This document shows, one piece after another, positions 1-64,000 of a stretch of DNA of 64,000 bases. Below the pieces are notes generated by a model. That model was not told the origin of the DNA, did no database searches, and was given only the letters and a program-made list of their open reading frames with translations. The stretch is from an uncultured Lachnospiraceae bacterium (lineage in GTDB: Bacteria > Bacillota > Clostridia > Lachnospirales > Lachnospiraceae), in the NCBI GenBank assembly GCA_947243855.1, contig CAMXIK010000004.1, positions 87,413-151,412 on the forward strand, read 5' to 3'. Numbering within the stretch: the first letter of the stretch is position 1; every line of letters begins with the position of its first letter. The translations under genes were made by a program, and so were the position numbers.

Positions 1-2
1 AG

Positions 3-644
3 TCCGTTCTGGACATCGGAACAGGGACGGGCGTACTGCCTCGAAATATCTACCAGTACGGCGCAAAATGGACGGCGGCGGATATTTCGGAAAACCAGAT
101 TACACAGGCCAAGACGCTTTCCCAAGGAATGGATATTTCGTATTATGTGGCGCCGGCGGAGGAGATCAGTTTTCCGGATGTTTCCTTTGACGTGATTACG
201 GCCTGCCAGTGTTTCTTTTATTTTAATCACGAAAAGCTGATGCCGAATCTTTACCGTATGCTGAAACCGGGAGGAAGCCTTCTGGTTTTATATATGTCGT
301 GGCTGCCCTTTGAAGATAAGATTGCGGAGGCCAGTGAAAAACTGGTTTTGAAATATAATCCAGATTGGAGCGGCGCAGGGGAAACTGTTCGGCCCGTGGC
401 GATACCCGACTGCTACAAGGAAAAATTTGAGATTGCGCACCACGAAGAATTTCGTTTGAAAGTACCGTTTACCAGAGAGAGTTGGAACGGAAGGATGAAA
501 GCCTGCCGCGGGGTCGGCGCGTCTCTTTCGGAAGAGGAGATTACAGCGTGGGAAGCGGAGCATAAAAAGCTGCTTACGCAGATCGCGCCGGAAGAATTTA
601 CTATTTTACATTATGGCGCAGTTGCACAGCTTGTTAAGAAGTAA
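3..644 (+). CDS. class I SAM-dependent methyltransferase, 5' end cut off by the window
   Basis: The reading frame is open from the first bases of the window, so the true start lies upstream. The first visible residues form the SAM-binding motif I (VLDIGTGTGV), followed by a second-strand acidic residue in AADIS. The segment ITACQCFFYF looks like motif IV and the MLKPGGSLLVLY segment is the usual post-motif strand, so the Rossmann-fold methyltransferase core is nearly complete (about 213 visible residues). The substrate cannot be told from the sequence. The next gene starts 43 bases downstream with its own ribosome binding site. Confidence 0.85.
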   Translation, partial: SVLDIGTGTGVLPRNIYQYGAKWTAADISENQITQAKTLSQGMDISYYVAPAEEISFPDVSFDVITACQCFFYFNHEKLMPNLYRMLKPGGSLLVLYMSWLPFEDKIAEASEKLVLKYNPDWSGAGETVRPVAIPDCYKEKFEIAHHEEFRLKVPFTRESWNGRMKACRGVGASLSEEEITAWEAEHKKLLTQIAPEEFTILHYGAVAQLVKK

Positions 645-686
645 GCATGGATAGACATAGAATGAGGTTATGGAGGCAGTAAAGGT

Positions 687-1103
687 ATGGGATTTTTGGA
701 TAAATTTAAAAAGGATAAAGAGGAAAATGGAGGCGAAAGCAAAGGCGGATTTTTGGAGATCGAGGTAAAACCGCTGATCGAATGGAAGGAACCGAACGGC
801 GAGGGTTGTATCGCTTCGGATATGATAACAAAGGAAGGGTGGAAGGTCGGCTACATGTTTCGCGACGAACCGCTGGAGAATCAGCCGGACAGCGGCTGGC
901 ATTTTTTTAAGGGCGACGAGGACGAGGCCTATTCCAACAATACGGACAATTTTCATGTGTTTGCTATAAACACGATCTGCAACTATGATCCGGACATTAT
1001 TCCCTATTTAAAATCTCCTGTCGGAAGCTACTTAATCAGGGCGGAGAACGGAAAGTTTATAGAAGACGACGGCTCGCAGGCGATACACTTTGAAAAACAG
1101 TAG
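687..1103 (+). CDS. DUF2185 (Imm33-like) domain protein
   Basis: This 138-residue protein has a charged Lys/Glu-rich N-terminus (MGFLDKFKKDKEE) and then a DUF2185-like domain. The support is the SDMITKEGWKVGYMFRDEP segment, the PDSGWHFFKGDEDEAY segment and the late YLKSPVGSYLIR segment. DUF2185 proteins are classed with Imm33-type immunity proteins of polymorphic toxin systems, but many occur alone and have no proven role. No toxin gene is adjacent, so an immunity role is only inference. The start is preceded by a GGAGG-like site in the short gap after the methyltransferase. No signal peptide is visible, so it is probably cytoplasmic. Confidence 0.75.
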   Translation: MGFLDKFKKDKEENGGESKGGFLEIEVKPLIEWKEPNGEGCIASDMITKEGWKVGYMFRDEPLENQPDSGWHFFKGDEDEAYSNNTDNFHVFAINTICNYDPDIIPYLKSPVGSYLIRAENGKFIEDDGSQAIHFEKQ

Positions 1104-1130
1104 AAAAAAGTACATGTTGGCGAAATTGGT

Positions 1131-1159
1131 TTGACAGAGCTGACTGGATTGACTAAAAT
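1131..1159 (+). promoter_or_regulatory. sigma-A type promoter of the DUF4143 ATPase gene
   Basis: TTGACA at 1131-1136 and TAAAAT at 1154-1159 are separated by 17 bases. The promoter sits 37 bases before the next start codon and is followed by a strong GAAGGAGG ribosome binding site. Confidence 0.6.
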
Positions 1160-1195
1160 AAAATCAGAATTTAGATTAGTCGAAGGAGGCGGGAT

Positions 1196-2428
1196 ATGGC
1201 ATATATAGAGCGGGCGGTCGCAGAGATTGTAAAACATCGGGTTGCAACCAGCAAATGTACACTGATTACGGGAGCTAGACAGATTGGCAAGTCAACGCTT
1301 GTTCAGCATGAATTTTCCGAATATAATAGGGCTAATTTTGACGATAGATTAACGAGGCTGCAGGCGAAGGAAGAACCGCGACTCTTTTTTTTGAATAATC
1401 CCAGACCTTTATTTATTGATGAAGTCCAGAAAGAAAGCGGTATTCTTGAAGAGATTAAGCGTATTGTTGACGAGACGGATGAAAGAGGTATGTTTATTTT
1501 GTCCGGATCACAAAATCTGGAACTGATGAAGGGGATGAGCGAATCTCTTGCAGGCAGGGTTTCGATCACGGAGCTTGCGGGGCTGTCTCTTCGTGAAATC
1601 CATGGGGTAAAGTTTAACAGGCACTTTGTGCCCACAGAGGAATATCTGAGAGAACGCGAAAAAGAGTTAAAGTCCTATACGGATTTGTGGGAAACGATAC
1701 ACAGAGGGTCCTATCCGGAATTATATGATGTGGAAAGAGATTGGCAGGAATATTATGCTTCCTACGTTTCGACGTATCTTGAGAGAGATATTAATGAACT
1801 AGTCGCTGCGGACAGCATTACCTTTGCAAAATTTCTTACTGCCGTCGCCGCAAGAACCGGCGAGATGTTAAACTATGCCAATATTGCAAGTGAAATAGGG
1901 GTAAGCGAACCAACCGTCAAAACTTGGATTTCTATTTTGGAACGGACGGGAATTGTATTTTTATTACAGCCCTATAGCGCTTCTGCATTAAACAGGGCGA
2001 TTAAAACGCCGAAGCTGTATTTCAGGGATACAGGACTGGCTTGTTATCTGACAAGGTGGCTCTCGGCTGATGCGTTAAAAAATTCTGCTGTTGCGGGCAG
2101 TATGTTTGAAACCTTTGTGGTTTCTGAAATCTTGAAGTCCTATACCAATGAAGGAAAGGACTATAAGTTTAGTATCTTTTATTACAGGGGAAAAGATAAA
2201 AAGGCAGACGGGGAGAATGAGATTGATCTTGTAATCGAAGAAAATGGAGTGTTATATCCTGTAGAAATTAAAATGACTGGAAACCCGAAAGCGAATATGG
2301 GTGCGGCAAATCCTGTTCTGGATAAGGTGAAAGAGAAGCAGCGTGGAATGGGAGTGATTCTTTGCCTGATTGATAAAAAGACATACTTACGGGAGAATCT
2401 GGTTGCCCTTCCTATTACGTATATTTAG
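1196..2428 (+). CDS. AAA_14/DUF4143 family ATPase
   Basis: A 410-residue predicted ATPase of the AAA_14-DUF4143 family. The N-terminal P-loop domain has Walker A GARQIGKST (residues 26-34) and Walker B LFIDEVQ (72-78), followed by a sensor-like LSGSQN. The C-terminal DUF4143 part contains a winged-helix-like segment (YANIASEIGVSEPTVKTWIS) and ends in a nuclease-like strand pair, EIDLVIEENG then VEIKMTG. The family is widespread and patchily distributed in Clostridia and archaea; its substrate is unknown. It has its own promoter and an AAGGAGGCGGGAT site before ATG. It is probably a monocistronic accessory gene, and horizontal spread is plausible. Confidence 0.88.
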   Translation: MAYIERAVAEIVKHRVATSKCTLITGARQIGKSTLVQHEFSEYNRANFDDRLTRLQAKEEPRLFFLNNPRPLFIDEVQKESGILEEIKRIVDETDERGMFILSGSQNLELMKGMSESLAGRVSITELAGLSLREIHGVKFNRHFVPTEEYLREREKELKSYTDLWETIHRGSYPELYDVERDWQEYYASYVSTYLERDINELVAADSITFAKFLTAVAARTGEMLNYANIASEIGVSEPTVKTWISILERTGIVFLLQPYSASALNRAIKTPKLYFRDTGLACYLTRWLSADALKNSAVAGSMFETFVVSEILKSYTNEGKDYKFSIFYYRGKDKKADGENEIDLVIEENGVLYPVEIKMTGNPKANMGAANPVLDKVKEKQRGMGVILCLIDKKTYLRENLVALPITYI

Positions 2429-2453
2429 AAAAGGAGTCGAAGGAGAGACATAC

Positions 2454-2909
2454 ATGGATTACAAAATCATACGGCTGGCGGACAGGCCGGAAATCAAAGA
2501 ACAGGCGGCACAGTGGTTTCACGAAAAATGGGGCGTTCCGCTGACGGCTTATCTGGAAAGCATAGAGGAGTGTTTGAAGGGGGAAGAGCCGGTTCCACAG
2601 TGGTATGCAGCGGTGGAAGGCGACAGGATTATCGGCGGCCTTGGCGTGATTGAGAATGATTTTCACGATAGGAAAGATCTTGCGCCCAATGTCTGCGCCG
2701 TCTATACGGAGGAGGACAAGCGCGGTAACGGCGTTGCGGGCGCGCTGCTTGCTTATGTCTGCGCGGACATGAAGCAGAGGGGAATCGATACCTTGTATCT
2801 TTTGACAGACCACGACTCGTTTTATGAGCGTTACGGCTGGGAGTTCTTCTGTATGGCGCGCGGGGACGGGGAAGAGGAATTGTCGAGGATGTATGTACAT
2901 AAGGCGTGA
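2454..2909 (+). CDS. GNAT family N-acetyltransferase
   Basis: A 151-residue GNAT protein beginning MDYKIIRLADRP. An in-frame upstream ATG at 2370 lies inside the preceding gene, so the start at 2454 is preferred; it follows GGAGAGACATAC. The acetyl-CoA binding motif A region is visible as VYTEEDKRGNGVAGALL, with the R/QxxGxG/A-like loop KRGNGVA. The C-terminal YLLTDHDSFYERYGWEF segment is the usual motif B. The substrate is unknown. The next gene (flavoprotein) begins 18 bases downstream, suggesting an operon. Confidence 0.85.
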   Translation: MDYKIIRLADRPEIKEQAAQWFHEKWGVPLTAYLESIEECLKGEEPVPQWYAAVEGDRIIGGLGVIENDFHDRKDLAPNVCAVYTEEDKRGNGVAGALLAYVCADMKQRGIDTLYLLTDHDSFYERYGWEFFCMARGDGEEELSRMYVHKA

Positions 2910-2927
2910 CGGGAAAGGCGGCAATTT

Positions 2928-3617
2928 ATGAGGACAGTCATAATATACGGACAAAGCCATAAAGGCTCAACCTATCATATTGCGCACAAATTGGGTGAAA
3001 AAATCGGCGGGGAGTGCAGAGAGTTTTTCCTACCGCGGGATTTTGGCAAATTCTGTGTGGGCTGCAATCAATGTTTTATGGAGAGCGAGAAAAAGTGTCC
3101 ACATTACGAGGCACTTTTGCCGATCACAAAGGCTATGGATGAGGCGGATGTGATTATTCTGGCAAGCCCTGTCTATGTGTATCATGCGACAGGGGCTATG
3201 AAGGCATTTTTAGATCATTACGGCTATCGGTGGATGGTGCACCGTCCTGAGGAATCTATGTTTCGCAAGCAGGGCGTGTGTATTTCTACTGCGGCGGGCG
3301 CAGGTCTAAAATCAACGAATAAGGACATGGCGGACAGCCTGTTTTTTTGGGGCGTCGGCAGAATCTACAAATATGGCAAGGCGGTGGCGGCAGTTGAGTG
3401 GAAGGGCGTGAGCCAAAAGAAGAAAGCCGCCATTGAGAAAGAGACGGCGTTCTTGGCGAAAAAAATTATGAGATATCATGGAAAAATAAGACCCGGTATC
3501 AAAACCAGAATCCTATTTTGGGCCATGCATTTGATGCAGAGAAAAGGTTTTAATGAAAGGGACGCGAAGTATTGGAAGGGAAAGGGCTGGACGAAAAATA
3601 AGCGTCCATGGAGATAG
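2928..3617 (+). CDS. flavodoxin/NADPH-dependent FMN reductase family protein
   Basis: A 229-residue flavodoxin-like oxidoreductase. The N-terminal strand and FMN phosphate loop are visible (IIYGQSHKGSTY, residues 5-16). A Cys cluster C43-x2-C46-x2-C49 followed by C57 suggests an iron-sulfur site as in iron-sulfur flavoproteins, but the family is diverse. The LASPVYVYHATGAMKAFLDH segment is the classic second flavin-contact motif. The C-terminal third is basic (KTRILFWAMHLMQRKGFNERD), as in related clostridial proteins. The physiological electron partner is unknown. It probably forms an operon with the GNAT genes on either side. Confidence 0.85.
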   Translation: MRTVIIYGQSHKGSTYHIAHKLGEKIGGECREFFLPRDFGKFCVGCNQCFMESEKKCPHYEALLPITKAMDEADVIILASPVYVYHATGAMKAFLDHYGYRWMVHRPEESMFRKQGVCISTAAGAGLKSTNKDMADSLFFWGVGRIYKYGKAVAAVEWKGVSQKKKAAIEKETAFLAKKIMRYHGKIRPGIKTRILFWAMHLMQRKGFNERDAKYWKGKGWTKNKRPWR

Positions 3618-3663
3618 CAAAAGAGACGGGGTGGAAGAACGTTTGGGTAAAGGAGGTGCCGCC

Positions 3664-4068
3664 ATGATTCGCTATGCCGACGAGAGAGACATGGAAACCG
3701 TACAGCAGCATGATCACTATATCAGCAAAGCGGAACTGGAAAATGCGGTCCGTGCAAAGAGAGTTTTGGTCATGTATCAGAACGACTGTTTTGTCGGGTG
3801 GCTGCGTTACAATCTGTTTTGGGATGAGATACCGTTTATGAATATGCTGTATTTTTTAGAACCATACAGGGGAAAGGGATATGGCACGCGGCTGACAGCT
3901 TTTTGGGAAAAGGATATGGCGGGCAGCGGTTATGAAATGGTGCTGACTTCCACTTTGTCAAACGAGCAGGCGCAGTTTTTTTACCGGAAGAATGGCTATG
4001 CGGACTGCGGTTCTTTGCTGATGCCGGGGATGCCGTTGGAAATTATTATGAGAAAGAGTTTACAATAG
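3664..4068 (+). CDS. GNAT family N-acetyltransferase
   Basis: A 134-residue GNAT enzyme. A longer in-frame start at 3553 would overlap the flavoprotein gene, so the ATG at 3664, behind AAAGGAGGTGCC, is chosen. The core is FMNMLYFLEPYRGKGYGTRL, where the RGKGYGT loop is the acetyl-CoA pyrophosphate contact, and LSNEQAQFFYRKNGYADCG is motif B. Such short GNATs modify small molecules or proteins; nothing here identifies the substrate. The dCMP deaminase gene starts 26 bases later, so co-transcription is likely. Confidence 0.85.
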   Translation: MIRYADERDMETVQQHDHYISKAELENAVRAKRVLVMYQNDCFVGWLRYNLFWDEIPFMNMLYFLEPYRGKGYGTRLTAFWEKDMAGSGYEMVLTSTLSNEQAQFFYRKNGYADCGSLLMPGMPLEIIMRKSLQ

Positions 4069-4094
4069 GAGCTATTTTGGTTTGAGGAGGCGGT

Positions 4095-4586
4095 ATGATG
4101 GAGAGAAGAGATAAAGTAAATTATTATCTGGATTTGGCGAAGATGGTTTCCCAGCGTTCCACCTGTCTTCGCAGGCACTATGGCGCGGTGATTGTAAAAA
4201 ATGACGAGGTTATTTCCACTGGTTACGTGGGCGCGCCACGAGGGAGGAAAAACTGTACTGACGTGGGAGAGTGTATTCGCCAGAAAATGGCCATTCCGAG
4301 GGGAGAGCGGTATGAGCTGTGCCGCAGCGTCCATGCGGAAACGAATGCAATCATCAGCGCGTCGCGGGATAAGATGATCGGCAGCGCCATGTATCTGACC
4401 GGAGTGGAGGCGGATACCGGGGAGTATGTGAAAAATTCCTGCAGCTGTTCCATGTGTAAGAGGCAGATCATCAACGCGGGAATCGAAACTGTGTATGTCC
4501 GCGATACCGAGGATGAATACCGGGTGATTCCGGTGCAGAGCTGGATCGACGAAGACGAATCCTTGGAGGGAACCTTCGGGTATTAG
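4095..4586 (+). CDS. dCMP/cytidine deaminase family protein (ComEB-like)
   Basis: A 163-residue zinc-dependent deaminase of the dCMP deaminase family. The zinc and catalytic motif HAE is at residues 80-82 (RSVHAETNA) and the two zinc cysteines are in CSMC (118-121). The usual proline before the first Cys is replaced by Ser (SCSMC instead of PCxxC), a small departure from the consensus. RHYGAVIVKNDEVISTGYVG is the expected N-terminal strand pair. dCMP deaminase supplies dUMP for thymidylate synthesis. A 3' extension after the domain contains acidic residues. GAGGAGGCGGT precedes the start. Confidence 0.85.
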   Translation: MMERRDKVNYYLDLAKMVSQRSTCLRRHYGAVIVKNDEVISTGYVGAPRGRKNCTDVGECIRQKMAIPRGERYELCRSVHAETNAIISASRDKMIGSAMYLTGVEADTGEYVKNSCSCSMCKRQIINAGIETVYVRDTEDEYRVIPVQSWIDEDESLEGTFGY

Positions 4587-4604
4587 GAGAAAGGGATCAC
4601 GGAG

Positions 4605-5168
4605 ATGGAAGAACGGGAAATGGCGGTAACGCCAGTTGACACAAAACCCTCACCTGAGGGGAGACTTTTAAAAGAAATGGCAGTATATGATCTGCTGGAA
4701 AAATTGAACATGTGGTATCTTAGAGTTGATCATGAGGCGGCGGCCACGGTAGACGATTGTCATGGCGTGGATGAGGCGTTGGGGATTCATATCTGCAAAA
4801 ACCTGTTTCTGTGCAACAGGCAGAAGACGGCTTTTTATCTTCTGATGATGCCGGGCTTAAAAAAGTTTAAGACAAAGGAGCTTTCGGCGCAGCTTGGCGT
4901 GGCGCGGCTTTCCTTTGCGGAGGCGGAGTACATGGAAGAATTCCTGGACATTACGCCGGGATCAGTGAGCGTGATGGGACTGATGAATGATAAAGACCAT
5001 AGAGTGCGGCTTTTAATCGACAGGGAGCTTTTGCAGGAGGAATTTGTGGGGTGTCATCCCTGTGTTAATACGTCGAGTTTAAAGCTTCGGATGAAGGATG
5101 TTTTGGAGAAATTTCTGCCTTTTGTGGGACATGAGTATACGGCTGTGGAGTTGGTGGGGGAGGAGTAG
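4605..5168 (+). CDS. prolyl-tRNA synthetase-associated (YbaK/ProX-type) deacylase
   Basis: A 187-residue YbaK/EbsC-fold protein related to the free-standing editing domains ProXp-ala/PrdX, which hydrolyse mischarged Ala-tRNA(Pro). Visible family features are VDHEAAATVDD, the Lys-bearing HICKNLFLCNRQK segment, the KFKTKELSAQLGVARLSF segment and the GSVSVMGLMND segment that closes the pocket. Length agrees with the stand-alone family. No proS is nearby. The start at 4605 has an AGGAGAAAGGG site about 9 bases upstream. It is probably in the same operon as the deaminase and the small downstream gene. Confidence 0.88.
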   Translation: MEEREMAVTPVDTKPSPEGRLLKEMAVYDLLEKLNMWYLRVDHEAAATVDDCHGVDEALGIHICKNLFLCNRQKTAFYLLMMPGLKKFKTKELSAQLGVARLSFAEAEYMEEFLDITPGSVSVMGLMNDKDHRVRLLIDRELLQEEFVGCHPCVNTSSLKLRMKDVLEKFLPFVGHEYTAVELVGEE

Positions 5169-5169
5169 G

Positions 5170-5364
5170 ATGTCTGAGAGGGAGGAAAAATTTGAAAAAA
5201 TGCTGCAAGCGGTTCAGCAGGAATACGGGAACGTTTCGGAAAAATTGGAAACATTGAAAGCGGAAGGGAAAACAAAGACGGTGACGTACAGGCAGATGAC
5301 AGGCAGAAAACTTACGCTTCAAAATATGCTTTCCATGTATCAGATATACGGACTGCTGGACTGA
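5170..5364 (+). CDS. small charged protein of unknown function
   Basis: A 64-residue protein starting MSEREEKFEKML and ending LSMYQIYGLLD. The ATG is one base after the TAG stop of the deacylase gene (TAGGATG), and the upstream gene's GGGGGAGGAG end provides the ribosome binding site, so translation is probably coupled. A longer in-frame ORF reading back to 5098 lies within the deacylase gene and is not supported. The protein is helical and charged with no signal peptide. I do not recognise a family; the tail YRQMTGRKLTLQNML looks like an ordered helix. Confidence 0.6.
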   Translation: MSEREEKFEKMLQAVQQEYGNVSEKLETLKAEGKTKTVTYRQMTGRKLTLQNMLSMYQIYGLLD

Positions 5365-5410
5365 CAATTCACTGTATAGGTTAACATAATATAGGAAACG
5401 GAGAATACAT

Positions 5411-5854
5411 ATGATACGAAAAATGACAATAGAGGATTACGACGGTGTGAAAGCGTTATGGATGTCCATTAAGGGATTTGCCATAAGGAGTCTGGATGAT
5501 TCCAGAGACGGCGTGGCCCGCTTTCTTGTGAGAAACCCGGACACTAGCGTGGTGGCTGAGGAAGACGGCAGGATTGTAGGGGCGATTCTCTGCGGACACG
5601 ACGGCAGGCGGGGATGCCTGTACCATGTGTGCGTGGCGGAGGAGTACCGGATGCGGGGTATCGGAAAGGCGATGGTGGTATTCTGCATGGAGGCGCTGAA
5701 AGCGGAACAGATCAATAAAGTGTCGCTGATTGCCTTTACAAAGAATGACGTGGGAAACGCTTTTTGGAAGCAGATCGGCTGGACGAAGCGGGAAGATTTG
5801 AATTATTATGACTTTACGTTGAATGAGGCTAATATCACGGCGTTTAATGGGTAG
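5411..5854 (+). CDS. GNAT family N-acetyltransferase
   Basis: A 147-residue GNAT enzyme starting MIRKMTIEDYDGVKALW. The cofactor-binding motif is VAEEYRMRGIGKAMV (RMRGIGKA loop), followed by NKVSLIAFTKNDVGNAFWKQIGW. GCLYHVCV before it is the beta-4 strand that contacts acetyl-CoA. The ribosome binding site is AACGGAGAATACAT. It is the third GNAT within 3.5 kb, but the three are not close paralogues by eye. Substrate unknown. Confidence 0.87.
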   Translation: MIRKMTIEDYDGVKALWMSIKGFAIRSLDDSRDGVARFLVRNPDTSVVAEEDGRIVGAILCGHDGRRGCLYHVCVAEEYRMRGIGKAMVVFCMEALKAEQINKVSLIAFTKNDVGNAFWKQIGWTKREDLNYYDFTLNEANITAFNG

Positions 5855-5862
5855 AAAAACAG

Positions 5863-5891
5863 TTGACAAAAGTTATCGTATATGATAACAT
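5863..5891 (+). promoter_or_regulatory. promoter of the HigBA-type pair
   Basis: TTGACA at 5863-5868 and TAACAT at 5886-5891 are 17 bases apart, directly after the GNAT stop codon. Because the TTG at 5863 is the -35 box, the toxin most likely starts further downstream, at the GTG at 5911. Confidence 0.5.
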
Positions 5892-5910
5892 AATAAAAAC
5901 AAAACGGGAT

Positions 5911-6279
5911 GTGATTACTATTTATGAATTAGATTTCTATAGGAAAGAAAACGGTAAAGTTCCTGTACAGGATTTTTTATATTCACTTAATCCGAAATTA
6001 AGAGCAAAGGCTTTTAGTGATATCGAGTTGTTGAAAAAGATGGGCGCTGACCTGAAAGAACCGTATGTAAAGCCGATCAAAGGAAAAGATAATAAAGGAC
6101 TGTATGAATTACGGATAAGGTTTTCTAGTGATATAGCGAGAATATTTTATTTTACATATTATAACAATAAGTTTGTGCTGCTGCATGGATTTATTAAAAA
6201 GACTATGAAAACGCCTGAAAATGAAATTGAGAAAGCAAGAAAATACATGGAAGACTATAAAAGGAGGGCTGAATCATGA
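5911..6279 (+). CDS. RelE/HigB-type (Gp49-like) toxin of a type II toxin-antitoxin system
   Basis: About 122 residues if it starts at GTG 5911; an alternative TTG at 5863 overlaps a promoter -35 box and is less likely. The sequence YELDFYRKENGKVPVQDFL is the typical N-terminus of phage-derived Gp49-like/HigB toxins, and GLYELRIRFSSDIARIFYF is the RelE-fold core strand region with basic residues that act on mRNA in the ribosome. It ends KKTMKTPENEIEKARKYMED, the usual C-terminal helix. The downstream antitoxin gene overlaps by 4 bases. The order toxin then antitoxin is the HigBA arrangement. The gene is AT-rich, which suggests horizontal acquisition. Confidence 0.88.
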   Translation: MITIYELDFYRKENGKVPVQDFLYSLNPKLRAKAFSDIELLKKMGADLKEPYVKPIKGKDNKGLYELRIRFSSDIARIFYFTYYNNKFVLLHGFIKKTMKTPENEIEKARKYMEDYKRRAES

Positions 6280-6560
6280 CGAAAGCGGGTATATCTTTTG
6301 AAGAAGTGAAAGCGGATATGCTGAAAGATGAGGAGTTTAAAATAGAATATGAAAAATTAAAGCCCAGATATGAAGCGATAGCGCAGATTATAAGAGCAAG
6401 GAAAGAACAAAATATGACGCAGGCAGAACTGGCTAAAAGGGTAGGCACGCAAAAAAGCAATATCTCGCGGCTCGAAAGTGGTAACTATAATCCTAGTTTA
6501 GATTTTCTTGTGAAAGTGGCGGAGTCTCTTGGTAAAACTTTATCGGTGCAATTAAATTAG
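6276..6560 (+). CDS. XRE-family antitoxin (HigA-like)
   Basis: A 94-residue helix-turn-helix protein whose ATG overlaps the toxin stop (ATGA), giving translational coupling. The HTH is MTQAELAKRVGTQKSNISRL, followed by ESGNYNPSLDFLVKVAESLG, as in Cro/C1-type repressors. The N-terminal 45 residues (EEVKADMLKDEEFKIEYEK) form the toxin-binding helix region typical of HigA antitoxins paired with Gp49-like toxins. It probably represses the promoter at 5863-5891 together with the toxin. Confidence 0.9.
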   Translation: MTKAGISFEEVKADMLKDEEFKIEYEKLKPRYEAIAQIIRARKEQNMTQAELAKRVGTQKSNISRLESGNYNPSLDFLVKVAESLGKTLSVQLN

Positions 6561-6589
6561 ATTTTCATAGACATAAATCGGTAGACGGA

Positions 6590-6618
6590 TTGACATTACT
6601 TTTACCACATGCTATACT
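6590..6618 (+). promoter_or_regulatory. promoter of the FMN riboswitch-ribU transcript
   Basis: TTGACA at 6590-6595 and TATACT at 6613-6618 with a 17-base spacer, about 25 bases upstream of the riboswitch aptamer. Confidence 0.65.
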
Positions 6619-6643
6619 CTTTCAAACAACTGAATATCTGATG

Positions 6644-6751
6644 TCTTCAGGGCAGGGTGAAATTCCCGATCGGCGGTGACAGTCCGCGGGCGCGAAAGCG
6701 CGGGGTTTGGTGAAATTCCAAAACCGACGGTATAGTCCGGATTAAAGAAGG
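6644..6751 (+). ncRNA. FMN riboswitch (RFN element)
   Basis: The aptamer carries the conserved RFN blocks in order: AGGGCAGGGTGAAATTCCCG, GGCGGTGACAGTCCGCGG, a variable stem GGCGCGAAAGCGC, TGGTGAAATTCCAAAACCGA, then TATAGTCCGGAT and AAAGAAG. FMN binding is expected to favour a terminator (6845-6887) and so reduce expression of the riboflavin importer gene ribU downstream. Confidence 0.95.
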
Positions 6752-6844
6752 TGTATTGAAATTGTCAGAAGAACTCTGGCAATGATTTGTGCACTCTTTA
6801 TCGTCAAACTGCTCTGATGGCATTTTCCGTACACCTAAAATAGT

Positions 6845-6887
6845 AACACCTGAAAGGCAGTCATACTTTCAGGTGTTAATCTATTTT
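6845..6887 (+). terminator. riboswitch-controlled intrinsic terminator
   Basis: A 12-base-pair stem, AACACCTGAAAG (6845-6856) with CTTTCAGGTGTT (6866-6877), is followed by an AT-rich run. It lies between the FMN aptamer and the AGGAGG ribosome binding site of ribU, the usual place for the expression platform. Confidence 0.75.
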
Positions 6888-6901
6888 AGGAGGAAATTCA
6901 A

Positions 6902-7447
6902 ATGAAAAACAGCAGGACAAGGAAACTCACAACAGTAGGGATGCTTTGCGCGCTTTCGTATGTGGCGGTAGCGGTTGGACGCATTCCCGTCATACTCTTT
7001 TTGAAGTATGACCCGAAAGACGTCGTTATCGTGATCGGCGGTCTGATTTTTGGGCCGCTCACCGCGTTTGCCATGTCCGTGATCGTCTCCGTTGTGGAAA
7101 TGCTTACGATCAGCAGTACGGGACTTTGGGGGTGCATGATGAATATGATTTCAAGCTGTTCCTTTGCGTGCACCGCGTCTTTTTTTTATAAAAGACACCG
7201 TACACGAACCGGCGCAGTGGCGGCGCTTGCCGCCGGCTGGGGCTGTCAGATCGCTGTGATGATGCTCTGGAACTGGCTAGCTGCACCGATTTATATGGGC
7301 TATCCGAGAGAGGCGGTGGAAGCGCTTCTGCTTACGGCATTTTTGCCGTTTAATCTCTTGAAGGGCGGTCTAAATGCGGGAATTACATTCCTGATCTATA
7401 AGCCGGTGGTCACGACCCTGCGGCGGTTACATTTGGTGGAAACGTAA
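6902..7447 (+). CDS. ribU: ECF transporter S component, riboflavin-specific RibU
   Basis: A 181-residue membrane protein with about six hydrophobic segments, starting MKNSRTRKLTTVGMLCALSY. The basic N-terminus leading straight into the first helix is typical of ECF S components. The segments KYDPKDVVIVIGGLIFGPL and FLPFNLLKGGLNAGITFLIY match RibU-type proteins. It binds riboflavin outside the cell and imports it with the shared ECF energy-coupling module, which is not in this window. Assignment to riboflavin is strongly supported by the FMN riboswitch directly upstream. The ribosome binding site is TAGGAGGAAATTCA. Confidence 0.92.
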   Translation: MKNSRTRKLTTVGMLCALSYVAVAVGRIPVILFLKYDPKDVVIVIGGLIFGPLTAFAMSVIVSVVEMLTISSTGLWGCMMNMISSCSFACTASFFYKRHRTRTGAVAALAAGWGCQIAVMMLWNWLAAPIYMGYPREAVEALLLTAFLPFNLLKGGLNAGITFLIYKPVVTTLRRLHLVET

Positions 7448-7479
7448 TTTTCAAAAATACTGGGGTTCAAAGAAAAGCG

Positions 7480-7509
7480 TTGAAAAAGCTCCTCCAAATG
7501 CGGTATATT
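7480..7509 (+). promoter_or_regulatory. promoter upstream of the Bce two-component genes
   Basis: TTGAAA (7480-7485) and TATATT (7504-7509) with an 18-base spacer, 38 bases before the response regulator start. Confidence 0.45.
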
Positions 7510-7547
7510 GGGTTGAGACAGATTTTTCAGGCGGGGAGTCGGTTGTT

Positions 7548-8246
7548 ATGTATAAAATACTTATCGTGGAAGACGACGCGGTCATTGCGGAGCAGATCGG
7601 GAAATATTTGGAAAAATGGGGCTACGAGGTGGAGACTGTCAAAGACTTTGCGGATGTGACGGGACAGTTTGCGGCTTGCGGGTCGCAGCTTGTTTTGATG
7701 GACATCGGCTTGCCTTTTTATAACGGGTATTACTGGTGCGGCGAGATTCGCAAAGTCTCCCAAGTGCCGATTCTTTTTATTTCTTCGGCCTCAGACAATA
7801 TGAACGTGGTGATGGCAGTCAATATGGGCGGCGACGATTTTGTAGTGAAGCCTTTTGATCTTGAGATTTTGCAGGCGAAAATCCAAGCGCTGTTAAGACG
7901 TGCCTACGCATTTACAACGCCGGGGACGGTGCTGGAATACAAGGGCGTCCTGTTATCTATGACGGATATGGCGCTTTCTGGCCGGAATAAGGCGGGGGAG
8001 TCCATGAGAATTGAATTGACGAAAAATGAGTTCCGTATCTTACAGACGCTCTTTGAGGCGGCGGGCGGGGTGGTCAGCCGGGATATGTTGATGAAGCGGC
8101 TGTGGGACGACGAGTGCTTTGTGGACGACAATACCCTCACGGTGAATATGAACCGTCTGCGCAAGCGGCTTGGGGAAATCGGACTTTCCGACCTGATTCA
8201 AACGAAAAAGGGTGTGGGGTATTTGCTGGGGGAAACAGAAAAATGA
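7548..8246 (+). CDS. OmpR/BceR-family response regulator
   Basis: A 232-residue response regulator. The receiver domain has the acidic pair EDD at 8-10, the phosphoacceptor Asp52 in LMDIGLP, and the conserved Lys in FVVKPFD. The C-terminal OmpR winged helix includes LTKNEFRILQTLF and DDNTLTVNMNRLRKRL. BceR-type features are GLPFYNGYYWC and NMNVVMAVNMGGDDFV. It should activate the bceAB-like genes at 9404-12229 when cell-wall-active peptides are present. Its stop overlaps the kinase start (ATGA). Confidence 0.9.
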   Translation: MYKILIVEDDAVIAEQIGKYLEKWGYEVETVKDFADVTGQFAACGSQLVLMDIGLPFYNGYYWCGEIRKVSQVPILFISSASDNMNVVMAVNMGGDDFVVKPFDLEILQAKIQALLRRAYAFTTPGTVLEYKGVLLSMTDMALSGRNKAGESMRIELTKNEFRILQTLFEAAGGVVSRDMLMKRLWDDECFVDDNTLTVNMNRLRKRLGEIGLSDLIQTKKGVGYLLGETEK

Positions 8247-9301
8247 AAGAAAGCGAAGTGATACGGGCATATCTGCGGGAGCGGATTGTCCCGGTTGTTT
8301 TTTGTGTGGCGGAAGTCTTTATTTTTATGATGGTGGCGGCGCTCTATGGCTATGAGGGAGTGCTGGCCAATATGACTTATGCGCTGGGACTGACGGCCTT
8401 TTTCGGCGGCTGCCTTCTTTTATGGGATTATATGAGATACCGGGAAAAGTACAAGACGCTGTCAAAGCTTCTTTCGGCGCAGGAGAGAGCGGGAGGCCTG
8501 CCGCAGACGACGCATGCTATGGAGCTGGCTTATCAGCAGATTATTATGGCGTTGGAAGCGGAGAAAAAGACGCTGGTCACTCAGCTTGATGAGAGACAGC
8601 AGAACATGTCGGATTATTATACGATGTGGACCCATCAAATTAAAGTACCGCTCTCAGCCATGGATCTTCTGTTACAGAATGCAGAAAAAGAGGGAGAGGA
8701 AGCTGCTCATAAGAGGCTCATCATAAAACAGCTTCGGGAGGAAGTTTTCAAGACGGAACAATATGTGGATATGGCCCTTCACTATGCCAGAATGGAGAGC
8801 ATTTCCGCAGATTTATCCTTTGCCAGAATCGATGTGGAGGAGCTGGTGAAGGGGGCCTTGAAGAAATATTGGATTCTTTTTAACGGGGCGGGGCTGGGCC
8901 TGCATTTGGAGGAATGTCACGCGCAGATTGTCACGGACGCTAAATGGCTTTCCTTTGTGATCGAACAGGTTTTGTCCAATGCGCTCAAGTATACGAAAGA
9001 GGGCGCCATTTCCATATTTGGGACGGATGAGGGCGGCGGACGCGTTACGCAGGGATGCCGTTTTCTTGTCATTGAAGATACGGGAATTGGGATCGAGGAG
9101 AGCGATCTGCCCCGCATTTTTGAGCGGGGATTTACCGGTTACAACGGGCGGCTGGGGAATAAATCCACGGGCATCGGCCTGTATTTGTGCAGGCAGATCA
9201 TGGACAGGCTGGGACTGGCAATCGAGGTGGAATCCAAGCGGGGAGAAGGAACGAAAGTCTTTCTGGGGATCGCGCAGGAGGAGATCCTTACAAAAATGTA
9301 A
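8243..9301 (+). CDS. BceS-like intramembrane-sensing histidine kinase
   Basis: A 352-residue kinase starting at ATG 8243, which overlaps the regulator stop codon. Two transmembrane helices (about residues 16-34 and 45-62) are joined by a very short loop, the mark of intramembrane-sensing kinases that rely on a transporter for signal detection. The dimerisation/phosphoacceptor motif is MWTHQIKVPLSAM with His131. The ATP-binding domain has VLSNALKYTKEG (N box), IEDTGIGIEESDLPRIFERG (G1) and STGIGLYLCRQI (G2). It is expected to sense antimicrobial peptides together with the BceAB-like transporter downstream. Confidence 0.92.
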   Translation: MKESEVIRAYLRERIVPVVFCVAEVFIFMMVAALYGYEGVLANMTYALGLTAFFGGCLLLWDYMRYREKYKTLSKLLSAQERAGGLPQTTHAMELAYQQIIMALEAEKKTLVTQLDERQQNMSDYYTMWTHQIKVPLSAMDLLLQNAEKEGEEAAHKRLIIKQLREEVFKTEQYVDMALHYARMESISADLSFARIDVEELVKGALKKYWILFNGAGLGLHLEECHAQIVTDAKWLSFVIEQVLSNALKYTKEGAISIFGTDEGGGRVTQGCRFLVIEDTGIGIEESDLPRIFERGFTGYNGRLGNKSTGIGLYLCRQIMDRLGLAIEVESKRGEGTKVFLGIAQEEILTKM

Positions 9302-9309
9302 GTTACGGG

Positions 9310-9352
9310 AAGGAAATGTAAGCCGGAGGGATGGCAGTGCATTTCCTTTTTG
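9310..9352 (+). terminator. terminator/attenuator between the two-component genes and the ABC genes
   Basis: AAGGAAATG (9310-9318) pairs with CATTTCCTT (9340-9348), followed by T residues. It separates the bceRS-like and bceAB-like units, so the transporter genes probably have their own inducible promoter in the 50 bases that follow. Confidence 0.6.
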
Positions 9353-9403
9353 GTTAATATGGTTGTATCAATAGCATAATCAATATTTACAAGGAGGAAA
9401 CGC

Positions 9404-10195
9404 ATGTCATTGTTAACCGTAAAAAATGTAAAAAAAGTATATACCACCCGCTTTGGCTCCGCCAAGGTGCAGGCCTTAAACGACGTGAATTTCTCCGTAG
9501 AAAAAGGGGAATATGTGGCCATCATGGGGGAGTCCGGCTCGGGCAAGACCACGCTGTTAAATATTCTGGCGTCTTTGGACACGGCCACCAGCGGACAAGT
9601 CCTGTTAAATGGGCTAGAGCTTTCGCATGTCAGCCAGAAGGAGCTGTGCGCGTTCAGACGCGATCATCTGGGCTTTGTGTTTCAGGACTTTAATCTGCTT
9701 GACACCATGTCTTTGCGGGATAATATTTTCCTGCCGTTAGTGCTGGCGGGGACGCCTTACCGGGAGATGGAGGAGCGGCTTGCGCCCCTTTCCCAGAAGC
9801 TGTTGATAGAAGACCTTCTGGACAAATATCCCTATGAGGTATCAGGCGGACAGAAACAGCGGGCGGCGGTCTGCCGGGCTTTAATCACAAGACCGGATAT
9901 CGTGCTGGCGGATGAGCCAACGGGAGCGTTGGATTCCAAGGCATCAGGAAAACTTTTAAAGCTGTTTGGAGAAATCAATGGGGAAGGGCAGACGATCCTG
10001 ATGGTGACCCACAGCATTCAGGCGGCGGCCCATGCGGGGCGGGTGCTCTTCATCAAGGACGGCTGTGTGTTTCATCAAATTTACAGAGGAGACCGGGATC
10101 GGGACGCAATGTACCGCATGATATCGGATGCGCTGACTGTGATTCAGGCGCAGCAGAACAGGGATGACGAGATAGCGGCTGCGGGTTGGGCGTAA
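9404..10195 (+). CDS. BceA-like ABC transporter ATP-binding protein
   Basis: A 263-residue ABC ATPase of the MacB/BceA type. Walker A is GESGSGKTT (42-50), the Q-loop is FVFQDFNLLDTMSLRDNIFL, the signature is VSGGQKQR and Walker B with the D-loop is IVLADEPTGALDS. The FNLLDTMSLRDNIFLPLVL segment is typical of peptide-sensing and detoxification transporters. It powers the FtsX-type permease that starts 27 bases after this gene. A GGAGG site precedes ATG. The pair likely provides resistance to bacitracin-like or lantibiotic peptides; the precise substrate is not determined by sequence. Confidence 0.93.
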   Translation: MSLLTVKNVKKVYTTRFGSAKVQALNDVNFSVEKGEYVAIMGESGSGKTTLLNILASLDTATSGQVLLNGLELSHVSQKELCAFRRDHLGFVFQDFNLLDTMSLRDNIFLPLVLAGTPYREMEERLAPLSQKLLIEDLLDKYPYEVSGGQKQRAAVCRALITRPDIVLADEPTGALDSKASGKLLKLFGEINGEGQTILMVTHSIQAAAHAGRVLFIKDGCVFHQIYRGDRDRDAMYRMISDALTVIQAQQNRDDEIAAAGWA

Positions 10196-10222
10196 AAGAA
10201 AAAGGAAGGCGGGTGTGATACG

Positions 10223-12229
10223 ATGAATAAAATGAAATTGCTGCCTGCGATGGCTTATCGGGGAGTGAAGCAGAACGGGCTGTTATACAGGCCCTATCTG
10301 ATGGCGTGCCTTTTTTCGGTATTCAGTTACTATCTGTTTTCTTCTCTTTTGCATAACGATCTGATGGAGCGGCTGCCGAAGGCGGCCTATGCGTGGATCA
10401 TGCTCAGCATCGGAAAGGGACTGCTTGCCTTTATCCTGTTATTATTTCTGCTCTATGCGGGCAGTTTTATCCAGAAAAGGCGCAGACGGGAGCTGGGCTT
10501 GTACAGCATTCTTGGTTTGGAGAGAAAGCATATCGGTATCATGCTTTTCTGGGAACATGCGGGGATGTATCTGGTCAGCGTGGCGGCCGGTATGATACTT
10601 GGCTTTGTGTTAAATAAGCTGATGTTTCTTTTACTGCTCCGTCTGACACGGCTGGATGTGGAGGCGGAATTTTATTTTCCCGCAGAGGCGGTTAAAGAAA
10701 CGCTTAGGTATTTCGCTTTTGTGTTCGGCTGTCTCTATGTCAGGAGCCTCTGGGGGCTTTTTCGCATGAAACCTACCGAACTGATGACGGAGAGCAGAAA
10801 AGGGGAACGGGAAATGAAGCATATCGGGATGTGGTCTGCGGCCGGGATTATTTTGACGGCGTGGGGCTATTATATTTCCGTTACCAGCAAGTTGGACAGC
10901 ATGATTTTTACAAGCTTTTTTCTGGCGGTGTTTTTGGTGGTCATTGGAACCTATTTTCTGTTCACTTCGGGAAGCGTGGCGTTTCTACAGTTTTTGAAAA
11001 AACGAAAAGGGTTTTATTACAGGCCAGCCAATCAGGTGACGGTTTCCGGCATGTTGTACCGTATGAAAAAGAATGCGGCGGGGCTGTCCAATATTTGTAT
11101 CTTTTCCACCATGCTCCTGATTACATTAACTTGTACCGTCACTATGTGGGCGGGGATGGATCAGATTGCTTTTTATGATTATCCTTATGATGCGGAAATG
11201 CTCTGTCTGGAGGACGGCAGCGTGGCAGAAACGGCGCGGGAGAAAGCGCTGGAACTTGCGGCAAAATACGGGCGGCGCATAGAGAGACTGGATGATTATT
11301 ATGCCACGGAGCTTAACTGCGGCATGCCGGAGGGGAGCAATGCGTTTGTGACAGCCGCAGGATTAGACTTTGCCGATCAGTATGCCGTCACCTTGCTTAC
11401 CTTGGACGATTATAACCGCATGGAAGGACAGAGCCAGAGGCTGCAGGAGGGCGAGGTGCTTTTATATTCTACGGGAGTGCCCTTTGGCTTTGACAGCGTA
11501 AATTTTATGGGCGTAGAGGCGTCCGTCAAGGCGGAGCCGGAACGGATTTACCCCTTCCCGCAGGCAAAAAACAGGATGTTCAATTTTACCTCCCAGTATG
11601 TGATCGTGGTAAAGGATTGGGAAGCGTTTGACAGATTTGTGGCGGCGTGGGCGACTACAAACGGCGTGACCGATCTGGAGGGCTTTGGGAGAAACGGCGT
11701 GCGGCATTTGAATTTGCTGCTTGACGGGGAGGATAGTGAGAAAACGGCTTTTTTAGAGGAATGGTCAGAGTGGTGTCAGGGGCGGCAGGATTTCCAGCGG
11801 ATTGATATTGGTCTGGAGGGAAGAGATGAGGACCGCTCCATGAACGGCGGCCTGCTCTTTATCGGAATCGTTTTTGGCCTTCTGTTCTTCCTGTGCTTTC
11901 TGCTCATCATGTATTTTAAGCAGGTGTCGGAGGGGTATGAGGATCAGGACAGCTTTGGGATCATGCGGAAGGTAGGCATGAGCGACGGCGAGATCAAGGC
12001 GACCATACGCAGACAGATTCTGCTGGTGTTTTTCCTGCCTCTTGCAGGGGCGTTTCTGCACACCGCCGCAGGGTTGGTGATGGTGAACGGCCTTCTGGCG
12101 GCATTGCGTTTTTTTGACACGGGGCTGTTGATTCGGTGCTGTGTGGCTGTGGCGGCGGCTGTGGCGGTTTTGTATGCGGGAAGCTATGCGGCGACGGCGA
12201 GGACTTATTACCGGATTGTGAAAAAGTAA
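10223..12229 (+). CDS. BceB-like FtsX-domain ABC transporter permease
   Basis: A 668-residue permease with ten predicted membrane helices in the BceB layout: one N-terminal helix, a group of helices with an FtsX domain (RRRRELGLYSILGLERKHIG), a large extracellular domain of about 210 residues after helix VIII (about residues 320-520), then the last helices with a second FtsX-like KVGMSDGEIKATIRRQILLVFFL segment. The extracellular domain is the peptide-sensing part in this family. It works with the ATPase just upstream and signals to the kinase at 8243. Confidence 0.92.
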   Translation: MNKMKLLPAMAYRGVKQNGLLYRPYLMACLFSVFSYYLFSSLLHNDLMERLPKAAYAWIMLSIGKGLLAFILLLFLLYAGSFIQKRRRRELGLYSILGLERKHIGIMLFWEHAGMYLVSVAAGMILGFVLNKLMFLLLLRLTRLDVEAEFYFPAEAVKETLRYFAFVFGCLYVRSLWGLFRMKPTELMTESRKGEREMKHIGMWSAAGIILTAWGYYISVTSKLDSMIFTSFFLAVFLVVIGTYFLFTSGSVAFLQFLKKRKGFYYRPANQVTVSGMLYRMKKNAAGLSNICIFSTMLLITLTCTVTMWAGMDQIAFYDYPYDAEMLCLEDGSVAETAREKALELAAKYGRRIERLDDYYATELNCGMPEGSNAFVTAAGLDFADQYAVTLLTLDDYNRMEGQSQRLQEGEVLLYSTGVPFGFDSVNFMGVEASVKAEPERIYPFPQAKNRMFNFTSQYVIVVKDWEAFDRFVAAWATTNGVTDLEGFGRNGVRHLNLLLDGEDSEKTAFLEEWSEWCQGRQDFQRIDIGLEGRDEDRSMNGGLLFIGIVFGLLFFLCFLLIMYFKQVSEGYEDQDSFGIMRKVGMSDGEIKATIRRQILLVFFLPLAGAFLHTAAGLVMVNGLLAALRFFDTGLLIRCCVAVAAAVAVLYAGSYAATARTYYRIVKK

Positions 12230-12497
12230 GGAAAGCGGGGAAAGAGATGCTATAGTATTATGTAAATCGATCTTGCCAACTATACCTCAAAAAGTGCAAT
12301 CTATGCCAAATCCCTTTTTTCAATTTTTTTTCTATATATAATCCTGTTAAAGAGTTAGTGCACCCGCACGGGTGTCCCATACGGCATGTGAAATGTCAAA
12401 TCGCAGGCAGCAGTTTGGCCGTGAGAACATGTAAGGGATGAGACGACTCACAGGCAGGATAAAAGGAATGAGATTGACAGAAGGAGTGAAGCAGGCT
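12230..12497 (+). promoter_or_regulatory. upstream region of the giant surface-protein gene
   Basis: The region contains a -10-like TATATATAAT (box at 12337-12342) without a clear -35, and a small hairpin around CACCCGCACGGGTG (12361-12374). A near-copy of the recurring 10-mer (TTATGTAAAT) lies at about 12258. No gene is visible. Confidence 0.4.
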
Positions 12498-15400
12498 ATG
12501 AACAGGAAAGACGATCATAACAGCGGCATGAATAAAAGGGGGAGAAAAACCGGGCGGCGTATTTTGACAGGTGTTTTGGCGCTTGCCATGGTGTTGACAC
12601 AGCAGTCGGAGTTTGCGGGCATTCTCTCGGTGCACGCCGAGCAGAAAGAGGAGGCGTGCAGGATCACGGGCTTTGTTCCGCTGTCTGCGGATGTGCGGGA
12701 GCAGAGGGTTCCTGTGGGTACGGATATCGCGGATTTAAGTCTGCCGGATACGCTGGAGGCGTATGTCCTTACGGAGGACGCCGAAAACGAGTGGGGGGGG
12801 GTAGAATCTGAATCCCCTAAAGACCCGGAGGAGGAAGACGACGGCGAAGAGCAGAATCCGGGCTATGGGAACGACAGCGAAGAGCAGAATCCGGGCGATG
12901 GGAACGACAGCGAAGAGCAGAATCCGGGCGACGGAGACGGCGGCGAAGAGCAGAATCCGGGCGACGGAGACGGCGGCGAAGAGCAGAATCCGGACGACGG
13001 CGGTGACAGCGGCGAAAATGAATCCGGTGGCGGCAATGAGAACGCGGGCGGAAACGGAGAAGAGAATCCGGATGCCGACAGCACAGGCGGCAGCAGGGAG
13101 CAGGATGGGGATGCGCAGGATGAGGCGCGCGCGGCACAGATCACACGGGAGACAGTCGGTTTTTCTATAAAGACCGGCTCCTTTGTCATGCCCGCATACG
13201 GCTCGGAACATACGCAGGACGACCTGATTGCGGGGACACTGACGACAGACGGGCAGGACACGGACACCATGCCCGCGGAGGAAAAAGACGCGTCGGAGGA
13301 TGTCCGTACCGAAAGCGAAACGAACACGGAAGAAGTGACCATAGAGGATATCACATGGGAGCCCGCCCCTTCTTACGACGGCGATACGGAGGGCGTCTAT
13401 CTCTTTACGCCCATCCTGCCGGAAGAATACGAGCTGGCGGAGGATGTCAGCCTGCCGGAAATCAGAGTGAGTGTGGGCTGTATCCACGGCATCGTGGCGG
13501 CGGGGGAGGACTGCCCGGTCTGCGGACTGCAGGAGGAGATCGACGCCCTGCCGGACGCAGAAGAAGTGGAAGAGGCGTTGCAGGGAATGTTTACAGGGAC
13601 GTCCCGGATGAGCGAGGAGGAGATCGAAGCTCTGTATGAGCGGCTCCTTGCGCTTTCTGACACCTATGAGGGTTTCCCCAGGGAGTGGCAGGAGATGGTG
13701 GACGCCGAAAAGCTGTTTGCCTTGCTTGCCCTTTTTTCCGGGGAAGACAGGCTGATGACGACGGCAGACGGGAAGGATGTGCTGATTTTCTCTACCGAGC
13801 TTAAGCCGCTGTACTATGATACAGAACTACGACAATTTGTGGAGAGTGTGGCGCAGGTCTTTTCGGACGCAGGGTATGGTGTACGGTTAAAAGCTGATGA
13901 CAAAGTACGACATTTGTCAGAGGACGATATGGACGGTATCGGGCTTATGATTTTGTTTTTGCCAGGGTGGCCACTGATTGACGGGGATATCTCTCTGATG
14001 CGGGACTTCCTGGCAAGCGGCGGCAGGATTGTTATGATAGGGGAAAATTCAGCGGTGTTTTATAAAGAAAATCGTATCCTGTCGGAGGCGGCGGAAAAGC
14101 TGGGCGCTGATTTCAGAATTGAAGACAAATTCATAGGGACACGTACAAGTATTGCCAAGGGATCTGCCGATATGCCGGCAACCGCTCTGACGCAGGATGT
14201 AAAGGAGAGTCTTACCTGCGATTATTTAGCGCCGATTACCTATACGGGAAGCGCGGAATCGGTGCTTTTGCTGAATGGACAGCCGTGGATGGTGGATCAG
14301 GCGGCAGGCAGGGGAAGAATTACGGCGATCGGCGATTGCAACTGTTTTGATTCTCTAAATGGCAGCCACGGTTGGAAAGGAACCGAGCAGGAGAAGAAGG
14401 ACACGAAGGCGTGGATTTTAAGGTGGCTGCTGGACGCCAGAGAAAATCAGAGGACGGTGTTGGAAGGGAAGGACCCGAATCTGGGATTTGCCGGCAGCCT
14501 GATTTTCAGCATAGATGCGAAAGAACATGTGGCGGAGCTGGGTGATTACACCTTTACCGTCACCTATACCGGTTCCGACAGGTCACCGAACGGTGAGATC
14601 AACGAGGCGACGGTGGGCACGGACGACGTGACCGTAAAGGACAGCGCCGGGGCGTCCCTTCTCATAAGCAAGGCGGAGATTGTCTCCGGGCGGGGCACGA
14701 AGAAGCTTGTGGTGCGCTACACGGTGGAAGCGCAGCAGAGCAATTCCTTCACACCGGGGGATTACACCATCGACATCAACAATGCCGCCGTGGCGGACAA
14801 GGCGGGAAAACAGGTGGGCGGCAATCCGCAGGCGGCTGTTTTTCATGTGACCAGTTCTCCTTTGCGGATTACCGGTCCTGACAATCTCGTGATTCCGCAG
14901 GGAGGGACTGGCGTGCTCTCCGTGTCGGTGTCTTCCGTGGACGGGAAGAGCTATACCTATCAGTACCAGTGGTATCAGAAAAAGAACGACGTTTACGAGG
15001 CGGTGACGGGCGCGACCCGCGCTGCGTACACGCTGTCTGCGGCGCAGACCGCTGTTCCGGGGGAGTATACCTATCGGTGCGAGGTCTGGGCGAACGGGCA
15101 TCCAGAGTTTCGGATTCCCTCGGAGGATGCGCTGGTGACGGTGGAGAAGGGGATTGCCATCGACACGCCGACCGCCGCGGAAATTGCCGGGAAGGACTGT
15201 GATTACACCTTGTCTGCCACGCTTTTGGAGCCGGGCAGCGACAGGATCGTGGAGACCGGCTTCGTGTGGGGCATCATGGGCAGCCCGACCCTGTCCTTAA
15301 ACGGCGGCAGCGCAAAAACGGCGTCCCCGGTGACGGCGGCGAATCAGAAGATATCTGTTGCGGTCACGGGATTGACCAAGACGGTCACTTACTACGGGCG

Positions 15401-18400
15401 CGCCTATGTGAAGACGGCGGGAGGAAACGTGGTCTACAGCAATGCCGTTCCCTTTGGCAAGACCGGCAATCTGGGACAGTTTTCCGTGAAAAATAACGGG
15501 GACAATACCTTTACCGTGACACTCACGGGCGGCGTGGGGGAGCAGATGGTGTTTTACCGCACGGTGAACGGCTCTGCCGTGGGCGGAACCCACTTTACCC
15601 ACAAGGCGGGAATGCTGACCTTTAACGGCAGCGGCAGCCAGACCGTCACCGTGACGGAACATGCGGTGACAAGCGCCTATGGCGGGGAAACGTCCACGGC
15701 TTATGCCAATGCCGACAGGACATATTCGCTGGAAATTTATCGACCTATGGGCGGCGCGACGATTTTGGCGGGAACGGCCACAAGGACGATGGCGAAGAAC
15801 AGCTCCTATGCGGTGAGCAGGGATGTCTATCAGGAGAAGGAGAGAAGCTATTCCACAAGCAATGATAACAAGTATGTTGTAGACAGAAGCAAAACGAATA
15901 ACCATCAGGTGTTTTATTCCAATAACAGAGGCTACAACACAAGTCATCTTGATAATGTTGGCTGTTATAAGAACTTTAATGTGCAGAGAACGATTGCGGC
16001 GTGGGACGACAAGGTGAATGCCTATGTCAAGGCGACGGCGGACGGGTATTATTATCGGCTGAGATTTACGGGCGTGGAAGAAGAGGATGGATATGAGCAT
16101 ATCTGGATTGCGGACCATGCGCCGAACAGTTTTAACAGTGGAAATGAATATGATGGCCCGGTTGCTCTTGAGGACAGCAATGTCGGATCGGCAAAATATA
16201 CGGCCAGATGGGAAACAGAAAATGGAAAAAACATGACAGTGACTGTCCCGGGGGCAGGTGAAAGAAGCAATGTATATGATTTTAATACACAGGTGCGAAG
16301 CGGCGCCGTAGAGGGTGATTATCTGGTCTTCGGTCTGTATGACGAAGCAAATATATGGTTTGCGGCGACAGGAAAAGATCAAGACAGATGGGTTATGCTT
16401 ACGTATAAGGACTGGACGAAGATTAAGGACGAGACGGAACCGCAGCTTCTCGGCGTCGCGCCCATGGCGCAGACTGCCTACGCGGTCGGTGACAACATCA
16501 CCATCGCGCTTGTCTTTGACGAGATCGTGGATGTGAAAAATTCCACCCTTGGCAGTGTAAGGATACAGACCAACGTGACAAGCGACTTAAGCTACAGCGG
16601 CGGCGGAGATACCAACGTGCTGTATTTTACGGGAAAGGTGACGACGGAATTTAAGGGCGGCGACATTCAGCTTAAAGGCATTACCGGCTCTTCCTATATC
16701 AAGGACATGTGCGACACAACCGGGACGGCAAACACGAATACCTCCGGCACTACGACGATTACGACGACGGGTACGTCCGCGCCCAAAATCACCCTGACCA
16801 ACAACGGCGTGACGGAGGGTGTGGCGAAGGCGCAGATCAGCGTGCAGAACGCCGATCTGCTCCAGTACTGCTTTACGCAGGATGCGGGTATGCCTGCGGT
16901 GGGATGGACGAAAGCGGGCAGCTTAAGCTACACGGCAACAAACCCGGCGCTGACGGCGGGGACCTATTATCTCCACGTCATGGCGATCAACAGGAGCACG
17001 GGCGAGGCGGCCTATGAAAAGACTTCCTTTACCGTGACGCCACAGCAGCAACAGGAGCAGGAACAGAAGCTTACACTGACCGCCGACACGGATAACAGCC
17101 AGTGGGCGAGAAGCCGCACGATTTTATTGGAGAAGCAGGGAAGCGGCACGCTGACTCTGAACGTGAAAAAGCCGGACGGGACAAGCCAGAGCGTGACGGG
17201 AAACAGCTATACCGCTGCTGCCAACGGGAACTATGTGTTTACCTTGTCAAACGGATCGAAAAACGTGACGAAGACGGTTACCGTGGAAAAGATCGACCGC
17301 ACGAATCCGAAGGTGACGGTGAGCGCGATTCCCACTCCATGGCAGGCATCGGCTCCGACAGTCACCATAAGCGGTACGGATGTGGGCGGCAGCGGGATTG
17401 CCAGCCTACAGTACAAGTGGGTGACCACAAAGGGCGCGTACCCCACAAGCGGCCTGACCTCCCTTGGGAAAACGGGCACAAGTGTCAATGGAACGGTGTC
17501 AGGTTCCGGTCTGACTGATGGAGTCAACTATCTGTATTACAAAGCGGTGGACAGTGTGGGAAATACGGTGCAGGGATACAGCAGCGCCCTGCGTCTGGAT
17601 CGGATCACGCCCACGATCACGTTGGGAGCGGCGCAGGCGGACGGTCCTAACGCCATCTTTTCCGTGCAGGTTACCTTTGGCCCTTCCGCAGGCAGAACAG
17701 TCTGCCAAAAGCAGGGGGACAGCTATGCCATGACGGTGCGGGGGAATACCTTTGGCGTCAATGAGGCGGGACAATATACGTTTACCGCCACCTCCGGCGC
17801 GGGCAAACAGGCCACGAAGGCTGCGCCTGGGATTTGCAGCGTAACGCTGAATGCGGGCGAAGGCATATTTGAAAGCGATATGCAGGCGGAGGATGAGGAA
17901 CCGTCTCATACCGATACATGGCTTGTGGTGAGCGGCGGTAAGATTGTGGAACCTGTATACGGCGCGCCGATCAGGGAACATTATACCATTAAGGGCTGGT
18001 ATACCAATTCCGCCTGCACGACACCTTACAATTTCAATACCGCAGTGACGGCAAACAGGACGCTTTATGCGGGGTGGACGCCGGACAGCTATTCTGTAAC
18101 TTATGAGAAAAACGGCGGAACGATTACAGACGAGACAGGCTATCAGGAATATACATACGGTAAGGGATTGACGCTGCCCACGGCGGCGCAGATAGAAAGG
18201 ACAGGATATACCTTTGGCGGTTGGTACACGGACGAGGATTTTGCAGAGGACACGAAGGTAACGGAGCTTACGGCGACCGACGCGGACGATAAGACCTTCT
18301 ACGCAAAATGGACGGCGAACGAGTATACCGTCACTTACGATTATCAGGGGGCGACGGGGGCAGCCGATCAGGAGACGAAGACAGTGACCTACGACGATCC

Positions 18401-21400
18401 TTACGGCAGTCTGCCCGAGCCGGAGAAGACGGGATACTCCTTTAAGGGGTGGTATACGCAGGCGGACGGTCAGGGAGACTCGGTTCTGGAAACCACGAAG
18501 ATGACGGTGGCGCAGGATCATGAGCTGTACGCATACTGGGTGGACGATCTGAAGCCCGATGCGCCTGTTTTGCAGGACGGTACGACGCTGCCGAAAGACT
18601 GGACCCATGACCAGAAAACGATTCCCCTTACCCTCCACGACGGCGTGGGCGTGACAGAGCTGTGGGTGAGCGTGGATGGCGGCGCTTACATGAAAGTAAG
18701 CGGCTTTACCGGGCAGCCCGGCGACGACGATTACGATTATGTCTATGAGGGCGTGCAGGAGGGCAGCCATACTTACCGGTTTAAGGCAAAGGATGAAGCG
18801 CAGAATGAGTCCGCTCTCAGCGAATTGTTTACGGTAAAGCTGGATACCGTGACGGCAGGGCTTACGGTGACGGGCCCGGCTGTGGGCGCGGAGAAAAAGA
18901 CGGGACTTGTCCTGAATGTAAAGTCAGGCAGCTTCGGTCCCAGCGGCGGTGCGCTGTCAGTCAAAAAGGACGGGCTGCTTGCCACGGAAACGACCATCAT
19001 GAGCAGTGCGGCAGACGGCGTATTGTCGGCAGACTATACGGTGAAGGAGAAAGGAACTTATCACTTTTATAGCCGTACCAATGCCAACAAAGCGGACGAC
19101 GCAGCGGCAAAAGAGACTCGGTATGTGCATCAGGTGACGTTTGACAGCGAGGGCGGCAGTGCGGTGGAACCGCAGCTCGTGTGGACATCCCGGGAGGATG
19201 AAAATGATGGCGGCGATATGGGAGGCGGTGCGGACGGTACAGCGGAGTGTAAGGTGAAAAAGCCTGCCGACCCGACGCGGACAGGGTATCACTTTGGCGG
19301 TTGGTATACGGACAAGGCGTGCGGGGATGCGGATGCTTTTGATTTTGATACCCAGATTTATGAAGATACCACGCTTTATGCTAAATGGACGCAGGATTCC
19401 GTGCCGGAGATTACGGCGCAGCTGTCGGCACAGAGCGGTACAACCGGGTGGCATACGGAAAAACCGCACATTACCCTGACTTATGCCGACACGAAGGGCG
19501 TGACGCAGGTTCTGGTTTCCGTGGACGGCGGGGAGTATGAGGTGTTTTTGGATTTCGCAGGGGGCAGCCCGGCGCAGCTTCCCACGTCCGGGACAGATAC
19601 TTATACAGAGCTGCGGCAGGGAGATCATACCTATACATTCCGGGTGGTAAACACCACAGCCTTAACGGAAGAGACGGAAAAGATTCGTGTCAAACTGGAT
19701 ACGGTGAAGCCAGAGCTCGGCGACGTCTCTTATAACGAAGGTTATGTAAACCTATGGAACTGGATCATCCGAAAGGACAGTTTGCTTGTCAACATCCCGG
19801 TGACGGAGGAGGGAAGCGGACTTGCGAAGGTGACCTACACGCTGACGCCCGGCAGTATGCAGAGTGCGGCAGCGGTTACAAAGGAGGCGAAGATAGAGAA
19901 GAAAGAGACAGATGCCGGGACGGTGTATACGGCGGTGATTGCCGTTGATCCGGATTACAAGGGCGTGATCGGGGATATCCAGGCGGTGGATGCTGCCGGA
20001 AACGTGTCGGAGCCAAAGACCGCATACGCGAACGGCATCGGCGTGATCGTGGAAAAGCAGAAACCGATCATTACCGTGAAGGCGGATCGTCTGCCCACGG
20101 AAAGTTTGGCGGGAAGTAAGCCGGAGGGAGAAGCGCTTTCCACGGCATATTACCAGACCGCGCCGAAGCTTCTGGTGACGGTGCAGGACGGCAGTATGGC
20201 GGCGTCCGGCATCAGGGAAGTGAAGTGGCAGATTGGCAGCGGCAGTGAACATATCGTGTCCGAAGATTTTGTGACCGCCATGAAAACGGAATGTGCTTTT
20301 GATATCGACAGTTTAAGCGGCCTTGCCGGCGCGGTGCAGGTGAAAATCACGGCTGTGGACAATGCCGGAAACAGGGAGAGTCTGACCCTGACGGTAAGGA
20401 TTAAGGGCAAGGAGCAGAAGCCGGACGCGAAGCCCGACTATTTGACGGAAAAGCTGACAGGGCTTATGCCGAATGCAGATTATCTGCTTGGGACAGCGGA
20501 CGGTATGGAGATTTCCCGCAAGGCTGATGCCGAAGGCAATATCAGGATAGACGACGGTTGGTTCGGTACGGAAATTGCGATCATAAAGAAGGGTGACGGT
20601 ACAAACACCGAGGACAGTGATGCCCAGAACCTTTCGCTCGCGGCACGCCCGGCGGCGCCAAACCTCGGAAAGAGCGACGAGACAATCAAAGGTAAGAAGG
20701 ACGGAACGATTACGGGGCTGACGACGGCTATGGAGATCAGTACGGACAGCGGCAGGACATGGACGAAAGCCACGGGAAATCTTTCCGATGCGGCGGCAGG
20801 ATCATACCTTGCGCGGATGGCGGCGGCACAGACCGCGCCCTACGGAAAAACGGCCGAGATTGTGGTGGGAGAGGGCAGAACCCTCACCGTCAGCTTTGAT
20901 TCGCAGGGCGGAAGCGCGGTATCTCCTGTGACGGGGCTGTCATGGCAGGCGACGGTCAAAAAGCCCTCTGACCCGGCAAAGGCGGATTTGGCGTTTGTGG
21001 GGTGGTTTCGGGAAGCTTCCTGTAGGAACCGCTGGCATTTTGCGGCGCAGGACGGGGCGGACCGGGTGGAGTCGGATGTGACCCTGTACGCGAAATGGCT
21101 TACGAGAGCGGAAACGCCTGCGGCGGTGATTGCTTACCGCACGGAAACCATGACGGAACTGACGCCCGGCGCGGTTTATCTGATCGAAGGAAAAGAGTTT
21201 ACCGCTTCGGCGGAAGGCGTTGTGGCGATTGACGAGAGCTGGTTTGGGAAAACGATTCGGATTATCAGGAGAGGAAACGGGGTAGATACAGGGGACAGCA
21301 ATCCCCAGCTTCTGCCGGTGCCGAACCGTCCGGCGGGCCCCGGGCAGGTGGAGCCGCAGGCCGAGAGCAGAGAGGGCGGAAAGGACGGAAAACTGACGAA

Positions 21401-22829
21401 AACAGACACAACCATGCAGTACCGAAAGAAAGGAAGCGTAGAGTGGATATCCGTCACGGTCGGGGAAGTCACAGGGCTGGAACCCGGCGATTACGAGCTG
21501 CGTTATGTGGCGACGGACACGGCCTTTTCCTCGGAGATTGTGGTGAAGACGGTCAAACCATATAGTCCGCCGAAGAAGGAGGATGACAAGAAGAAAGAGG
21601 ATATTGACAAAACGGGAGACGGAGGAGGGAATCCCGGTGGAGAGACACCGCCTGCCGGGGGTGGCACAGGCGGCGGACAGCCCGGCGGCACGAATCCGGG
21701 CGATACAAAACCGGGCGGAGGCACAGACCCGAGCGGAGACAGAAACGCGGGAGACGATGGCACAGACCCTACGGGTGGCAGAAAACCGGGCGACGACGGC
21801 ACAGACCCTACGGGTGGCAGAAAACCGGGCGACGACGGCGCAGACCTTACGGGTGGCAGAAAACCGGGCGACGGCGGCACAGACCCGAGCGGCGGTATAG
21901 AATCCGGGGACGAGACTGATCCGAAGCGCGGTACGGCGCCGAAACATACTGTGGAGGACGGCAGGATTGTGCCTGCATCGGGAAACGACAGCGGTATTGA
22001 CGGAAACAGCGCAGACGGAAACGGCACGGGCTATGGAGGAAACGGGACAGGAAGCGGCAACAGCGGAAACGGAGACGGCACGGGATATGGAGCGGATGGC
22101 AGCGAAAGTTGGGCAAAAGCGCATCCTTACGCGGTCGGCAAGACTGTGGAAACTTTGACTATCCCCGTGGACGCGGGCGCAGTCATTGTGACGGTCAACA
22201 ATGTGGATGAGACGCTGTGTACGGCGCAGGCGGCGGATGCCGTGGCGGTGACGAACGCGGTGCTGACAAAGGAGGAGATTGCACGGGTATCGAAGGGAGA
22301 AACCATTGAGATCCGCATTGACGTGGAACGGATCGACGACAAGGTAGGCAAAGAGGAGAAGTCCGTAATCGAACAGGGAATCGAGGACGCACAGAAGGAA
22401 ACGAGCGGTCTGACAATCGGCATGTATGTGGATATTTCCATGTTTATGCGCAGAGGTGAAGGCGAGTGGAACGCGGTTCATGAGACAGGCGAGCCGGTGG
22501 AAATCATAATTGATATACCAGAGGAGCTTTGCGAACTGACCGCAGACTTTTACATTGCGCGGGCACACGCGGGAGAGTGCACTTTGCTTCAGGATCTGGA
22601 TGATGCGGCGGAGACGATTACCATTGAGACGGAGCGGTTTTCCACCTACGCGATTGCGTATCAGCTGCTTGCGGACCAGAACGGCGGACGCTGCGGATTG
22701 TGCCATATCTGCCCGACGTTTTTGGGGATATGTTACTTTATCTGGCTGCTTTTGATTGTGGCTGCCGCGATTTTGCTGATTATCATTTTGCAGCGGAGAA
22801 AAGATAAGGAACCGCAGGAAGAGAGCTGA
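12498..22829 (+). CDS. giant multidomain surface protein with Listeria-Bacteroides repeats and C-terminal membrane anchor
   Basis: About 3443 residues. I choose ATG 12498 (GAAGGAGTG site upstream), because the in-frame ATGs at 12438 and 12468 lack good sites; ATG 12528 is also possible. A basic N-terminus and hydrophobic stretch (GVLALAMVLTQQ) ending near SVHAEQ form a signal peptide. In order: acidic 11-residue repeats (12847-13011), a segment with CPVCGL (about 13510), a glutamine-amidotransferase-like domain (about 13770-14440), Ig/fibronectin-like modules, and at least five Listeria-Bacteroides repeats with GGWYT and LYAKWT signatures (about 17960-18540, 19130-19395, 20880-21105). A Pro/Gly-rich 13-residue repeat linker (21748-21898), a conserved beta-rich domain (about 22090-22670), and a transmembrane helix with a basic tail close the protein. 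There is no LPXTG. Probably an adhesin-like cell-surface protein; ligand unknown. A run of nine G at 12793-12801 may cause phase variation. Confidence 0.9.
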   Translation: MNRKDDHNSGMNKRGRKTGRRILTGVLALAMVLTQQSEFAGILSVHAEQKEEACRITGFVPLSADVREQRVPVGTDIADLSLPDTLEAYVLTEDAENEWGGVESESPKDPEEEDDGEEQNPGYGNDSEEQNPGDGNDSEEQNPGDGDGGEEQNPGDGDGGEEQNPDDGGDSGENESGGGNENAGGNGEENPDADSTGGSREQDGDAQDEARAAQITRETVGFSIKTGSFVMPAYGSEHTQDDLIAGTLTTDGQDTDTMPAEEKDASEDVRTESETNTEEVTIEDITWEPAPSYDGDTEGVYLFTPILPEEYELAEDVSLPEIRVSVGCIHGIVAAGEDCPVCGLQEEIDALPDAEEVEEALQGMFTGTSRMSEEEIEALYERLLALSDTYEGFPREWQEMVDAEKLFALLALFSGEDRLMTTADGKDVLIFSTELKPLYYDTELRQFVESVAQVFSDAGYGVRLKADDKVRHLSEDDMDGIGLMILFLPGWPLIDGDISLMRDFLASGGRIVMIGENSAVFYKENRILSEAAEKLGADFRIEDKFIGTRTSIAKGSADMPATALTQDVKESLTCDYLAPITYTGSAESVLLLNGQPWMVDQAAGRGRITAIGDCNCFDSLNGSHGWKGTEQEKKDTKAWILRWLLDARENQRTVLEGKDPNLGFAGSLIFSIDAKEHVAELGDYTFTVTYTGSDRSPNGEINEATVGTDDVTVKDSAGASLLISKAEIVSGRGTKKLVVRYTVEAQQSNSFTPGDYTIDINNAAVADKAGKQVGGNPQAAVFHVTSSPLRITGPDNLVIPQGGTGVLSVSVSSVDGKSYTYQYQWYQKKNDVYEAVTGATRAAYTLSAAQTAVPGEYTYRCEVWANGHPEFRIPSEDALVTVEKGIAIDTPTAAEIAGKDCDYTLSATLLEPGSDRIVETGFVWGIMGSPTLSLNGGSAKTASPVTAANQKISVAVTGLTKTVTYYGRAYVKTAGGNVVYSNAVPFGKTGNLGQFSVKNNGDNTFTVTLTGGVGEQMVFYRTVNGSAVGGTHFTHKAGMLTFNGSGSQTVTVTEHAVTSAYGGETSTAYANADRTYSLEIYRPMGGATILAGTATRTMAKNSSYAVSRDVYQEKERSYSTSNDNKYVVDRSKTNNHQVFYSNNRGYNTSHLDNVGCYKNFNVQRTIAAWDDKVNAYVKATADGYYYRLRFTGVEEEDGYEHIWIADHAPNSFNSGNEYDGPVALEDSNVGSAKYTARWETENGKNMTVTVPGAGERSNVYDFNTQVRSGAVEGDYLVFGLYDEANIWFAATGKDQDRWVMLTYKDWTKIKDETEPQLLGVAPMAQTAYAVGDNITIALVFDEIVDVKNSTLGSVRIQTNVTSDLSYSGGGDTNVLYFTGKVTTEFKGGDIQLKGITGSSYIKDMCDTTGTANTNTSGTTTITTTGTSAPKITLTNNGVTEGVAKAQISVQNADLLQYCFTQDAGMPAVGWTKAGSLSYTATNPALTAGTYYLHVMAINRSTGEAAYEKTSFTVTPQQQQEQEQKLTLTADTDNSQWARSRTILLEKQGSGTLTLNVKKPDGTSQSVTGNSYTAAANGNYVFTLSNGSKNVTKTVTVEKIDRTNPKVTVSAIPTPWQASAPTVTISGTDVGGSGIASLQYKWVTTKGAYPTSGLTSLGKTGTSVNGTVSGSGLTDGVNYLYYKAVDSVGNTVQGYSSALRLDRITPTITLGAAQADGPNAIFSVQVTFGPSAGRTVCQKQGDSYAMTVRGNTFGVNEAGQYTFTATSGAGKQATKAAPGICSVTLNAGEGIFESDMQAEDEEPSHTDTWLVVSGGKIVEPVYGAPIREHYTIKGWYTNSACTTPYNFNTAVTANRTLYAGWTPDSYSVTYEKNGGTITDETGYQEYTYGKGLTLPTAAQIERTGYTFGGWYTDEDFAEDTKVTELTATDADDKTFYAKWTANEYTVTYDYQGATGAADQETKTVTYDDPYGSLPEPEKTGYSFKGWYTQADGQGDSVLETTKMTVAQDHELYAYWVDDLKPDAPVLQDGTTLPKDWTHDQKTIPLTLHDGVGVTELWVSVDGGAYMKVSGFTGQPGDDDYDYVYEGVQEGSHTYRFKAKDEAQNESALSELFTVKLDTVTAGLTVTGPAVGAEKKTGLVLNVKSGSFGPSGGALSVKKDGLLATETTIMSSAADGVLSADYTVKEKGTYHFYSRTNANKADDAAAKETRYVHQVTFDSEGGSAVEPQLVWTSREDENDGGDMGGGADGTAECKVKKPADPTRTGYHFGGWYTDKACGDADAFDFDTQIYEDTTLYAKWTQDSVPEITAQLSAQSGTTGWHTEKPHITLTYADTKGVTQVLVSVDGGEYEVFLDFAGGSPAQLPTSGTDTYTELRQGDHTYTFRVVNTTALTEETEKIRVKLDTVKPELGDVSYNEGYVNLWNWIIRKDSLLVNIPVTEEGSGLAKVTYTLTPGSMQSAAAVTKEAKIEKKETDAGTVYTAVIAVDPDYKGVIGDIQAVDAAGNVSEPKTAYANGIGVIVEKQKPIITVKADRLPTESLAGSKPEGEALSTAYYQTAPKLLVTVQDGSMAASGIREVKWQIGSGSEHIVSEDFVTAMKTECAFDIDSLSGLAGAVQVKITAVDNAGNRESLTLTVRIKGKEQKPDAKPDYLTEKLTGLMPNADYLLGTADGMEISRKADAEGNIRIDDGWFGTEIAIIKKGDGTNTEDSDAQNLSLAARPAAPNLGKSDETIKGKKDGTITGLTTAMEISTDSGRTWTKATGNLSDAAAGSYLARMAAAQTAPYGKTAEIVVGEGRTLTVSFDSQGGSAVSPVTGLSWQATVKKPSDPAKADLAFVGWFREASCRNRWHFAAQDGADRVESDVTLYAKWLTRAETPAAVIAYRTETMTELTPGAVYLIEGKEFTASAEGVVAIDESWFGKTIRIIRRGNGVDTGDSNPQLLPVPNRPAGPGQVEPQAESREGGKDGKLTKTDTTMQYRKKGSVEWISVTVGEVTGLEPGDYELRYVATDTAFSSEIVVKTVKPYSPPKKEDDKKKEDIDKTGDGGGNPGGETPPAGGGTGGGQPGGTNPGDTKPGGGTDPSGDRNAGDDGTDPTGGRKPGDDGTDPTGGRKPGDDGADLTGGRKPGDGGTDPSGGIESGDETDPKRGTAPKHTVEDGRIVPASGNDSGIDGNSADGNGTGYGGNGTGSGNSGNGDGTGYGADGSESWAKAHPYAVGKTVETLTIPVDAGAVIVTVNNVDETLCTAQAADAVAVTNAVLTKEEIARVSKGETIEIRIDVERIDDKVGKEEKSVIEQGIEDAQKETSGLTIGMYVDISMFMRRGEGEWNAVHETGEPVEIIIDIPEELCELTADFYIARAHAGECTLLQDLDDAAETITIETERFSTYAIAYQLLADQNGGRCGLCHICPTFLGICYFIWLLLIVAAAILLIIILQRRKDKEPQEES
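12793..12801 (+). repeat. nine-G homopolymer inside the coding region of the giant surface gene
   Basis: Nine consecutive G residues about 100 codons after the start. They are read as TGG GGG GGG GTA. Gain or loss of one G would shift the frame near the N-terminus. Confidence 0.9.
12847..13011 (+). repeat. 33-bp tandem repeats encoding an acidic 11-residue unit
   Basis: Five near-identical 33-base units encode variants of EEQNPGDGNDS / EEQNPGDGDGG. The copies are closest to each other in the centre, as expected for a repeat that expands and contracts by recombination without changing frame. Confidence 0.85.
21748..21898 (+). repeat. 39-bp tandem repeats encoding a Gly/Pro/Asp-rich 13-residue unit
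   Basis: Three to four units encoding DDGTDPTGGRKPG lie in the linker just before the conserved C-terminal domain, as in spacer regions that lift adhesins away from the cell. Confidence 0.85.
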
Positions 22830-22866
22830 GGATTTTTATAAGAAGGAAAGGAAGAGAGGATGAGGG

Positions 22867-22899
22867 CAGCGTACATCGGAAAGGATGTGCGCTGTTTTT
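22867..22899 (+). terminator. intrinsic terminator of the giant surface gene
   Basis: CAGCGTACATC (22867-22877) pairs with GATGTGCGCTG (22884-22894) with one G-U pair, followed by five T. Confidence 0.85.
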
Positions 22900-23261
22900 C
22901 TGCTAATTTGTCCTTTTGAATTTAATTTAGTCATTTTTATTTATTGTGATTAAATTAAGCTTGACTTTGATATTGTTGAAAGATAATATGGAAATATAAG
23001 AAACAGTATATTTTTTGTTGATATTGTGAAGAAACCTTGACGAGGTAATAGGGAAGCATAGGAAACATCTATCAATCCTTTGGCGGGCAGGACGTTTCCC
23101 CGACACTTGAGGAAAAAGAGAGGGAGTAAAATTAATAGATGATCATACTTTGATTGCGTTGACCATTATGATTGCGGAATCGCGGCCAGAGGAAATGGAA
23201 ATGATGATCACGGTGGTGATGAACTGTATCAAATATATTTAGATTTATAAAGGGGGAAATT
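22900..23261. other. intergenic region with one possible small ORF
   Basis: AT-rich region between the giant gene and fic. It contains a possible ORF at 23150-23242 (TTG start, 30 residues, MIALTIMIAESRPEEMEMM, then a helix ending CIKYI) that lacks a good ribosome binding site. It could be a short leader or a remnant. An imperfect inverted pair GGAAAC/GTTTCC is at about 23062-23098. Confidence 0.35.
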
Positions 23262-23885
23262 ATGGCACTGGAAAACAAACTCAACCTAACTGATTCTACA
23301 GAACTAGCTCGTGCGGAAGAAAATATTAGTAAGAAAAAGGCGATATTGCTTTTTGAAAGCGGATATTTATACACATTAAAGGCGGGAACTCTTGACAGTC
23401 TTTTAAGTATACACAAATACCTTTTTGAGGATATCTATGATTTTGCAGGAAAGGTAAGGAAAGTTAATCTTGCAAAGGGTAATTTCAGGTTTGCATCGGT
23501 TACTTATCTGCATGAGGCGCTTAAAAACATTGAGAAAATGTCGCAATCAACTTTTGACGAGATTGTTGAGAAATACGTGGAGATGAATGTGGCGCATCCG
23601 TTCCGGGAAGGAAACGGCAGGGCGATGAGAATCTGGTTGGATTTAATTTTACAGCAGGAGCTTAAGATGGTGATAGATTGGAGCAGGATTGACAAGGATG
23701 ATTATTTGCTTGCTATGGAGAGAAGTCCGATTAGAGACATTGAGATAAAATATCTGCTGAAAGGCGCTTTGACAGATAAAATAAACGATCGGGAAGTGTA
23801 TATGAAAGGGATAGATTACAGCTATTATTACGAGGGATATACGATTTATCGGACAGGAGAGCTTTTAGAAGAAGCGGATATATGA
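23262..23885 (+). CDS. class III Fic-domain adenylyltransferase (NmFic-like)
   Basis: A 207-residue Fic protein. The catalytic loop is HPFREGNGR (112-120) with His112; the next residues are A-M where S-T is usual. The C-terminus carries SYYYEG (187-192), which fits the autoinhibitory (S/T)xxxE(G/N) motif of class III Fic proteins such as Neisseria NmFic. The overall sequence, including GKVRKVNLAKGNFRFA and NVAHPF, follows that class closely. NmFic AMPylates DNA gyrase; a similar target here is inference. The intramolecular inhibitory helix explains why no separate antitoxin gene is needed. AAAGGGGGAAATT precedes ATG. Confidence 0.92.
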   Translation: MALENKLNLTDSTELARAEENISKKKAILLFESGYLYTLKAGTLDSLLSIHKYLFEDIYDFAGKVRKVNLAKGNFRFASVTYLHEALKNIEKMSQSTFDEIVEKYVEMNVAHPFREGNGRAMRIWLDLILQQELKMVIDWSRIDKDDYLLAMERSPIRDIEIKYLLKGALTDKINDREVYMKGIDYSYYYEGYTIYRTGELLEEADI

Positions 23886-24025
23886 TGCGATGGCTTGATT
23901 TTTCTCTGATATATTTTTGCAAGCTGTAGAAAACTTCCATTTATGCCGATATCATTACCAGAAGTAAATTTCGGGAACAAAAACCTATTTATATATAATT
24001 GACAAGAATAGGAGGTTTACATAAT

Positions 24026-24625
24026 ATGAAAATCGGTGAAGCCCAAAAAGCCTACAGACAACAGCTCGGCCTCCTCAGAGGACAGCGCAGCGACTTTGTA
24101 AAACAACAGAAAGAAAACCGCCAGAAGATGGAGGAAGCCAGAAAGAAAAGCGAAGAGCAGGGCGTGACCTTTGAGTTCTCCGAAGCCTATCTGGAACGGG
24201 AAAAGGAATTGCAGGAGAAAATCGACGAGCTTTCCGGACAGATCAAAAAAGACGAGAAGACGCTTGACGAACTGATTGAGCAGGAGGTCGGGATATTCAA
24301 CAGTGTTGCCTCTAAACAGCAGGCGGACGCGATGAAGGAGTACGGCGAGGAAATGGCCAAGTGTCTGGAAATCGCCAGAAGAATCAGCAGAGGCGACAAG
24401 GTGCCAGCGCAGGATGAAAAGAAGCTGATGGACTTTAATATGGATATCTATAAGATGGCGAAAGAAATGGCGGCCATGAACATGGAGGGAGAACACGAGG
24501 AATGGGATTCCCTCTGGGGAGAGGAAGAGGAGAAAGAGTACGAAGATCCCTTTGAAGCTTCCCAAAATGCGGAGACAGATGTAGAAATGCCGGAAGGCAT
24601 GGAGGCTTCGTCGGAGGCTGAATAG
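24026..24625 (+). CDS. coiled-coil protein of unknown function
   Basis: A 199-residue charged protein. The ATG at 24026 follows TAGGAGGTTTACATAAT; an upstream in-frame ATG at 23999 has no such site. Residues about 20-100 are a long heptad-like Lys/Glu-rich helix (KQQKENRQKMEEARKKSEEQ and then a second helix with LQEKIDELSGQIKKDEK), followed by a helical segment and a strongly acidic tail (WGEEEEKEYEDPFEASQNAE). No signal peptide or membrane helix. I do not recognise a named family. The ribosome binding site overlaps one copy of the recurring 10-mer (GTTTACATAA, 24015-24024). Confidence 0.7.
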   Translation: MKIGEAQKAYRQQLGLLRGQRSDFVKQQKENRQKMEEARKKSEEQGVTFEFSEAYLEREKELQEKIDELSGQIKKDEKTLDELIEQEVGIFNSVASKQQADAMKEYGEEMAKCLEIARRISRGDKVPAQDEKKLMDFNMDIYKMAKEMAAMNMEGEHEEWDSLWGEEEEKEYEDPFEASQNAETDVEMPEGMEASSEAE

Positions 24626-24670
24626 CAGGGATTTAGGCGAAAAGAGGGCTTGGTTCTATAAAAGGATGTG

Positions 24671-24707
24671 ACGGTGGTTTTTCGATGAGGGAGAACCGCC
24701 GTTTTTT
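24671..24707 (+). terminator. intrinsic terminator
   Basis: ACGGTGGTTTTT (24671-24682) pairs with GAGAACCGCCGT (24691-24702), followed by a run of T. Confidence 0.8.
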
Positions 24708-24728
24708 GCAATGATGTGCGAAAAATTC

Positions 24729-24757
24729 TTGAGAGGTGTGCATAATCATGATATAAT
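24729..24757 (+). promoter_or_regulatory. promoter of the DUF1016 nuclease gene
   Basis: TTGAGA (24729-24734) and TATAAT (24752-24757) separated by 17 bases, leaving a 140-base AT-rich leader before the gene. Confidence 0.65.
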
Positions 24758-24900
24758 ATTTGGTAAAATTTTGATGATTTATGAAGGAAACAGGCGGTAT
24801 TTACGATAGAAATGTAAGAAATATATAAAACAAAAGAATAATATTACTATAAATGTATGTAATAATCGGATATTTAAGGCATGAGAGGGGAGGGTGAAAC

Positions 24901-25998
24901 ATGGAGAAACAACTGCCAGAAACCATAGATATGGACAAGTCATTGAATAAATTGTGCAAAAATTCAATAGATTTAGTTGAATATGCAAGAGGGCTTACAG
25001 GAAAACAGATTAACATCATTCAGTTAATGACATTTTATTCCATAGGAAGATGGATTGTGGAAGAACAGCAACAAGGCGAAAGCAGAGCGAAATATGGTCA
25101 ACGAGTGATTAAAAGACTTTCAGAAGCGCTGACCGAGCAATACGGAAGAGGATTTTCAGAGGATACATTGAAAAATGCCAGAAAATTTTATTTGACATAT
25201 AATAGCCGAATAAGCGAAACAGTGTTTAGCCTTTTTGCTATTCAAAAAAGTGAAACAGTGTTTCGCTTTTTTGAAAAAGAAGCGCCATTTACGCTTCCGT
25301 GGTCCCATTATCTTCAATTGATGCGCATAAAAGACGAGAATGAGAGAAAATTTTATGAAATAGAAGCAACAAACGAGGCGTGGGGAATACGAACATTGCA
25401 GAGACAATATAATGCAAGCCTTTATGAAAGGTTGGCTTTGAGTAGGGAAAAGGACGAGGTAATGCAGCTTGCATCCGAAGGCAATGTGATTACAAAACCA
25501 CAGGATATCGTGAAACAACCTACGGTGCTTGAGTTTCTTGGATTAGATGAAAAAGCAAAATATGTAGAATCTGATTTGGAGACTGCAATTATCAACAAAT
25601 TACAAAAGTTTTTGTTGGAATTAGGGAAAGGCTACTTGTTTGAAGCAAGGCAGAAGAGATTTACGTTTAAAGAAGATAACTATTATGTAGATCTTGTGTT
25701 CTATAATAGACTTTTACGTTGTTATGTGCTGATAGATTTGAAGATTGATAAATTGACTCATCAGGATTTGGGCCAGATGCTAATGTATGTGCATTATTAT
25801 GATAGATATGAGAAACTGCCGGAGGAAAATCCAACGGTTGGAATTTTGTTATGCAAGGAAAAAGATGATGCTCTGGTAGAAATTACATTACCAGATGAGG
25901 CCAATATTTACGCGTCCGAGTATCAATTGTATTTACCGGATAAGAAGGAACTTCAAAAGAAACTAAAGGAATGGATAGAGGAAGGGACAGACTTGTAG
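24901..25998 (+). CDS. YhcG-type DUF1016 PDDEXK nuclease-domain protein
   Basis: A 365-residue protein with the DUF1016 N-terminal helical domain (about 15-170: INIIQLMTFYSIGRWIVEEQQ, RGFSEDTLKNARKFYLTY, APFTLPWSHYLQLMRI, TLQRQYNASLYERLALS) and a C-terminal PDDEXK-like nuclease domain (about 210-355: FEARQKRFTF, DLVFYNRLLRCYVLIDLK, and LGQMLMYVHYYD). In the nuclease signature the second acidic position is D (IDLK). The proteins are patchy, often close to restriction-modification or mobile elements, and their cellular role is unsettled. The protein has an internal duplicated motif, SETVFSLF and SETVFRFF (around 25216-25272). It has its own promoter. Confidence 0.9.
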   Translation: MEKQLPETIDMDKSLNKLCKNSIDLVEYARGLTGKQINIIQLMTFYSIGRWIVEEQQQGESRAKYGQRVIKRLSEALTEQYGRGFSEDTLKNARKFYLTYNSRISETVFSLFAIQKSETVFRFFEKEAPFTLPWSHYLQLMRIKDENERKFYEIEATNEAWGIRTLQRQYNASLYERLALSREKDEVMQLASEGNVITKPQDIVKQPTVLEFLGLDEKAKYVESDLETAIINKLQKFLLELGKGYLFEARQKRFTFKEDNYYVDLVFYNRLLRCYVLIDLKIDKLTHQDLGQMLMYVHYYDRYEKLPEENPTVGILLCKEKDDALVEITLPDEANIYASEYQLYLPDKKELQKKLKEWIEEGTDL

Positions 25999-26097
25999 GG
26001 TGTTTCTATAAGAATAAGGATTGCCAAAAGGCCGCAAGTGTTGATAAAATAATGCTGTGTATCAAAAAAGGGAAAATCAGACTGCAAGAGGTGAGAG

Positions 26098-26883
26098 ATG
26101 GTACAGGATATTTTTAACGAGTTTGCAAAAATTCCGCAGGTGCGTTCGATAGCGGTAGGCGGTTCGCGCGCCATCAAGAGGAATGATGAGTTTTCCGATT
26201 ACGACGTGTATGTTTACGCCACCGAGACAATTCCGATCGGGCAGAGGCGGGATATACTGGAAAACTATTGCAGCAGCATTGCGCTGGATAATCATTATAG
26301 AGAGCATGAAGATGTCTGCATTATGGAAGACGGTACGCAGCTTAATATTGTTTACCGGGAGCTGGGTGAATTTCTGGAAGGCATTGTCCGGGTGGTGGAA
26401 GAATATGAGCCGCTGGACAGATGTACCACCAGTATGTGGCATAGTCTTTTGACGGGCCGCATTGCCTATGACAAAGGAGGGCTTTTGGCGGAGGCGAAGG
26501 AAACGTACGCCCTGCCTTATCCGCAGAAGCTTAAGGACAATATTATCAGCCATCACATGAACCTGATCAAGTATGGTATTCCCTCCTTTATGGCGCAGAT
26601 GGAGAAAGCTATGAAGCGCAAGGATATGGTAAACATCAATCAGTGTGCACAGCGTTTCATGGATTCCTATTTTGATATTGTGTTTGCCCTGAATGAAAAA
26701 CTGCATCCCGGGGAAAAACGGCTGCTACAGATTTGTATGGAAGAATGTAAAATCCTGCCGGTTAATTTTGAACTGAATATCCGCCTGCTGTTAAACAGCA
26801 TGTTTAAAGATCCGGCGGCGTCCACGGTGGTTGATCTGATGGTGACGGAGCTTGAGAAGGTGATCGGACAGACGATCGGGTAG
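26098..26883 (+). CDS. DUF4037/nucleotidyltransferase-fold protein
   Basis: A 261-residue protein with an N-terminal Pol-beta-like nucleotidyltransferase fold: SIAVGGSRAIKRNDEFSDYD gives the GG/GS motif and the DxD pair (DYDVYVY), and CIMEDGTQLNIVY provides a later strand. The middle and C-terminal helices correspond to a DUF4037-type domain (LPYPQKLKDNIISHHMNLIK, then MVNINQCAQRFMDSYFDIVF). Related proteins resemble aminoglycoside nucleotidyltransferases, but the substrate is unknown. A GCAAGAGGTGAGAG site precedes ATG. Confidence 0.82.
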   Translation: MVQDIFNEFAKIPQVRSIAVGGSRAIKRNDEFSDYDVYVYATETIPIGQRRDILENYCSSIALDNHYREHEDVCIMEDGTQLNIVYRELGEFLEGIVRVVEEYEPLDRCTTSMWHSLLTGRIAYDKGGLLAEAKETYALPYPQKLKDNIISHHMNLIKYGIPSFMAQMEKAMKRKDMVNINQCAQRFMDSYFDIVFALNEKLHPGEKRLLQICMEECKILPVNFELNIRLLLNSMFKDPAASTVVDLMVTELEKVIGQTIG

Positions 26884-26891
26884 CGGTAAGG

Positions 26892-26920
26892 TTGCATTGT
26901 GGGTTGTTTTATTGTATATT
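26892..26920 (+). promoter_or_regulatory. promoter of the arginine operon
   Basis: TTGCAT (26892-26897) and TATATT (26915-26920) with a 17-base spacer. The following GTGAATATTGAAC has some likeness to half an ARG box, but I cannot confirm an ArgR site. Confidence 0.55.
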
Positions 26921-26959
26921 AAAGTGAATATTGAACTTTGATAGAAAAGGGGAGAAACG

Positions 26960-28183
26960 ATGAATGTGATAGAAGGAGGCGTCACCGCGGCGGCCGGATT
27001 TGAAGCGGCCGGTGTGGAGGCGGGCATTAAATATAAGAATAGAAAGGACATGTCTTTACTTTACAGTCGGGTGCCCTGCCGCGCAGCCGGAGTGTTTACC
27101 GGTAATGTGGTGAAAGCGGCGCCCGTTTTGTGGGACAGGGAAATTGTGGCTCATTCCCCTTACGCGCAGGCGGTCGTTGTCAACGCGGGTATCGCAAACG
27201 CTTGTACCGGAAAGCAGGGATATGACTGCTGCAGGCAGACGGCGAAAAAGGCGGCGGAAGAACTGAATATCCCGGAGGACGCCGTGCTGGTGGCTTCCAC
27301 CGGCGTGATCGGCTGGCAGCTTCCCGTGAACAAGATCGAGGCGGGAGTGGAAAAGCTGGTCAAAGAAAAGGCCCACACGAGAGAAGCGGGACAGGCGGCG
27401 GTGGAGGCTATGATGACCACGGACACGAAGCCGAAGCAGGCGGCGGTGGAGATTGAGATTGACGGGAAAACCGTGACCGTAGGCGGTATGTGCAAGGGTT
27501 CCGGCATGATTCATCCGAATATGTGCACCATGCTTGGGTTTATCACCACGGATCTGGCGATTTCCAAGGAGCTGCTGCAGGAGGCTCTGCGGGAGGATGT
27601 GCAGGACACCTTTAACATGATTTCTGTGGACGGCGATACCTCCACCAACGATACGCTGGTAGTGCTGGCCAACGGTCTGGCGGGTAATGCCGAGATCACA
27701 GAGAAAAATGCGGATTATGACAAGTTTAGGGAAGCGCTTCATTATATCGACGAGACCCTTGCCAAAATGATGGCCGGGGACGGGGAAGGCGCGACGGCCC
27801 TGTTTGAGACAAAGGTAATCCATGCGGCTACGAAAGAAGAAGCGCGTATCTTATGCAAATCCGTGGTTTGCTCCAGCCTCACCAAAGCCATGATCTATGG
27901 GCATGACGCCAACGTGGGACGGATTATGTGCGCCCTCGGCTATGCGGGCGTGGACTTCGACCCGGAACAGGTGGATCTTTTCTGTGAGAGCGACGAGAAC
28001 CGGATGCAGATTTGTAAGGACGGGATGCTGACGGACTACGACGAGGAGGAAGCGACTAAGATTTTGTCTGCGCCAGAGGTGCGGGTGATCGTGGACATGC
28101 ACAGGGGAGAGGCGCAGGCCGCCGCATGGGGATGCGACCTGACGCATGAGTATGTCAATATCAATGCGGATTACCGCAGCTAG
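26960..28183 (+). CDS. argJ: bifunctional ornithine acetyltransferase/N-acetylglutamate synthase
   Basis: A 407-residue ArgJ. The autoprocessing site is in GMCKGSGMIHPNMCTMLGF, where Thr190 becomes the N-terminal nucleophile of the beta chain; the more common NMATML is NMCTML here. VNAGIANACTG and VASTGVIGWQLP are further family signatures. ArgJ transfers acetyl from N-acetylornithine to glutamate (cyclic arginine pathway) and in some species also uses acetyl-CoA. It is first in argJ-argB-argD. No argC is in the window; it may lie elsewhere. A GTTTACATAA copy of the recurring motif lies just after the stop. Confidence 0.97.
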   Translation: MNVIEGGVTAAAGFEAAGVEAGIKYKNRKDMSLLYSRVPCRAAGVFTGNVVKAAPVLWDREIVAHSPYAQAVVVNAGIANACTGKQGYDCCRQTAKKAAEELNIPEDAVLVASTGVIGWQLPVNKIEAGVEKLVKEKAHTREAGQAAVEAMMTTDTKPKQAAVEIEIDGKTVTVGGMCKGSGMIHPNMCTMLGFITTDLAISKELLQEALREDVQDTFNMISVDGDTSTNDTLVVLANGLAGNAEITEKNADYDKFREALHYIDETLAKMMAGDGEGATALFETKVIHAATKEEARILCKSVVCSSLTKAMIYGHDANVGRIMCALGYAGVDFDPEQVDLFCESDENRMQICKDGMLTDYDEEEATKILSAPEVRVIVDMHRGEAQAAAWGCDLTHEYVNINADYRS

Positions 28184-28219
28184 TTTACATAACAATAAAA
28201 CAGAAAGAAGAACAAGCAA

Positions 28220-29119
28220 ATGGAACAGCAGGAAATGAACAAAATTCTGGGAAAAGCGGAGGTTTTGATCGAGGCTCTTCCCTATATCCAGAAATTCAAC
28301 CGAAAGATTATTGTGGTCAAGTACGGCGGCAGCGCTATGAGCAATGAGGAATTGCAGCGCAATGTGATCAAGGACGTGACGCTCCTTAAGCTGGTGGGCT
28401 TTAAACCGATCATTGTCCACGGCGGCGGCAAGGAGATCAGCCGCTGGGTCGGCAAGGTTGGTAAGGAGGCCAAGTTTGTAAACGGTCTTCGGGTGACGGA
28501 CGCAGAGACCATGGAAATTGCGGAAATGGTTCTGAATAAGGTCAACAAGGATCTTGTGAGGATGGTGGAAGAACTGGGCGTTAAGGCAGTCGGCATCAGC
28601 GGCAAGGACGCCGGGCTTTTACAGTGTAAGAAGAGATATTCGGAGGGAGAAGATATCGGCTATGTGGGAGAAATCTGCGGCGTCGATCCGAAGGTGCTCT
28701 ATGATCTTCTGGAAAAAGATTTTCTGCCTATCGTGGCGCCGATCGGTTTAGACGATGCGTTTTTAACCTACAATATCAATGCCGACGACGCGGCCTGTGC
28801 CATTGCGAAAGCGGTGGGGGCGGACAAGCTGGTATTTTTGACGGATATCGAGGGGCTGTATAAGGATATCAACGACAAATCCAGCTTTATTTCCAGACTG
28901 ACGGCTTCCCAGGCGGAGGAACTGATTGAGAGCGGCTGTATCGGCGGCGGTATGCTGCCGAAGCTTGGCAACTGTACGGACGCGATCAAAGAGGGCGTCA
29001 ACAGGGTGCATATTTTGGACGGACGAATCGCGCATTGTCTGTTATTGGAAATCTTTACCGATCATGGTATTGGCACGGCGATTATCGCGGATCAGGATAG
29101 GGAGACAATGGCCTACTAA
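28220..29119 (+). CDS. argB: acetylglutamate kinase
   Basis: A 299-residue N-acetylglutamate kinase of the amino-acid kinase fold. [13 protein letters not shown] is the nucleotide-binding start, [10 protein letters not shown] is the acetylglutamate-binding glycine loop, and [26 protein letters not shown] is the ATP region. The N-terminal helix (about 20 residues ahead of KYGG) is typical of arginine-sensitive hexameric forms, which fits feedback control in an organism using ArgJ. It sits 36 bases after argJ and 30 before argD. Confidence 0.97.
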
Positions 29120-29149
29120 AATTAGAGATAGAAAGAGGATGATAAAAGA

Positions 29150-30364
29150 ATGAGCGCAGAAATGCAACGATATATTGACGAGGCGGAGTCGGCTCTGCTT
29201 CACACGTACAACCGTTATCAGGTGGTGTTCGACAAGGGAGAGGGCGTGTACCTCTATGATATGGACGGCAGGAAATATCTGGACTTTGTGGCGGGTATCG
29301 CCGTGTTTGCGCTGGGATATCACAACGAAGCCTATAACAATGCGCTGAAAGACCAGATCGACAAGATCATCCATACTTCGAACTATTATTATAATCTGCC
29401 CGCCATTGAGGCGGCGAAAAAGATCAAAGAGATTTCCGGCATGGACCGCGTGTTTTTCACGAACAGCGGTGCGGAGGCCGTGGAGGGCGCGATTAAGACG
29501 GCGCGCAAATACGCATGGTTGAAAGACGGAAAAACGGATCATGAGATCATTGCCATGAACCATTCTTTCCACGGGCGCACTATGGGCGCGCTCTCGGTGA
29601 CGGGAAATCCCCACTACAGGGAGGCGTTCGAGCCAATGATCGGCAACATTAAATTTGCCGAGCTGAACGATTTCGACAGCGTAATGTCTCAGGTGACGGA
29701 CAAGACCTGCGCGATTTTATTTGAGACGGTACAGGGTGAGGGAGGCATTCATCCGGCGTCGGAAGAGTTTATGAAAAAAATCAGGGCGCTCTGCGACGAG
29801 CGGGATATCTTGATGATACTGGACGAGATTCAGTGTGGCATGGGACGGACGGGACGCATGTTTGCGTGGCAGCGTTACGGCGTTAAGCCGGATGTGATGA
29901 CGACGGCCAAGGCTCTTGGCTGCGGCGTGCCGGTGGGCGCTTTTTTGATGACGGAGAAGGTGGGCGCAAATTCTCTTGTCGCCGGGGATCACGGCACTAC
30001 CTACGGCGGAAACCCGTTAGCCTGTGCGGCGGTCTGCAAGGTGATCGAACTGTTTGAAAAACAGGGTGTTCTTGCAAATGTGGAAAAAGTGGGGGCCTAT
30101 CTGGAAAAAGCGCTTGACGGGCTTGCGGCGGAGTTTTCCAGCATAAAGGCACGGCGCGGCATCGGTCTTTTACAGGGCCTTGTGTTTGACAGGCCGGTGG
30201 GCGATATCATCAAACGGGCCATGGACAAAGGATTGGTGTTGATCAATGCCGGAACGGACATTATCCGGTTTGTACCGCCTCTGGTGATAGAGGAGAGGCA
30301 TGTGGACGATATGATTGGGATTCTGCGTGAGTGTCTTGCAGAGGCAGAAGGAGAGCGGAAGTGA
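29150..30364 (+). CDS. argD: acetylornithine/succinyldiaminopimelate aminotransferase
   Basis: A 404-residue class III PLP aminotransferase. Substrate and cofactor motifs include FTNSGAEAVEGAIKTARKY, NHSFHGRTMGALSVTG, ILDEIQCGMGRTG and the PLP Lys254 in TTAKALGCGVPVG. It converts N-acetylglutamate semialdehyde to N-acetylornithine. The AAGAATG start follows GAAAGAGGATG, and its stop codon overlaps the GTG start of the solute-binding protein (GTGA), so translation is coupled. Confidence 0.96.
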   Translation: MSAEMQRYIDEAESALLHTYNRYQVVFDKGEGVYLYDMDGRKYLDFVAGIAVFALGYHNEAYNNALKDQIDKIIHTSNYYYNLPAIEAAKKIKEISGMDRVFFTNSGAEAVEGAIKTARKYAWLKDGKTDHEIIAMNHSFHGRTMGALSVTGNPHYREAFEPMIGNIKFAELNDFDSVMSQVTDKTCAILFETVQGEGGIHPASEEFMKKIRALCDERDILMILDEIQCGMGRTGRMFAWQRYGVKPDVMTTAKALGCGVPVGAFLMTEKVGANSLVAGDHGTTYGGNPLACAAVCKVIELFEKQGVLANVEKVGAYLEKALDGLAAEFSSIKARRGIGLLQGLVFDRPVGDIIKRAMDKGLVLINAGTDIIRFVPPLVIEERHVDDMIGILRECLAEAEGERK

Positions 30365-31890
30365 CTCTGAAAAAAAGATTACTTATGATCTTTGCGGTCG
30401 TGCTGATCGTGGGCGGTTTTTACAGTGCGGGAAGGCTTGGACTGTCGGTGCGCACAGAAAAGACGGAAGTGGAGGAAGCGGCGGAGGATGCGCTTTTCGG
30501 ACATAGGGAAACGTTGTATTTGTGGTATGCGGACGAGACGCTCACGGACTATCTGAACAGCGTTGCGGTTTCCTACAGCGAGTATCAGGAAAAGGTGCGC
30601 GTCATTCCGGTTTACACGCCGGGGCTGGAATATTTGGAGACCATCAATCAGGCTTCCCAACAGACAGAGGAGGTGCCTGATCTTTATATTGTCAGCAATG
30701 ATTCTCTGGAAAAAGCGTATTTGGCGGGGCTAGCCTGTGAAGTGCAGCTCCCGGAGGGGACGTCTTCCATGGCGGATAGGCTGCCGCAGTCGGCGGTGCG
30801 TGCGGTAACGTATCACGACAAACAGATCGGCTATCCCTTCTACTATGAGACAAGCTGTCTTCTTTATAACAAGACCTATTTGGAAGACTGGGCGAGAGCG
30901 CAGATTGAAGCCGAACGGGATCTGGCTTTGGCGGAGGAAGCGCAGGAACAGGCGGACGGCGGCGATGTGGAGGAAGAAATTCAGGAGTCTCTGGAACAGG
31001 AGGGAGTCTCTGAGGAGGATGTGGAGGAGAAGGTTGAGGCGACCATTCCCCAGACGATCGATGAGATTCTTGCCTTTGCCGACGTATACGATGCGCCGGA
31101 GCAGGTGGAAGCGATTTTTAAATGGGATGTATCGGATATTTTCTATAATTATTTTATTGTGGGGAAATATATGGATGTGGGCGGCGAAAATGGCGACAAT
31201 GCGGACTCCATTCAAATTTACAATGAAAATGCGATCCGGGCGCTTCGGGTCTATCAGAATTTGAACCAGTTTTTCTCCATCGACACAAAGGAAATCAGCT
31301 ATGACGGCGTTTTGCAGGACTTTTTAGACGGAAAGATTGTCTATACGGTGGCCACCTCCGACGCGCTGTCGAAGCTGGATCATGCCCGTGAGGAAGGAAC
31401 GTTTTCCTATGAATACGGCGTTGCCAGAGTGCCGGACGTAAGCAGTGAGCTGGAATCCGCTTCCCTTTCCGTGACGCAGTGCGTGGGAGTCAACGGCTAT
31501 TCCACGAAAAAGGCGATGGCAAACGACTTTGCCCTGTATTTGACGCAATATAATACGGATGATCTTTTTGGGAGAACGGGAAAACTTCCGGTATACAATG
31601 GAGGAGGACTCTATAACAATCCCAATGCGGCCGCTTTTTTGGAAGAGTATACCCGTTCGGTGCCCATGCCGAAGATGATAGAGACCAGCAATTTTTGGGT
31701 GGAGTTAGAGATTGCCTTTGCCAAAATCTGGGAGGGAGAGGACGCCAACGACGAGCTGAAGGCTTTGTCCGAGCAGATCATGGGGCAGGTGCTCGGTGAG
31801 GCGTACACGGAAGAGTATATTGACGTGCCTTTGCCGGTAGAAGAAGAGGATGAAGAGATTTTGGAGGAAGAGGAAGACACAGAAGAATAA
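30361..31890 (+). CDS. extracellular solute-binding-like protein coupled to argD
   Basis: About 509 residues from GTG 30361, which overlaps the argD stop and has AGAAGGAG upstream. The N-terminus (TLKKRLLMIFAVVLIVGGF) is a membrane anchor or signal peptide without an obvious lipobox. The body matches the family-1 solute-binding fold: ETLYLWYADETLTDYLNSVA, VSYSEYQEKVRVIPVYTPG, VPDLYIVSNDSL, and FYYETSCLLYNKTYLEDW. A Glu-rich insertion lies at about residues 195-230, and the C-terminus is a strongly acidic tail. No ABC permease or ATPase is next to it. Its coupling to arginine genes may mean sensing or binding of a related compound, but the ligand is unknown. Confidence 0.75.
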   Translation: MTLKKRLLMIFAVVLIVGGFYSAGRLGLSVRTEKTEVEEAAEDALFGHRETLYLWYADETLTDYLNSVAVSYSEYQEKVRVIPVYTPGLEYLETINQASQQTEEVPDLYIVSNDSLEKAYLAGLACEVQLPEGTSSMADRLPQSAVRAVTYHDKQIGYPFYYETSCLLYNKTYLEDWARAQIEAERDLALAEEAQEQADGGDVEEEIQESLEQEGVSEEDVEEKVEATIPQTIDEILAFADVYDAPEQVEAIFKWDVSDIFYNYFIVGKYMDVGGENGDNADSIQIYNENAIRALRVYQNLNQFFSIDTKEISYDGVLQDFLDGKIVYTVATSDALSKLDHAREEGTFSYEYGVARVPDVSSELESASLSVTQCVGVNGYSTKKAMANDFALYLTQYNTDDLFGRTGKLPVYNGGGLYNNPNAAAFLEEYTRSVPMPKMIETSNFWVELEIAFAKIWEGEDANDELKALSEQIMGQVLGEAYTEEYIDVPLPVEEEDEEILEEEEDTEE

Positions 31891-31907
31891 TTACCGGTTA
31901 TTGCGGA

Positions 31908-31948
31908 AAAACTAAGACAAGGCGGCGGATGCCGTCTTGTCTTAGTTT
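31908..31948 (+). terminator. inverted repeat ending the arginine operon
   Basis: AAACTAAGACAAG with CTTGTCTTAGTTT, plus a GCGGC/GCCG extension, forms a long hairpin 18 bases after the stop. The T run is short, so termination strength is uncertain. Confidence 0.7.
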
Positions 31949-31970
31949 ACGCGCGATATAGGAGGTAATT

Positions 31971-32402
31971 ATGTTAGGACTTTGGATTGCGGTTTTATCC
32001 GGCGCGCTGATGAGCGTGCAGGGCGTTTTCAATACGCAGGTTACGAAACAGTCCGGGATATGGGTGGCGAACGCATTCGTACAGCTCACGGCGCTTCTGG
32101 TCTGTCTTGCCGTCTGGCTTGCGTCGGATCGGTCGTCTTTTATGTCGCTCTTTCAGGTAGAGCCGAAATATATGCTGCTTGGCGGCGCGATCGGCGCCTT
32201 TATCACTTATACGGTGATTAAAAGTATGGAGATGCTGGGGCCGGCGCGGTCAGTGATGTTTATTGTCACGTCGCAGTTGATCATCGCCTATCTCATTGAG
32301 GTCTTCGGGCTTTTCGGGGTGGAGAAACAGCCCATGGAGATCAAAAAAGTGCTGGGCATGGGGATTATGATTGCCGGTATCGTCATTTTTAAGTGGACAT
32401 AG
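31971..32402 (+). CDS. DMT-family YdcZ-like transporter protein
   Basis: A 143-residue protein with four to five membrane helices of the YdcZ (DUF606) branch of the EamA/DMT superfamily. Signatures are LSGALMSVQGVFNTQVTKQSG, LLGGAIGAFITYTVIKSME and VTSQLIIAYLIEVFGLFG. Half-size DMT proteins work as dimers; substrate unknown. The gene has an AGGAGG site and stands between the arginine operon terminator and comEA. Confidence 0.9.
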   Translation: MLGLWIAVLSGALMSVQGVFNTQVTKQSGIWVANAFVQLTALLVCLAVWLASDRSSFMSLFQVEPKYMLLGGAIGAFITYTVIKSMEMLGPARSVMFIVTSQLIIAYLIEVFGLFGVEKQPMEIKKVLGMGIMIAGIVIFKWT

Positions 32403-32481
32403 GAGAAAATTTATCATACAATAAGAATACAGCGCATAGCGGGAACCTCCCCTAGAGCCAGAGAGACTCGGAAGGGAGACT

Positions 32482-33177
32482 ATGCAGGACAAAAAAAGAA
32501 AATTACATGCTAAAAAGACGGGATATGCGGGAATGCTGTTAGCGGCCCTGCTTGTCCTTGGCGGCTGTACCAAGAAGGAGGAGATTCTTTTCTTGGGCGA
32601 AGAAACTGCCGTGGCGGAGCCGGAAGCGGACGAGGTGGCGCAGACGGAATCGACGGAAGAAACAGTACCGCCGGTTCAGACAGAGCCAGATAGGATCTGT
32701 ATTCACGTCTGTGGCGCGGTACAGATGCCGGGCGTCTATGAATTACAGGCGGGAAGCCGTGTCTATGAGGCCGTGCAGGCGGCGGGAGGATTTGCAGCCG
32801 AGGCGGATCAGAATTATGTAAACCAAGCGCAGGAGCTGACAGACGGCGTCAAGCTTGTGATTCCTACGGTGGAGGAAGCGGTAAAAAGCGCTGGTTCACA
32901 GGCTGCAATCGCACAGATCGGCATTGCTGCGGACACGCTTCCGGCCGGAACACAAGACAGCGGTCAGAGTGGAGAAAGCGACGGTAAAATCAACATCAAT
33001 ACGGCCTCCGAGGCGCAGCTTTGCGAGATTCCCGGAATCGGCGCGACGCGGGCTGCGGCCATTGCCGCATACAGGGAATCCCAAGGGGCTTTTCAAAAGC
33101 CGGAGGATATCATGAAGGTAAACGGCATTAAGGAAGGCATGTACGAAAAGATAAAAGACAGCATCAGTGTAAACTAG
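32482..33177 (+). CDS. comEA: ComEA-family DNA-binding competence lipoprotein
   Basis: A 231-residue protein. The lipobox is VLGGC in the N-terminal hydrophobic stretch (LLAALLVLGGCTKKEE), so it is probably lipid-anchored outside the membrane, which differs from the single-TM anchor usual in Bacillus. An SLBB domain follows (RICIHVCGAVQMPGVYELQ to VKLVIPTVEEA), then a low-complexity linker and a C-terminal double helix-hairpin-helix DNA-binding domain (INTASEAQLCEIPGIGATRAAAI and FQKPEDIMKVNGIKEGMYEKI). ComEA binds incoming DNA and passes it to ComEC, found at 36371. Confidence 0.93.
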   Translation: MQDKKRKLHAKKTGYAGMLLAALLVLGGCTKKEEILFLGEETAVAEPEADEVAQTESTEETVPPVQTEPDRICIHVCGAVQMPGVYELQAGSRVYEAVQAAGGFAAEADQNYVNQAQELTDGVKLVIPTVEEAVKSAGSQAAIAQIGIAADTLPAGTQDSGQSGESDGKININTASEAQLCEIPGIGATRAAAIAAYRESQGAFQKPEDIMKVNGIKEGMYEKIKDSISVN

Positions 33178-33195
33178 ACAGGCAGGGACGAAACG

Positions 33196-33885
33196 ATGGC
33201 ACAGAGAGTTTTGGTAGTGGACGATGAGAAATTGATCGTGAAAGGGATCAGATTCAGCTTGGAGCAGGACGGCATGGAAGTGGATTGCGCTTATGACGGC
33301 GAGGAAGCCCTGAGGCTGGCGCAGCAAAACGCTTATGACATGGTTCTTCTCGATGTTATGCTGCCCAAAATGACTGGATTTGAGGTGTGCCAGCAGATTC
33401 GTGAATTTTCCAATGTCCCTATTGTTATGTTAACCGCAAAAGGCGACGATATGGATAAAATTTTGGGCTTGGACTATGGCGCGGACGATTACATAACGAA
33501 GCCTTTTAATATTCTCGAGGTAAAAGCCAGAATCAAGGCTATTATGCGCAGGACGAACCGTCAGGGACAGCAGCGGGAAGAAACGGTTAAGGTCGTGGAG
33601 CGGGGCGATATGCGCCTTGACTGCGAAGGCAGGAGGGTGTACATCAGAGACCGTGAGATCAATCTGACCGTCAAAGAATACGAAGTATTGGAGCTTCTGA
33701 TGAAGAACGCGGGAAAGGTTTACGGCAGGGAAGAGCTGCTGCGTCTGGTATGGGGAAACGATTATCCGGGGGATGTGAGAACCGTGGACGTGCATATCAG
33801 AAGACTGCGTGAAAAAATAGAGGAAATTCCCAGCGAGCCCGCGTACGTGCGGACAAAGTGGGGGGTTGGATATTACTTTGCCTAA
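33196..33885 (+). CDS. OmpR-family response regulator (WalR/PhoP-like)
   Basis: A 229-residue regulator. The receiver has DDEK at 9-12, phosphoacceptor Asp53 in LLDVMLPK, Thr in VMLTAKGDD and Lys in DYITKPFN. The OmpR effector domain includes EINLTVKEYEVLELLMKNAG and RTVDVHIRRLREKIEE. It is followed by a kinase whose start lies in its last codons, and by a GerMN lipoprotein. The arrangement of regulator, kinase and lipoprotein suggests an envelope-stress or wall-homeostasis circuit, though the exact regulon is not seen. Confidence 0.92.
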   Translation: MAQRVLVVDDEKLIVKGIRFSLEQDGMEVDCAYDGEEALRLAQQNAYDMVLLDVMLPKMTGFEVCQQIREFSNVPIVMLTAKGDDMDKILGLDYGADDYITKPFNILEVKARIKAIMRRTNRQGQQREETVKVVERGDMRLDCEGRRVYIRDREINLTVKEYEVLELLMKNAGKVYGREELLRLVWGNDYPGDVRTVDVHIRRLREKIEEIPSEPAYVRTKWGVGYYFA

Positions 33886-35347
33886 TATAAAATTACGTCA
33901 AATTCCATTTCTGCGAAGCCTGAAGGGGCGGATCTTTCTGATTCTGCTCGTAGTCGGGCTGATTCCCTGTTTTATCATGCGCTATGCGATTCTGCAAAAC
34001 TATGAGCGCCGGGCAGTCAATGTCCGGACCTCCGATATTTCCACGCAGGTCAGAATTTTGGCAAATCACTTGATTACCTATCATTATTTAGAAGATCCCT
34101 CTTCCGAGGTGATCAATGCGGAGCTGGACCAGTTGTCCAACTTGTATGACGGCCGTGTGCTGATTATCAACGCGGATCTGCGCATTGTGAAGGACACCTA
34201 CGGAATCAGTCAGGGCAAGACCATCATTTCGGAAGAGGTGATCCGCTGCCTGAACGGGGAGAGCGCCAACAAATACGACAGGGAAAACGGCTATATCGAG
34301 ATGACCGTTCCCATTACGGAGACGGTGGATGCGGATCTGCCAGTAGGAATGGGGGAAAAGCTGGAATTGGTGCGGGGCGTTATGCTCGTGAGCGCGTCCA
34401 ACGACAGTATCATTGCGACGATGAACAGTTTGGACAGACAGGCGTTGGTGGTGGAGTCCATTGTGGGCGTGTTGATTTTTGTCATGACCCTTGTGGTGTC
34501 CAAGTATCTTTTCGCGCCCTTTAAAAAGATCATAGAGGCGCTGGATCAGGTGCAGGAGGGGTATACGAACGATCCCATTTCCGTGACGGATTGTCTGGAA
34601 ACCGAGCATATCGGGGACGCCTTTAACAGGGTGCTTGGACGGATGAAGATGCTGGACGATTCCAGACAGGAGTTTGTCTCAAACGTGTCCCACGAACTGC
34701 GCACGCCGATCACCTCCATGAAGGTGCTGGCCGATTCGCTTGTTACCCAAAAGGATGTGCCGATCGAGGTTTACCAGGAATTTATGACCGATATTGCGGC
34801 CGAAATCGAGAGGGAGGATAAGATCATCAACGATCTGCTTTCTTTGGTAAAAATGGACAGAACCTCCGCCGATTTGAATATTTCGGAGGTAGATATCAAT
34901 GCGCTTGTGGAGCTGATTATGAGAAGGCTGCGTCCCATCGCTAACCGCAGGGACATACAGCTTGTGTACGAGAGTCTTCGTCCCGTGACGGCGTCGGTGG
35001 ACGAGGTCAAGCTGACATTGGCGCTTTCCAATCTGGTGGAGAATGCGATTAAGTACAATAAAGAGCACGGTTTTGTGAAAGTGTCGCTGGATGCAGACCA
35101 CCAGTTTTTCACCGTACAGGTGGCGGATTCGGGCGTGGGGATTCCGGAGGATGAATTGGAGCATATCTATGAACGGTTTTACCGTGTGGATAAGTCCAGA
35201 TCCAGAGAGATCGGGGGAACGGGCCTTGGATTATCCATTACGCGGAGCGCTATCCTCATGCACCGGGGCAGTATCAAGGTGTCCAGTGTGGAGGGCGAGG
35301 GAACGGATTTCACGGTAAAAATTCCGCTTAAGTATATTGCGGTTTAG
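33878..35347 (+). CDS. transmembrane sensor histidine kinase (WalK/PhoR-like)
   Basis: About 489 residues. The start is not an ATG: TTG 33878 (site GGGGGTTGGA, spacing 7) or TTG 33866 are both possible and overlap the regulator gene. There is an N-terminal TM helix (FLILLVVGLIPCFIM), an extracellular sensor region (about 35-190), a second helix (VVESIVGVLIFVMTLVVSKYLF), a HAMP domain, the phosphoacceptor H in FVSNVSHELRTPITSMK, and the ATPase motifs LSNLVENAIKYNKEHG, VADSGVGIPEDELEHIYERFY and GGTGLGLSI. It should phosphorylate the regulator directly upstream. Confidence 0.92.
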   Translation: MPNIKLRQIPFLRSLKGRIFLILLVVGLIPCFIMRYAILQNYERRAVNVRTSDISTQVRILANHLITYHYLEDPSSEVINAELDQLSNLYDGRVLIINADLRIVKDTYGISQGKTIISEEVIRCLNGESANKYDRENGYIEMTVPITETVDADLPVGMGEKLELVRGVMLVSASNDSIIATMNSLDRQALVVESIVGVLIFVMTLVVSKYLFAPFKKIIEALDQVQEGYTNDPISVTDCLETEHIGDAFNRVLGRMKMLDDSRQEFVSNVSHELRTPITSMKVLADSLVTQKDVPIEVYQEFMTDIAAEIEREDKIINDLLSLVKMDRTSADLNISEVDINALVELIMRRLRPIANRRDIQLVYESLRPVTASVDEVKLTLALSNLVENAIKYNKEHGFVKVSLDADHQFFTVQVADSGVGIPEDELEHIYERFYRVDKSRSREIGGTGLGLSITRSAILMHRGSIKVSSVEGEGTDFTVKIPLKYIAV

Positions 35348-35357
35348 GGAGGCGGAC

Positions 35358-36299
35358 ATGAGGAGAACGAAATTTGGATTTCTCTGTTTGGTTTTGATCA
35401 TAACGCTGTGTCTCTGCTGCGCATGCACGGCTCGGAACGCGAGACAGGACGGGATTGCCTATCGGATTTATTATGTGAGCAATGATGAGACGAAGATCGT
35501 TGAGCGGGAATATGTGAGCGAAACGACGGACACGGAAGCGCTGCTTTTGGAAATGCTTGGGCAGCTTGCGGCGGTTCCCGAAAAGATGGAATATGAGACG
35601 CCTCTGGCGGCGGAGATTTCCGTGATCGGACATACGCTTGACAGCGGCCTCCTGACCCTTGATTTTGACAAGAATTACAAAAGCCTGTACGGCATCAGGG
35701 AAATTCTTTTGCGCGCCTCCGTTGTGCGGACAGTGACGCAGCTGCCGGGAGTAGAGCGCGTGGCATTTACGGTGGAAGGGGAGCAGCTTACGGACAAAAC
35801 GGGAACGGCGGTTGGCATCATGGCGGCGGACACCTTTATTGAGAATGCGGGCAATGAAATCAACGCCTACGAAAAGGTGAATTTGAGGCTTTATTTTGCC
35901 AATGAGAAGGGAGACCGCCTTGTGGAGGAAAACCGCCGCAACGTAGTGTATAACAGCAATATTTCGCTGGAAAAACTGGTGGTGGAAAAGCTGGTGGAAG
36001 GGCCGGCGGTTACGGGCGCCTATCCGACAATCAATCCGGCGACCAAGATTATCAGTGTCACGGTGCAGGATGGGACATGTTATGTAAACTTAAATAATGA
36101 TTTCCTGAGCCAACCTTACAACGTTCTCTCCGACGTGACCATTTATTCCATTACCAATTCGCTTGTGGAACTGCCAAATGTGAACAGGGTGCAGATTTCC
36201 ATTGACGGGGAGACCAATCTTTCATACAGGGAGAATATGAGTTTGAATACTGTGTACGAGAGAAATTTGGATCTTCTGGAATCTGGAACCGCACAGTGA
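35358..36299 (+). CDS. GerMN-domain lipoprotein
   Basis: A 313-residue lipoprotein starting at ATG 35358 behind GGGAGGCGGAC; the lipobox is within LCLCCACTARN. Two GerMN-like domains (about 60-155 and 175-300) share the pattern LTLDFDKNYKSL/NLNNDFL and TVTQLPGVERVAFTV/SLVELPNVNRVQISI. GerM domains occur in spore-germination proteins and in proteins linked to two-component systems in Clostridia; here the gene sits behind a kinase. It probably acts outside the membrane, possibly binding peptidoglycan or protein partners. One exact TTATGTAAAC motif lies in its coding region (36080-36089). Confidence 0.88.
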   Translation: MRRTKFGFLCLVLIITLCLCCACTARNARQDGIAYRIYYVSNDETKIVEREYVSETTDTEALLLEMLGQLAAVPEKMEYETPLAAEISVIGHTLDSGLLTLDFDKNYKSLYGIREILLRASVVRTVTQLPGVERVAFTVEGEQLTDKTGTAVGIMAADTFIENAGNEINAYEKVNLRLYFANEKGDRLVEENRRNVVYNSNISLEKLVVEKLVEGPAVTGAYPTINPATKIISVTVQDGTCYVNLNNDFLSQPYNVLSDVTIYSITNSLVELPNVNRVQISIDGETNLSYRENMSLNTVYERNLDLLESGTAQ

Positions 36300-36308
36300 A
36301 GATTAGCA

Positions 36309-36340
36309 TTATGTAAACTAAATAAGAACATTATGTAAAC
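36309..36340 (+). repeat. two intergenic copies of the recurring TTATGTAAAC 10-mer
   Basis: Copies at 36309-36318 and 36331-36340, start-to-start 22 bases apart (two helical turns), both followed by (T)TAAATAA. They are in the short gap between the GerMN gene and comEC. Further exact copies occur at 19742, 24015 (reverse), 28183 (reverse), 32814, 36080, 38308, 40323 (reverse), 40365 (reverse) and 43185. Confidence 0.85.
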
Positions 36341-36370
36341 TTAAATAACAAAAATGGGAGTGAAATATAT

Positions 36371-38698
36371 ATGCGCAGACCGTTATGCCTGCTTGGGCTG
36401 GCATTCGTGACGGTTCTGCTTGTGGGGATTCCTCTGATTCCACACGATCCGCCGGATTATGGCGCGCTTGACGGGGAAGCGGTTGCCGCCGTGGGACGTG
36501 TGGAGTGGAAGGAGCACAGGATTTCCGGATCGGAGGAAGTCCTTGTGGTTACCTTGGGGCAGGCTGTCATTCTAAAACCGGATCAAGTATCCGTTCTAAA
36601 ACAATTCTTAGGAGATTCTGACACAGCTTTTACAAATTCGATTGCTGTAGATTCCGGAAAGAAACTAGAAAAATTCATAGAAGAAAACAAAGAAAAGTTA
36701 CGGCGGGAGGACGCCGGGGAAATTACGGGGATTTTATGCTATCTTGGGCAGGGGGAGAACCCCGCCATGGGAAGTATCATCTTGGCGGAGGGGAAGTTCC
36801 GCCCGTTTGCCCATGCCACGAATCCCGGAGAATTTGACGCGGCGGATTATTACCGCATGATGGGGCAGCAGGGCAGGTTGATGCGTGCGGTATGTCTGGC
36901 TGAGAGTGGGGATTATTCCTTCTTCCGGGAGAGGCTGTACTGCTGCAGGGAGTATCTATCGCTTCTTCTTAACATATGTTACCCCGAAAAAGAGGCGTCT
37001 ATTATGGGAGCTATGCTTCTGGGAAATAAGGCTATGCTGGATGAGGATGTGAAAAGTCTGTACCAGCAAAACGGCATTATCCATATTTTGGCGATCAGCG
37101 GCCTTCATCTGTCCATTTTGGGAATGGGTTTCCATAGGCTTTTACACCGGCTGCGGGTCCCTAAGGCGGTTAACATAATATTATCCGTCGCCCTGATGTA
37201 CTGCTACGGAACTATGACGGGGATGGGAGTTTCCGTTGTCAGGGCTTTGGTCATGTTCAGTTTGAATTTGTGCGCGTCCCTTGTGGGCAGAACTTATGAT
37301 CTGCTTACGGCCATGATGACGGCGGCTTTTTTGATTCTGATACGGCAGCCGCTTTACTTGACGCACAGCGGCTTTCTCTTTTCTTTCGGTGCGGTCTGCG
37401 GCATTGGGCTTCTTCCGTCGGTATCGGTTCATTTCCCAACGGCGTCTTGTCGTTTCCCTAGGGGAAACCGTTTATTAAAAGCGGTGTTTACGGGAGGCTG
37501 GATTTCCCTTAGCACGCTCCCAGTATATCTGTGTTTTTATTACGAGTTTCCGCCCTATTCCGTGCTGCTTAACCTGATCGTGATTCCCTGCATGGGCGCG
37601 CTTCTCATAAGCGGTGTGGCCGTGATCGCGGCGGCAGCCCTCTTTTTGCCGTTGGGGCGGTTGGCGGCTCTTCCGGGCGTCGGGATTCTGGCTTTTTATG
37701 AAAGGCTCTGCGGTTTTTGTGCGAAACTGCCCGGACAGCGGCTCGTTACGGGGCGGCCCGAAAACTGGCGGATTGTGGCCTTTCTGGCGCTTTTGGGGGC
37801 GGCGGTGATTTTGAGCAAGCGGATTAAGAGCTGGCAGTTTTTCGGTGCGCTTCTGGGAGCGGTTTTTCTTCTTTGCGTCCGTCCGCCGCAGGGGTTTGAG
37901 ATTACCGTATTGGATATCGGGCAGGGCGACTGCATCTATCTGGCGGATGGGCAGGGAGGCCATTATCTGATCGACGGCGGCAGTTCCGATCAGAAAGAGA
38001 TAGAGGCTTATCAGATCGTCCCGTTTTTGAAGTACCGGGGCGTGAAGCGGCTGGACGCGGTGTTTATCAGCCATTCAGACGGGGATCACATCAGCGGGAT
38101 TCAAGGCTTGCTGGAAGAGTACGGGGAAATGGGAATCGAAATCGGCTGTATGTTTTTGCCTGATCTGGCACAAGAGTGTCGGGATGAAAATTATACGGCG
38201 CTGGCGGCTTTGGCGCAGAAACAGGGTGTTCCTGTGCGGACGCTCCATGAGGGGGAACGCTTTGTAAAGGGAAAACTTATGTTAACCTGCCTGCACCCGA
38301 AAGAAAGTTATGTAAACCTAGACGCAAACGCTGGCTCCACGGTTCTTTATTTGACTTACGGGAACTTTTCCGCCCTCTTTACGGGGGATCTGGAAGAGGA
38401 GGGCGAGACGCTTGTAACGGACCTTTTGACGGGACTGCCGACAGGGCCTGTCACCTTTCTAAAAGTGGCTCATCACGGCTCGAAAAATTCCACCTCCGAA
38501 ACATTTTTAGCCGCGGCAAATCCGAGGATCGCTGTGATTTCCGCAGGACGAAATAATTCCTACGGCCACCCCCACAAGGAGACGCTTGAGAGACTTAAAA
38601 ATCATGGGTGCCGAATTTACCAGACGCCCTTGGGCGGCGCGGTGACGGTGCGGGTGAAAAACGGGAGCGTGCGGGTGGAGGAATATTTGGAAAAATGA
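36371..38698 (+). CDS. comEC: ComEC/Rec2 DNA internalisation channel
   Basis: A 775-residue membrane protein for DNA uptake. After an N-terminal signal-anchor and a periplasmic-like region comes the Competence domain (FTLLLSLLLNICYPEKE-type start, then NGIIHILAISGLHLSILGMG and many helices to about residue 490), followed by a metallo-beta-lactamase-like C-terminal domain: VLDIGQGDCIYLA, FISHSDGDHISGIQ and FLKVAHHGSKNST provide the metal ligands. It is full length with no frameshift, so DNA uptake may be functional. comEA lies upstream and holA downstream, the latter as in Bacillus. One exact TTATGTAAAC (38308-38317) is inside the gene. Confidence 0.95.
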   Translation: MRRPLCLLGLAFVTVLLVGIPLIPHDPPDYGALDGEAVAAVGRVEWKEHRISGSEEVLVVTLGQAVILKPDQVSVLKQFLGDSDTAFTNSIAVDSGKKLEKFIEENKEKLRREDAGEITGILCYLGQGENPAMGSIILAEGKFRPFAHATNPGEFDAADYYRMMGQQGRLMRAVCLAESGDYSFFRERLYCCREYLSLLLNICYPEKEASIMGAMLLGNKAMLDEDVKSLYQQNGIIHILAISGLHLSILGMGFHRLLHRLRVPKAVNIILSVALMYCYGTMTGMGVSVVRALVMFSLNLCASLVGRTYDLLTAMMTAAFLILIRQPLYLTHSGFLFSFGAVCGIGLLPSVSVHFPTASCRFPRGNRLLKAVFTGGWISLSTLPVYLCFYYEFPPYSVLLNLIVIPCMGALLISGVAVIAAAALFLPLGRLAALPGVGILAFYERLCGFCAKLPGQRLVTGRPENWRIVAFLALLGAAVILSKRIKSWQFFGALLGAVFLLCVRPPQGFEITVLDIGQGDCIYLADGQGGHYLIDGGSSDQKEIEAYQIVPFLKYRGVKRLDAVFISHSDGDHISGIQGLLEEYGEMGIEIGCMFLPDLAQECRDENYTALAALAQKQGVPVRTLHEGERFVKGKLMLTCLHPKESYVNLDANAGSTVLYLTYGNFSALFTGDLEEEGETLVTDLLTGLPTGPVTFLKVAHHGSKNSTSETFLAAANPRIAVISAGRNNSYGHPHKETLERLKNHGCRIYQTPLGGAVTVRVKNGSVRVEEYLEK

Positions 38699-38785
38699 GG
38701 GAAAAATATGCCAAATTATGCAATTGACCGACGGTGTGCGATATCATATACTGGAAAACAAAATGGGGAAAAAGGAGTTTATGTT

Positions 38786-40135
38786 ATGTACGAATGTCCA
38801 AACTGCGGCGGTAATCTGAAATTTGACATCACTACACAGCAGATGGTATGTGGTTACTGTGGCACAAAGGTAGATCCTTATAGTCTACAGGAGGGTGACG
38901 AAGCGGAGAGCGGCGAATATGAGGCGACAGTCTTCACATGTTCCCAGTGCGGCGCGGCGCTTTTGAGTGAAGACACCACTGTTGCCACGTTTTGCAGCTT
39001 CTGCGGTTCTACGGCTGTATTACAGAGCAGGATTGGCAAAGGGCGGCGGCCTTTCCGTATCATTCCTTTTCGCAAGACAAAAGAGGACTGTAAGGCGTCC
39101 TATGCCAAAATGATGCGGCGTGCTTTCTTTGCGCCGAAGGAATTGAAGGATCAGGCATATATTGAAAAATTTCGTGGTATTTATATGCCTTACTGGATTT
39201 ATTCCTTCGAAAAAAAAGAAAAAATTTCCTTTTCGGGCAGTGTGAGCCGCCAAAAGGGGGATTATCTGGTTACAAAGCATTACGATATTGTCAGCGAGGT
39301 GGATGCGTCTTACAGCGGGATTGCCTATGACGCTGCGGCGGATTTTTCCGACGAGCTGAGCGGAGCCATTGCGCCCTATGAAATGGAGGAGGGGATGCCA
39401 TTTACGCCAGCGTTTTTAAGCGGATTCTATGCGGATGCCAAGGACGTGGAAAGCAGCGTGTACAGGCAGAAAGCCAGTGAGCTTGTGACGGAGGAAGGAT
39501 TTGACAAGCTTTCACAGGACAGGGTTTGCATCCGTTATCATGCGAAGGCGGGAGGCAATAAGGACAGGCTGAAAAATGCGCTGCGTCCAACATGTACTTC
39601 GACTGAGCTGGCGATGCTTCCCGTGTGGTTTCTTACTTACAGGAAGAAGGACAGGGTGGCTTATGCCGTGGTAAACGGGCAGACGGGCAAGGCGGCGGCT
39701 GATCTGCCCGTGGACAGGAAAAAATACGTGGCTGTTTCCCTGCTTTTGGCGCTGCCCTTGTTTTTCCTATTAAATCTGCGGTTTACCATTACGCCGGGTA
39801 TTGCTTTATTTTTGGCGGCGTTTCTTTCTTTTGTCTGTGCGGCGGTATCCTGTAGGCAGATGTCCCGGATCAGGGAGAGAGAACGGCAAAAAGACGTGGC
39901 AAAGGACATGCTAAGGGACATGCTTCCCGTATTGGTAAAACCAGCCGCGGCAATTATATTGGCTGTTGCGATTATGATAGGGAATCCGGTTTCTGACTTT
40001 TATTATTATGGAGGGGCGGCTGTTTCCATGGCAGCTGTTGTCTGGACGATACTGGATATCATCGGAAGACACAATGTGTTGGCTACGAGAAAATTGCCGC
40101 AGTTTAACAGACGGGGAGGGGACGAAAATGTTTGA
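38786..40135 (+). CDS. zinc-ribbon membrane protein
   Basis: A 449-residue protein starting at ATG 38786 behind AAAGGAG; the ORF extends upstream to 38708, but that part has no ribosome binding site. Two zinc ribbons are visible: YECPNCGGNL with VCGYCG (about residues 2-30) and FTCSQCGAAL with FCSFCG (about 50-75). A middle domain (about 90-330, PFRKTKEDCKASYAKMMRRAFFAP and FRGIYMPYWIYSF) is followed by membrane helices (LLLALPLFFLLNL, then GIALFLAAFLSFVCAAV) and a last pair near the C-terminus. The middle part resembles domains of bacterial TFIIB-zinc-ribbon proteins. It overlaps the following TPM gene. Confidence 0.8.
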   Translation: MYECPNCGGNLKFDITTQQMVCGYCGTKVDPYSLQEGDEAESGEYEATVFTCSQCGAALLSEDTTVATFCSFCGSTAVLQSRIGKGRRPFRIIPFRKTKEDCKASYAKMMRRAFFAPKELKDQAYIEKFRGIYMPYWIYSFEKKEKISFSGSVSRQKGDYLVTKHYDIVSEVDASYSGIAYDAAADFSDELSGAIAPYEMEEGMPFTPAFLSGFYADAKDVESSVYRQKASELVTEEGFDKLSQDRVCIRYHAKAGGNKDRLKNALRPTCTSTELAMLPVWFLTYRKKDRVAYAVVNGQTGKAAADLPVDRKKYVAVSLLLALPLFFLLNLRFTITPGIALFLAAFLSFVCAAVSCRQMSRIRERERQKDVAKDMLRDMLPVLVKPAAAIILAVAIMIGNPVSDFYYYGGAAVSMAAVVWTILDIIGRHNVLATRKLPQFNRRGGDENV

Positions 40136-41060
40136 GAATAAAAAGGTAAGACAGACGATTTTGATTTGTGCCTTAATCATTATTTTTGCATTCCCGATCT
40201 TCACATTGATTGAAATAAAGGTGAAGCTACAGAAGCTGAATGGAAACGGGACATTTTTTCAGTTTGTCGCAGAAGAGGAGACAGCGTCGGATGAGGATGA
40301 AATGCCTGTTGTCGAGGACGAGGTTTACATAAATCAAGATGACAATGCAGGAACGTATGAAGAGGTTTACATAAATCAAAATACGGGTTACAGCGTATTG
40401 GTAGAGGATGACGCACAGCTTCTGGATGAGGAAGAGGAGCGGAAGTTAGCGTTGCAGATGCGGGATATCACAGATTACGGAAATGTTATTTTTAAATCAT
40501 CAGACAGCGCAGTCTATGACACAGAGGCCTACGCGGAAGAGTATTACTGGGAAAAACTCGGCACAGACAGCGGTATTTTGCTTTTGATCGATATGGATAA
40601 CCGTATGATATGGATACATAGCGACGGGGCGGTCTATCGGGTGATTACCAAATCCTACGCCAATACGATCACGGATAACATATACCGTTACGCTTCTGGC
40701 GGCGATTATTACGAGTGCGCGGCGCAGGCGTACGGGCAGGCGCTTACGCTTCTTGAAGGAAACAGGATTGCCCAGCCTATGAAGTATGTAAGCAACGCTT
40801 TATTGGCGGTTATATTGGCGTTGTTGTTCAATTATGGATTGGTGTGCTTGGCTATGGGAATCAGGAAACCGCGTAGAAGAGAGCTTCTGGGAAATACTGG
40901 AAATTATTTCCATTATTCGCAGCCGCAGGCAGTCTTTGTCCGGGAGAGCCGCACCTATCATCCCACTAGCAGCAGCGGAAGCGGCAGCAAGCGGAGCGGC
41001 GGAAGTAAGAGCAGCGGCGGCAGCAGAAGGAGCGGCGGCGGAGGAGGACATCGTTTTTAG
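40128..41060 (+). CDS. TPM-domain membrane protein
   Basis: A 310-residue protein whose ATG (40128) overlaps the zinc-ribbon gene by 8 bases and follows GGGGAGGGGAC. N-terminal TM helix (ILICALIIIFAFPIF), then an acidic stretch with a duplicated segment EVYINQ (the two GTTTACATAA copies, 40323 and 40365), then a TPM domain (about 100-240: LLDEEEERKLALQMRDITDYGNVIF). A second TM helix (about 225-250) is followed by a Ser/Gly/Arg-rich tail ending GGGGGHRF. TPM proteins such as B. subtilis YgcG/PSB32-like are thought to act in membrane or photosystem assembly; here the role is unknown. Confidence 0.82.
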   Translation: MFENKKVRQTILICALIIIFAFPIFTLIEIKVKLQKLNGNGTFFQFVAEEETASDEDEMPVVEDEVYINQDDNAGTYEEVYINQNTGYSVLVEDDAQLLDEEEERKLALQMRDITDYGNVIFKSSDSAVYDTEAYAEEYYWEKLGTDSGILLLIDMDNRMIWIHSDGAVYRVITKSYANTITDNIYRYASGGDYYECAAQAYGQALTLLEGNRIAQPMKYVSNALLAVILALLFNYGLVCLAMGIRKPRRRELLGNTGNYFHYSQPQAVFVRESRTYHPTSSSGSGSKRSGGSKSSGGSRRSGGGGGHRF

Positions 41061-41112
41061 GCAGTTTGAAATCTAGTTGTTTTTTAGCGGGTGACCGATT
41101 ATACTGTTAATT

Positions 41113-42090
41113 ATGAAAAAACTTGGCGAAGAAATCAGAACAGGACAGCTAAAACAGGCGTACCTCCTCTGCGGGGAGGAGGCCTATCTGCGCAGACAGT
41201 ACAGGGACAAAGTGAAAAAGGCCCTTATGGGGGACGGGGATCTCATGAACCTGAATTGCTTCGAGGGAAAAGGAATCGTCTCGGAAGAGGTGGTCGATCT
41301 GGCTCAGACCATGCCCTTTTTGGCGGAACGCCGCGTGCTGGTCATAGAAAACAGCGGCTTTTTTAAGCGCGGCGGGGAGACGCTTGCCGCATATCTGGCG
41401 AATCCTGCGCCCACAGCTTTTTTTGTGTTTGTGGAGACGGAAGTCGATAAGAGAAGCAAGCTCTATAAGGCCGTCACGGCAAAAGGGCGCGTGATCGAGT
41501 GCAAAACCCCGGATGAGGCGGTATTAAAGCGCTGGATTGTAGAGCTTCTTACGAAGGAGGGGCTTCGGATTACCCAGCGGGATCTGGATTATTTTCTGGA
41601 AAAGACGGGGACGGATATGGAGAACATTCGCGGCGAGGTGGAGAAGCTGATTTGCTATTGTATGGGCAGGGATGTCGTTACCGCGCAGGATATCAGCGAG
41701 ATCTGCGTCAGGCAGATCGGCAGCCGCATCTTCGATATGGTGGACGCCGTCGCCGACAAAAAACAGCGGCTTGCCATGGAGCTATACTACGATCTGCTTA
41801 CCTTAAAGGAACCGCCCATGCGGATTCTGTTTCTGATCGCCAGACAGTTTAACCTTCTCTTACAGGTAAAAGAACTGAAAAACAAGGGATTCGACGCGCG
41901 GGGGATTGGTCCCAAGGTGGGACTGGCGGATTTTATAGCTAGAAAATACGTGGCGCAGGCGCAGAAGTTTAAGGAGTCGGAGCTAAAACAGGCTGTGCGG
42001 GACTGTGTGGAGACGGAGGAGGCGGTCAAGACCGGGAAAATGAACGACGTTTTGAGCGTGGAGCTTCTGATCGTAAAGCATAGTATGTAA
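41113..42090 (+). CDS. holA: DNA polymerase III delta subunit
   Basis: A 325-residue HolA. The N-terminal AAA-like region is AYLLCGEEAYLRRQYRDKVK, followed by GKGIVSEEVVDLAQTMPFLAERRVLVIEN, and the C-terminal collar domain includes FDMVDAVADKKQRLAMELYYDL and ILFLIARQFNLLLQVKELK. It belongs to the clamp-loader and opens the beta clamp. Position after comEC is conserved in many Firmicutes; the usual next gene rpsT is not present here. Confidence 0.93.
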   Translation: MKKLGEEIRTGQLKQAYLLCGEEAYLRRQYRDKVKKALMGDGDLMNLNCFEGKGIVSEEVVDLAQTMPFLAERRVLVIENSGFFKRGGETLAAYLANPAPTAFFVFVETEVDKRSKLYKAVTAKGRVIECKTPDEAVLKRWIVELLTKEGLRITQRDLDYFLEKTGTDMENIRGEVEKLICYCMGRDVVTAQDISEICVRQIGSRIFDMVDAVADKKQRLAMELYYDLLTLKEPPMRILFLIARQFNLLLQVKELKNKGFDARGIGPKVGLADFIARKYVAQAQKFKESELKQAVRDCVETEEAVKTGKMNDVLSVELLIVKHSM

Positions 42091-42148
42091 CAGGCATGGG
42101 CGAAAAAGGCGGGAGCACGGGCCTTAACGATATTTGGAAAAGTTATGG

Positions 42149-42178
42149 TTGCACAGAGGGGCACAGTTACAGTACAAT
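42149..42178 (+). promoter_or_regulatory. promoter of thrH
   Basis: TTGCAC (42149-42154) and TACAAT (42173-42178) with an 18-base spacer. Confidence 0.5.
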
Positions 42179-42240
42179 AGAAGCAGAAGTGATGATGCAG
42201 GATCATTTACTACCAATGACAGCGGAGGTATATTGCGGGT

Positions 42241-42852
42241 ATGAATATTGTTTGTCTGGATCTTGAGGGGGTGCTGGTGCCGGAAATTTGGATCGCTTTT
42301 GCGAAGGAGACCGGCATTTCACAGCTTACAAGGACAACCAGAGACGAGCCGGATTATGATAAATTGATGAATTGGCGGATTGGTATTTTGAAGGAGCACG
42401 GGCTAGGCTTAAAGCAGATTCAGGAGACGATTGCCAAGATTGATCCTATGCCGGGAGCGAGGGAGTTTTTGGACGAGCTGCGGCGGATCACGCAGGTTAT
42501 CATTATCAGCGATACGTTTACCCAGTTTGCGGGGCCGTTAATGGAAAAGCTGGGATGGCCGACGATCTTTTGCAATTCTTTGGAGGTGGCCTCTGATGGG
42601 GAGATCACCGGGTATCGGATGCGCGTGAAGGATTCCAAGCTCACCACGGTGAAGGCGTTACAGTCGATCGGATATGAGACCATTGCCGCAGGGGACAGTC
42701 ATAATGATCTGGCCATGATTCAGGCTAGTAAGGCTGGATTTTTATTCAGAACGACGGAACAGATTAAAGGGGAATATCCCGAGCTGCAGGCTTTTGAGAC
42801 CTACGACGAGCTGCTGGGGGCGGTTAAAAAGGCGATTGGTTTTGCAGGATGA
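42241..42852 (+). CDS. thrH: ThrH-type HAD phosphatase (phosphoserine phosphatase/homoserine phosphotransferase)
   Basis: A 203-residue HAD enzyme. Motif I is DLEGVLVPE (D7 and E9; the second Asp is replaced by Glu, a ThrH mark), motif II is IIISDTF, and motif IV is GDSHNDLAM. ThrH can move phosphate from phosphoserine to homoserine and complement serB or thrB defects. With hom and lysC at 50-52 kb and no thrB in the window, this may serve threonine synthesis, but the two clusters are 8 kb apart. The gene has its own promoter. Confidence 0.88.
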   Translation: MNIVCLDLEGVLVPEIWIAFAKETGISQLTRTTRDEPDYDKLMNWRIGILKEHGLGLKQIQETIAKIDPMPGAREFLDELRRITQVIIISDTFTQFAGPLMEKLGWPTIFCNSLEVASDGEITGYRMRVKDSKLTTVKALQSIGYETIAAGDSHNDLAMIQASKAGFLFRTTEQIKGEYPELQAFETYDELLGAVKKAIGFAG

Positions 42853-42885
42853 CGCGGGAGAGAACACAAAAGGAGGGAAATTGCT

Positions 42886-43179
42886 ATGAAATGTGTGCGT
42901 ATGGCCTTTGAGGTTAATGTGGAAAAGTATGAAGTTGGTAAAGGGTTGGAGGACGGCTTTGAGCTGTGGACGGATGTGGTGACAAGAGGATGGTTTGTCA
43001 CGGATTCGCTGGTGCAGATTAAGAAAGAAAACGGCGCGATCGTCTGCCCTTATATTCTCCATAAAAGGGGAAAGACCTTCATCGGCGAGGGGGATTATAT
43101 CATCACGGAGGCGGACGGTTCCCGTCATGTGTGCGGCGGCGAAAAGATCTTTGACAGATATAAGCCGGTCGAAGAGTAG
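42886..43179 (+). CDS. small conserved protein, phage-like domain
   Basis: A 97-residue protein (MKCVRMAFEVNVEKYEVGKG) ending in GEGDYIITEADGSRHVCGGE and KIFDRYKPVEE. This end resembles a short domain found in phage-derived proteins (GDWIIT...C...F..TY). No membrane helices. An AAGGAGGGAAATTGCT site precedes ATG. Function unknown. A TTATGTAAAC copy lies 5 bases after the stop (43185-43194) and a terminator follows. Confidence 0.6.
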   Translation: MKCVRMAFEVNVEKYEVGKGLEDGFELWTDVVTRGWFVTDSLVQIKKENGAIVCPYILHKRGKTFIGEGDYIITEADGSRHVCGGEKIFDRYKPVEE

Positions 43180-43207
43180 ATGTGTTATGTAAACTAAATA
43201 TAATTTT

Positions 43208-43241
43208 TGAGAGGGCTGGAAAAAATTCCAGCTCTCTTTCT
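43208..43241 (+). terminator. intrinsic terminator
   Basis: GAGAGGGCTGG and CCAGCTCTC form a stem with one bulge, followed by TTTCTTT. Confidence 0.75.
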
Positions 43242-43302
43242 TTATGTCCCGTTTATGGTACTCCTGAAATGATAGAGTAGGTTCAACAAGGGGGTGCGAC
43301 AT

Positions 43303-43662
43303 ATGAAAAAGGGATTTGGCCTGATAACGGCGCTGCTTACTCTGACGATTGCTTTCTGCGTGAACGGTACGGTGATGAGCAAAGAGCGGGATGACCGCGC
43401 GCGGGAGTATGAAAGATATGCGGCGCTTGAAGGGGAATTTCTCACGAAAACAAGGCAGCTTTTGGAGGATGAGGGATATCGGAACTGCGGCGTTACGATC
43501 ACTTGGACCAGAGAGGGAGGCGCCGCAAGAAAATATCTGGTGGAGATACACCACAGAGGAATCGACGGTCTTGGGGAAAAGGAGCGGGAGAGACTGAGCG
43601 AGAGCCTGTGCCGTACAGAACTGTCCGGTGAGGCGGAGGAAATTTTGATTATTTATAGTTGA
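43303..43662 (+). CDS. small membrane-anchored protein of unknown function
   Basis: A 119-residue protein. ATG 43303 has AAGGGGGTGCGACAT upstream; a GTG at 43294 is in frame but overlaps that site. One N-terminal hydrophobic helix (LITALLTLTIAFCVNG) is followed by a charged extracellular-type region with a beta-hairpin-like segment (NCGVTITWTREGGAARKYLVEIHHRG) and a final VEIHH...ILIIYS. It resembles small secreted/anchored proteins of sporulating Clostridia, but I cannot assign a family. Confidence 0.6.
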   Translation: MKKGFGLITALLTLTIAFCVNGTVMSKERDDRAREYERYAALEGEFLTKTRQLLEDEGYRNCGVTITWTREGGAARKYLVEIHHRGIDGLGEKERERLSESLCRTELSGEAEEILIIYS

Positions 43663-43672
43663 GTCTGCGGCA

Positions 43673-43718
43673 TTGACAGGGGAGAACAGATGTTCTATAA
43701 TAAAAAGAACAAACGTTC
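43673..43718 (+). promoter_or_regulatory. consensus promoter with two LexA (SOS) boxes
   Basis: TTGACA (43673-43678) and TATAAT (43696-43701) are separated by 17 bases, and a LexA box GAACAGATGTTC (43684-43695) lies inside the spacer. A second box, GAACAAACGTTC (43707-43718), overlaps the start of transcription. Both fit the Gram-positive GAAC-N4-GTTC consensus; centres are 23 bases apart. It should be switched off by LexA and on after DNA damage. Confidence 0.85.
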
Positions 43719-43824
43719 TATAACTTTTGCAGTGAGAAGAGAATGACATTTCGACATTTTGGGATTATACTAGTAGAGAATAAGATTGAAAAATCATATC
43801 GATATGCTGATAAAGGAGATTCTT

Positions 43825-44280
43825 ATGAGACATAATCCCAGACCACAGGAAATGTACAGGCATTTTAAAGGCGGCGTGTATCAGATACGCTGTTTGGCGA
43901 AACATACGGAGACGGACGAAACCATGGTGGTTTATCAGGCGATGTACGGTGATTTTGAAGTGTACGCGCGGCCTCTGCCTATGTTTATGGAGGAGGTTGA
44001 CCAGGTGAAATATCCGGCGGCCGGACAGAAATACCGTTTTGCGCTGATGGAAGACGGGAAGGACGCGGAGGAGCCTGCAGTGAATTCCCGTGCCGTTGCA
44101 GAAGAGTCCGCGGTGACTGCCCGTCCCGCTGTGGAGGAGAAGCCGCTTGAAAAGACGCGGCCGACGGAGACTGCGGCAGTGTCAGAGCCTTCTGTGAAAG
44201 AGGAGATACAGCAGGCAGAAGAACAATTAAATATTGATCCTCTGGTGCTGGAATTTCTCGATGCAGATTCCTACAGGTAG
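43825..44280 (+). CDS. DUF1653-domain protein, first part of an interrupted gene
   Basis: A 151-residue protein from ATG 43825 (AAAGGAGATTCTT upstream). The DUF1653 domain spans about residues 4-66 (NPRPQEMYRHFKGGVYQIRCLAKHTE and MVVYQAMYGDFEVYARPLPMFMEEVD). Acidic/alanine-rich sequence follows. The TAG at 44278-44280 sits in the conserved run LEFLDADSYR-TAG-RLSILDAL; the frame continues open for 56 codons after it. The gene is downstream of a LexA-type promoter, so it may be SOS induced. Function of DUF1653 is unknown. Confidence 0.8.
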   Translation: MRHNPRPQEMYRHFKGGVYQIRCLAKHTETDETMVVYQAMYGDFEVYARPLPMFMEEVDQVKYPAAGQKYRFALMEDGKDAEEPAVNSRAVAEESAVTARPAVEEKPLEKTRPTETAAVSEPSVKEEIQQAEEQLNIDPLVLEFLDADSYR

Positions 44281-44451
44281 AGGCTTAGCATTCTCGATGC
44301 ACTCCATAACCGGATCACGGACGACATGATCAATATGATGGCGGTTTCGTCGGATTTGGAGATCAAGGACGGAGATGTGGAGGACAGATATATGGAATTG
44401 AGAAACTGTCTCCGCACCTTTGAGAAGTATGAGTGTAACAGATTGAGATAA
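44281..44451 (+). other. in-frame continuation of the DUF1653 gene beyond a TAG stop
   Basis: After the TAG the same frame reads RLSILDALHNRITDDM and then MMAVSSDLEIKDGDVEDRY, ending in CLRTFEKYECNRLR and TAA (44449-44451). It is protein-like, with charged helices and no alternative start behind a good site. It looks like the lost C-terminal third of the upstream protein. Possible explanations are a nonsense mutation, a sequencing error, or readthrough. Confidence 0.75.
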
Positions 44452-44490
44452 AAAAGCCCCCACCGGAGAGATCGCGGATGGGGGTGCTTT
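44452..44490 (+). terminator. terminator-like hairpin overlapping the next ribosome binding site
   Basis: AGCCCCCA and TGGGGGTGCT form a G/C-rich hairpin with a bulge, ending at the ATG of the nucleotidase gene. The same G run is the only ribosome binding site for that gene, so folding would hide it. Confidence 0.55.
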
Positions 44491-45432
44491 ATGGCTTACG
44501 ATTTGAAAAATAAGCTTGTGGTGGGCGTTTCGTCCAGAACATTGTTTGATTTGACTTATGAAAATAAAATATTTGAGGAGGAGGGCGTTGAGGCCTACAG
44601 CCGCTATCAGGTGGAGCATGAGGATGAGCTGCTTCGTCCGGGACCGGGATTTCCCCTTGTGAGAGCGCTCTTAAACCTGAATGAACTGCCGGGTATGGAG
44701 GGACGCGTGGAGGTCATTATCATGTCCAGAAACAGTCCGGACACTTCCCTTCGGGTCTTTAAGGCCATCGAGCATTATGGTCTGCGGATCACGAGAGCGG
44801 TTTTGGCAGGAGGCGCGTCGCTGGCTCCCTATCTTTCGGCCTTTAAGACCGATCTTTTCCTGTCGGCCTGTGAGGAGGATGTACAGCGGGCGATTGATTC
44901 CAACATCGCGGCGGGCATTATCTGCACGGAAGGAATCTCTACATATGACTGCGAACACAGGATCAGGCAGATCAGAGTGGCTTTTGACGGAGATGCGGTG
45001 CTCTTTTCGGATGAGTCCGAGCGGATTTTTCAGGAAAAGGGATTGGAGGCATTTGAGGAGAATGAAAGGCGAAATGCGGATAATCCCCTTCAGGCGGGGC
45101 CGTTTGCCAAGTTTTTAAGGACGCTCTCCGAATTGCAGAAGCATTACACGGAGGCGGACGCGCCGATCAGAACCGCGCTTGTCACGACCAGATGCGCGCC
45201 GGCCCACGAGCGTGTCATCCGTACGCTGCGGGCATGGGATGTGCGGATAGACGAGGTGTTTTTCCTCGGAGGAATCCGGAAGAGGGATGTGCTGCAAGCC
45301 TTTGGGGCGCACATTTTCTTTGACGACCAATCCGCCCACACGCTTCCAGCCTCAGAGGTGGTGCCAGCGGCCCGCGTTCCCTATAAAAACAGGGAGCTTT
45401 CGGGCGAGATCGAGGAGAAGGACAGCAGTTAA
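44491..45432 (+). CDS. cytosolic 5'-nucleotidase
   Basis: A 313-residue protein of the NT5C1-like 5'-nucleotidase family (PF06189). Motif 1-like region VVGVSSRTLFD, EVIIMSRNSPDTSLRVFKAI, RAVLAGGASLAPYL, FDGDAVLFSDESERIF and FFLGGIRKRDVLQAFGAHIFFDDQ follow the family order. The enzyme removes phosphate from nucleoside monophosphates and helps balance nucleotide pools. It starts at the end of a hairpin (44452-44490). mutY follows 14 bases later. Confidence 0.87.
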   Translation: MAYDLKNKLVVGVSSRTLFDLTYENKIFEEEGVEAYSRYQVEHEDELLRPGPGFPLVRALLNLNELPGMEGRVEVIIMSRNSPDTSLRVFKAIEHYGLRITRAVLAGGASLAPYLSAFKTDLFLSACEEDVQRAIDSNIAAGIICTEGISTYDCEHRIRQIRVAFDGDAVLFSDESERIFQEKGLEAFEENERRNADNPLQAGPFAKFLRTLSELQKHYTEADAPIRTALVTTRCAPAHERVIRTLRAWDVRIDEVFFLGGIRKRDVLQAFGAHIFFDDQSAHTLPASEVVPAARVPYKNRELSGEIEEKDSS

Positions 45433-45446
45433 AGGATGGAAAAAAT

Positions 45447-46574
45447 ATGAAAGACCAAGAGAGAACGATCGCCCGGCTGACGGACAGGATCGTAGCGCCG
45501 CTTCTTGCATGGTATGATAAGGGCAGGCGTATTCTTCCGTGGCGTGAGAATCCTACGCCTTATCATGTGTGGATATCGGAAATCATGCTGCAGCAGACCA
45601 GAGTAGAGGCGGTGAAACCCTATTACGACCGTTTTTTAGAGGCTCTGCCAGATATTGGCAGTCTGGCTGCGGTGGAGGAGGAGAAACTTCTGAAACTGTG
45701 GGAGGGACTGGGATATTACAATAGGGCAAGAAATCTGAAAAAAGCGGCGCAGATTCTTGTTTCGGAGTATGGTGGGCAGATGCCGGATGAGTTTGAAAGG
45801 ATCATATCCCTTCCCGGGATCGGCAGTTATACGGCGGGAGCGGTCGCTTCGATTGCGTTCGGAAAGCCAAGCCCTGCAGTGGACGGAAATGTGCTGCGGA
45901 TTCTCTCGAGACTCAGGGCCGACGATCGGGATATCTTGAATCCCAGCGTGAAAAAATCTGTAGAGGAGGAGCTGGCGGACGTGATGCCGGCTGACCGTCC
46001 CGGCGATTTTAATCAGGCTCTTATGGAATTGGGGGCCATGGTGTGTATTCCCAACGGCGCGCCTAAGTGCGAGGGCTGTCCATGGAAGGAACTGTGCAGG
46101 GCGCGGGCGGAGGGCTTGACGGATGTACTGCCCCAAAAGGCTAAGAAAAAACCAAGAAGCATTGAGCAAAAGACCATTTTGGTGATACAGGATGCAGAGC
46201 GCGTGGCGCTTCGCAAAAGGCCGGAGAAGGGGCTGTTAGCCGGGCTGTATGAGTTTCCATCCATGGAGGGGCACTGTGAAGAGGAACGGGTGCTTGCCTA
46301 TCTCAGAGAGCTTGGCCTGTCGCCCTTAAGGATCAGGGAATTGCCGCCGGCAAAACATGTGTTTACCCATAAGGAGTGGCATATGAAGGGGTATCTGGTC
46401 AGGGTGGACGAGCTTGCCAGTAAGGGAGACGGACAAAGGATGCAGGGTTTACTCTTTGTTGATCCGAGACAGACACGGACTGATTATCCGATTCCGTCCG
46501 CATTTTCTGTGTACGCGGAACAGGTGGAGATGATCAGAAATGGAAAAAATAAGAAAAATATAAGAAACATGTAA
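45447..46574 (+). CDS. mutY: A/G-specific adenine DNA glycosylase
   Basis: A 375-residue MutY. Catalytic Glu45 is in VWISEIMLQQTRVEAV, the HhH is LPGIGSYTAGAVAS with PSPAVDGNV, and the iron-sulfur cluster cysteines are in MVCIPNGAPKCEGCPWKELC (spacing 6-2-5). A C-terminal NUDIX-like 8-oxoG recognition domain (about 230-360) includes RKRPEKGLLAGLYEFPS and VFTHKEWHMKGYLV. It removes A opposite 8-oxoG. Confidence 0.96.
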   Translation: MKDQERTIARLTDRIVAPLLAWYDKGRRILPWRENPTPYHVWISEIMLQQTRVEAVKPYYDRFLEALPDIGSLAAVEEEKLLKLWEGLGYYNRARNLKKAAQILVSEYGGQMPDEFERIISLPGIGSYTAGAVASIAFGKPSPAVDGNVLRILSRLRADDRDILNPSVKKSVEEELADVMPADRPGDFNQALMELGAMVCIPNGAPKCEGCPWKELCRARAEGLTDVLPQKAKKKPRSIEQKTILVIQDAERVALRKRPEKGLLAGLYEFPSMEGHCEEERVLAYLRELGLSPLRIRELPPAKHVFTHKEWHMKGYLVRVDELASKGDGQRMQGLLFVDPRQTRTDYPIPSAFSVYAEQVEMIRNGKNKKNIRNM

Positions 46575-46677
46575 TAAAAAACAGCCTCTTTTATGCTAAA
46601 ATGACAGGGTAACGGTTTCGAGAAACTATTTTAAAAAGCGGCGAAGTAAGGCTTGAGAAAGGCATGGTCAGTTTAGC

Positions 46678-47703
46678 ATGAAATTATTATCGGTAGCAAT
46701 CCCCTGTTATAATTCAGAAGAGTATATGGAAAAGTGCATAGAATCGCTTCTGCCCGGCGGCGATGATGTGGAGATTTTGATTGTGGATGACGGTTCTACG
46801 GACAGGACGGGACAGATCGCAGACGAGTACGAAAAGCGCTATCCCTCTATTGTGAGGGCGGTCCATAAAGAGAACGGAGGACACGGATCGGCCGTGAATA
46901 CGGGGCTTGCCCATGCGTCCGGATTGTTCTATAAAGTAGTGGACAGTGATGATTGGGTGAAGGAGAGCGCATATAGGAAGATATTGGAGACACTTAAGGG
47001 TATCATTGCGGGAGGAGAGACTCTCGATATGATGATCAGTAACTTTGTATACGAGAAAGAGGGCGAAAAGAAGCATAAGGTGATGAAATATCATCATGCG
47101 CTCCCACAGGACAAGGTATTTGGCTGGAACGAAGTGAAACATTTCCATAAAGGGCAGTATATACTTATGCATTCCGTGATTTTCCGCACCCAGCTTCTTC
47201 GGGAATGCGGTCTTACACTGCCGGAGCATACTTTTTACGTGGATAATATTTTTGTTTTTGAACCGCTGCCTTATGTGAAAAAAATGTACTATCTCGATGT
47301 AAATTTCTATCGTTATTATATAGGAAGAGAGGGACAGTCGGTTAATGAGGATGTTATGATCGGACGGATTGATCAGCAGATTAAGGTCAACCAGATCATG
47401 ATAGACTATTTTGTGGAGAAAAAGGCGAAGATCTACGGGAAGGGCAAGCTGAAAAAATACATGCTTAGCTATTTGGAGATCATTACGGTTATTTCTTCCA
47501 TTATGCTGATACGCTCCGGCACGGAAGAAAATTTGGAGAAGAAGATGCTGCTTTGGCAGTATATCAGACAAAAAGATCTTGGCTTGTATATGCATCTGCG
47601 CTACGGGGTGCTTGGAAGCTCTATGAATCTGCCCGGAAAAGGCGGGCGCAAGATCTCGGTGGAGGGCTACAAAATATGCCGTAGGTTTTTCAAATTTAAC
47701 TAA
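46678..47703 (+). CDS. family 2 glycosyltransferase
   Basis: A 341-residue GT2 enzyme. The N-terminal SVAIPCYNSEEYMEKCIESL, VDDGSTDRTGQIADEY and VVDSDDWVKE segments give the nucleotide-sugar and metal-binding (DxD-like DSDD) motifs. The later part (LRECGLTLPEHTFYVDNIFVFEPLPYVKK) is typical of GT2 enzymes that build cell-surface glycans. No other glycan gene is adjacent. It has a -10-like TATGCTAAAAT upstream at about 46592. Confidence 0.9.
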   Translation: MKLLSVAIPCYNSEEYMEKCIESLLPGGDDVEILIVDDGSTDRTGQIADEYEKRYPSIVRAVHKENGGHGSAVNTGLAHASGLFYKVVDSDDWVKESAYRKILETLKGIIAGGETLDMMISNFVYEKEGEKKHKVMKYHHALPQDKVFGWNEVKHFHKGQYILMHSVIFRTQLLRECGLTLPEHTFYVDNIFVFEPLPYVKKMYYLDVNFYRYYIGREGQSVNEDVMIGRIDQQIKVNQIMIDYFVEKKAKIYGKGKLKKYMLSYLEIITVISSIMLIRSGTEENLEKKMLLWQYIRQKDLGLYMHLRYGVLGSSMNLPGKGGRKISVEGYKICRRFFKFN

Positions 47704-47706
47704 AAG

Positions 47707-47748
47707 AAAAGCCCTTGCCGTTCCCTATTTAGAGCGGCAGGGGCTTTT
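47707..47748. terminator. terminator, probably serving both flanking genes
   Basis: AAAAGCCCTTGCCG (47707-47720) pairs with CGGCAGGGGCTTTT (47735-47748), with A and T runs on the two sides, so it may stop transcription in both directions. Confidence 0.85.
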
Positions 47749-47774
47749 CATGCGCAGGGGCGCATAGATGATCA

Positions 47775-48467
47775 TTAGATGAGCGTACCGGGTTTCCGTT
47801 TCCGCTTGCTGTGCAGATCGTGGTAAAAATTGAGCAGCATATCGGAGTGGTAAACGATACCGTACATTACGGCGGCCATAATGAAAGCGGTAGTAACATC
47901 AAAGACGGAGTGCTGTTTGATGAACACCGTCGATAGGATGATCGACACACATAAGAGCAAGGAACCAGTGCGGATTCCCTTGTGCTTTTCCAGCCGAGAG
48001 CTCTTCATGACTGCAATGTGACAGCCAAGAGAGTTATATACATGAATGCTGGGCCACAAGTTTGTCGGCGTGTCCGTTTTGTAAAGCATGGCCACAAGGC
48101 TTGTAAATACATTGTCTCTCGGCATGACAGCAGGACGCAGATTGTGCCCGTTCGGCCAGAGCGTGCTGACAATCAAAAAGATCGTCATTCCGGTAAACAG
48201 GAAAGTGCATATCCTAAAATAGTCGTCCCTGTCCCTAAAAAAGAAGTAGAGAACCGTTACCGCTACATAGGCAAACCACAGCAGATAAGGGATGACGAAA
48301 ACCTCGCAGAACGGGATGAGGTCATCCGGCTTTAAGTGGATCAGGCGATAGTGGCTTGTCACGGTTTTTTCAAGATACGTAAACCACTGCATATAGATGA
48401 TGCCGTAGAGGAGCAGCGGCAGCGCATGTTTGTATTTGTAAAAAGTCTTTCCGAGCTTCTGCGTCAT
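47775..48467 (-). CDS. PAP2-family membrane phosphatase
   Basis: A 230-residue protein on the minus strand with about six TM helices. Phosphatase motifs: GHNLRPAV (KxxxxxxRP-like), LWPSIHVYNS (PSxH) and VFIKQHSVFDVTTAF (SRxxxxxHxxxD-like). It is probably a membrane lipid phosphatase or phosphotransferase, acting on undecaprenyl or phospholipid phosphates. The active-site histidines are present. It is one of very few leftward genes in the window. Confidence 0.85.
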   Translation of the reverse strand: MTQKLGKTFYKYKHALPLLLYGIIYMQWFTYLEKTVTSHYRLIHLKPDDLIPFCEVFVIPYLLWFAYVAVTVLYFFFRDRDDYFRICTFLFTGMTIFLIVSTLWPNGHNLRPAVMPRDNVFTSLVAMLYKTDTPTNLWPSIHVYNSLGCHIAVMKSSRLEKHKGIRTGSLLLCVSIILSTVFIKQHSVFDVTTAFIMAAVMYGIVYHSDMLLNFYHDLHSKRKRKPGTLI

Positions 48468-48793
48468 AAAATCAGTCCTTTCGATTCTTTCTACAATGAT
48501 AGCAGATCATGTTAAAAAGTCAAAATAAGATTTCCATAAAGTTTTCTTAATTTTCTCTGAAATTCTATTCATTATGCCAAAGCCTTATCCGTGCAGGGAG
48601 AACCCTATGGGAATTATCATAAATTTTGTTTGCATTACATAGCATAATACTTTATAATATTGTCTTGAAATTGCCTATATTTATATATTTTATATATAGA
48701 AGGAAAATTTCCGTCGCGTGTCGCTATCGTGAATTGTCCAGACACGGAGAACGAGTATAAGTGTGGAAACCATCAGAAAGGCAGGAATGAGGA
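48468..48793. other. intergenic region between PAP2 and glyA
   Basis: AT-rich sequence that must hold both divergent promoters. A TTGAAA (48665) is followed by several TATAT stretches, and a CGTGTC/GACACG pair (about 48717-48746) can form a hairpin ahead of glyA. No known riboswitch is recognised. Confidence 0.4.
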
Positions 48794-50032
48794 ATGTATT
48801 CATTGGATGAGGTAAGAAATGTAGACCCCGAAATTGCACAGGCGATTGTTGACGAGCAGAACAGACAGAATTCCCATATTGAGCTGATTGCGTCTGAAAA
48901 CTGGGTGAGTAAGGCAGTTATGGCGGCTATGGGAAGCCCGCTCACAAATAAGTATGCGGAGGGCTATCCGGGTAAGCGGTATTACGGCGGCTGCGAGTGT
49001 GTGGATGTGGTGGAAGATTTGGCCAGAGACCGCGCGAAGGAACTTTTTGGCTGTGAATATGTCAACGTACAGCCCCATTCCGGCGCGCAGGCAAATATGG
49101 CGGTCTTCTTTGCGGTGATGGAGCCGGGAGATACCTTTATGGGCATGAATCTGGATCACGGCGGCCATTTGTCCCACGGTTCACCGGTCAATATGTCGGG
49201 TAAGTATTTCAAATGCGTGCCTTACGGCGTCAATGACGAAGGGTTCCTCGATTATGATAATGTGAGAAAGATTGCGTTGGAGTGTAAGCCGAAGATGATT
49301 GTGGCAGGCGCCTCCGCTTATGCAAGAACCATTGACTTTAAGAAATTCAGGGAGATTGCCGACGAAGTGGGCGCAGTGCTGATGGTAGATATCGCGCATA
49401 TCGCCGGTCTCGTGGCGGCAGGGCTGCATCCAAGCCCGATTCCCTATGCCCATGTGACGACGACCACCACGCACAAAACGCTGAGAGGGCCACGCGGCGG
49501 CATGATTATGTCCAGCCAAGAGGTGGCGGACAAATATAACTTTAACAAGGCGATTTTCCCCGGCATTCAGGGAGGCCCTCTGATGCATGTGATCGCGGCG
49601 AAGGCTGTCTGCTTTAAGGAAGCCCTGTCCGATGATTTCAAAGTATATATGAAGAATGTGGCGGATAACGCGCAGGCGCTCTGCAAGGCTTTACAGGCGA
49701 GAGATATCAAGATCGTTTCCGGGGGCACGGACAATCACCTGATGCTTGTCGATCTGACGAATTACGATCTGACGGGAAAAGCGGTGGAGAAGCTTCTTGA
49801 CGAGGCGCATATTACGGCCAATAAGAATACGATTCCCAACGACCCGAAGTCTCCTTTCGTGACAAGCGGCATTCGTCTGGGAACGCCGGCGGCTACTTCC
49901 CGCGGTTTAAATACGGCGGATATGGAGCAGGTGGCTGAGGCAATTTCCATTGTGATCAAGGAAGGGGAAGCTGGCATCGGCAAGGCGCAGGCGATCATCA
50001 AGACATTGACGGATAAGTACCCTTTGGTATAA
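48794..50032 (+). CDS. glyA: serine hydroxymethyltransferase
   Basis: A 412-residue SHMT. PLP Lys228 is in [15 protein letters not shown]. Further signatures are [38 protein letters not shown] and [12 protein letters not shown]. It converts serine plus tetrahydrofolate to glycine and methylene-THF. hom and lysC follow closely (36-20 base gaps), which may place it in one operon with amino-acid genes. Confidence 0.98.
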
Positions 50033-50068
50033 CAGAGTGAAAAGAACTTCTAACTCGTGGAGGTAAAT

Positions 50069-51274
50069 ATGATACAAATAGCGGTTTTGGGATACGGTAC
50101 TGTGGGAAGCGGTGTCGTGGAAGTGATTGAGACGAACAAGGCGGATATCAACAAAAAGGCGGCGGAAGATCTGGCGGTAAAATACATTCTGGATTTGCGC
50201 GATTTTCCGGGAGATCCTTATGAGAGCAAGGTTGTGCACGACTACAATATCATCTTAAACGATCCGGATGTGACGATTATCTGTGAGACCATGGGCGGCA
50301 CGAAGCCGGCCTATGAGTTTACGAAGCAGGCCCTTCTTGCTGGAAAGAGCGTGTGCACTTCCAACAAGGAGCTGGTGGCGGCTCACGGGCCGGAGCTTTT
50401 AAAGATTGCGCGGGAGAAGCGTTGCAATTATCTCTTTGAAGCCAGCGTGGGCGGCGGCATCCCGATTATTCGTCCCCTGAACTATTCCCTGACGGCGGAG
50501 CACATTGACGGTATCACCGGAATCCTAAACGGAACCACGAACTATATTCTCACGAAGATGGACAAGGAAGGCGTGGATTTCGACGAGGTGTTAAAGGAAG
50601 CGCAGGAGAAAGGCTATGCGGAGAGAAATCCCGAGGCGGATGTGGAAGGGTACGACGCCTGCCGCAAGATCGCGATTCTTTCATCCCTTATGTCGGGAAA
50701 GAACGTGAATTATGAGGATATTTACACGGAAGGAATCACGAAGATTTCCTCTGCCGATTTTAAATATGCGAAACAGATGAATAAATCCGTAAAGCTTCTG
50801 GCCTTAAGCCGGGATACGGAGGACGGGTTCTTCGCTATGGTTGCGCCCTTTTTGATTTCGAGAGAGCATCCGCTCTACAGTGTGAACGGCGTTTTTAACG
50901 CTGTGTATGTGCACGGAAATATGCTGGGGGATTCCATGTATTACGGCCGCGGGGCCGGAAAGCTGCCGACGGCCAGCGCAGTGGTTTCCGATGTGGTGGA
51001 CTGCGCAAGGCATCAGGGGAAGACGATTATGTGCTTCTGGGATGAGGAGAAGGTAGAGGTCGCGGATCGTAAGCGCGCGAGACGGAAATTCTTTGTCAGG
51101 GTTCCAGCGGACAAGCGGGAAGCTGCGATGGGAGCCTTCGGCGCACTGGCGGAGGTAAACGTAGGACTGGCGGAAGAGTTTGCGTTTATGACGCAGGAAA
51201 TGTCCGAGGCGGAGTTTGACGAAAAGATGGAGAAGATCGGCGGATGCCTGAATAGAATCCGGATAATGGCATAG
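50069..51274 (+). CDS. hom: homoserine dehydrogenase
   Basis: A 401-residue Hom. ATG 50069 follows GTGGAGGTAAAT. The NAD(P) fold is AVLGYGTVGSGVVEVI, and the substrate region has VCTSNKELVAAHG, EASVGGGIPIIRPL and GILNGTTNYILTKM. A C-terminal region is short and may be an ACT-like regulatory tail. It reduces aspartate semialdehyde to homoserine; lysC follows with 20 bases between. Confidence 0.96.
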   Translation: MIQIAVLGYGTVGSGVVEVIETNKADINKKAAEDLAVKYILDLRDFPGDPYESKVVHDYNIILNDPDVTIICETMGGTKPAYEFTKQALLAGKSVCTSNKELVAAHGPELLKIAREKRCNYLFEASVGGGIPIIRPLNYSLTAEHIDGITGILNGTTNYILTKMDKEGVDFDEVLKEAQEKGYAERNPEADVEGYDACRKIAILSSLMSGKNVNYEDIYTEGITKISSADFKYAKQMNKSVKLLALSRDTEDGFFAMVAPFLISREHPLYSVNGVFNAVYVHGNMLGDSMYYGRGAGKLPTASAVVSDVVDCARHQGKTIMCFWDEEKVEVADRKRARRKFFVRVPADKREAAMGAFGALAEVNVGLAEEFAFMTQEMSEAEFDEKMEKIGGCLNRIRIMA

Positions 51275-51293
51275 CGGAGGGATGGAGTAAAAG

Positions 51294-52613
51294 ATGAACA
51301 AGGTAGTTAAATTTGGCGGAAGCTCCCTTGCGAGCGCAGAACAGTTTAAAAAGGTGGGTCAAATTATCCGGGCGGATAAGGAGCGCAAATTTGTGGTGCC
51401 GTCTGCGCCGGGAAAAAGGTCTTCGGATGATACGAAGGTGACCGACATGCTTTACGCCTGTTACGAACTGGCGGCTCAGGGGAAGGACTTTACGAAGGAG
51501 CTGCAGGCGATCAAGGACAGATATCAGGAAATCATAGACGGGCTGGAGCTAAAGCTTTCTCTTGAAAAAGAATTTAAAACCATCGAGAAAAATTTTAAGG
51601 AGAAGGCTGGTTCCGACTATGCGGCTTCCCGCGGCGAGTATTTAAACGGCATTATCATGGCGAAATATCTCGGCTTTACCTTTGTGGATGCGGCGGAGGT
51701 GATTCGTTTTAAGGCGGACGGGGAGCATGATGCGGAACGGACCAACACTTTGATGCGCGACCGTCTTTCCACGGTAGAGGCCGCGGTGATACCCGGTTTT
51801 TACGGCGCCTACGAGGACGGCAGGGTAAAGACGTTTTCCAGAGGCGGTTCCGATATTACCGGTTCCATTGTGGCAAGGGCGATCAAGGCGAATGTGTATG
51901 AGAACTGGACGGATGTTTCAGGCGTTCTGGTTGCTGATCCCCGGATTATTTATAAACCCGCCGGAGTAGAGACGATTACATACAGGGAACTGCGGGAGCT
52001 GGCTTATATGGGATTTTCTGTTCTGCATGAGGATGCCATTTTCCCCGTGAGAAGCGAGGGGATTCCCATCAATATCCGCAACACCAATGCGCCGGAAGAC
52101 AGCGGCACTTGGATTGTGGAGAGCACCTGTCAGAAGTCTAAATATGTGATTACCGGCATTGCGGGTAAGAAGGGATTCTGCGCGGTTAATATTGAAAAAG
52201 AAATGATGAATTCGGAAATCGGTTTTGGGCGTAAGGTATTACAGGCTTTTGAGGAGAACGAGATTTCTTTCGAGCATGTTCCTTCCGGCATCGACACGAT
52301 GACGGTGTTTGTGCATCAGGACGAGTTTATGCACAAGGAGCAGAAGGTGGTATCCGGCATCCACAGGCTGGCCGACCCGGATTCTATCGATATTGAGGCG
52401 GATCTGGCGCTGATTGCGGTGGTGGGACGCGGCATGAAATCAACCAGAGGCACGGCCGGAAGAATCTTTTCCGCGCTGGCGCACGCGAACGTTAACGTGA
52501 AGATGATCGATCAGGGTTCCAGCGAGCTTAACATTATCATCGGCGTGGCAAATTCCGATTTTGAGACGGCAATCAAGGCGATTTATGATATTTTTGTTCT
52601 CTCACAGATATAA
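51294..52613 (+). CDS. lysC: aspartate kinase
   Basis: A 439-residue aspartokinase. KFGGSSLASAEQF begins the kinase domain; FSRGGSDITGSIVARAI and NWTDVSGVLVADPRII are the substrate/ATP parts, and two ACT domains (about 300-435, with MKSTRGTAGRIFSALAHANVN) give feedback control. It phosphorylates aspartate for lysine, threonine and methionine. The end precedes an A/T-rich gap before the hydrogenase-like chemoreceptor. Confidence 0.95.
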   Translation: MNKVVKFGGSSLASAEQFKKVGQIIRADKERKFVVPSAPGKRSSDDTKVTDMLYACYELAAQGKDFTKELQAIKDRYQEIIDGLELKLSLEKEFKTIEKNFKEKAGSDYAASRGEYLNGIIMAKYLGFTFVDAAEVIRFKADGEHDAERTNTLMRDRLSTVEAAVIPGFYGAYEDGRVKTFSRGGSDITGSIVARAIKANVYENWTDVSGVLVADPRIIYKPAGVETITYRELRELAYMGFSVLHEDAIFPVRSEGIPINIRNTNAPEDSGTWIVESTCQKSKYVITGIAGKKGFCAVNIEKEMMNSEIGFGRKVLQAFEENEISFEHVPSGIDTMTVFVHQDEFMHKEQKVVSGIHRLADPDSIDIEADLALIAVVGRGMKSTRGTAGRIFSALAHANVNVKMIDQGSSELNIIIGVANSDFETAIKAIYDIFVLSQI

Positions 52614-52718
52614 CAGGGGTAGTTTTTTATCATTTTTTATATTAAAATATGATCATACTTGTGACTAATTGCCGTAAGCACAGGGCTGTGCGGCATAATA
52701 AACTTGGGGAGGGTTACA

Positions 52719-54671
52719 ATGTCAAATCAACCATTAGAGGCATTGGTGTACACAAATGACAATTGTGTGGGCTGCAATAAGTGTATTTCTGCCTGCCCGG
52801 TACTGACCGCGAATCGTGCCGTGGAAGAGAACGGCATGAACAAGATTATTGTGGACGGCAGTCAGTGTATCAGCTGTGGGGCATGTTTTGATGTCTGTGC
52901 GCACAATGCAAGAAGCTACAATGACGACACGGAACGTTTCTTTGAGGATCTGAAGAGAGGCGAGAAAATTTCGCTTCTTCTGGCGCCTGCTTTTCTTGCG
53001 AATTACCCGAAGGAATATGCCACGGTTTTGGGAGGACTCAAAAACCTTGGCGTAAACCGTATTATCAGTATCAGCTTTGGCGCTGATATCACCACATGGG
53101 GATATGTAAAGTACATTACGGAACATAATTTCTTAGGAGGGATTTCCCAACCCTGTCCAGCGGTGGTGGGATACATAGAAAAGTATCTGCCGGAGCTGCT
53201 CCCAAAATTGATGCCGGTGCATTCTCCGATGATGTGCGGCGCAATCTATGTCAAGAAATACATGAAGGTGCCTGATAAACTGGCGTTTATCAGTCCCTGC
53301 ATTGCGAAGAAGAATGAGATCGACGATCCCAACTGCGGCGGTTATGTTTCCTATAACGTAACGTTTGACCATTTGATGCAGTATGTGCGGTCGCACAATA
53401 TTTCCGGCCCGGCGGTGACGGATGAAATCGAGTACGGTCTTGGTTCCATTTATCCCATGCCCGGCGGCCTGAAAGAAAACGTATACTGGTTCTGCGGCGA
53501 GGATATTTTTATCAGGCAGATCGAGGGCGAGAAGCACGCTTACAAATTCCTTTCGGATTACAAGAAGAGAGTGCTTGGCAAGAAAGAGCTGCCGTTTATG
53601 GTAGACGCCTTAAACTGCTCTAAGGGATGTATTTATGGTCCCGGTGTGGAAGAAGAGAAGAATCGTTCTGACGATACGCTCTACGAGCTTCAAAAGATTA
53701 AGGAAGCAAGCAAGAAAAACGACAAGAGACATGCTTTCAGCAGAAGTCTGACCCCGAAGCAAAGACTGGCCAGACTGAATAAGCAGTTTGCGGAGCTGGA
53801 TATTAACGACTTCATCAGAAAATATACGGATAAATCTTCGTCGGTGTCGGCAAAGAAGCCAAGTACCGCCGAGCTGGATGAGGTTTTTGTTTCCATGGAT
53901 AAGCGTACCGATTCGGAGCGCGCCATTGACTGTTCCGCCTGCGGTTACGAGACCTGTAAGAAGATGGCGACGGCGATCTACAACGGCTTTAACAACAAAT
54001 ATAACTGTATTCAGTTTGTGAAGGGCGAAGTCGAGAAGGAGAGCGAGATCGCGAAAACGATGGCCTCCGAGGTGGAAGAAAAGAACGCTGCCTTGCAGGA
54101 TAAGAACGAGAAGATCGCGAGCCTGATCAGCGAGGTACAGATGGATTTCAGCAGTCTCGATACGTCCATCGTGGAGATGTCGGAGGGCAATAACACGAAT
54201 GCCGAGGAGAGCACAGGTATTTCCGCTTCCATGAGCGATGTGATGCTGTTCTGCGACCAGTTGAACGAAGCGCTTGGTAAAATTCAGGATCTTTTGGTGA
54301 AACTGGAGGAAAACAACGAGGAGATCACGAATGTTGCGGAGGAGACGAATCTTCTTGCGCTGAATGCGAGCATTGAGGCGGCGAGAGCCGGGGAGTCCGG
54401 GAGAGGATTTGCGATCATTGCCGAGAATATTAAGAAACTGGCGGATTCTTCCAAAGAGACGGCGAGCGACAGTGATGCGAATAAAGAGCAGATTCAGATG
54501 GCAATCTCGGATTTGCTTAAGGATGCAGGAAAGCTGATCGACGTCATTGACGGCGTGAATCTGCGCGTGACCAATCTGGCGGCGTCCACGGAGGAGATTG
54601 CAGCGTCCGCCGATATGGTGAGTACAATATCTGCGGATTTGAAACAGAAGCTGGATTCATTGAACCAATAA
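52719..54671 (+). CDS. soluble chemoreceptor fused to an [FeFe]-hydrogenase-like domain
   Basis: A 650-residue cytoplasmic protein (start ATG 52719 behind GGGGAGGG). In order: two ferredoxin-type [4Fe-4S] sets (C16/19/22/26 and C50/53/56/60), an [FeFe]-hydrogenase large-subunit domain (about 75-330), a further Cys-rich element ([20 protein letters not shown]), and an MCP signalling domain (about 445-650, [19 protein letters not shown]). The H-cluster ligand motifs are retained in altered form: [19 protein letters not shown] and [11 protein letters not shown]. No TM helix is seen. This is the sensory (HydS/group D-like) design: redox or hydrogen sensing coupled to chemotaxis signalling. Catalysis is not proven. 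Confidence 0.9.
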
Positions 54672-54689
54672 GGGAACGCTATCATAATA

Positions 54690-54721
54690 AAAAGGCCGGG
54701 AATAATATCCCGGCCTTTTCT
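54690..54721 (+). terminator. intrinsic terminator
   Basis: AAAGGCCGGGA (54691-54701) and TCCCGGCCTTTT (54708-54719) form a strong stem; T residues follow. It may also serve the convergent LUD gene. Confidence 0.9.
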
Positions 54722-54730
54722 TTGTGGAAT

Positions 54731-55366
54731 TTAATAGCCAAGTTCCTCGCCGACTAAATATACTTTGATACGGCCGGGGTGCATACTGCGCCTTGTTACG
54801 ACAACCTGACAGCAGAAACATTCCGGGGAAAAACAGTCGTGACAGACGCCGGTTGCGGCGCAGGGAAGATTGCGCTGCAAGCGGATGGCGTTGGCAGGGC
54901 AGGCGGTGCTCCTGATTCTGCCGATGCCGCTGTCTATATCGGGGACGACTTTATTCATGCCAGCCACAATGACGACGTTGGAGGGGCCTTGGATCAGGCA
55001 GGCCACACGATTGCCGTTGCCGTCAATATTGATGAGTTCTCCGCCCAGCGTGATTGCATTGGTACTCATGAGAAAATAATCGGCAAGAACGGTTCTTGCG
55101 TAAATCTGTCTGGACTCGTCCGGTGTTTTTGCGGCGCTTCGGTCTAAAAGCTCGTAGGAGCCGTTGTGAATCGCGTCCATCAGGCCGCATTCTTTTAGGC
55201 TTTCACTGCCGCCCCAGCCGATGATGGAACCGGACGGGATTGAGGCGAGAATTGCCTCGACACAGGCGGACGAGGTTTCAAAGTAATAGCCTTCCATATT
55301 TCTTTTTTCTAAATTTTTGATGATACTCTCTGCCTGTCTGGACAGAGCGGTTTTTTTGTCTGACAT
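54731..55366 (-). CDS. LUD-domain (lactate utilisation-like) protein
   Basis: A 211-residue minus-strand protein of the LUD family (DUF162). GSIIGWGGSESLKECGLMDA and YFLMSTNAITLGGELINIDG are the conserved ribose-phosphate-binding-like strands; VIVAGMNKVVPDIDSGIGRI ends the domain. The C-terminal Cys-rich run (NLPCAATGVCHDCFSPECFCC) may be metal binding. LUD proteins are associated with organic-acid use, but an actual substrate cannot be told. An upstream GGAGG site is on the minus strand near 55373. Confidence 0.88.
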   Translation of the reverse strand: MSDKKTALSRQAESIIKNLEKRNMEGYYFETSSACVEAILASIPSGSIIGWGGSESLKECGLMDAIHNGSYELLDRSAAKTPDESRQIYARTVLADYFLMSTNAITLGGELINIDGNGNRVACLIQGPSNVVIVAGMNKVVPDIDSGIGRIRSTACPANAIRLQRNLPCAATGVCHDCFSPECFCCQVVVTRRSMHPGRIKVYLVGEELGY

Positions 55367-55614
55367 TTTCGTTTCCTCCCTAATATGAAAATAAGTATTG
55401 CGGGTTTTGTGTACAGTTTACCACTGAGTCAAACAATATGCAAATCACTGTGGAAGTACCCATTCTTGCTGCCTTGCGCGTATGGAAGCGTATATCTATA
55501 GGAAAGATCGCCTTATAATTAACTGTCAATTACGCACAAATGTATATAAAAATGAGAAAATAATAGACGATAAATAATAAATTGAAAATTTTATAAAAAA
55601 ATTTAAAAAATGTG

Positions 55615-55642
55615 TTGACAAATCAAAACAAGATGATATAAT
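55615..55642 (+). promoter_or_regulatory. consensus promoter of the 55.6-56.0 kb RNA unit
   Basis: TTGACA (55615-55620) and TATAAT (55637-55642) with a 16-base spacer, in AT-rich sequence. Confidence 0.85.
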
Positions 55643-55648
55643 AAAAAC

Positions 55649-56015
55649 ATAAAGAAACACTTCATATAGATAAACTAAAAGAAAGAGAGGTACGGTCCAC
55701 CAAAAACTTAAGCTGAAATATCAGAGAAGTACAAGTGAATAGGAGACCACTGAAAGACGAGCAGAATCGAGTACATGGTAGAGAGGGCGAATCAGAGAGA
55801 TCCCAGAGAAAGACTCCCGTAGACGACGAAGAAGATGAGGAAACGGATCGAGAAGCATCCGGGGGAGCAGGAAGGGACAGGACGCCACCGTATCGAGATA
55901 CGAGAGAAGAGATGGAAAGAGGATGCGAGGGAAAAGACGGAGGTAAAGGCCATTGGACAGTGAGTTTTAGAAACGGGTATTGATTCCTTAGAGAATGAAT
56001 ACCCGTTTCGATTTG
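55649..56015 (+). ncRNA. candidate non-coding RNA, purine-rich, about 360 nt
   Basis: A perfect promoter and a strong terminator (AAACGGGTATT at 55971-55981 with AATACCCGTTT at 55998-56008) bound a region with no convincing gene. It is strongly purine-rich (many GAGA/GGAAG runs) and has local inverted repeats, for example CGTAT-CGAG-ATACG near 55890 and GGAT/ATCC near 55847-55862. The conserved sequences of tmRNA, RNase P RNA, SRP RNA and 6S RNA are not visible. An 82-codon GTG ORF (55735-55983) is present, but it lacks a good start signal. Confidence 0.6.
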
Positions 56016-56066
56016 TGCACGGATGAAATATTTAAAAATGGGGTGGCTTTTCCACAAAAAATGGGT

Positions 56067-56090
56067 TATAGTATACTTATGCATACTATA
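56067..56090 (+). promoter_or_regulatory. inverted repeat, possible operator upstream of the GH3 gene
   Basis: TATAGTAT (56067-56074) and ATACTATA (56083-56090) are perfect arms with an 8-base centre, about 95 bases before the start codon. A regulator-binding site is possible. Confidence 0.45.
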
Positions 56091-56183
56091 TCTTGTATGT
56101 GCTTGGAGTTTGAGGGGAAATATATGGGAATTGTTAATATAGGATGACTGGATGAGACTCAGGAAAGGACATGGTTGTAGAAA

Positions 56184-57680
56184 ATGGGAAAGCTGCATAA
56201 GAAAAAGAAGGGATATTCGGACGAAGAACTCGAAGAAAATGAGGAGATAGAGATAGAGGTAGAAGAGAGCGACGAGGAAGAGGACGAAGGGGAAGAACTC
56301 GAAGACGACGAAGATGATGAAGACGAGGAGGAAGATGAGGACGAGGATGAAGAGGAAGACGAGGAGGACCGGCGCGCATACAGACGCCGCCGCCGAATCC
56401 GGAATCAGATTATTTCCTATCTTATCATCTTTTTAGTAACTGTTGGTATTGCGGTTGGAGCGGTAGCTGTCGGAAGAAAAGTGGCTTCCTCTGTGAGCCG
56501 GAAACGGCAGGCGGCCGAGCTGGAAAAGGAATTGGAGGAAGCGGCGAAAGAGGAGGAAAACGAAGAGAATATGGTGATTGACACGCCGGAGCCGGTGGAG
56601 GAAGAGTCGGAAGAGGATATTTTTGGAGGCATGGTGCTTTCTTATTATTCTGAAATGCCAATCGAGGATAAAGTAGCCGGTCTTTTTATCGTAACGCCGG
56701 AATCAATAACGGGTGTTACTACGGCGACGCAGGCTGGAGACGGCACGCAGGAAGCGTTGAATCGGTATGCAGTAGGCGGAATGATCTATTTTGGGCAGAA
56801 TATTCTGAACAAAGAGCAGATTACGGAAATGCTTACCAGTACGAACTCTAAGAGCAAATATCCCATCTTTTTGGCAGTAGACGAGGAGGGCGGCGACGTC
56901 AGCAGAGTTGCCAACAGCAGTGTCGAAGTGACCAAGGTGGACGACATGGCGGCGATCGGTGCGGGCGGCGATGCTTCGCAGGCATTTACGGCAGGAGAAA
57001 CCATAGGCTCCTATTTAAAGGAAATCGGATTTAATTTAGACTTTGCTCCGGTTGCGGATGTGACGCTGGAAGGGACGGAGAGCGCGTTGGGCAACCGTGC
57101 CTTTGGATCTGACCCGCAGGCAGTGGGGGAAATGGTCTCCAATGTGGTTGGAGGGATAGAAGGAACGGGCGTAAGCGCTTGTTTGAAGCATTTCCCGGGA
57201 CTCGGAAGTACCACGGACGACACCCACGAGGGCAGGGTGGAGATTGCCAAAACGATTGAAGAACTCAGAGCGGCGGATTTCGTTCCTTTTTCTGCGGGCA
57301 TAGAGGCGGGCGCTGATTTTGTGATGGTGAGCCATGCGACGGCGACAGCGATTGATGATGAGCTTCCCAGCTCGTTGTCAAGTAAGGTGATTACGGACAC
57401 CCTGCGGGGAGAGCTTGGTTTTGAGGGTGTGGTGATCACGGATGCGCTGGATATGACTGCTATTACGGAATATTATACGTCTGAGGAAGCGGCGGTGATG
57501 GCGTTGCAGGCCGGAGCGGATATGCTGTTAATGCCGGAGGATTTCGAGGCTGCTTACAATGCAGTGCTTGCGGCTGTTCAGGACGGGACGATTTCTGAGG
57601 AGAGAATCAACGAGTCTCTGGATCGGATTTACCGCGTGAAATGTGCGGAGAAGTGGGAGGAGAGCCAAGCAGGACTATGA
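56184..57680 (+). CDS. nagZ: GH3 beta-N-acetylhexosaminidase (NagZ-like), membrane anchored
   Basis: A 498-residue protein. Residues 19-62 are almost all Glu/Asp; a basic stretch and TM helix (75-96, IISYLIIFLVTVGIAVGAV) follow, so the enzyme is anchored in the membrane. The GH3 domain (about 160-490) has KHFPG at 335-339, TDDTH at 344-348 (the His-Asp general acid loop of NagZ) and catalytic Asp420 in ITDALDM. NagZ removes GlcNAc from muropeptides. An acidic cytoplasmic-side N-terminus is an unusual extension. Confidence 0.9.
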   Translation: MGKLHKKKKGYSDEELEENEEIEIEVEESDEEEDEGEELEDDEDDEDEEEDEDEDEEEDEEDRRAYRRRRRIRNQIISYLIIFLVTVGIAVGAVAVGRKVASSVSRKRQAAELEKELEEAAKEEENEENMVIDTPEPVEEESEEDIFGGMVLSYYSEMPIEDKVAGLFIVTPESITGVTTATQAGDGTQEALNRYAVGGMIYFGQNILNKEQITEMLTSTNSKSKYPIFLAVDEEGGDVSRVANSSVEVTKVDDMAAIGAGGDASQAFTAGETIGSYLKEIGFNLDFAPVADVTLEGTESALGNRAFGSDPQAVGEMVSNVVGGIEGTGVSACLKHFPGLGSTTDDTHEGRVEIAKTIEELRAADFVPFSAGIEAGADFVMVSHATATAIDDELPSSLSSKVITDTLRGELGFEGVVITDALDMTAITEYYTSEEAAVMALQAGADMLLMPEDFEAAYNAVLAAVQDGTISEERINESLDRIYRVKCAEKWEESQAGL

Positions 57681-58015
57681 GTGCGGAAACTATTGTTAGT
57701 GCAGTAATCGTTTTGATCTGCATGAGCCCGATCATCGTGATCGGAATTGTCCAGTACGGAAGTGAAGTGCCAGTCGGCTTCTGGGCTGGAAAGAAACCGC
57801 CCCGGAAAGAACAGATCACGGACGTGAAGGCTTATAACCGGAAGCACGGCCTGATGTGGATTTCATATGGGGCGGGTTTTGTGCTCTGCTTTGTGTGCGG
57901 TCTGTCTTTCGGGGAGCTTGTTGCGGCGTATCTTTGTATGGCGGAGGTGTTTGGCGGCCTTTTGGGGATGGCAGCGTATCATAATAGGCTGAATCGTTTG
58001 TACTATAGGGAATAG
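57677..58015 (+). CDS. small membrane protein downstream of nagZ
   Basis: A 112-residue protein; its ATG overlaps the nagZ stop (ATGA). Three TM-like segments (SAVIVLICMSPIIVIGIV, LMWISYGAGFVLCFVCGLSF, AAYLCMAEVFGGLLGMAA). GFWAGKKPPRKEQITDVKAYNRKHG between the first two is a conserved-looking cytoplasmic loop. It resembles DUF3784-like small membrane proteins. Function unknown; translation appears coupled to nagZ. Confidence 0.75.
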   Translation: MSAETIVSAVIVLICMSPIIVIGIVQYGSEVPVGFWAGKKPPRKEQITDVKAYNRKHGLMWISYGAGFVLCFVCGLSFGELVAAYLCMAEVFGGLLGMAAYHNRLNRLYYRE

Positions 58016-58050
58016 AATTTGGAATAAACTCACATAAAAGGGGATCTGTT

Positions 58051-58086
58051 ATGGTTGAAAAGGATAATTGGCGGTTAAGTACGTGA
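58051..58086 (+). other. possible gene-start remnant
   Basis: ATG with AAGGGGATCTGTT upstream encodes only MVEKDNWRLST before TGA. It may be a gene start left after a deletion. Weak evidence. Confidence 0.2.
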
Positions 58087-58144
58087 GCTAGGCAGTTTTT
58101 AATTATATAGTGATAAATGTTATATGTGAGTATGGGGAATGGTT

Positions 58145-59218
58145 ATGGATGAATATACTTTGTATTTAGATGAAAGTAAAAACAGAGAAAAAACATTATT
58201 TTTAATCAGTGGAATAATAATTAAAAATTCTGAGATTGACAACTTAAGTACTGCGATAAACGATGCAAAGAAATGTATTTGGGATGAATGTTATATAAAA
58301 AATAACCATCCCGTTTTGCATTGTGTTGAACTATCTACGATAAAAGATAGTCGTAAAAATCAAAAGTTCTTATCTACCTATTTAAATCTGCACCCCACTT
58401 TTCTTGCGCTAAAATCGAAAAGTAGTACGGAAATTAAAAATATTTATGAAAATATTTATAGCATATGCTGTAAGGTTATAAAAGATATTGAATGTATTAC
58501 TATCGGGTGTTTAATTGATATAGAAAAATTTAAATATGTATATGGAGAAACGATAAATCCCAAGGAGGAATTATTGTTTGAAGTTGCGATACAAGAAATA
58601 ATAGAAAATTATGCACACTTTTTACATAGTGTTAAAAGTGTTGGAAATATTGTTTATGAATCAAGAAATGATGAATTTGCACTTACTGAGAAATCTCCTG
58701 ATTTTAAAATGTACAACAATTTTTGTAAGTTAAAAGCGTGTAACAAAGGAATATCTTTTATATCTCAAGAAATTATTGCTAAAACCATCCGATATTTATA
58801 TATATATGGAAAGCAAGAAGATATCCCAGGATTACAGTTGGCTGATTTTGTTGCATATAACATGCTTCAGAGTATCAATCGGACTAAAGGGCAATATACT
58901 GAGTTTATGAAGAAAATTTCAGATCGGTTGTACAATGGTGGGCATGTATTATCAGATAGAGATTTAAGAGATTATTTTGGGTTAAAGAAATTGCCTTATG
59001 ATTTCCAAAGTATACATAATTTGCAAAGCGAAAATACAACACTTCGAAAGGCAAATGACAATATTAAAATTGAAAGAAATAATTTGACTAAAAAGAATAA
59101 TTTGCTTACAGAGGGGAAACATAAATTAATAAATCAAAATGAAACACTAAGAGATGAGGTGAAACGTCTTAAGGCAGAATTAGTGAACGCTAAAGCAATT
59201 GTTGACAATAAAAAATAA
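58145..59218 (+). CDS. DUF3800-domain protein with C-terminal coiled coil
   Basis: About 357 residues. ATG 58145 has GGGGAATGGTT upstream at good spacing; ATG 58139 is the alternative. The DUF3800 domain has the N-terminal acidic motif YLDESKN and the late GLQLADFVAYNML motif (QxAD), a predicted RNase H-like fold. The last 65 residues form a coiled coil (LQSENTTLRKANDNIK and a Lys/Asn/Glu-rich repeat). The gene is far more AT-rich than its neighbours, indicating recent acquisition. DUF3800 proteins are often near defence or mobile genes; the function is unproven. Confidence 0.85.
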   Translation: MDEYTLYLDESKNREKTLFLISGIIIKNSEIDNLSTAINDAKKCIWDECYIKNNHPVLHCVELSTIKDSRKNQKFLSTYLNLHPTFLALKSKSSTEIKNIYENIYSICCKVIKDIECITIGCLIDIEKFKYVYGETINPKEELLFEVAIQEIIENYAHFLHSVKSVGNIVYESRNDEFALTEKSPDFKMYNNFCKLKACNKGISFISQEIIAKTIRYLYIYGKQEDIPGLQLADFVAYNMLQSINRTKGQYTEFMKKISDRLYNGGHVLSDRDLRDYFGLKKLPYDFQSIHNLQSENTTLRKANDNIKIERNNLTKKNNLLTEGKHKLINQNETLRDEVKRLKAELVNAKAIVDNKK

Positions 59219-59230
59219 TTTGCATATAAT
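59202..59230 (+). promoter_or_regulatory. consensus promoter at the end of the DUF3800 gene
   Basis: TTGACA (59202-59207) lies inside the last codons of the DUF3800 gene; TATAAT (59225-59230) follows with a 17-base spacer. Both boxes match the consensus perfectly. Confidence 0.85.
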
Positions 59231-59236
59231 ACTATC

Positions 59237-59401
59237 AGATACAATGATAATCACGTAGGGCGTGTTGTTGAAGCAGTGGCTTAGACAGAGAGTAGACTTA
59301 GATGCTATTCCGTTATCGTATCTTATATATTGAGTTTTGAATCACATGAGCAAGAAAAGATAACTGGAACATCTTAAGTGTATGTACCAGTTATCTTTTT
59401 T
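59237..59401 (+). ncRNA. candidate structured RNA behind the DUF3800 gene
   Basis: The region between a perfect promoter and a strong terminator (AAAAGATAACTGG at 59355-59367 with CCAGTTATCTTTT at 59387-59399) has no ORF. AGATAC-AAT-GATAA near the 5' end can pair with TTATC-GTATCT (about 59314-59326) to form an 11-pair stem with an AAT bulge, and CACG/CGTG (59252-59264) forms a small inner hairpin. About 165 nt. It resembles a small regulatory or effector RNA. Confidence 0.6.
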
Positions 59402-59469
59402 TACGGCGGCAAAAAATATTGCACATGAGGCTATCCCGAAGTCGCATAGGTAATGGGGGCTCCAGCACA

Positions 59470-59502
59470 AATAAAAAGAGCGCGAGACGGGGACTCGAAC
59501 CC
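59470..59502 (+). repeat. duplicated tRNA-Gly 3' end (probable att site)
   Basis: Thirty-three bases nearly identical to 61852-61884, which is the 3' end plus flank of the tRNA-Gly gene: both read AATAAAAA then GAGCGCGAGACGGG, ACTCGAACCC, with one extra G here and one A less. It fits a site-specific integration junction. Confidence 0.8.
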
Positions 59503-59512
59503 TAAAACGCCT

Positions 59513-59550
59513 AAAAAGCCAATAAATCAAGGAGGAATGCACATTGTCTA
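59513..59550 (+). repeat. direct repeat of 61676-61714
   Basis: About 38 bases (AAAAGCC, TAAATCAA, GGA, GCACATTGTCTA in common) occur again, diverged, just before the tRNA at 61676-61714. This second repeat also marks the islet ends. Confidence 0.7.
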
Positions 59551-59649
59551 CAGGGTGTCTGCAATCTTCTGTAAGAGGTCGGTAAACATATTTTATTTGA
59601 TAAAAAATAGTGTATAATATCTATAAATACCATAAATGGAAATGTGGAT

Positions 59650-59963
59650 ATGGATATAGAACAGTTTCAAAGGCTATTAAATGTTTCATCCAAATAAAAT
59701 GATCAAAGCATTGTTTAGAGCGTATGTAGGAAAGGGATATCGGTATTGCAGATGTGAAGTCCTGCCTGCAAACGGGCGAAATCATAGAGGAGTATCCAGA
59801 TGATTTTCCTTATCCCAGTTGCCTTGTTTTCGGGCATACGAAAGAAAATAAAATATTGCATATTGTTGTCGGTTCAGATAGTAACAGTTTGTTTTTTATA
59901 ACAGCTTACTTTCCAAGCGTCGATAAGTTTGGAAAGGATTTAAAGACAAGAAAGGGGCAGTAA
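59650..59963 (+). pseudogene. DUF4258-type toxin pseudogene
   Basis: The start MDIEQFQRLLNVSS is followed by a frameshift near 59693 and an in-frame stop in the segment KHCLERM-stop-ERDIGIADV; the remaining frame (59754-59963) reads KSCLQTGEIIEEYPDDFPYP and LVFGHTKENKILHIVV to the end. Together these fit a DUF4258 protein, usually paired with a YgiT-type antitoxin, which is exactly the next gene. The toxin is therefore inactivated. Confidence 0.75.
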
Positions 59964-59965
59964 TT

Positions 59966-60193
59966 ATGTGTATGTATTGTAAATGTAAGACCACGATTCC
60001 TTCATTGACAACGCATGTCGTAAATTATAAAAACTGCATTATCATTATTAAAAATGTACCTTGTGAAGAGTGTGAGCAATGCGGTGAGAAATATTATTCG
60101 GACGAAGTTGCTGAACAAGTGGAATCTCTTGTAAATATGGCGAAACAGCTTATGCAGGAAATTGCTATCATTGATTATTCCAAAGCGGCGTAA
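59966..60193 (+). CDS. YgiT-type zinc-finger antitoxin
   Basis: A 75-residue protein with two Cys pairs (CMYCKCKT and CEECEQCGEKYYS) that form the YgiT/MqsA-type zinc-binding N-domain, followed by a helical tail (VAEQVESLVNMAKQLMQEIA). Normally the partner of the DUF4258 toxin upstream, which is broken here, so the antitoxin is now an orphan. The two genes are 2 bases apart. It begins at ATG 59966; no HTH is visible in the C-terminus. Confidence 0.85.
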   Translation: MCMYCKCKTTIPSLTTHVVNYKNCIIIIKNVPCEECEQCGEKYYSDEVAEQVESLVNMAKQLMQEIAIIDYSKAA

Positions 60194-60206
60194 GATGGTC
60201 TCATAA

Positions 60207-60237
60207 CAAAGGCATTGTAATGGTACTAAGGTACTGT
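60207..60237 (+). repeat. direct repeat of 61738-61768
   Basis: AAAGGCATTGTAATGGTACT and AAGGTACTGTCTA occur again with few changes at 61738-61768. Together with the other repeats this suggests two element ends, one nested. Confidence 0.65.
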
Positions 60238-60264
60238 CTATTATCTTTGATTAGAAAACATGGC

Positions 60265-60312
60265 GTGTCAAGGGGCAAGCGAAGCGGTACGCCGTAGGGC
60301 AACCCTTGACAC
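60265..60312. other. inverted repeat of unknown function
   Basis: GTGTCAAGGG (60265-60274) and CCCTTGACAC (60303-60312) are perfect arms around a GC-rich centre with an inner hairpin. Similar long hairpins occur near transfer or end regions of mobile elements; a role as an origin-like or terminator site is possible. Confidence 0.5.
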
Positions 60313-60333
60313 AGAGGACGCAATCAAAAGCAG

Positions 60334-60392
60334 AACGGAAAAAGAGGGGATGAAAAGGTGCATTATCTTTCATTCCCTCTTTTTCCGTTTTT
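60334..60392. terminator. long terminator-like hairpin
   Basis: AACGGAAAAAGAGGG followed by GATGAAA pairs with TTTCATT and CCCTCTTTTTCCGTT, a stem of about 22 base pairs with one G-U; five T follow on the plus strand. Confidence 0.75.
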
Positions 60393-60464
60393 GCTAATTT
60401 CGACAGGATATGCTATGCATGTCTTGTTGTCATACCCAATCCGGCAACGGAAAGGGGGTGAATT

Positions 60465-60566
60465 GTGTTGACAGAATTTTTGATATCTGCTTTAGTCACT
60501 GTCGTGGGCGGTGTAGTGTGCCACTACATCATCAAATGGCTAGATAGTGACAGACATGACAACTAG
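60465..60566 (+). CDS. small hydrophobic type I toxin-like protein
   Basis: A 33-residue ORF from GTG 60465 (or TTG 60468) behind AAAGGGGGTG. The product has one hydrophobic helix (FLISALVTVVGGVVCHYII) and a charged tail KWLDSDRHDN, as in Fst/Ldr-like type I toxins. A terminator (60596-60631) follows, and an antisense promoter points at its 3' UTR. The short length and the arrangement support a type I toxin, but no homologue was checked. Confidence 0.65.
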   Translation: MLTEFLISALVTVVGGVVCHYIIKWLDSDRHDN

Positions 60567-60595
60567 CCTCGGACTGGTTCCCCGAAAAGGAACAA

Positions 60596-60631
60596 GAAAC
60601 CCTCAGAGATGCCACTCTGAGGGTTTCGTTT
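60596..60631 (+). terminator. terminator of the type I toxin mRNA
   Basis: GAAACCCTCAGAG (60596-60608) pairs with CTCTGAGGGTTTC (60615-60627), followed by GTTTT. The same hairpin can serve the antisense RNA. Confidence 0.85.
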
Positions 60632-60669
60632 TGGTGCTTGTGTTGACAGAATGTCATATCTGTTTGCCT
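60596..60669 (-). ncRNA. candidate antisense antitoxin RNA, copy 1
   Basis: On the minus strand, TTGTAA (60704-60699) and TATAAT (60681-60676) with a 17-base spacer drive a transcript starting near 60669. It would read into the toxin terminator hairpin and overlap the toxin mRNA 3' region, about 75 nt. This convergent layout is standard for type I systems. Confidence 0.6.
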
Positions 60670-60816
60670 ATCGGCATTATAGCATATGTAGAAATAGATT
60701 ACAAGATACGTCTGCAAAGAAAATGATATCGCGGTTGACGCGGTGGCAACAGAATAAGGAAGGCTGAGGCGCTCCACGCAGAAGCACGGGGCTCCTTTTT
60801 ACTTTCCTATAAAGCA

Positions 60817-60893
60817 AGACCCCCCCCCAAAGTTGCCACCTTGGGGGGTCATTTGGTGATTTACTTGTATAGCACGATATAGCTGTTTTTGCC
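60817..60893 (-). ncRNA. candidate antisense antitoxin RNA, copy 2 (orphan)
   Basis: A second, related module: minus-strand TTGCAA (60929-60924) and TATAAT (60906-60901) with a 17-base spacer, similar surrounding sequence (TTTGCCTAC/TATCGGCATTAT), and a G/C-rich hairpin (GACCCCCCCCC with GGGGGGTC, 60819-60850). No intact toxin ORF sits next to it. Confidence 0.5.
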
Positions 60894-61105
60894 TACTGGC
60901 ATTATATCATATGCAAAAATGGATTGCAAGATGCACCGATAAAGAAGATAAGCTGTGACAGTTTATTTTTTATGGGGCAGGATGAAGATACTCCGTGGGA
61001 AAACAAGCTGATAGATTTCTAACGTTTTTCTATCTGTCTTATGAAAACAGGGAGTATGTGCGGCGGTGGCTCACAAAACTCAATTCTATTTTGGTTGGTT
61101 ATTTT

Positions 61106-61336
61106 TTAATCCATCTTTTTTATGTGTTCTTCTATTTTATGTAGTCGATAAATATCCATAAACATACTATTACCATGTTTATCACAAAAATTTCGCCATT
61201 TGCATTCTTCGTTATTACATGGTTCTTTTCGCGTCCAACAATGTCTTGTTTGAATTAATCGTATGCTATTCCAGACTGTTAAAAACATCACAATAATTAC
61301 TTTTAGAACAAAAATCAGTTGATTTGCTATTTGCAT
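61106..61336 (-). CDS. small protein with one N-terminal membrane helix
   Basis: A 76-residue minus-strand protein; ATG 61336 has a GAGGTGACAATC site. The hydrophobic stretch LIFVLKVIIVMFLTVW is followed by a soluble tail with Cys/Trp/His (HCWTRKEPCNNEECKWRNFC) that may bind a metal. Unknown family. It lies inside the tRNA-Gly islet and is AT-rich. Confidence 0.5.
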   Translation of the reverse strand: MQIANQLIFVLKVIIVMFLTVWNSIRLIQTRHCWTRKEPCNNEECKWRNFCDKHGNSMFMDIYRLHKIEEHIKKMD

Positions 61337-61458
61337 GATTGTCACCTCGTTTTTTTAGTATAACACAAAAAGAATATTACGCAAATATACGTAATGAAAT
61401 TTTACGTTCTGCAATTTTACTCTATGTTCAGGGATAATATGAGCAAGAGGATGATGAT

Positions 61459-61665
61459 ATGATTAGCTATGAAAAATTATGGAAATATATGAAAGAAAAT
61501 AAGGTTAGCCAATATTATTTGATTCAGCATGGAATTGGCAATAAAACAATTTACAATATCAGGAAAGGTTGCCATATTTCAACGGCAACGCTAGAGAAAC
61601 TATGTGATATTTTGAAGTGTACGCCTAATGACATAATCGAGTTTAAGGCTGATCTTCCGAATTAA
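61459..61665 (+). CDS. small XRE-family transcriptional regulator
   Basis: A 68-residue Cro/C1-type HTH protein: YEKLWKYMKENKVSQYYLIQ, HGIGNKTIYNIRKGCHIS, then TLEKLCDILKCTPNDIIEF. This is the HTH_26-type short regulator common on mobile elements. An AGGATGATGAT region precedes the ATG. It probably controls islet genes. Confidence 0.85.
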   Translation: MISYEKLWKYMKENKVSQYYLIQHGIGNKTIYNIRKGCHISTATLEKLCDILKCTPNDIIEFKADLPN

Positions 61666-61851
61666 AATATGCCCCGAAAAGCCTATAAAATCAAGAAGGA
61701 AAGCACATTGTCTATGGGGGATATAAAGTCCTTCGCATAATAAAAGCATTGTAGTGGTACTAAGGTACTGTCTACAACTGTCTACCGATTTGTAGACACA
61801 CAAAAATAGCGGAAACGCTGTATTTATCAACATTTCCGCTGCTTTTACTGG

Positions 61852-61884
61852 AATAAAAAAGAGCGCGAGACGGGACTCGAACCC
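61852..61884 (+). repeat. tRNA-side copy of the att repeat
   Basis: Contains the 3' end of tRNA-Gly plus the AATAAAAAA flank; the partner is at 59470-59502. The 2.4-kb segment between them is the islet. Confidence 0.8.
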
Positions 61885-61934
61885 GCGGCCTCGACCTTGG
61901 CAAGGTCGCGCTCCACCAACTGAGCCACTCGCGC
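61863..61934 (-). tRNA. tRNA-Gly (anticodon GCC)
   Basis: On the minus strand the 72-nt sequence has a 7-bp acceptor stem GCGCGAG/CTCGCGC, D arm GCTCAGTTGGTGGAGC, anticodon stem-loop CGACC-TTGCCAA-GGTCG giving anticodon GCC, and T arm GCGGGTTCGAGTCCCGT. No CCA is encoded. A T-run follows the 3' end. Its 3' end is duplicated at 59470-59502. Confidence 0.97.
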
Positions 61935-62024
61935 ATAATGTCCAACCTGATCGCTCGGACATTTATTAATATACTATAGGAGCTTTGCTTTGTCAACAAA
62001 AAAATATTTTTTTTTGGAAAAGAT

Positions 62025-62052
62025 TTGACAAATAGAAAAAATGGTGTATTAT
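62025..62052 (+). promoter_or_regulatory. promoter of the small protein-greA unit
   Basis: TTGACA (62025-62030) and TATTAT (62047-62052), 16-base spacer. Confidence 0.75.
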
Positions 62053-62097
62053 GGTGGTGTAAACGCAGAGTAGATGAGAAAAAGGGAGGAAAAGATC

Positions 62098-62334
62098 ATG
62101 AAAGTAATGAACATTGAAGATCCAGAGAAGTTTTTTGAGGTAATAAACAAGTGCAAAGGCACGGTTGAGTTGGTGACCAAAGAAGGCGACAGACTGAATT
62201 TAAAGTCACAGTTGACAAAGTACGTTGCGCTGACGAAGCTGTTTGCGGATAACGCGATTCCGGAGATGGAGCTTGTGGCGCATGATCCAGAGGATGTGAA
62301 TCTTCTGCTTGACTACATGGTAAATTCCAAGTAA
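62098..62334 (+). CDS. small conserved protein, HPr-like in appearance
   Basis: A 78-residue protein from ATG 62098 (GGGAGGAAAAGATC). The pattern MKVMNIEDPEKFFEVINKCKG, VELVTKEGDRLNLKSQLTKY and ELVAHDPEDVNLLLDYMV recalls an HPr-like alpha/beta fold, without a phosphorylatable His at the usual place. greA starts 8 bases after its stop, so the two are co-transcribed. Function unknown. Confidence 0.65.
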   Translation: MKVMNIEDPEKFFEVINKCKGTVELVTKEGDRLNLKSQLTKYVALTKLFADNAIPEMELVAHDPEDVNLLLDYMVNSK

Positions 62335-62341
62335 GACTGCC

Positions 62342-62845
62342 ATGCATAACGAACTGACGAAACAGGATATCCGTAAGATGGAGGAGGAGATCGAGTACCG
62401 CAAGCTGGTGGTGCGTCCGCAGGCCTTGGAGGATGTAAAGGAGGCCAGAGCGCACGGCGATCTGAGCGAGAACTTTGAGTATCATGCGGCAAAGAAGGTG
62501 AAGAACCAGAACGAGAGCCGCATCCGCTATCTGGAACGGATGATAAAAACCGCCGTGATTGTGTCCGATGAGTCCGCAGAGGATGAGGTCGGTTTGAACA
62601 ATACGGTTGAGGTGTTCTTCGAGGAGGATAACCTCACAGAGACCTATAAACTGGTGACCACAGTGCGGGGAAATTCGCTGGAAGGGTTGATCAGTACGGA
62701 ATCGCCGCTGGGAAAGGCTTTGCTCGGTCACAAGGCGGGCGACCGCGTCCATGTGGAGCTGGCCGGAGGCGGAGGTTACGATGTGGTGGTGAAGTCCATT
62801 GAAAATACGGTGGACGACGGAACGGATAAGATAAGGAGCTTCTAG
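62342..62845 (+). CDS. greA: transcription elongation factor GreA
   Basis: A 167-residue GreA/GreB-family factor. N-terminal coiled coil: KQDIRKMEEEIEYRKLVVRP, then ARAHGDLSENFEYHAAKKVK with the tip acidic residues, and the C-terminal FKBP-like domain (ETYKLVTTVRGN to AGDRVHVELAGGGGYDV). It rescues backtracked RNA polymerase. The conserved GDLSEN motif is present. A terminator overlaps its stop codon. Confidence 0.92.
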   Translation: MHNELTKQDIRKMEEEIEYRKLVVRPQALEDVKEARAHGDLSENFEYHAAKKVKNQNESRIRYLERMIKTAVIVSDESAEDEVGLNNTVEVFFEEDNLTETYKLVTTVRGNSLEGLISTESPLGKALLGHKAGDRVHVELAGGGGYDVVVKSIENTVDDGTDKIRSF

Positions 62846-62874
62846 TATAGGAAATATACTAGGGCTCTTTTTTT
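62836..62874 (+). terminator. terminator of greA
   Basis: GAGC plus CTAGTATA pairs with TATACTAG plus GCTC, followed by seven T; the hairpin includes the greA stop codon. Confidence 0.85.
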
Positions 62875-62952
62875 GCTTCTAACTCTGCTTATTCGCGCAT
62901 ATATCTAAAGAAAGGTGGACAGGTTTTAAGAAAGAGCAGGGAGGATGAGCAT

Positions 62953-64000
62953 ATGTATGAGAACCGAAGCGTATCGGAGACGATCCGGGGACTACAAACA
63001 AGCGCAGATCGCGGGCTTGACGAGAGACAGGCTGCGGAGCGCAGGGCAAAGTACGGGCCGAACAGATTAAAAGATCAGGAAAAAAAGAGTCTTGCCAAAA
63101 GAATTGTAGAGCAGATTAACGATCCTTTGATCATGATCTTAATGGTGGCGATGGCGATTTCTGTGATGCTGCATGAGATTGGGGATGCGGTGATCATTGT
63201 GACGGTGGTGGCGTTGAATGCGGCGGTAGGCATCATTCAGGAGGGAAAGGCGGGTAAGGCGGTGGAGGCGCTGAAACAGATTGCAGAGCCTCATGCACAG
63301 GTGTGCCGGGAGGGTGTGCAGAAAAATATACCGGCTCTGGAACTGGTGCCCGGAGATATCGTACTATTAGAGGCGGGAAATAGAGTTCCGGCCGACCTAA
63401 GAATTATAGAAAGTATTGGTATTTTTGCAGAAGAGTCTACCCTAACAGGAGAGTCTGTGCCGGTGGAAAAGGACGCAGACTATGTGGAGGAAGGCAGTGC
63501 GGACAACAGCAGTCCGAATATGGCGTATATGTCCACTTACATCACAAAAGGCAGGGGCCGGGGTGTGGTGACCGCCACGGGAATGGATACGCGCGTCGGC
63601 CATATTGCGGACATGCTGCAAGGACACAAGGAAAAGCTGACGCCGCTGCAGATTAGGCTGGGAGAACTTGGCAGGGTGTTGAGTTTGCTGGCGGTGGGAA
63701 TCTGTGTGCTCCTTTTTATTGTGGCGCTGCTCCAGAAGCGGAACGTGGGAGACATGCTTCTGACTTCCGTTTCGCTGGCGGTGGCGGCCGTACCGGAGGG
63801 GCTTCCCGCGATTGTAACGATTGTGCTGGCTCTTAGCGTGTCCCGGATGGTGAAGGCAAAGACAATCGTTCGCAGGCTTTCCGCTGTGGAGACTTTGGGC
63901 GCCGTGGAGGTAGTCTGCTCGGACAAGACTGGGACGCTGACCCAGAATAAAATGACGGTAACGGAATGTTATCTCGACGGAAAGCTCATGGAGAGGGGAC
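62953..64000 (+). CDS. cation (calcium-type) P-type ATPase, 3' end outside the window
   Basis: Open from ATG 62953 to the window end (349 codons). The N-terminal SERCA/PMCA-like region (ETIRGLQTSADRGLDERQAAER), TGES-type actuator loop (STLTGESVPVEKD), PEGLPA in transmembrane segment 4 and the phosphorylation site DKTGTLTQNKMT (Asp324) are visible. These mark a type II ATPase for Ca2+ or a similar cation. The window ends just after the phosphorylation site; the nucleotide and last TM domains are missing. Confidence 0.93.
   Translation, partial: MYENRSVSETIRGLQTSADRGLDERQAAERRAKYGPNRLKDQEKKSLAKRIVEQINDPLIMILMVAMAISVMLHEIGDAVIIVTVVALNAAVGIIQEGKAGKAVEALKQIAEPHAQVCREGVQKNIPALELVPGDIVLLEAGNRVPADLRIIESIGIFAEESTLTGESVPVEKDADYVEEGSADNSSPNMAYMSTYITKGRGRGVVTATGMDTRVGHIADMLQGHKEKLTPLQIRLGELGRVLSLLAVGICVLLFIVALLQKRNVGDMLLTSVSLAVAAVPEGLPAIVTIVLALSVSRMVKAKTIVRRLSAVETLGAVEVVCSDKTGTLTQNKMTVTECYLDGKLMERG

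Follow-up and report, generated by a model that had tools for sequence, protein, structure and literature searches.

TTATGTHAACY, a clustered and conserved word in a Lachnospiraceae genome: candidate XerD-binding sites for the unloading of SMC

The window analysed here is the final 64 kb of contig C4 in a 3.58-Mb genome of 81 contigs (G000), assigned to an uncultured Lachnospiraceae bacterium. An FMN riboswitch (RF00050, 103 bits) is found at 6639-6756, and a 3463-aa ORF at 12438-22829, which includes five stretches of the Listeria-Bacteroides repeat (PF09479) and probably encodes a large surface protein. Between 23262 and 25998, a gene of the Fic/DOC family, an ORF without a Pfam match and a gene for a YhcG/DUF1016 PDDEXK nuclease adjoin one another. 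Further on lie argJ and argB, a ComEA-like gene (32482-33177), recognised by its SLBB and HHH_3 domains, and comEC (36371-38698), whose product scores above the cut-off of TIGR00361. The following copies of the word TTATGTAAAC, and of its T form TTATGTTAAC, are distributed among these genes; where the aligned place is identical in G018 (a genome of the same genus with a better assembly), the position on contig C4 of G000 is added.

5380..5389, minus strand: TTATGTTAAC, T form
19742..19751, plus strand: TTATGTAAAC, within the 3463-aa ORF
24015..24024, minus strand: TTATGTAAAC, at the beginning of ORF 23999-24625
28183..28192, minus strand: TTATGTAAAC, between argJ and argB
32814..32823, plus strand: TTATGTAAAC, within the comEA-like gene; aligned G018 place identical (C4 120226)
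33425..33434, plus strand: TTATGTTAAC, T form
36080..36089, plus strand: TTATGTAAAC, within ORF 35337-36299 (Germane domain); aligned G018 place identical (C4 123492)
36309..36340, plus strand: head-to-tail pair of TTATGTAAAC (36309 and 36331, 22-base step), directly ahead of comEC
37169..37178, minus strand: TTATGTTAAC, T form
38277..38317, plus strand: TTATGTTAAC (38277) and TTATGTAAAC (38308), 31-base step, within comEC
40323..40374, minus strand: head-to-tail pair of TTATGTAAAC, 42-base step
43185..43194, plus strand: TTATGTAAAC, between ORFs 42886-43179 and 43294-43662; aligned G018 place identical (C4 130597)

The window thus holds 11 exact copies of TTATGTAAAC and four of TTATGTTAAC, and in 100 dinucleotide shuffles the former appeared 0.08 times on average and once at most. 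A previous sequence-only reading of this DNA had reported the same 11 copies, on the same strands, as an excess over chance, with one pair 22 bases apart and eight copies lying between 32.8 and 43.2 kb, in a stretch with comEA and comEC; our counts and domain assignments bear out all of this. The genome-wide count that it had recommended gives 103 copies in G000 (55 on the plus and 48 on the minus strand), against 11 for the reversed word, which served as control.

The word had been counted as an exact 10-mer. The A form indeed predominates, but base 7 also admits T and C: in 775 kb of copy-rich sequence from G000 and G018, A is found at this base 111 times, C 12 times, T 10 times and G once, and the counts of the remaining one-letter variants range from 0 to 7. 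In three relatives (L022, L024 and L027) the T form is even commoner than the A form. The base after TTATGTAAAC is C or T in 51 of the 52 copies from the window and the rich stretches of G000. Taking into account the tolerance at base 7 and this following base, the site is TTATGTHAACY, which is non-palindromic. Upstream of it, A or G is preferred at the third base before, and then A or T at the second base before. Beyond a few flanking bases the copies have no common sequence, and the small repeat family once considered does not fit such limited sharing.

Copies close to one another are arranged head to tail in 38 of the 39 distinct pairs of sites no more than 120 bases apart, eight of the 38 being the comEC pair from different genomes. 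Steps of 19-22 bases recur in several arrays, the longest of which consists of four TTATGTAAAC at a 19-base step (L234 13382-13448, that is, G018 C23 193382-193448). Blocks of orientation on the kilobase scale, suggested by apparent alternating runs on contig C23 of G018, were not significant (P 0.06; with same-strand copies no more than 500 bases apart merged, 0.31) and were discarded.

The position of the word relative to genes was analysed for 100 copies from two genomes, using ORFs of at least 100 codons, which cover 91% of the sequence. The sense strand of an ORF contains 44 copies, the antisense strand 30, and 26 lie outside ORFs, an over-representation given that 9% of the sequence is found there. 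Tyr-Val-Asn, proposed earlier as the reading of coding copies, holds for 29 of the 44 sense copies, leaving 15 other sense copies and the 30 antisense ones. The four stop-free readings contain 29, 15, 16 and 12 copies, and two more overlap a stop reading. Since all four stop-free readings are used, and copies are also found antisense and outside ORFs, a cause of the conservation of the word at the protein or codon level is excluded. Another proposal was a regulator site, and the over-representation outside ORFs, the pair directly ahead of comEC and the head-to-tail disposition of close copies would suit the operator of a transcription regulator with some hundred targets. However, 74 of the 100 copies fall in ORFs, including the 30 antisense ones, and the copies are confined to certain contigs, which weakens this explanation to the point of making it very improbable.

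The distribution over the genome is strongly uneven. Among the 100 of 103 sites listed for G000, C4 has 19, C22 12, C17 10, C6 8, and C14 and C2 six each; a single copy is found on C1 (269 kb) and another on C3 (158 kb), and none on C5, C7, C8, C9, C10, C12 and C15. Over the 15 contigs of known length, chosen since they had already been sampled, the unevenness has a p of 8e-24. In G018, at least 61 of 107 copies are on the 431-kb contig C23, which also holds xerD. Contigs C69 (with xerD), C17, C22 and C4 of G000 map successively to C23 at about 101-103, 156-215, 248-290 and 321-419 kb, most of C4, the contig of the window, falling within it. The GC skew of C23 is negative in all stretches sampled, and the cluster therefore lies on one replichore; no flip of the skew was seen in the stretches of G018 sampled. 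As for the concentration around the competence genes, the window is dense there, but it is only one peak of a longer enriched stretch, with equally dense peaks elsewhere on C23, such as that at 193-197 kb, where eight copies fall within 4 kb. The competence genes are bystanders to the clustering.

The word is also conserved where the surrounding sequence diverges, as the sequence-only reading had asked. Of 42 copies on C4, C22, C17 and C69, 26 can be aligned to C23 of G018 and 16, including the 36309/36331 pair, cannot. Among the former, 22 are identical in G018, two fall partly on N and two differ, one of these being the copy at 38308 in comEC, which has no match there. For shuffled words, 13 of 82 alignable occurrences are identical, and the aligned sequence as a whole is 77.9% identical. 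Selection acts on the DNA word, within and between genes. The TTATGTTAAC/TTATGTAAAC pair of comEC is also present in the comEC of seven related loci (L001-L006 and L013).

It had been suggested, with due caution, that the motif might serve in DNA uptake. The uptake sequences of Haemophilus and Neisseria are likewise short, over-represented words that also occur in genes, and the window does contain com genes. However, those sequences have very many copies over the whole genome, whereas the word studied here has 103, confined to part of it, with two copies in 400 kb taken from other parts of G000, against 111 in the 775 kb of copy-rich sequence. Base composition, codon usage or a local repeat would explain the data no better, taking into account the use of all four stop-free readings, the lack of flanks common to the copies, and the low-GC bins of C23, which have three sites in 20 bins against 56 in the other 60. 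A genome frequency near expectation, a codon effect and one local repeat family were each looked for and none was found. An uptake sequence, or an artefact of any of these kinds, is hardly credible. Among the earlier proposals, a chromosome-structure motif fits best, given the clustering over hundreds of kilobases, the use of all four stop-free readings and the conservation of the 10-mer.

Comparison with close relatives, also recommended at the outset, places the enrichment in a clade. In the genus of the window, the motif exceeds the control in all 37 genomes searched (2500 against 404 in total). In other genera of the family, 22 of 248 genomes reach both 20 copies and three times the number of the control, by hand count; G162, a genome of another genus with 35 copies against 14 for the control, is outside this set. 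In other families of the order, represented by one genome each, the motif exceeds the control in seven of 24 (229 against 456 in total). Among 80 records of comEC neighbourhoods, at least one copy is present in 36 of the 39 nearest (L001-L039) and in four of the 41 others.

The identity of the word points to a chromosome recombinase. The end of dif that reads TTATGTAAACT is its XerD arm. According to PMC3025954, the dif of Bacillus subtilis is ACTTCCTAGAATATATATTATGTAAACT, ending in TTATGTAAACT, that of Escherichia coli ends in TTATGTTAAAT, and the predicted dif of F. alni in TTATGTCAAGT; a table in PMC2731167 gives the identical last eleven bases, TTATGTAAACT, for Myxococcus. TTATGTAAAC corresponds to the ten bases ahead of the final base in the B. 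subtilis dif so given, an exact match to the XerD arm, and the A, T and C accepted at base 7 are the letters of the B. subtilis, E. coli and F. alni arms, respectively. This identity makes it likely that the word is bound by XerD. An apparently uninterrupted xerD is present on C69 of G000 (359.8 bits, against a cut-off of 329.6); its product aligns well with the solved XerD of E. coli and is the one XerD of G000 above the curated cut-off. Two lesser Xer-like proteins were examined, one nearest to XerS and the other to XerC. Contig C22, dense in sites, has a Xer-like gene, but as this is absent from the genes shared with C23 of G018 it was not favoured as the binder. Contig C12 encodes a third Xer-type recombinase (L113) best matched by the XerS model, with 225 bits, below the cut-off of 267.

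The sites share the exact XerD arm with dif, the 28-bp XerC/XerD recombination site, but differ from it in other respects. Whereas dif occurs once per chromosome and combines a XerC arm, a 6-bp centre and a XerD arm, TTATGTAAAC has 103 copies, and comparison of the 20 bases upstream of the copies gave no common XerC arm. No dif-like 20-mer with up to three mismatches was found in the 64-kb window, and a search for a Firmicute-like dif gave two matches in 25 genomes. A near-palindromic candidate, TTAACGATAA-N5-TTATGTTAAC, is shared by two genera (G162 C1:1691462-1691486 and G284 C36:89760-89784); it contains the T form, no flip of the GC skew occurs at either place, and, allowing up to three mismatches, the G162 candidate is present in two of 53 genomes. 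Neither this search nor that for a Firmicute-like dif found a dif in the genus of the window. Some relatives have a dif-like stretch ahead of comEC; being readable as protein code, it was set aside.

The place of the cluster on the chromosome was studied with G162, whose 3.59-Mb contig starts at dnaA and shows a flip of the GC skew at 1.70-1.80 Mb; 40 pieces of 20 kb from this contig (0.8 Mb) served as gene map. All eight loci from rich pieces of G000 fall 1.25-1.61 Mb from the origin of G162, in its terminus half; this half also receives four of eight loci from copy-poor pieces, three of six from C23 of G018 and three of three from other pieces of G018. As a check on the map, eight of eight loci from dnaA neighbourhoods of the genus land at the origin of G162. 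The mapped pieces of G000 C12 and C15, those nearest to the terminus, have no copies. In 16 copy-rich genomes, the 289 kb around dnaA contain a single copy, whereas the mean of each genome would predict 7.2 (P 0.006); for the ten genomes of the genus alone the figures are one and 4.4 (P 0.064). Exact parS sites are found near dnaA in eight of ten neighbourhoods of the genus, the two without them being the shortest pieces. In several genomes these sites come in pairs about 49 bases apart (48-60), as in the dnaA neighbourhoods L166, L168, L169, L173, L174, L175 and L181.

The arrangement is different in other genera. On the main contig of G162, 32 of 34 copies are in the origin half, with none between 1.18 and 2.63 Mb, and on the largest contig of G209, with dnaA at 14 kb, 31 of 34 are at 0.15-1.62 Mb; seven 4-kb skew samples were too noisy to place the terminus of G209. 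The polarity of the sites with respect to replication was not significant (22 of 34 in G162 and 19 of 31 in G209). An origin-centred reading, initially taken from G162, was dropped for the genus of the window because of the dnaA neighbourhoods and gene maps, and kept for G162 and G209. Considering the origin-half copies of these two genomes and the terminus-half map of the rich pieces of G000, the clustered region differs between genera, its place in the genus of the window being read from a thin map.

In Bacillus subtilis, sites bound by XerD reportedly serve to unload SMC close to the terminus, according to work of Karaboja et al. in 2021. Several papers cite XerD as SMC unloader near this terminus (PMC12322038, PMC8357415, PMC8242196, PMC13220808), and unloading of SMC at dif is stated in another (PMC13342612). 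The case studied here shares with those sites the word itself, which is the XerD arm of the B. subtilis dif, an occurrence in clusters outside dif, a XerD encoded in the genome and, in relatives, parS near dnaA. It differs in having about 100 copies, mostly in genes and spread over hundreds of kilobases in the genus of the window, and in that the copies of G162 and G209 occupy the origin half. The explanation that we favour, with moderate confidence, is that the copies of TTATGTHAACY are candidate XerD-binding sites that would unload SMC. In the genus of the window, SMC would be loaded at parS near the origin and travel down the chromosome arm; before the terminus it would encounter an extended off-ramp of XerD sites, partly arranged as head-to-tail arrays, and XerD on these sites would unload the loop-extruding complexes. 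Beyond the agreement of sequences, we infer that the XerD of this clade would bind the sites, that it would do so at a single arm without XerC, and that binding would remove SMC.

Another sequence-specific protein could instead mark this part of the chromosome, in a role like that of Noc, SlmA or MatP, the match to the XerD arm being due to chance or to a Xer-related binder. Like the word, the matS, Noc and SlmA sites are short, number in the tens and are confined to part of the chromosome; the copies of G162 and G209 avoid the terminus half, which is the layout of Noc and SlmA sites, and the clustered part varies between genera. However, XerD arms are matched by the word, by the letters tolerated at its base 7 and by the bases preferred beside it, the sites of Noc, SlmA and MatP are palindromic and of other sequence whereas TTATGTHAACY is non-palindromic, and no candidate binder was found in a search confined to Xer proteins. 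We consider this explanation rather unlikely. XerD might also bind the sites for a purpose other than SMC unloading, such as being held or titrated there or organising the region. The same sequence evidence would support this role, and terminus unloading does not predict the origin-half layout of G162 and G209; against it, SMC unloading is the one non-recombination role of XerD mentioned in the cited papers, and such another role is judged improbable.

Returning to SMC unloading by XerD, the layout in G162 and G209 is contrary to what unloading at the terminus predicts, and this layout, together with the dif candidates without a skew flip and the failure to find a dif in the genus, is why confidence in it is kept moderate. 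A broader proposal can be put forward only tentatively: a chromosome domain would be written into genes by about a hundred selected XerD half sites, the recombinase would keep an SMC off-ramp hundreds of kilobases long, and the domain would be movable: one genus would have it on the terminus side of the arm, others in the origin half.

A literature search, including one for the word itself, gave no title on this motif in Lachnospiraceae among the matches listed. XerD arms as SMC unloading sites are already known in B. subtilis; what would be new is that a whole clade keeps about 100 such half sites, strongly conserved and for the most part inside genes. The removal of SMC from bacterial chromosomes has been worked out in few species, and about 100 candidate unloading sites, with natural arrays and genus-dependent positions, could be used to ask if their position is sufficient to determine where the zipping of the two arms ends. 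The word is, moreover, a selected DNA code overlaid on the protein-coding genes of common gut bacteria.
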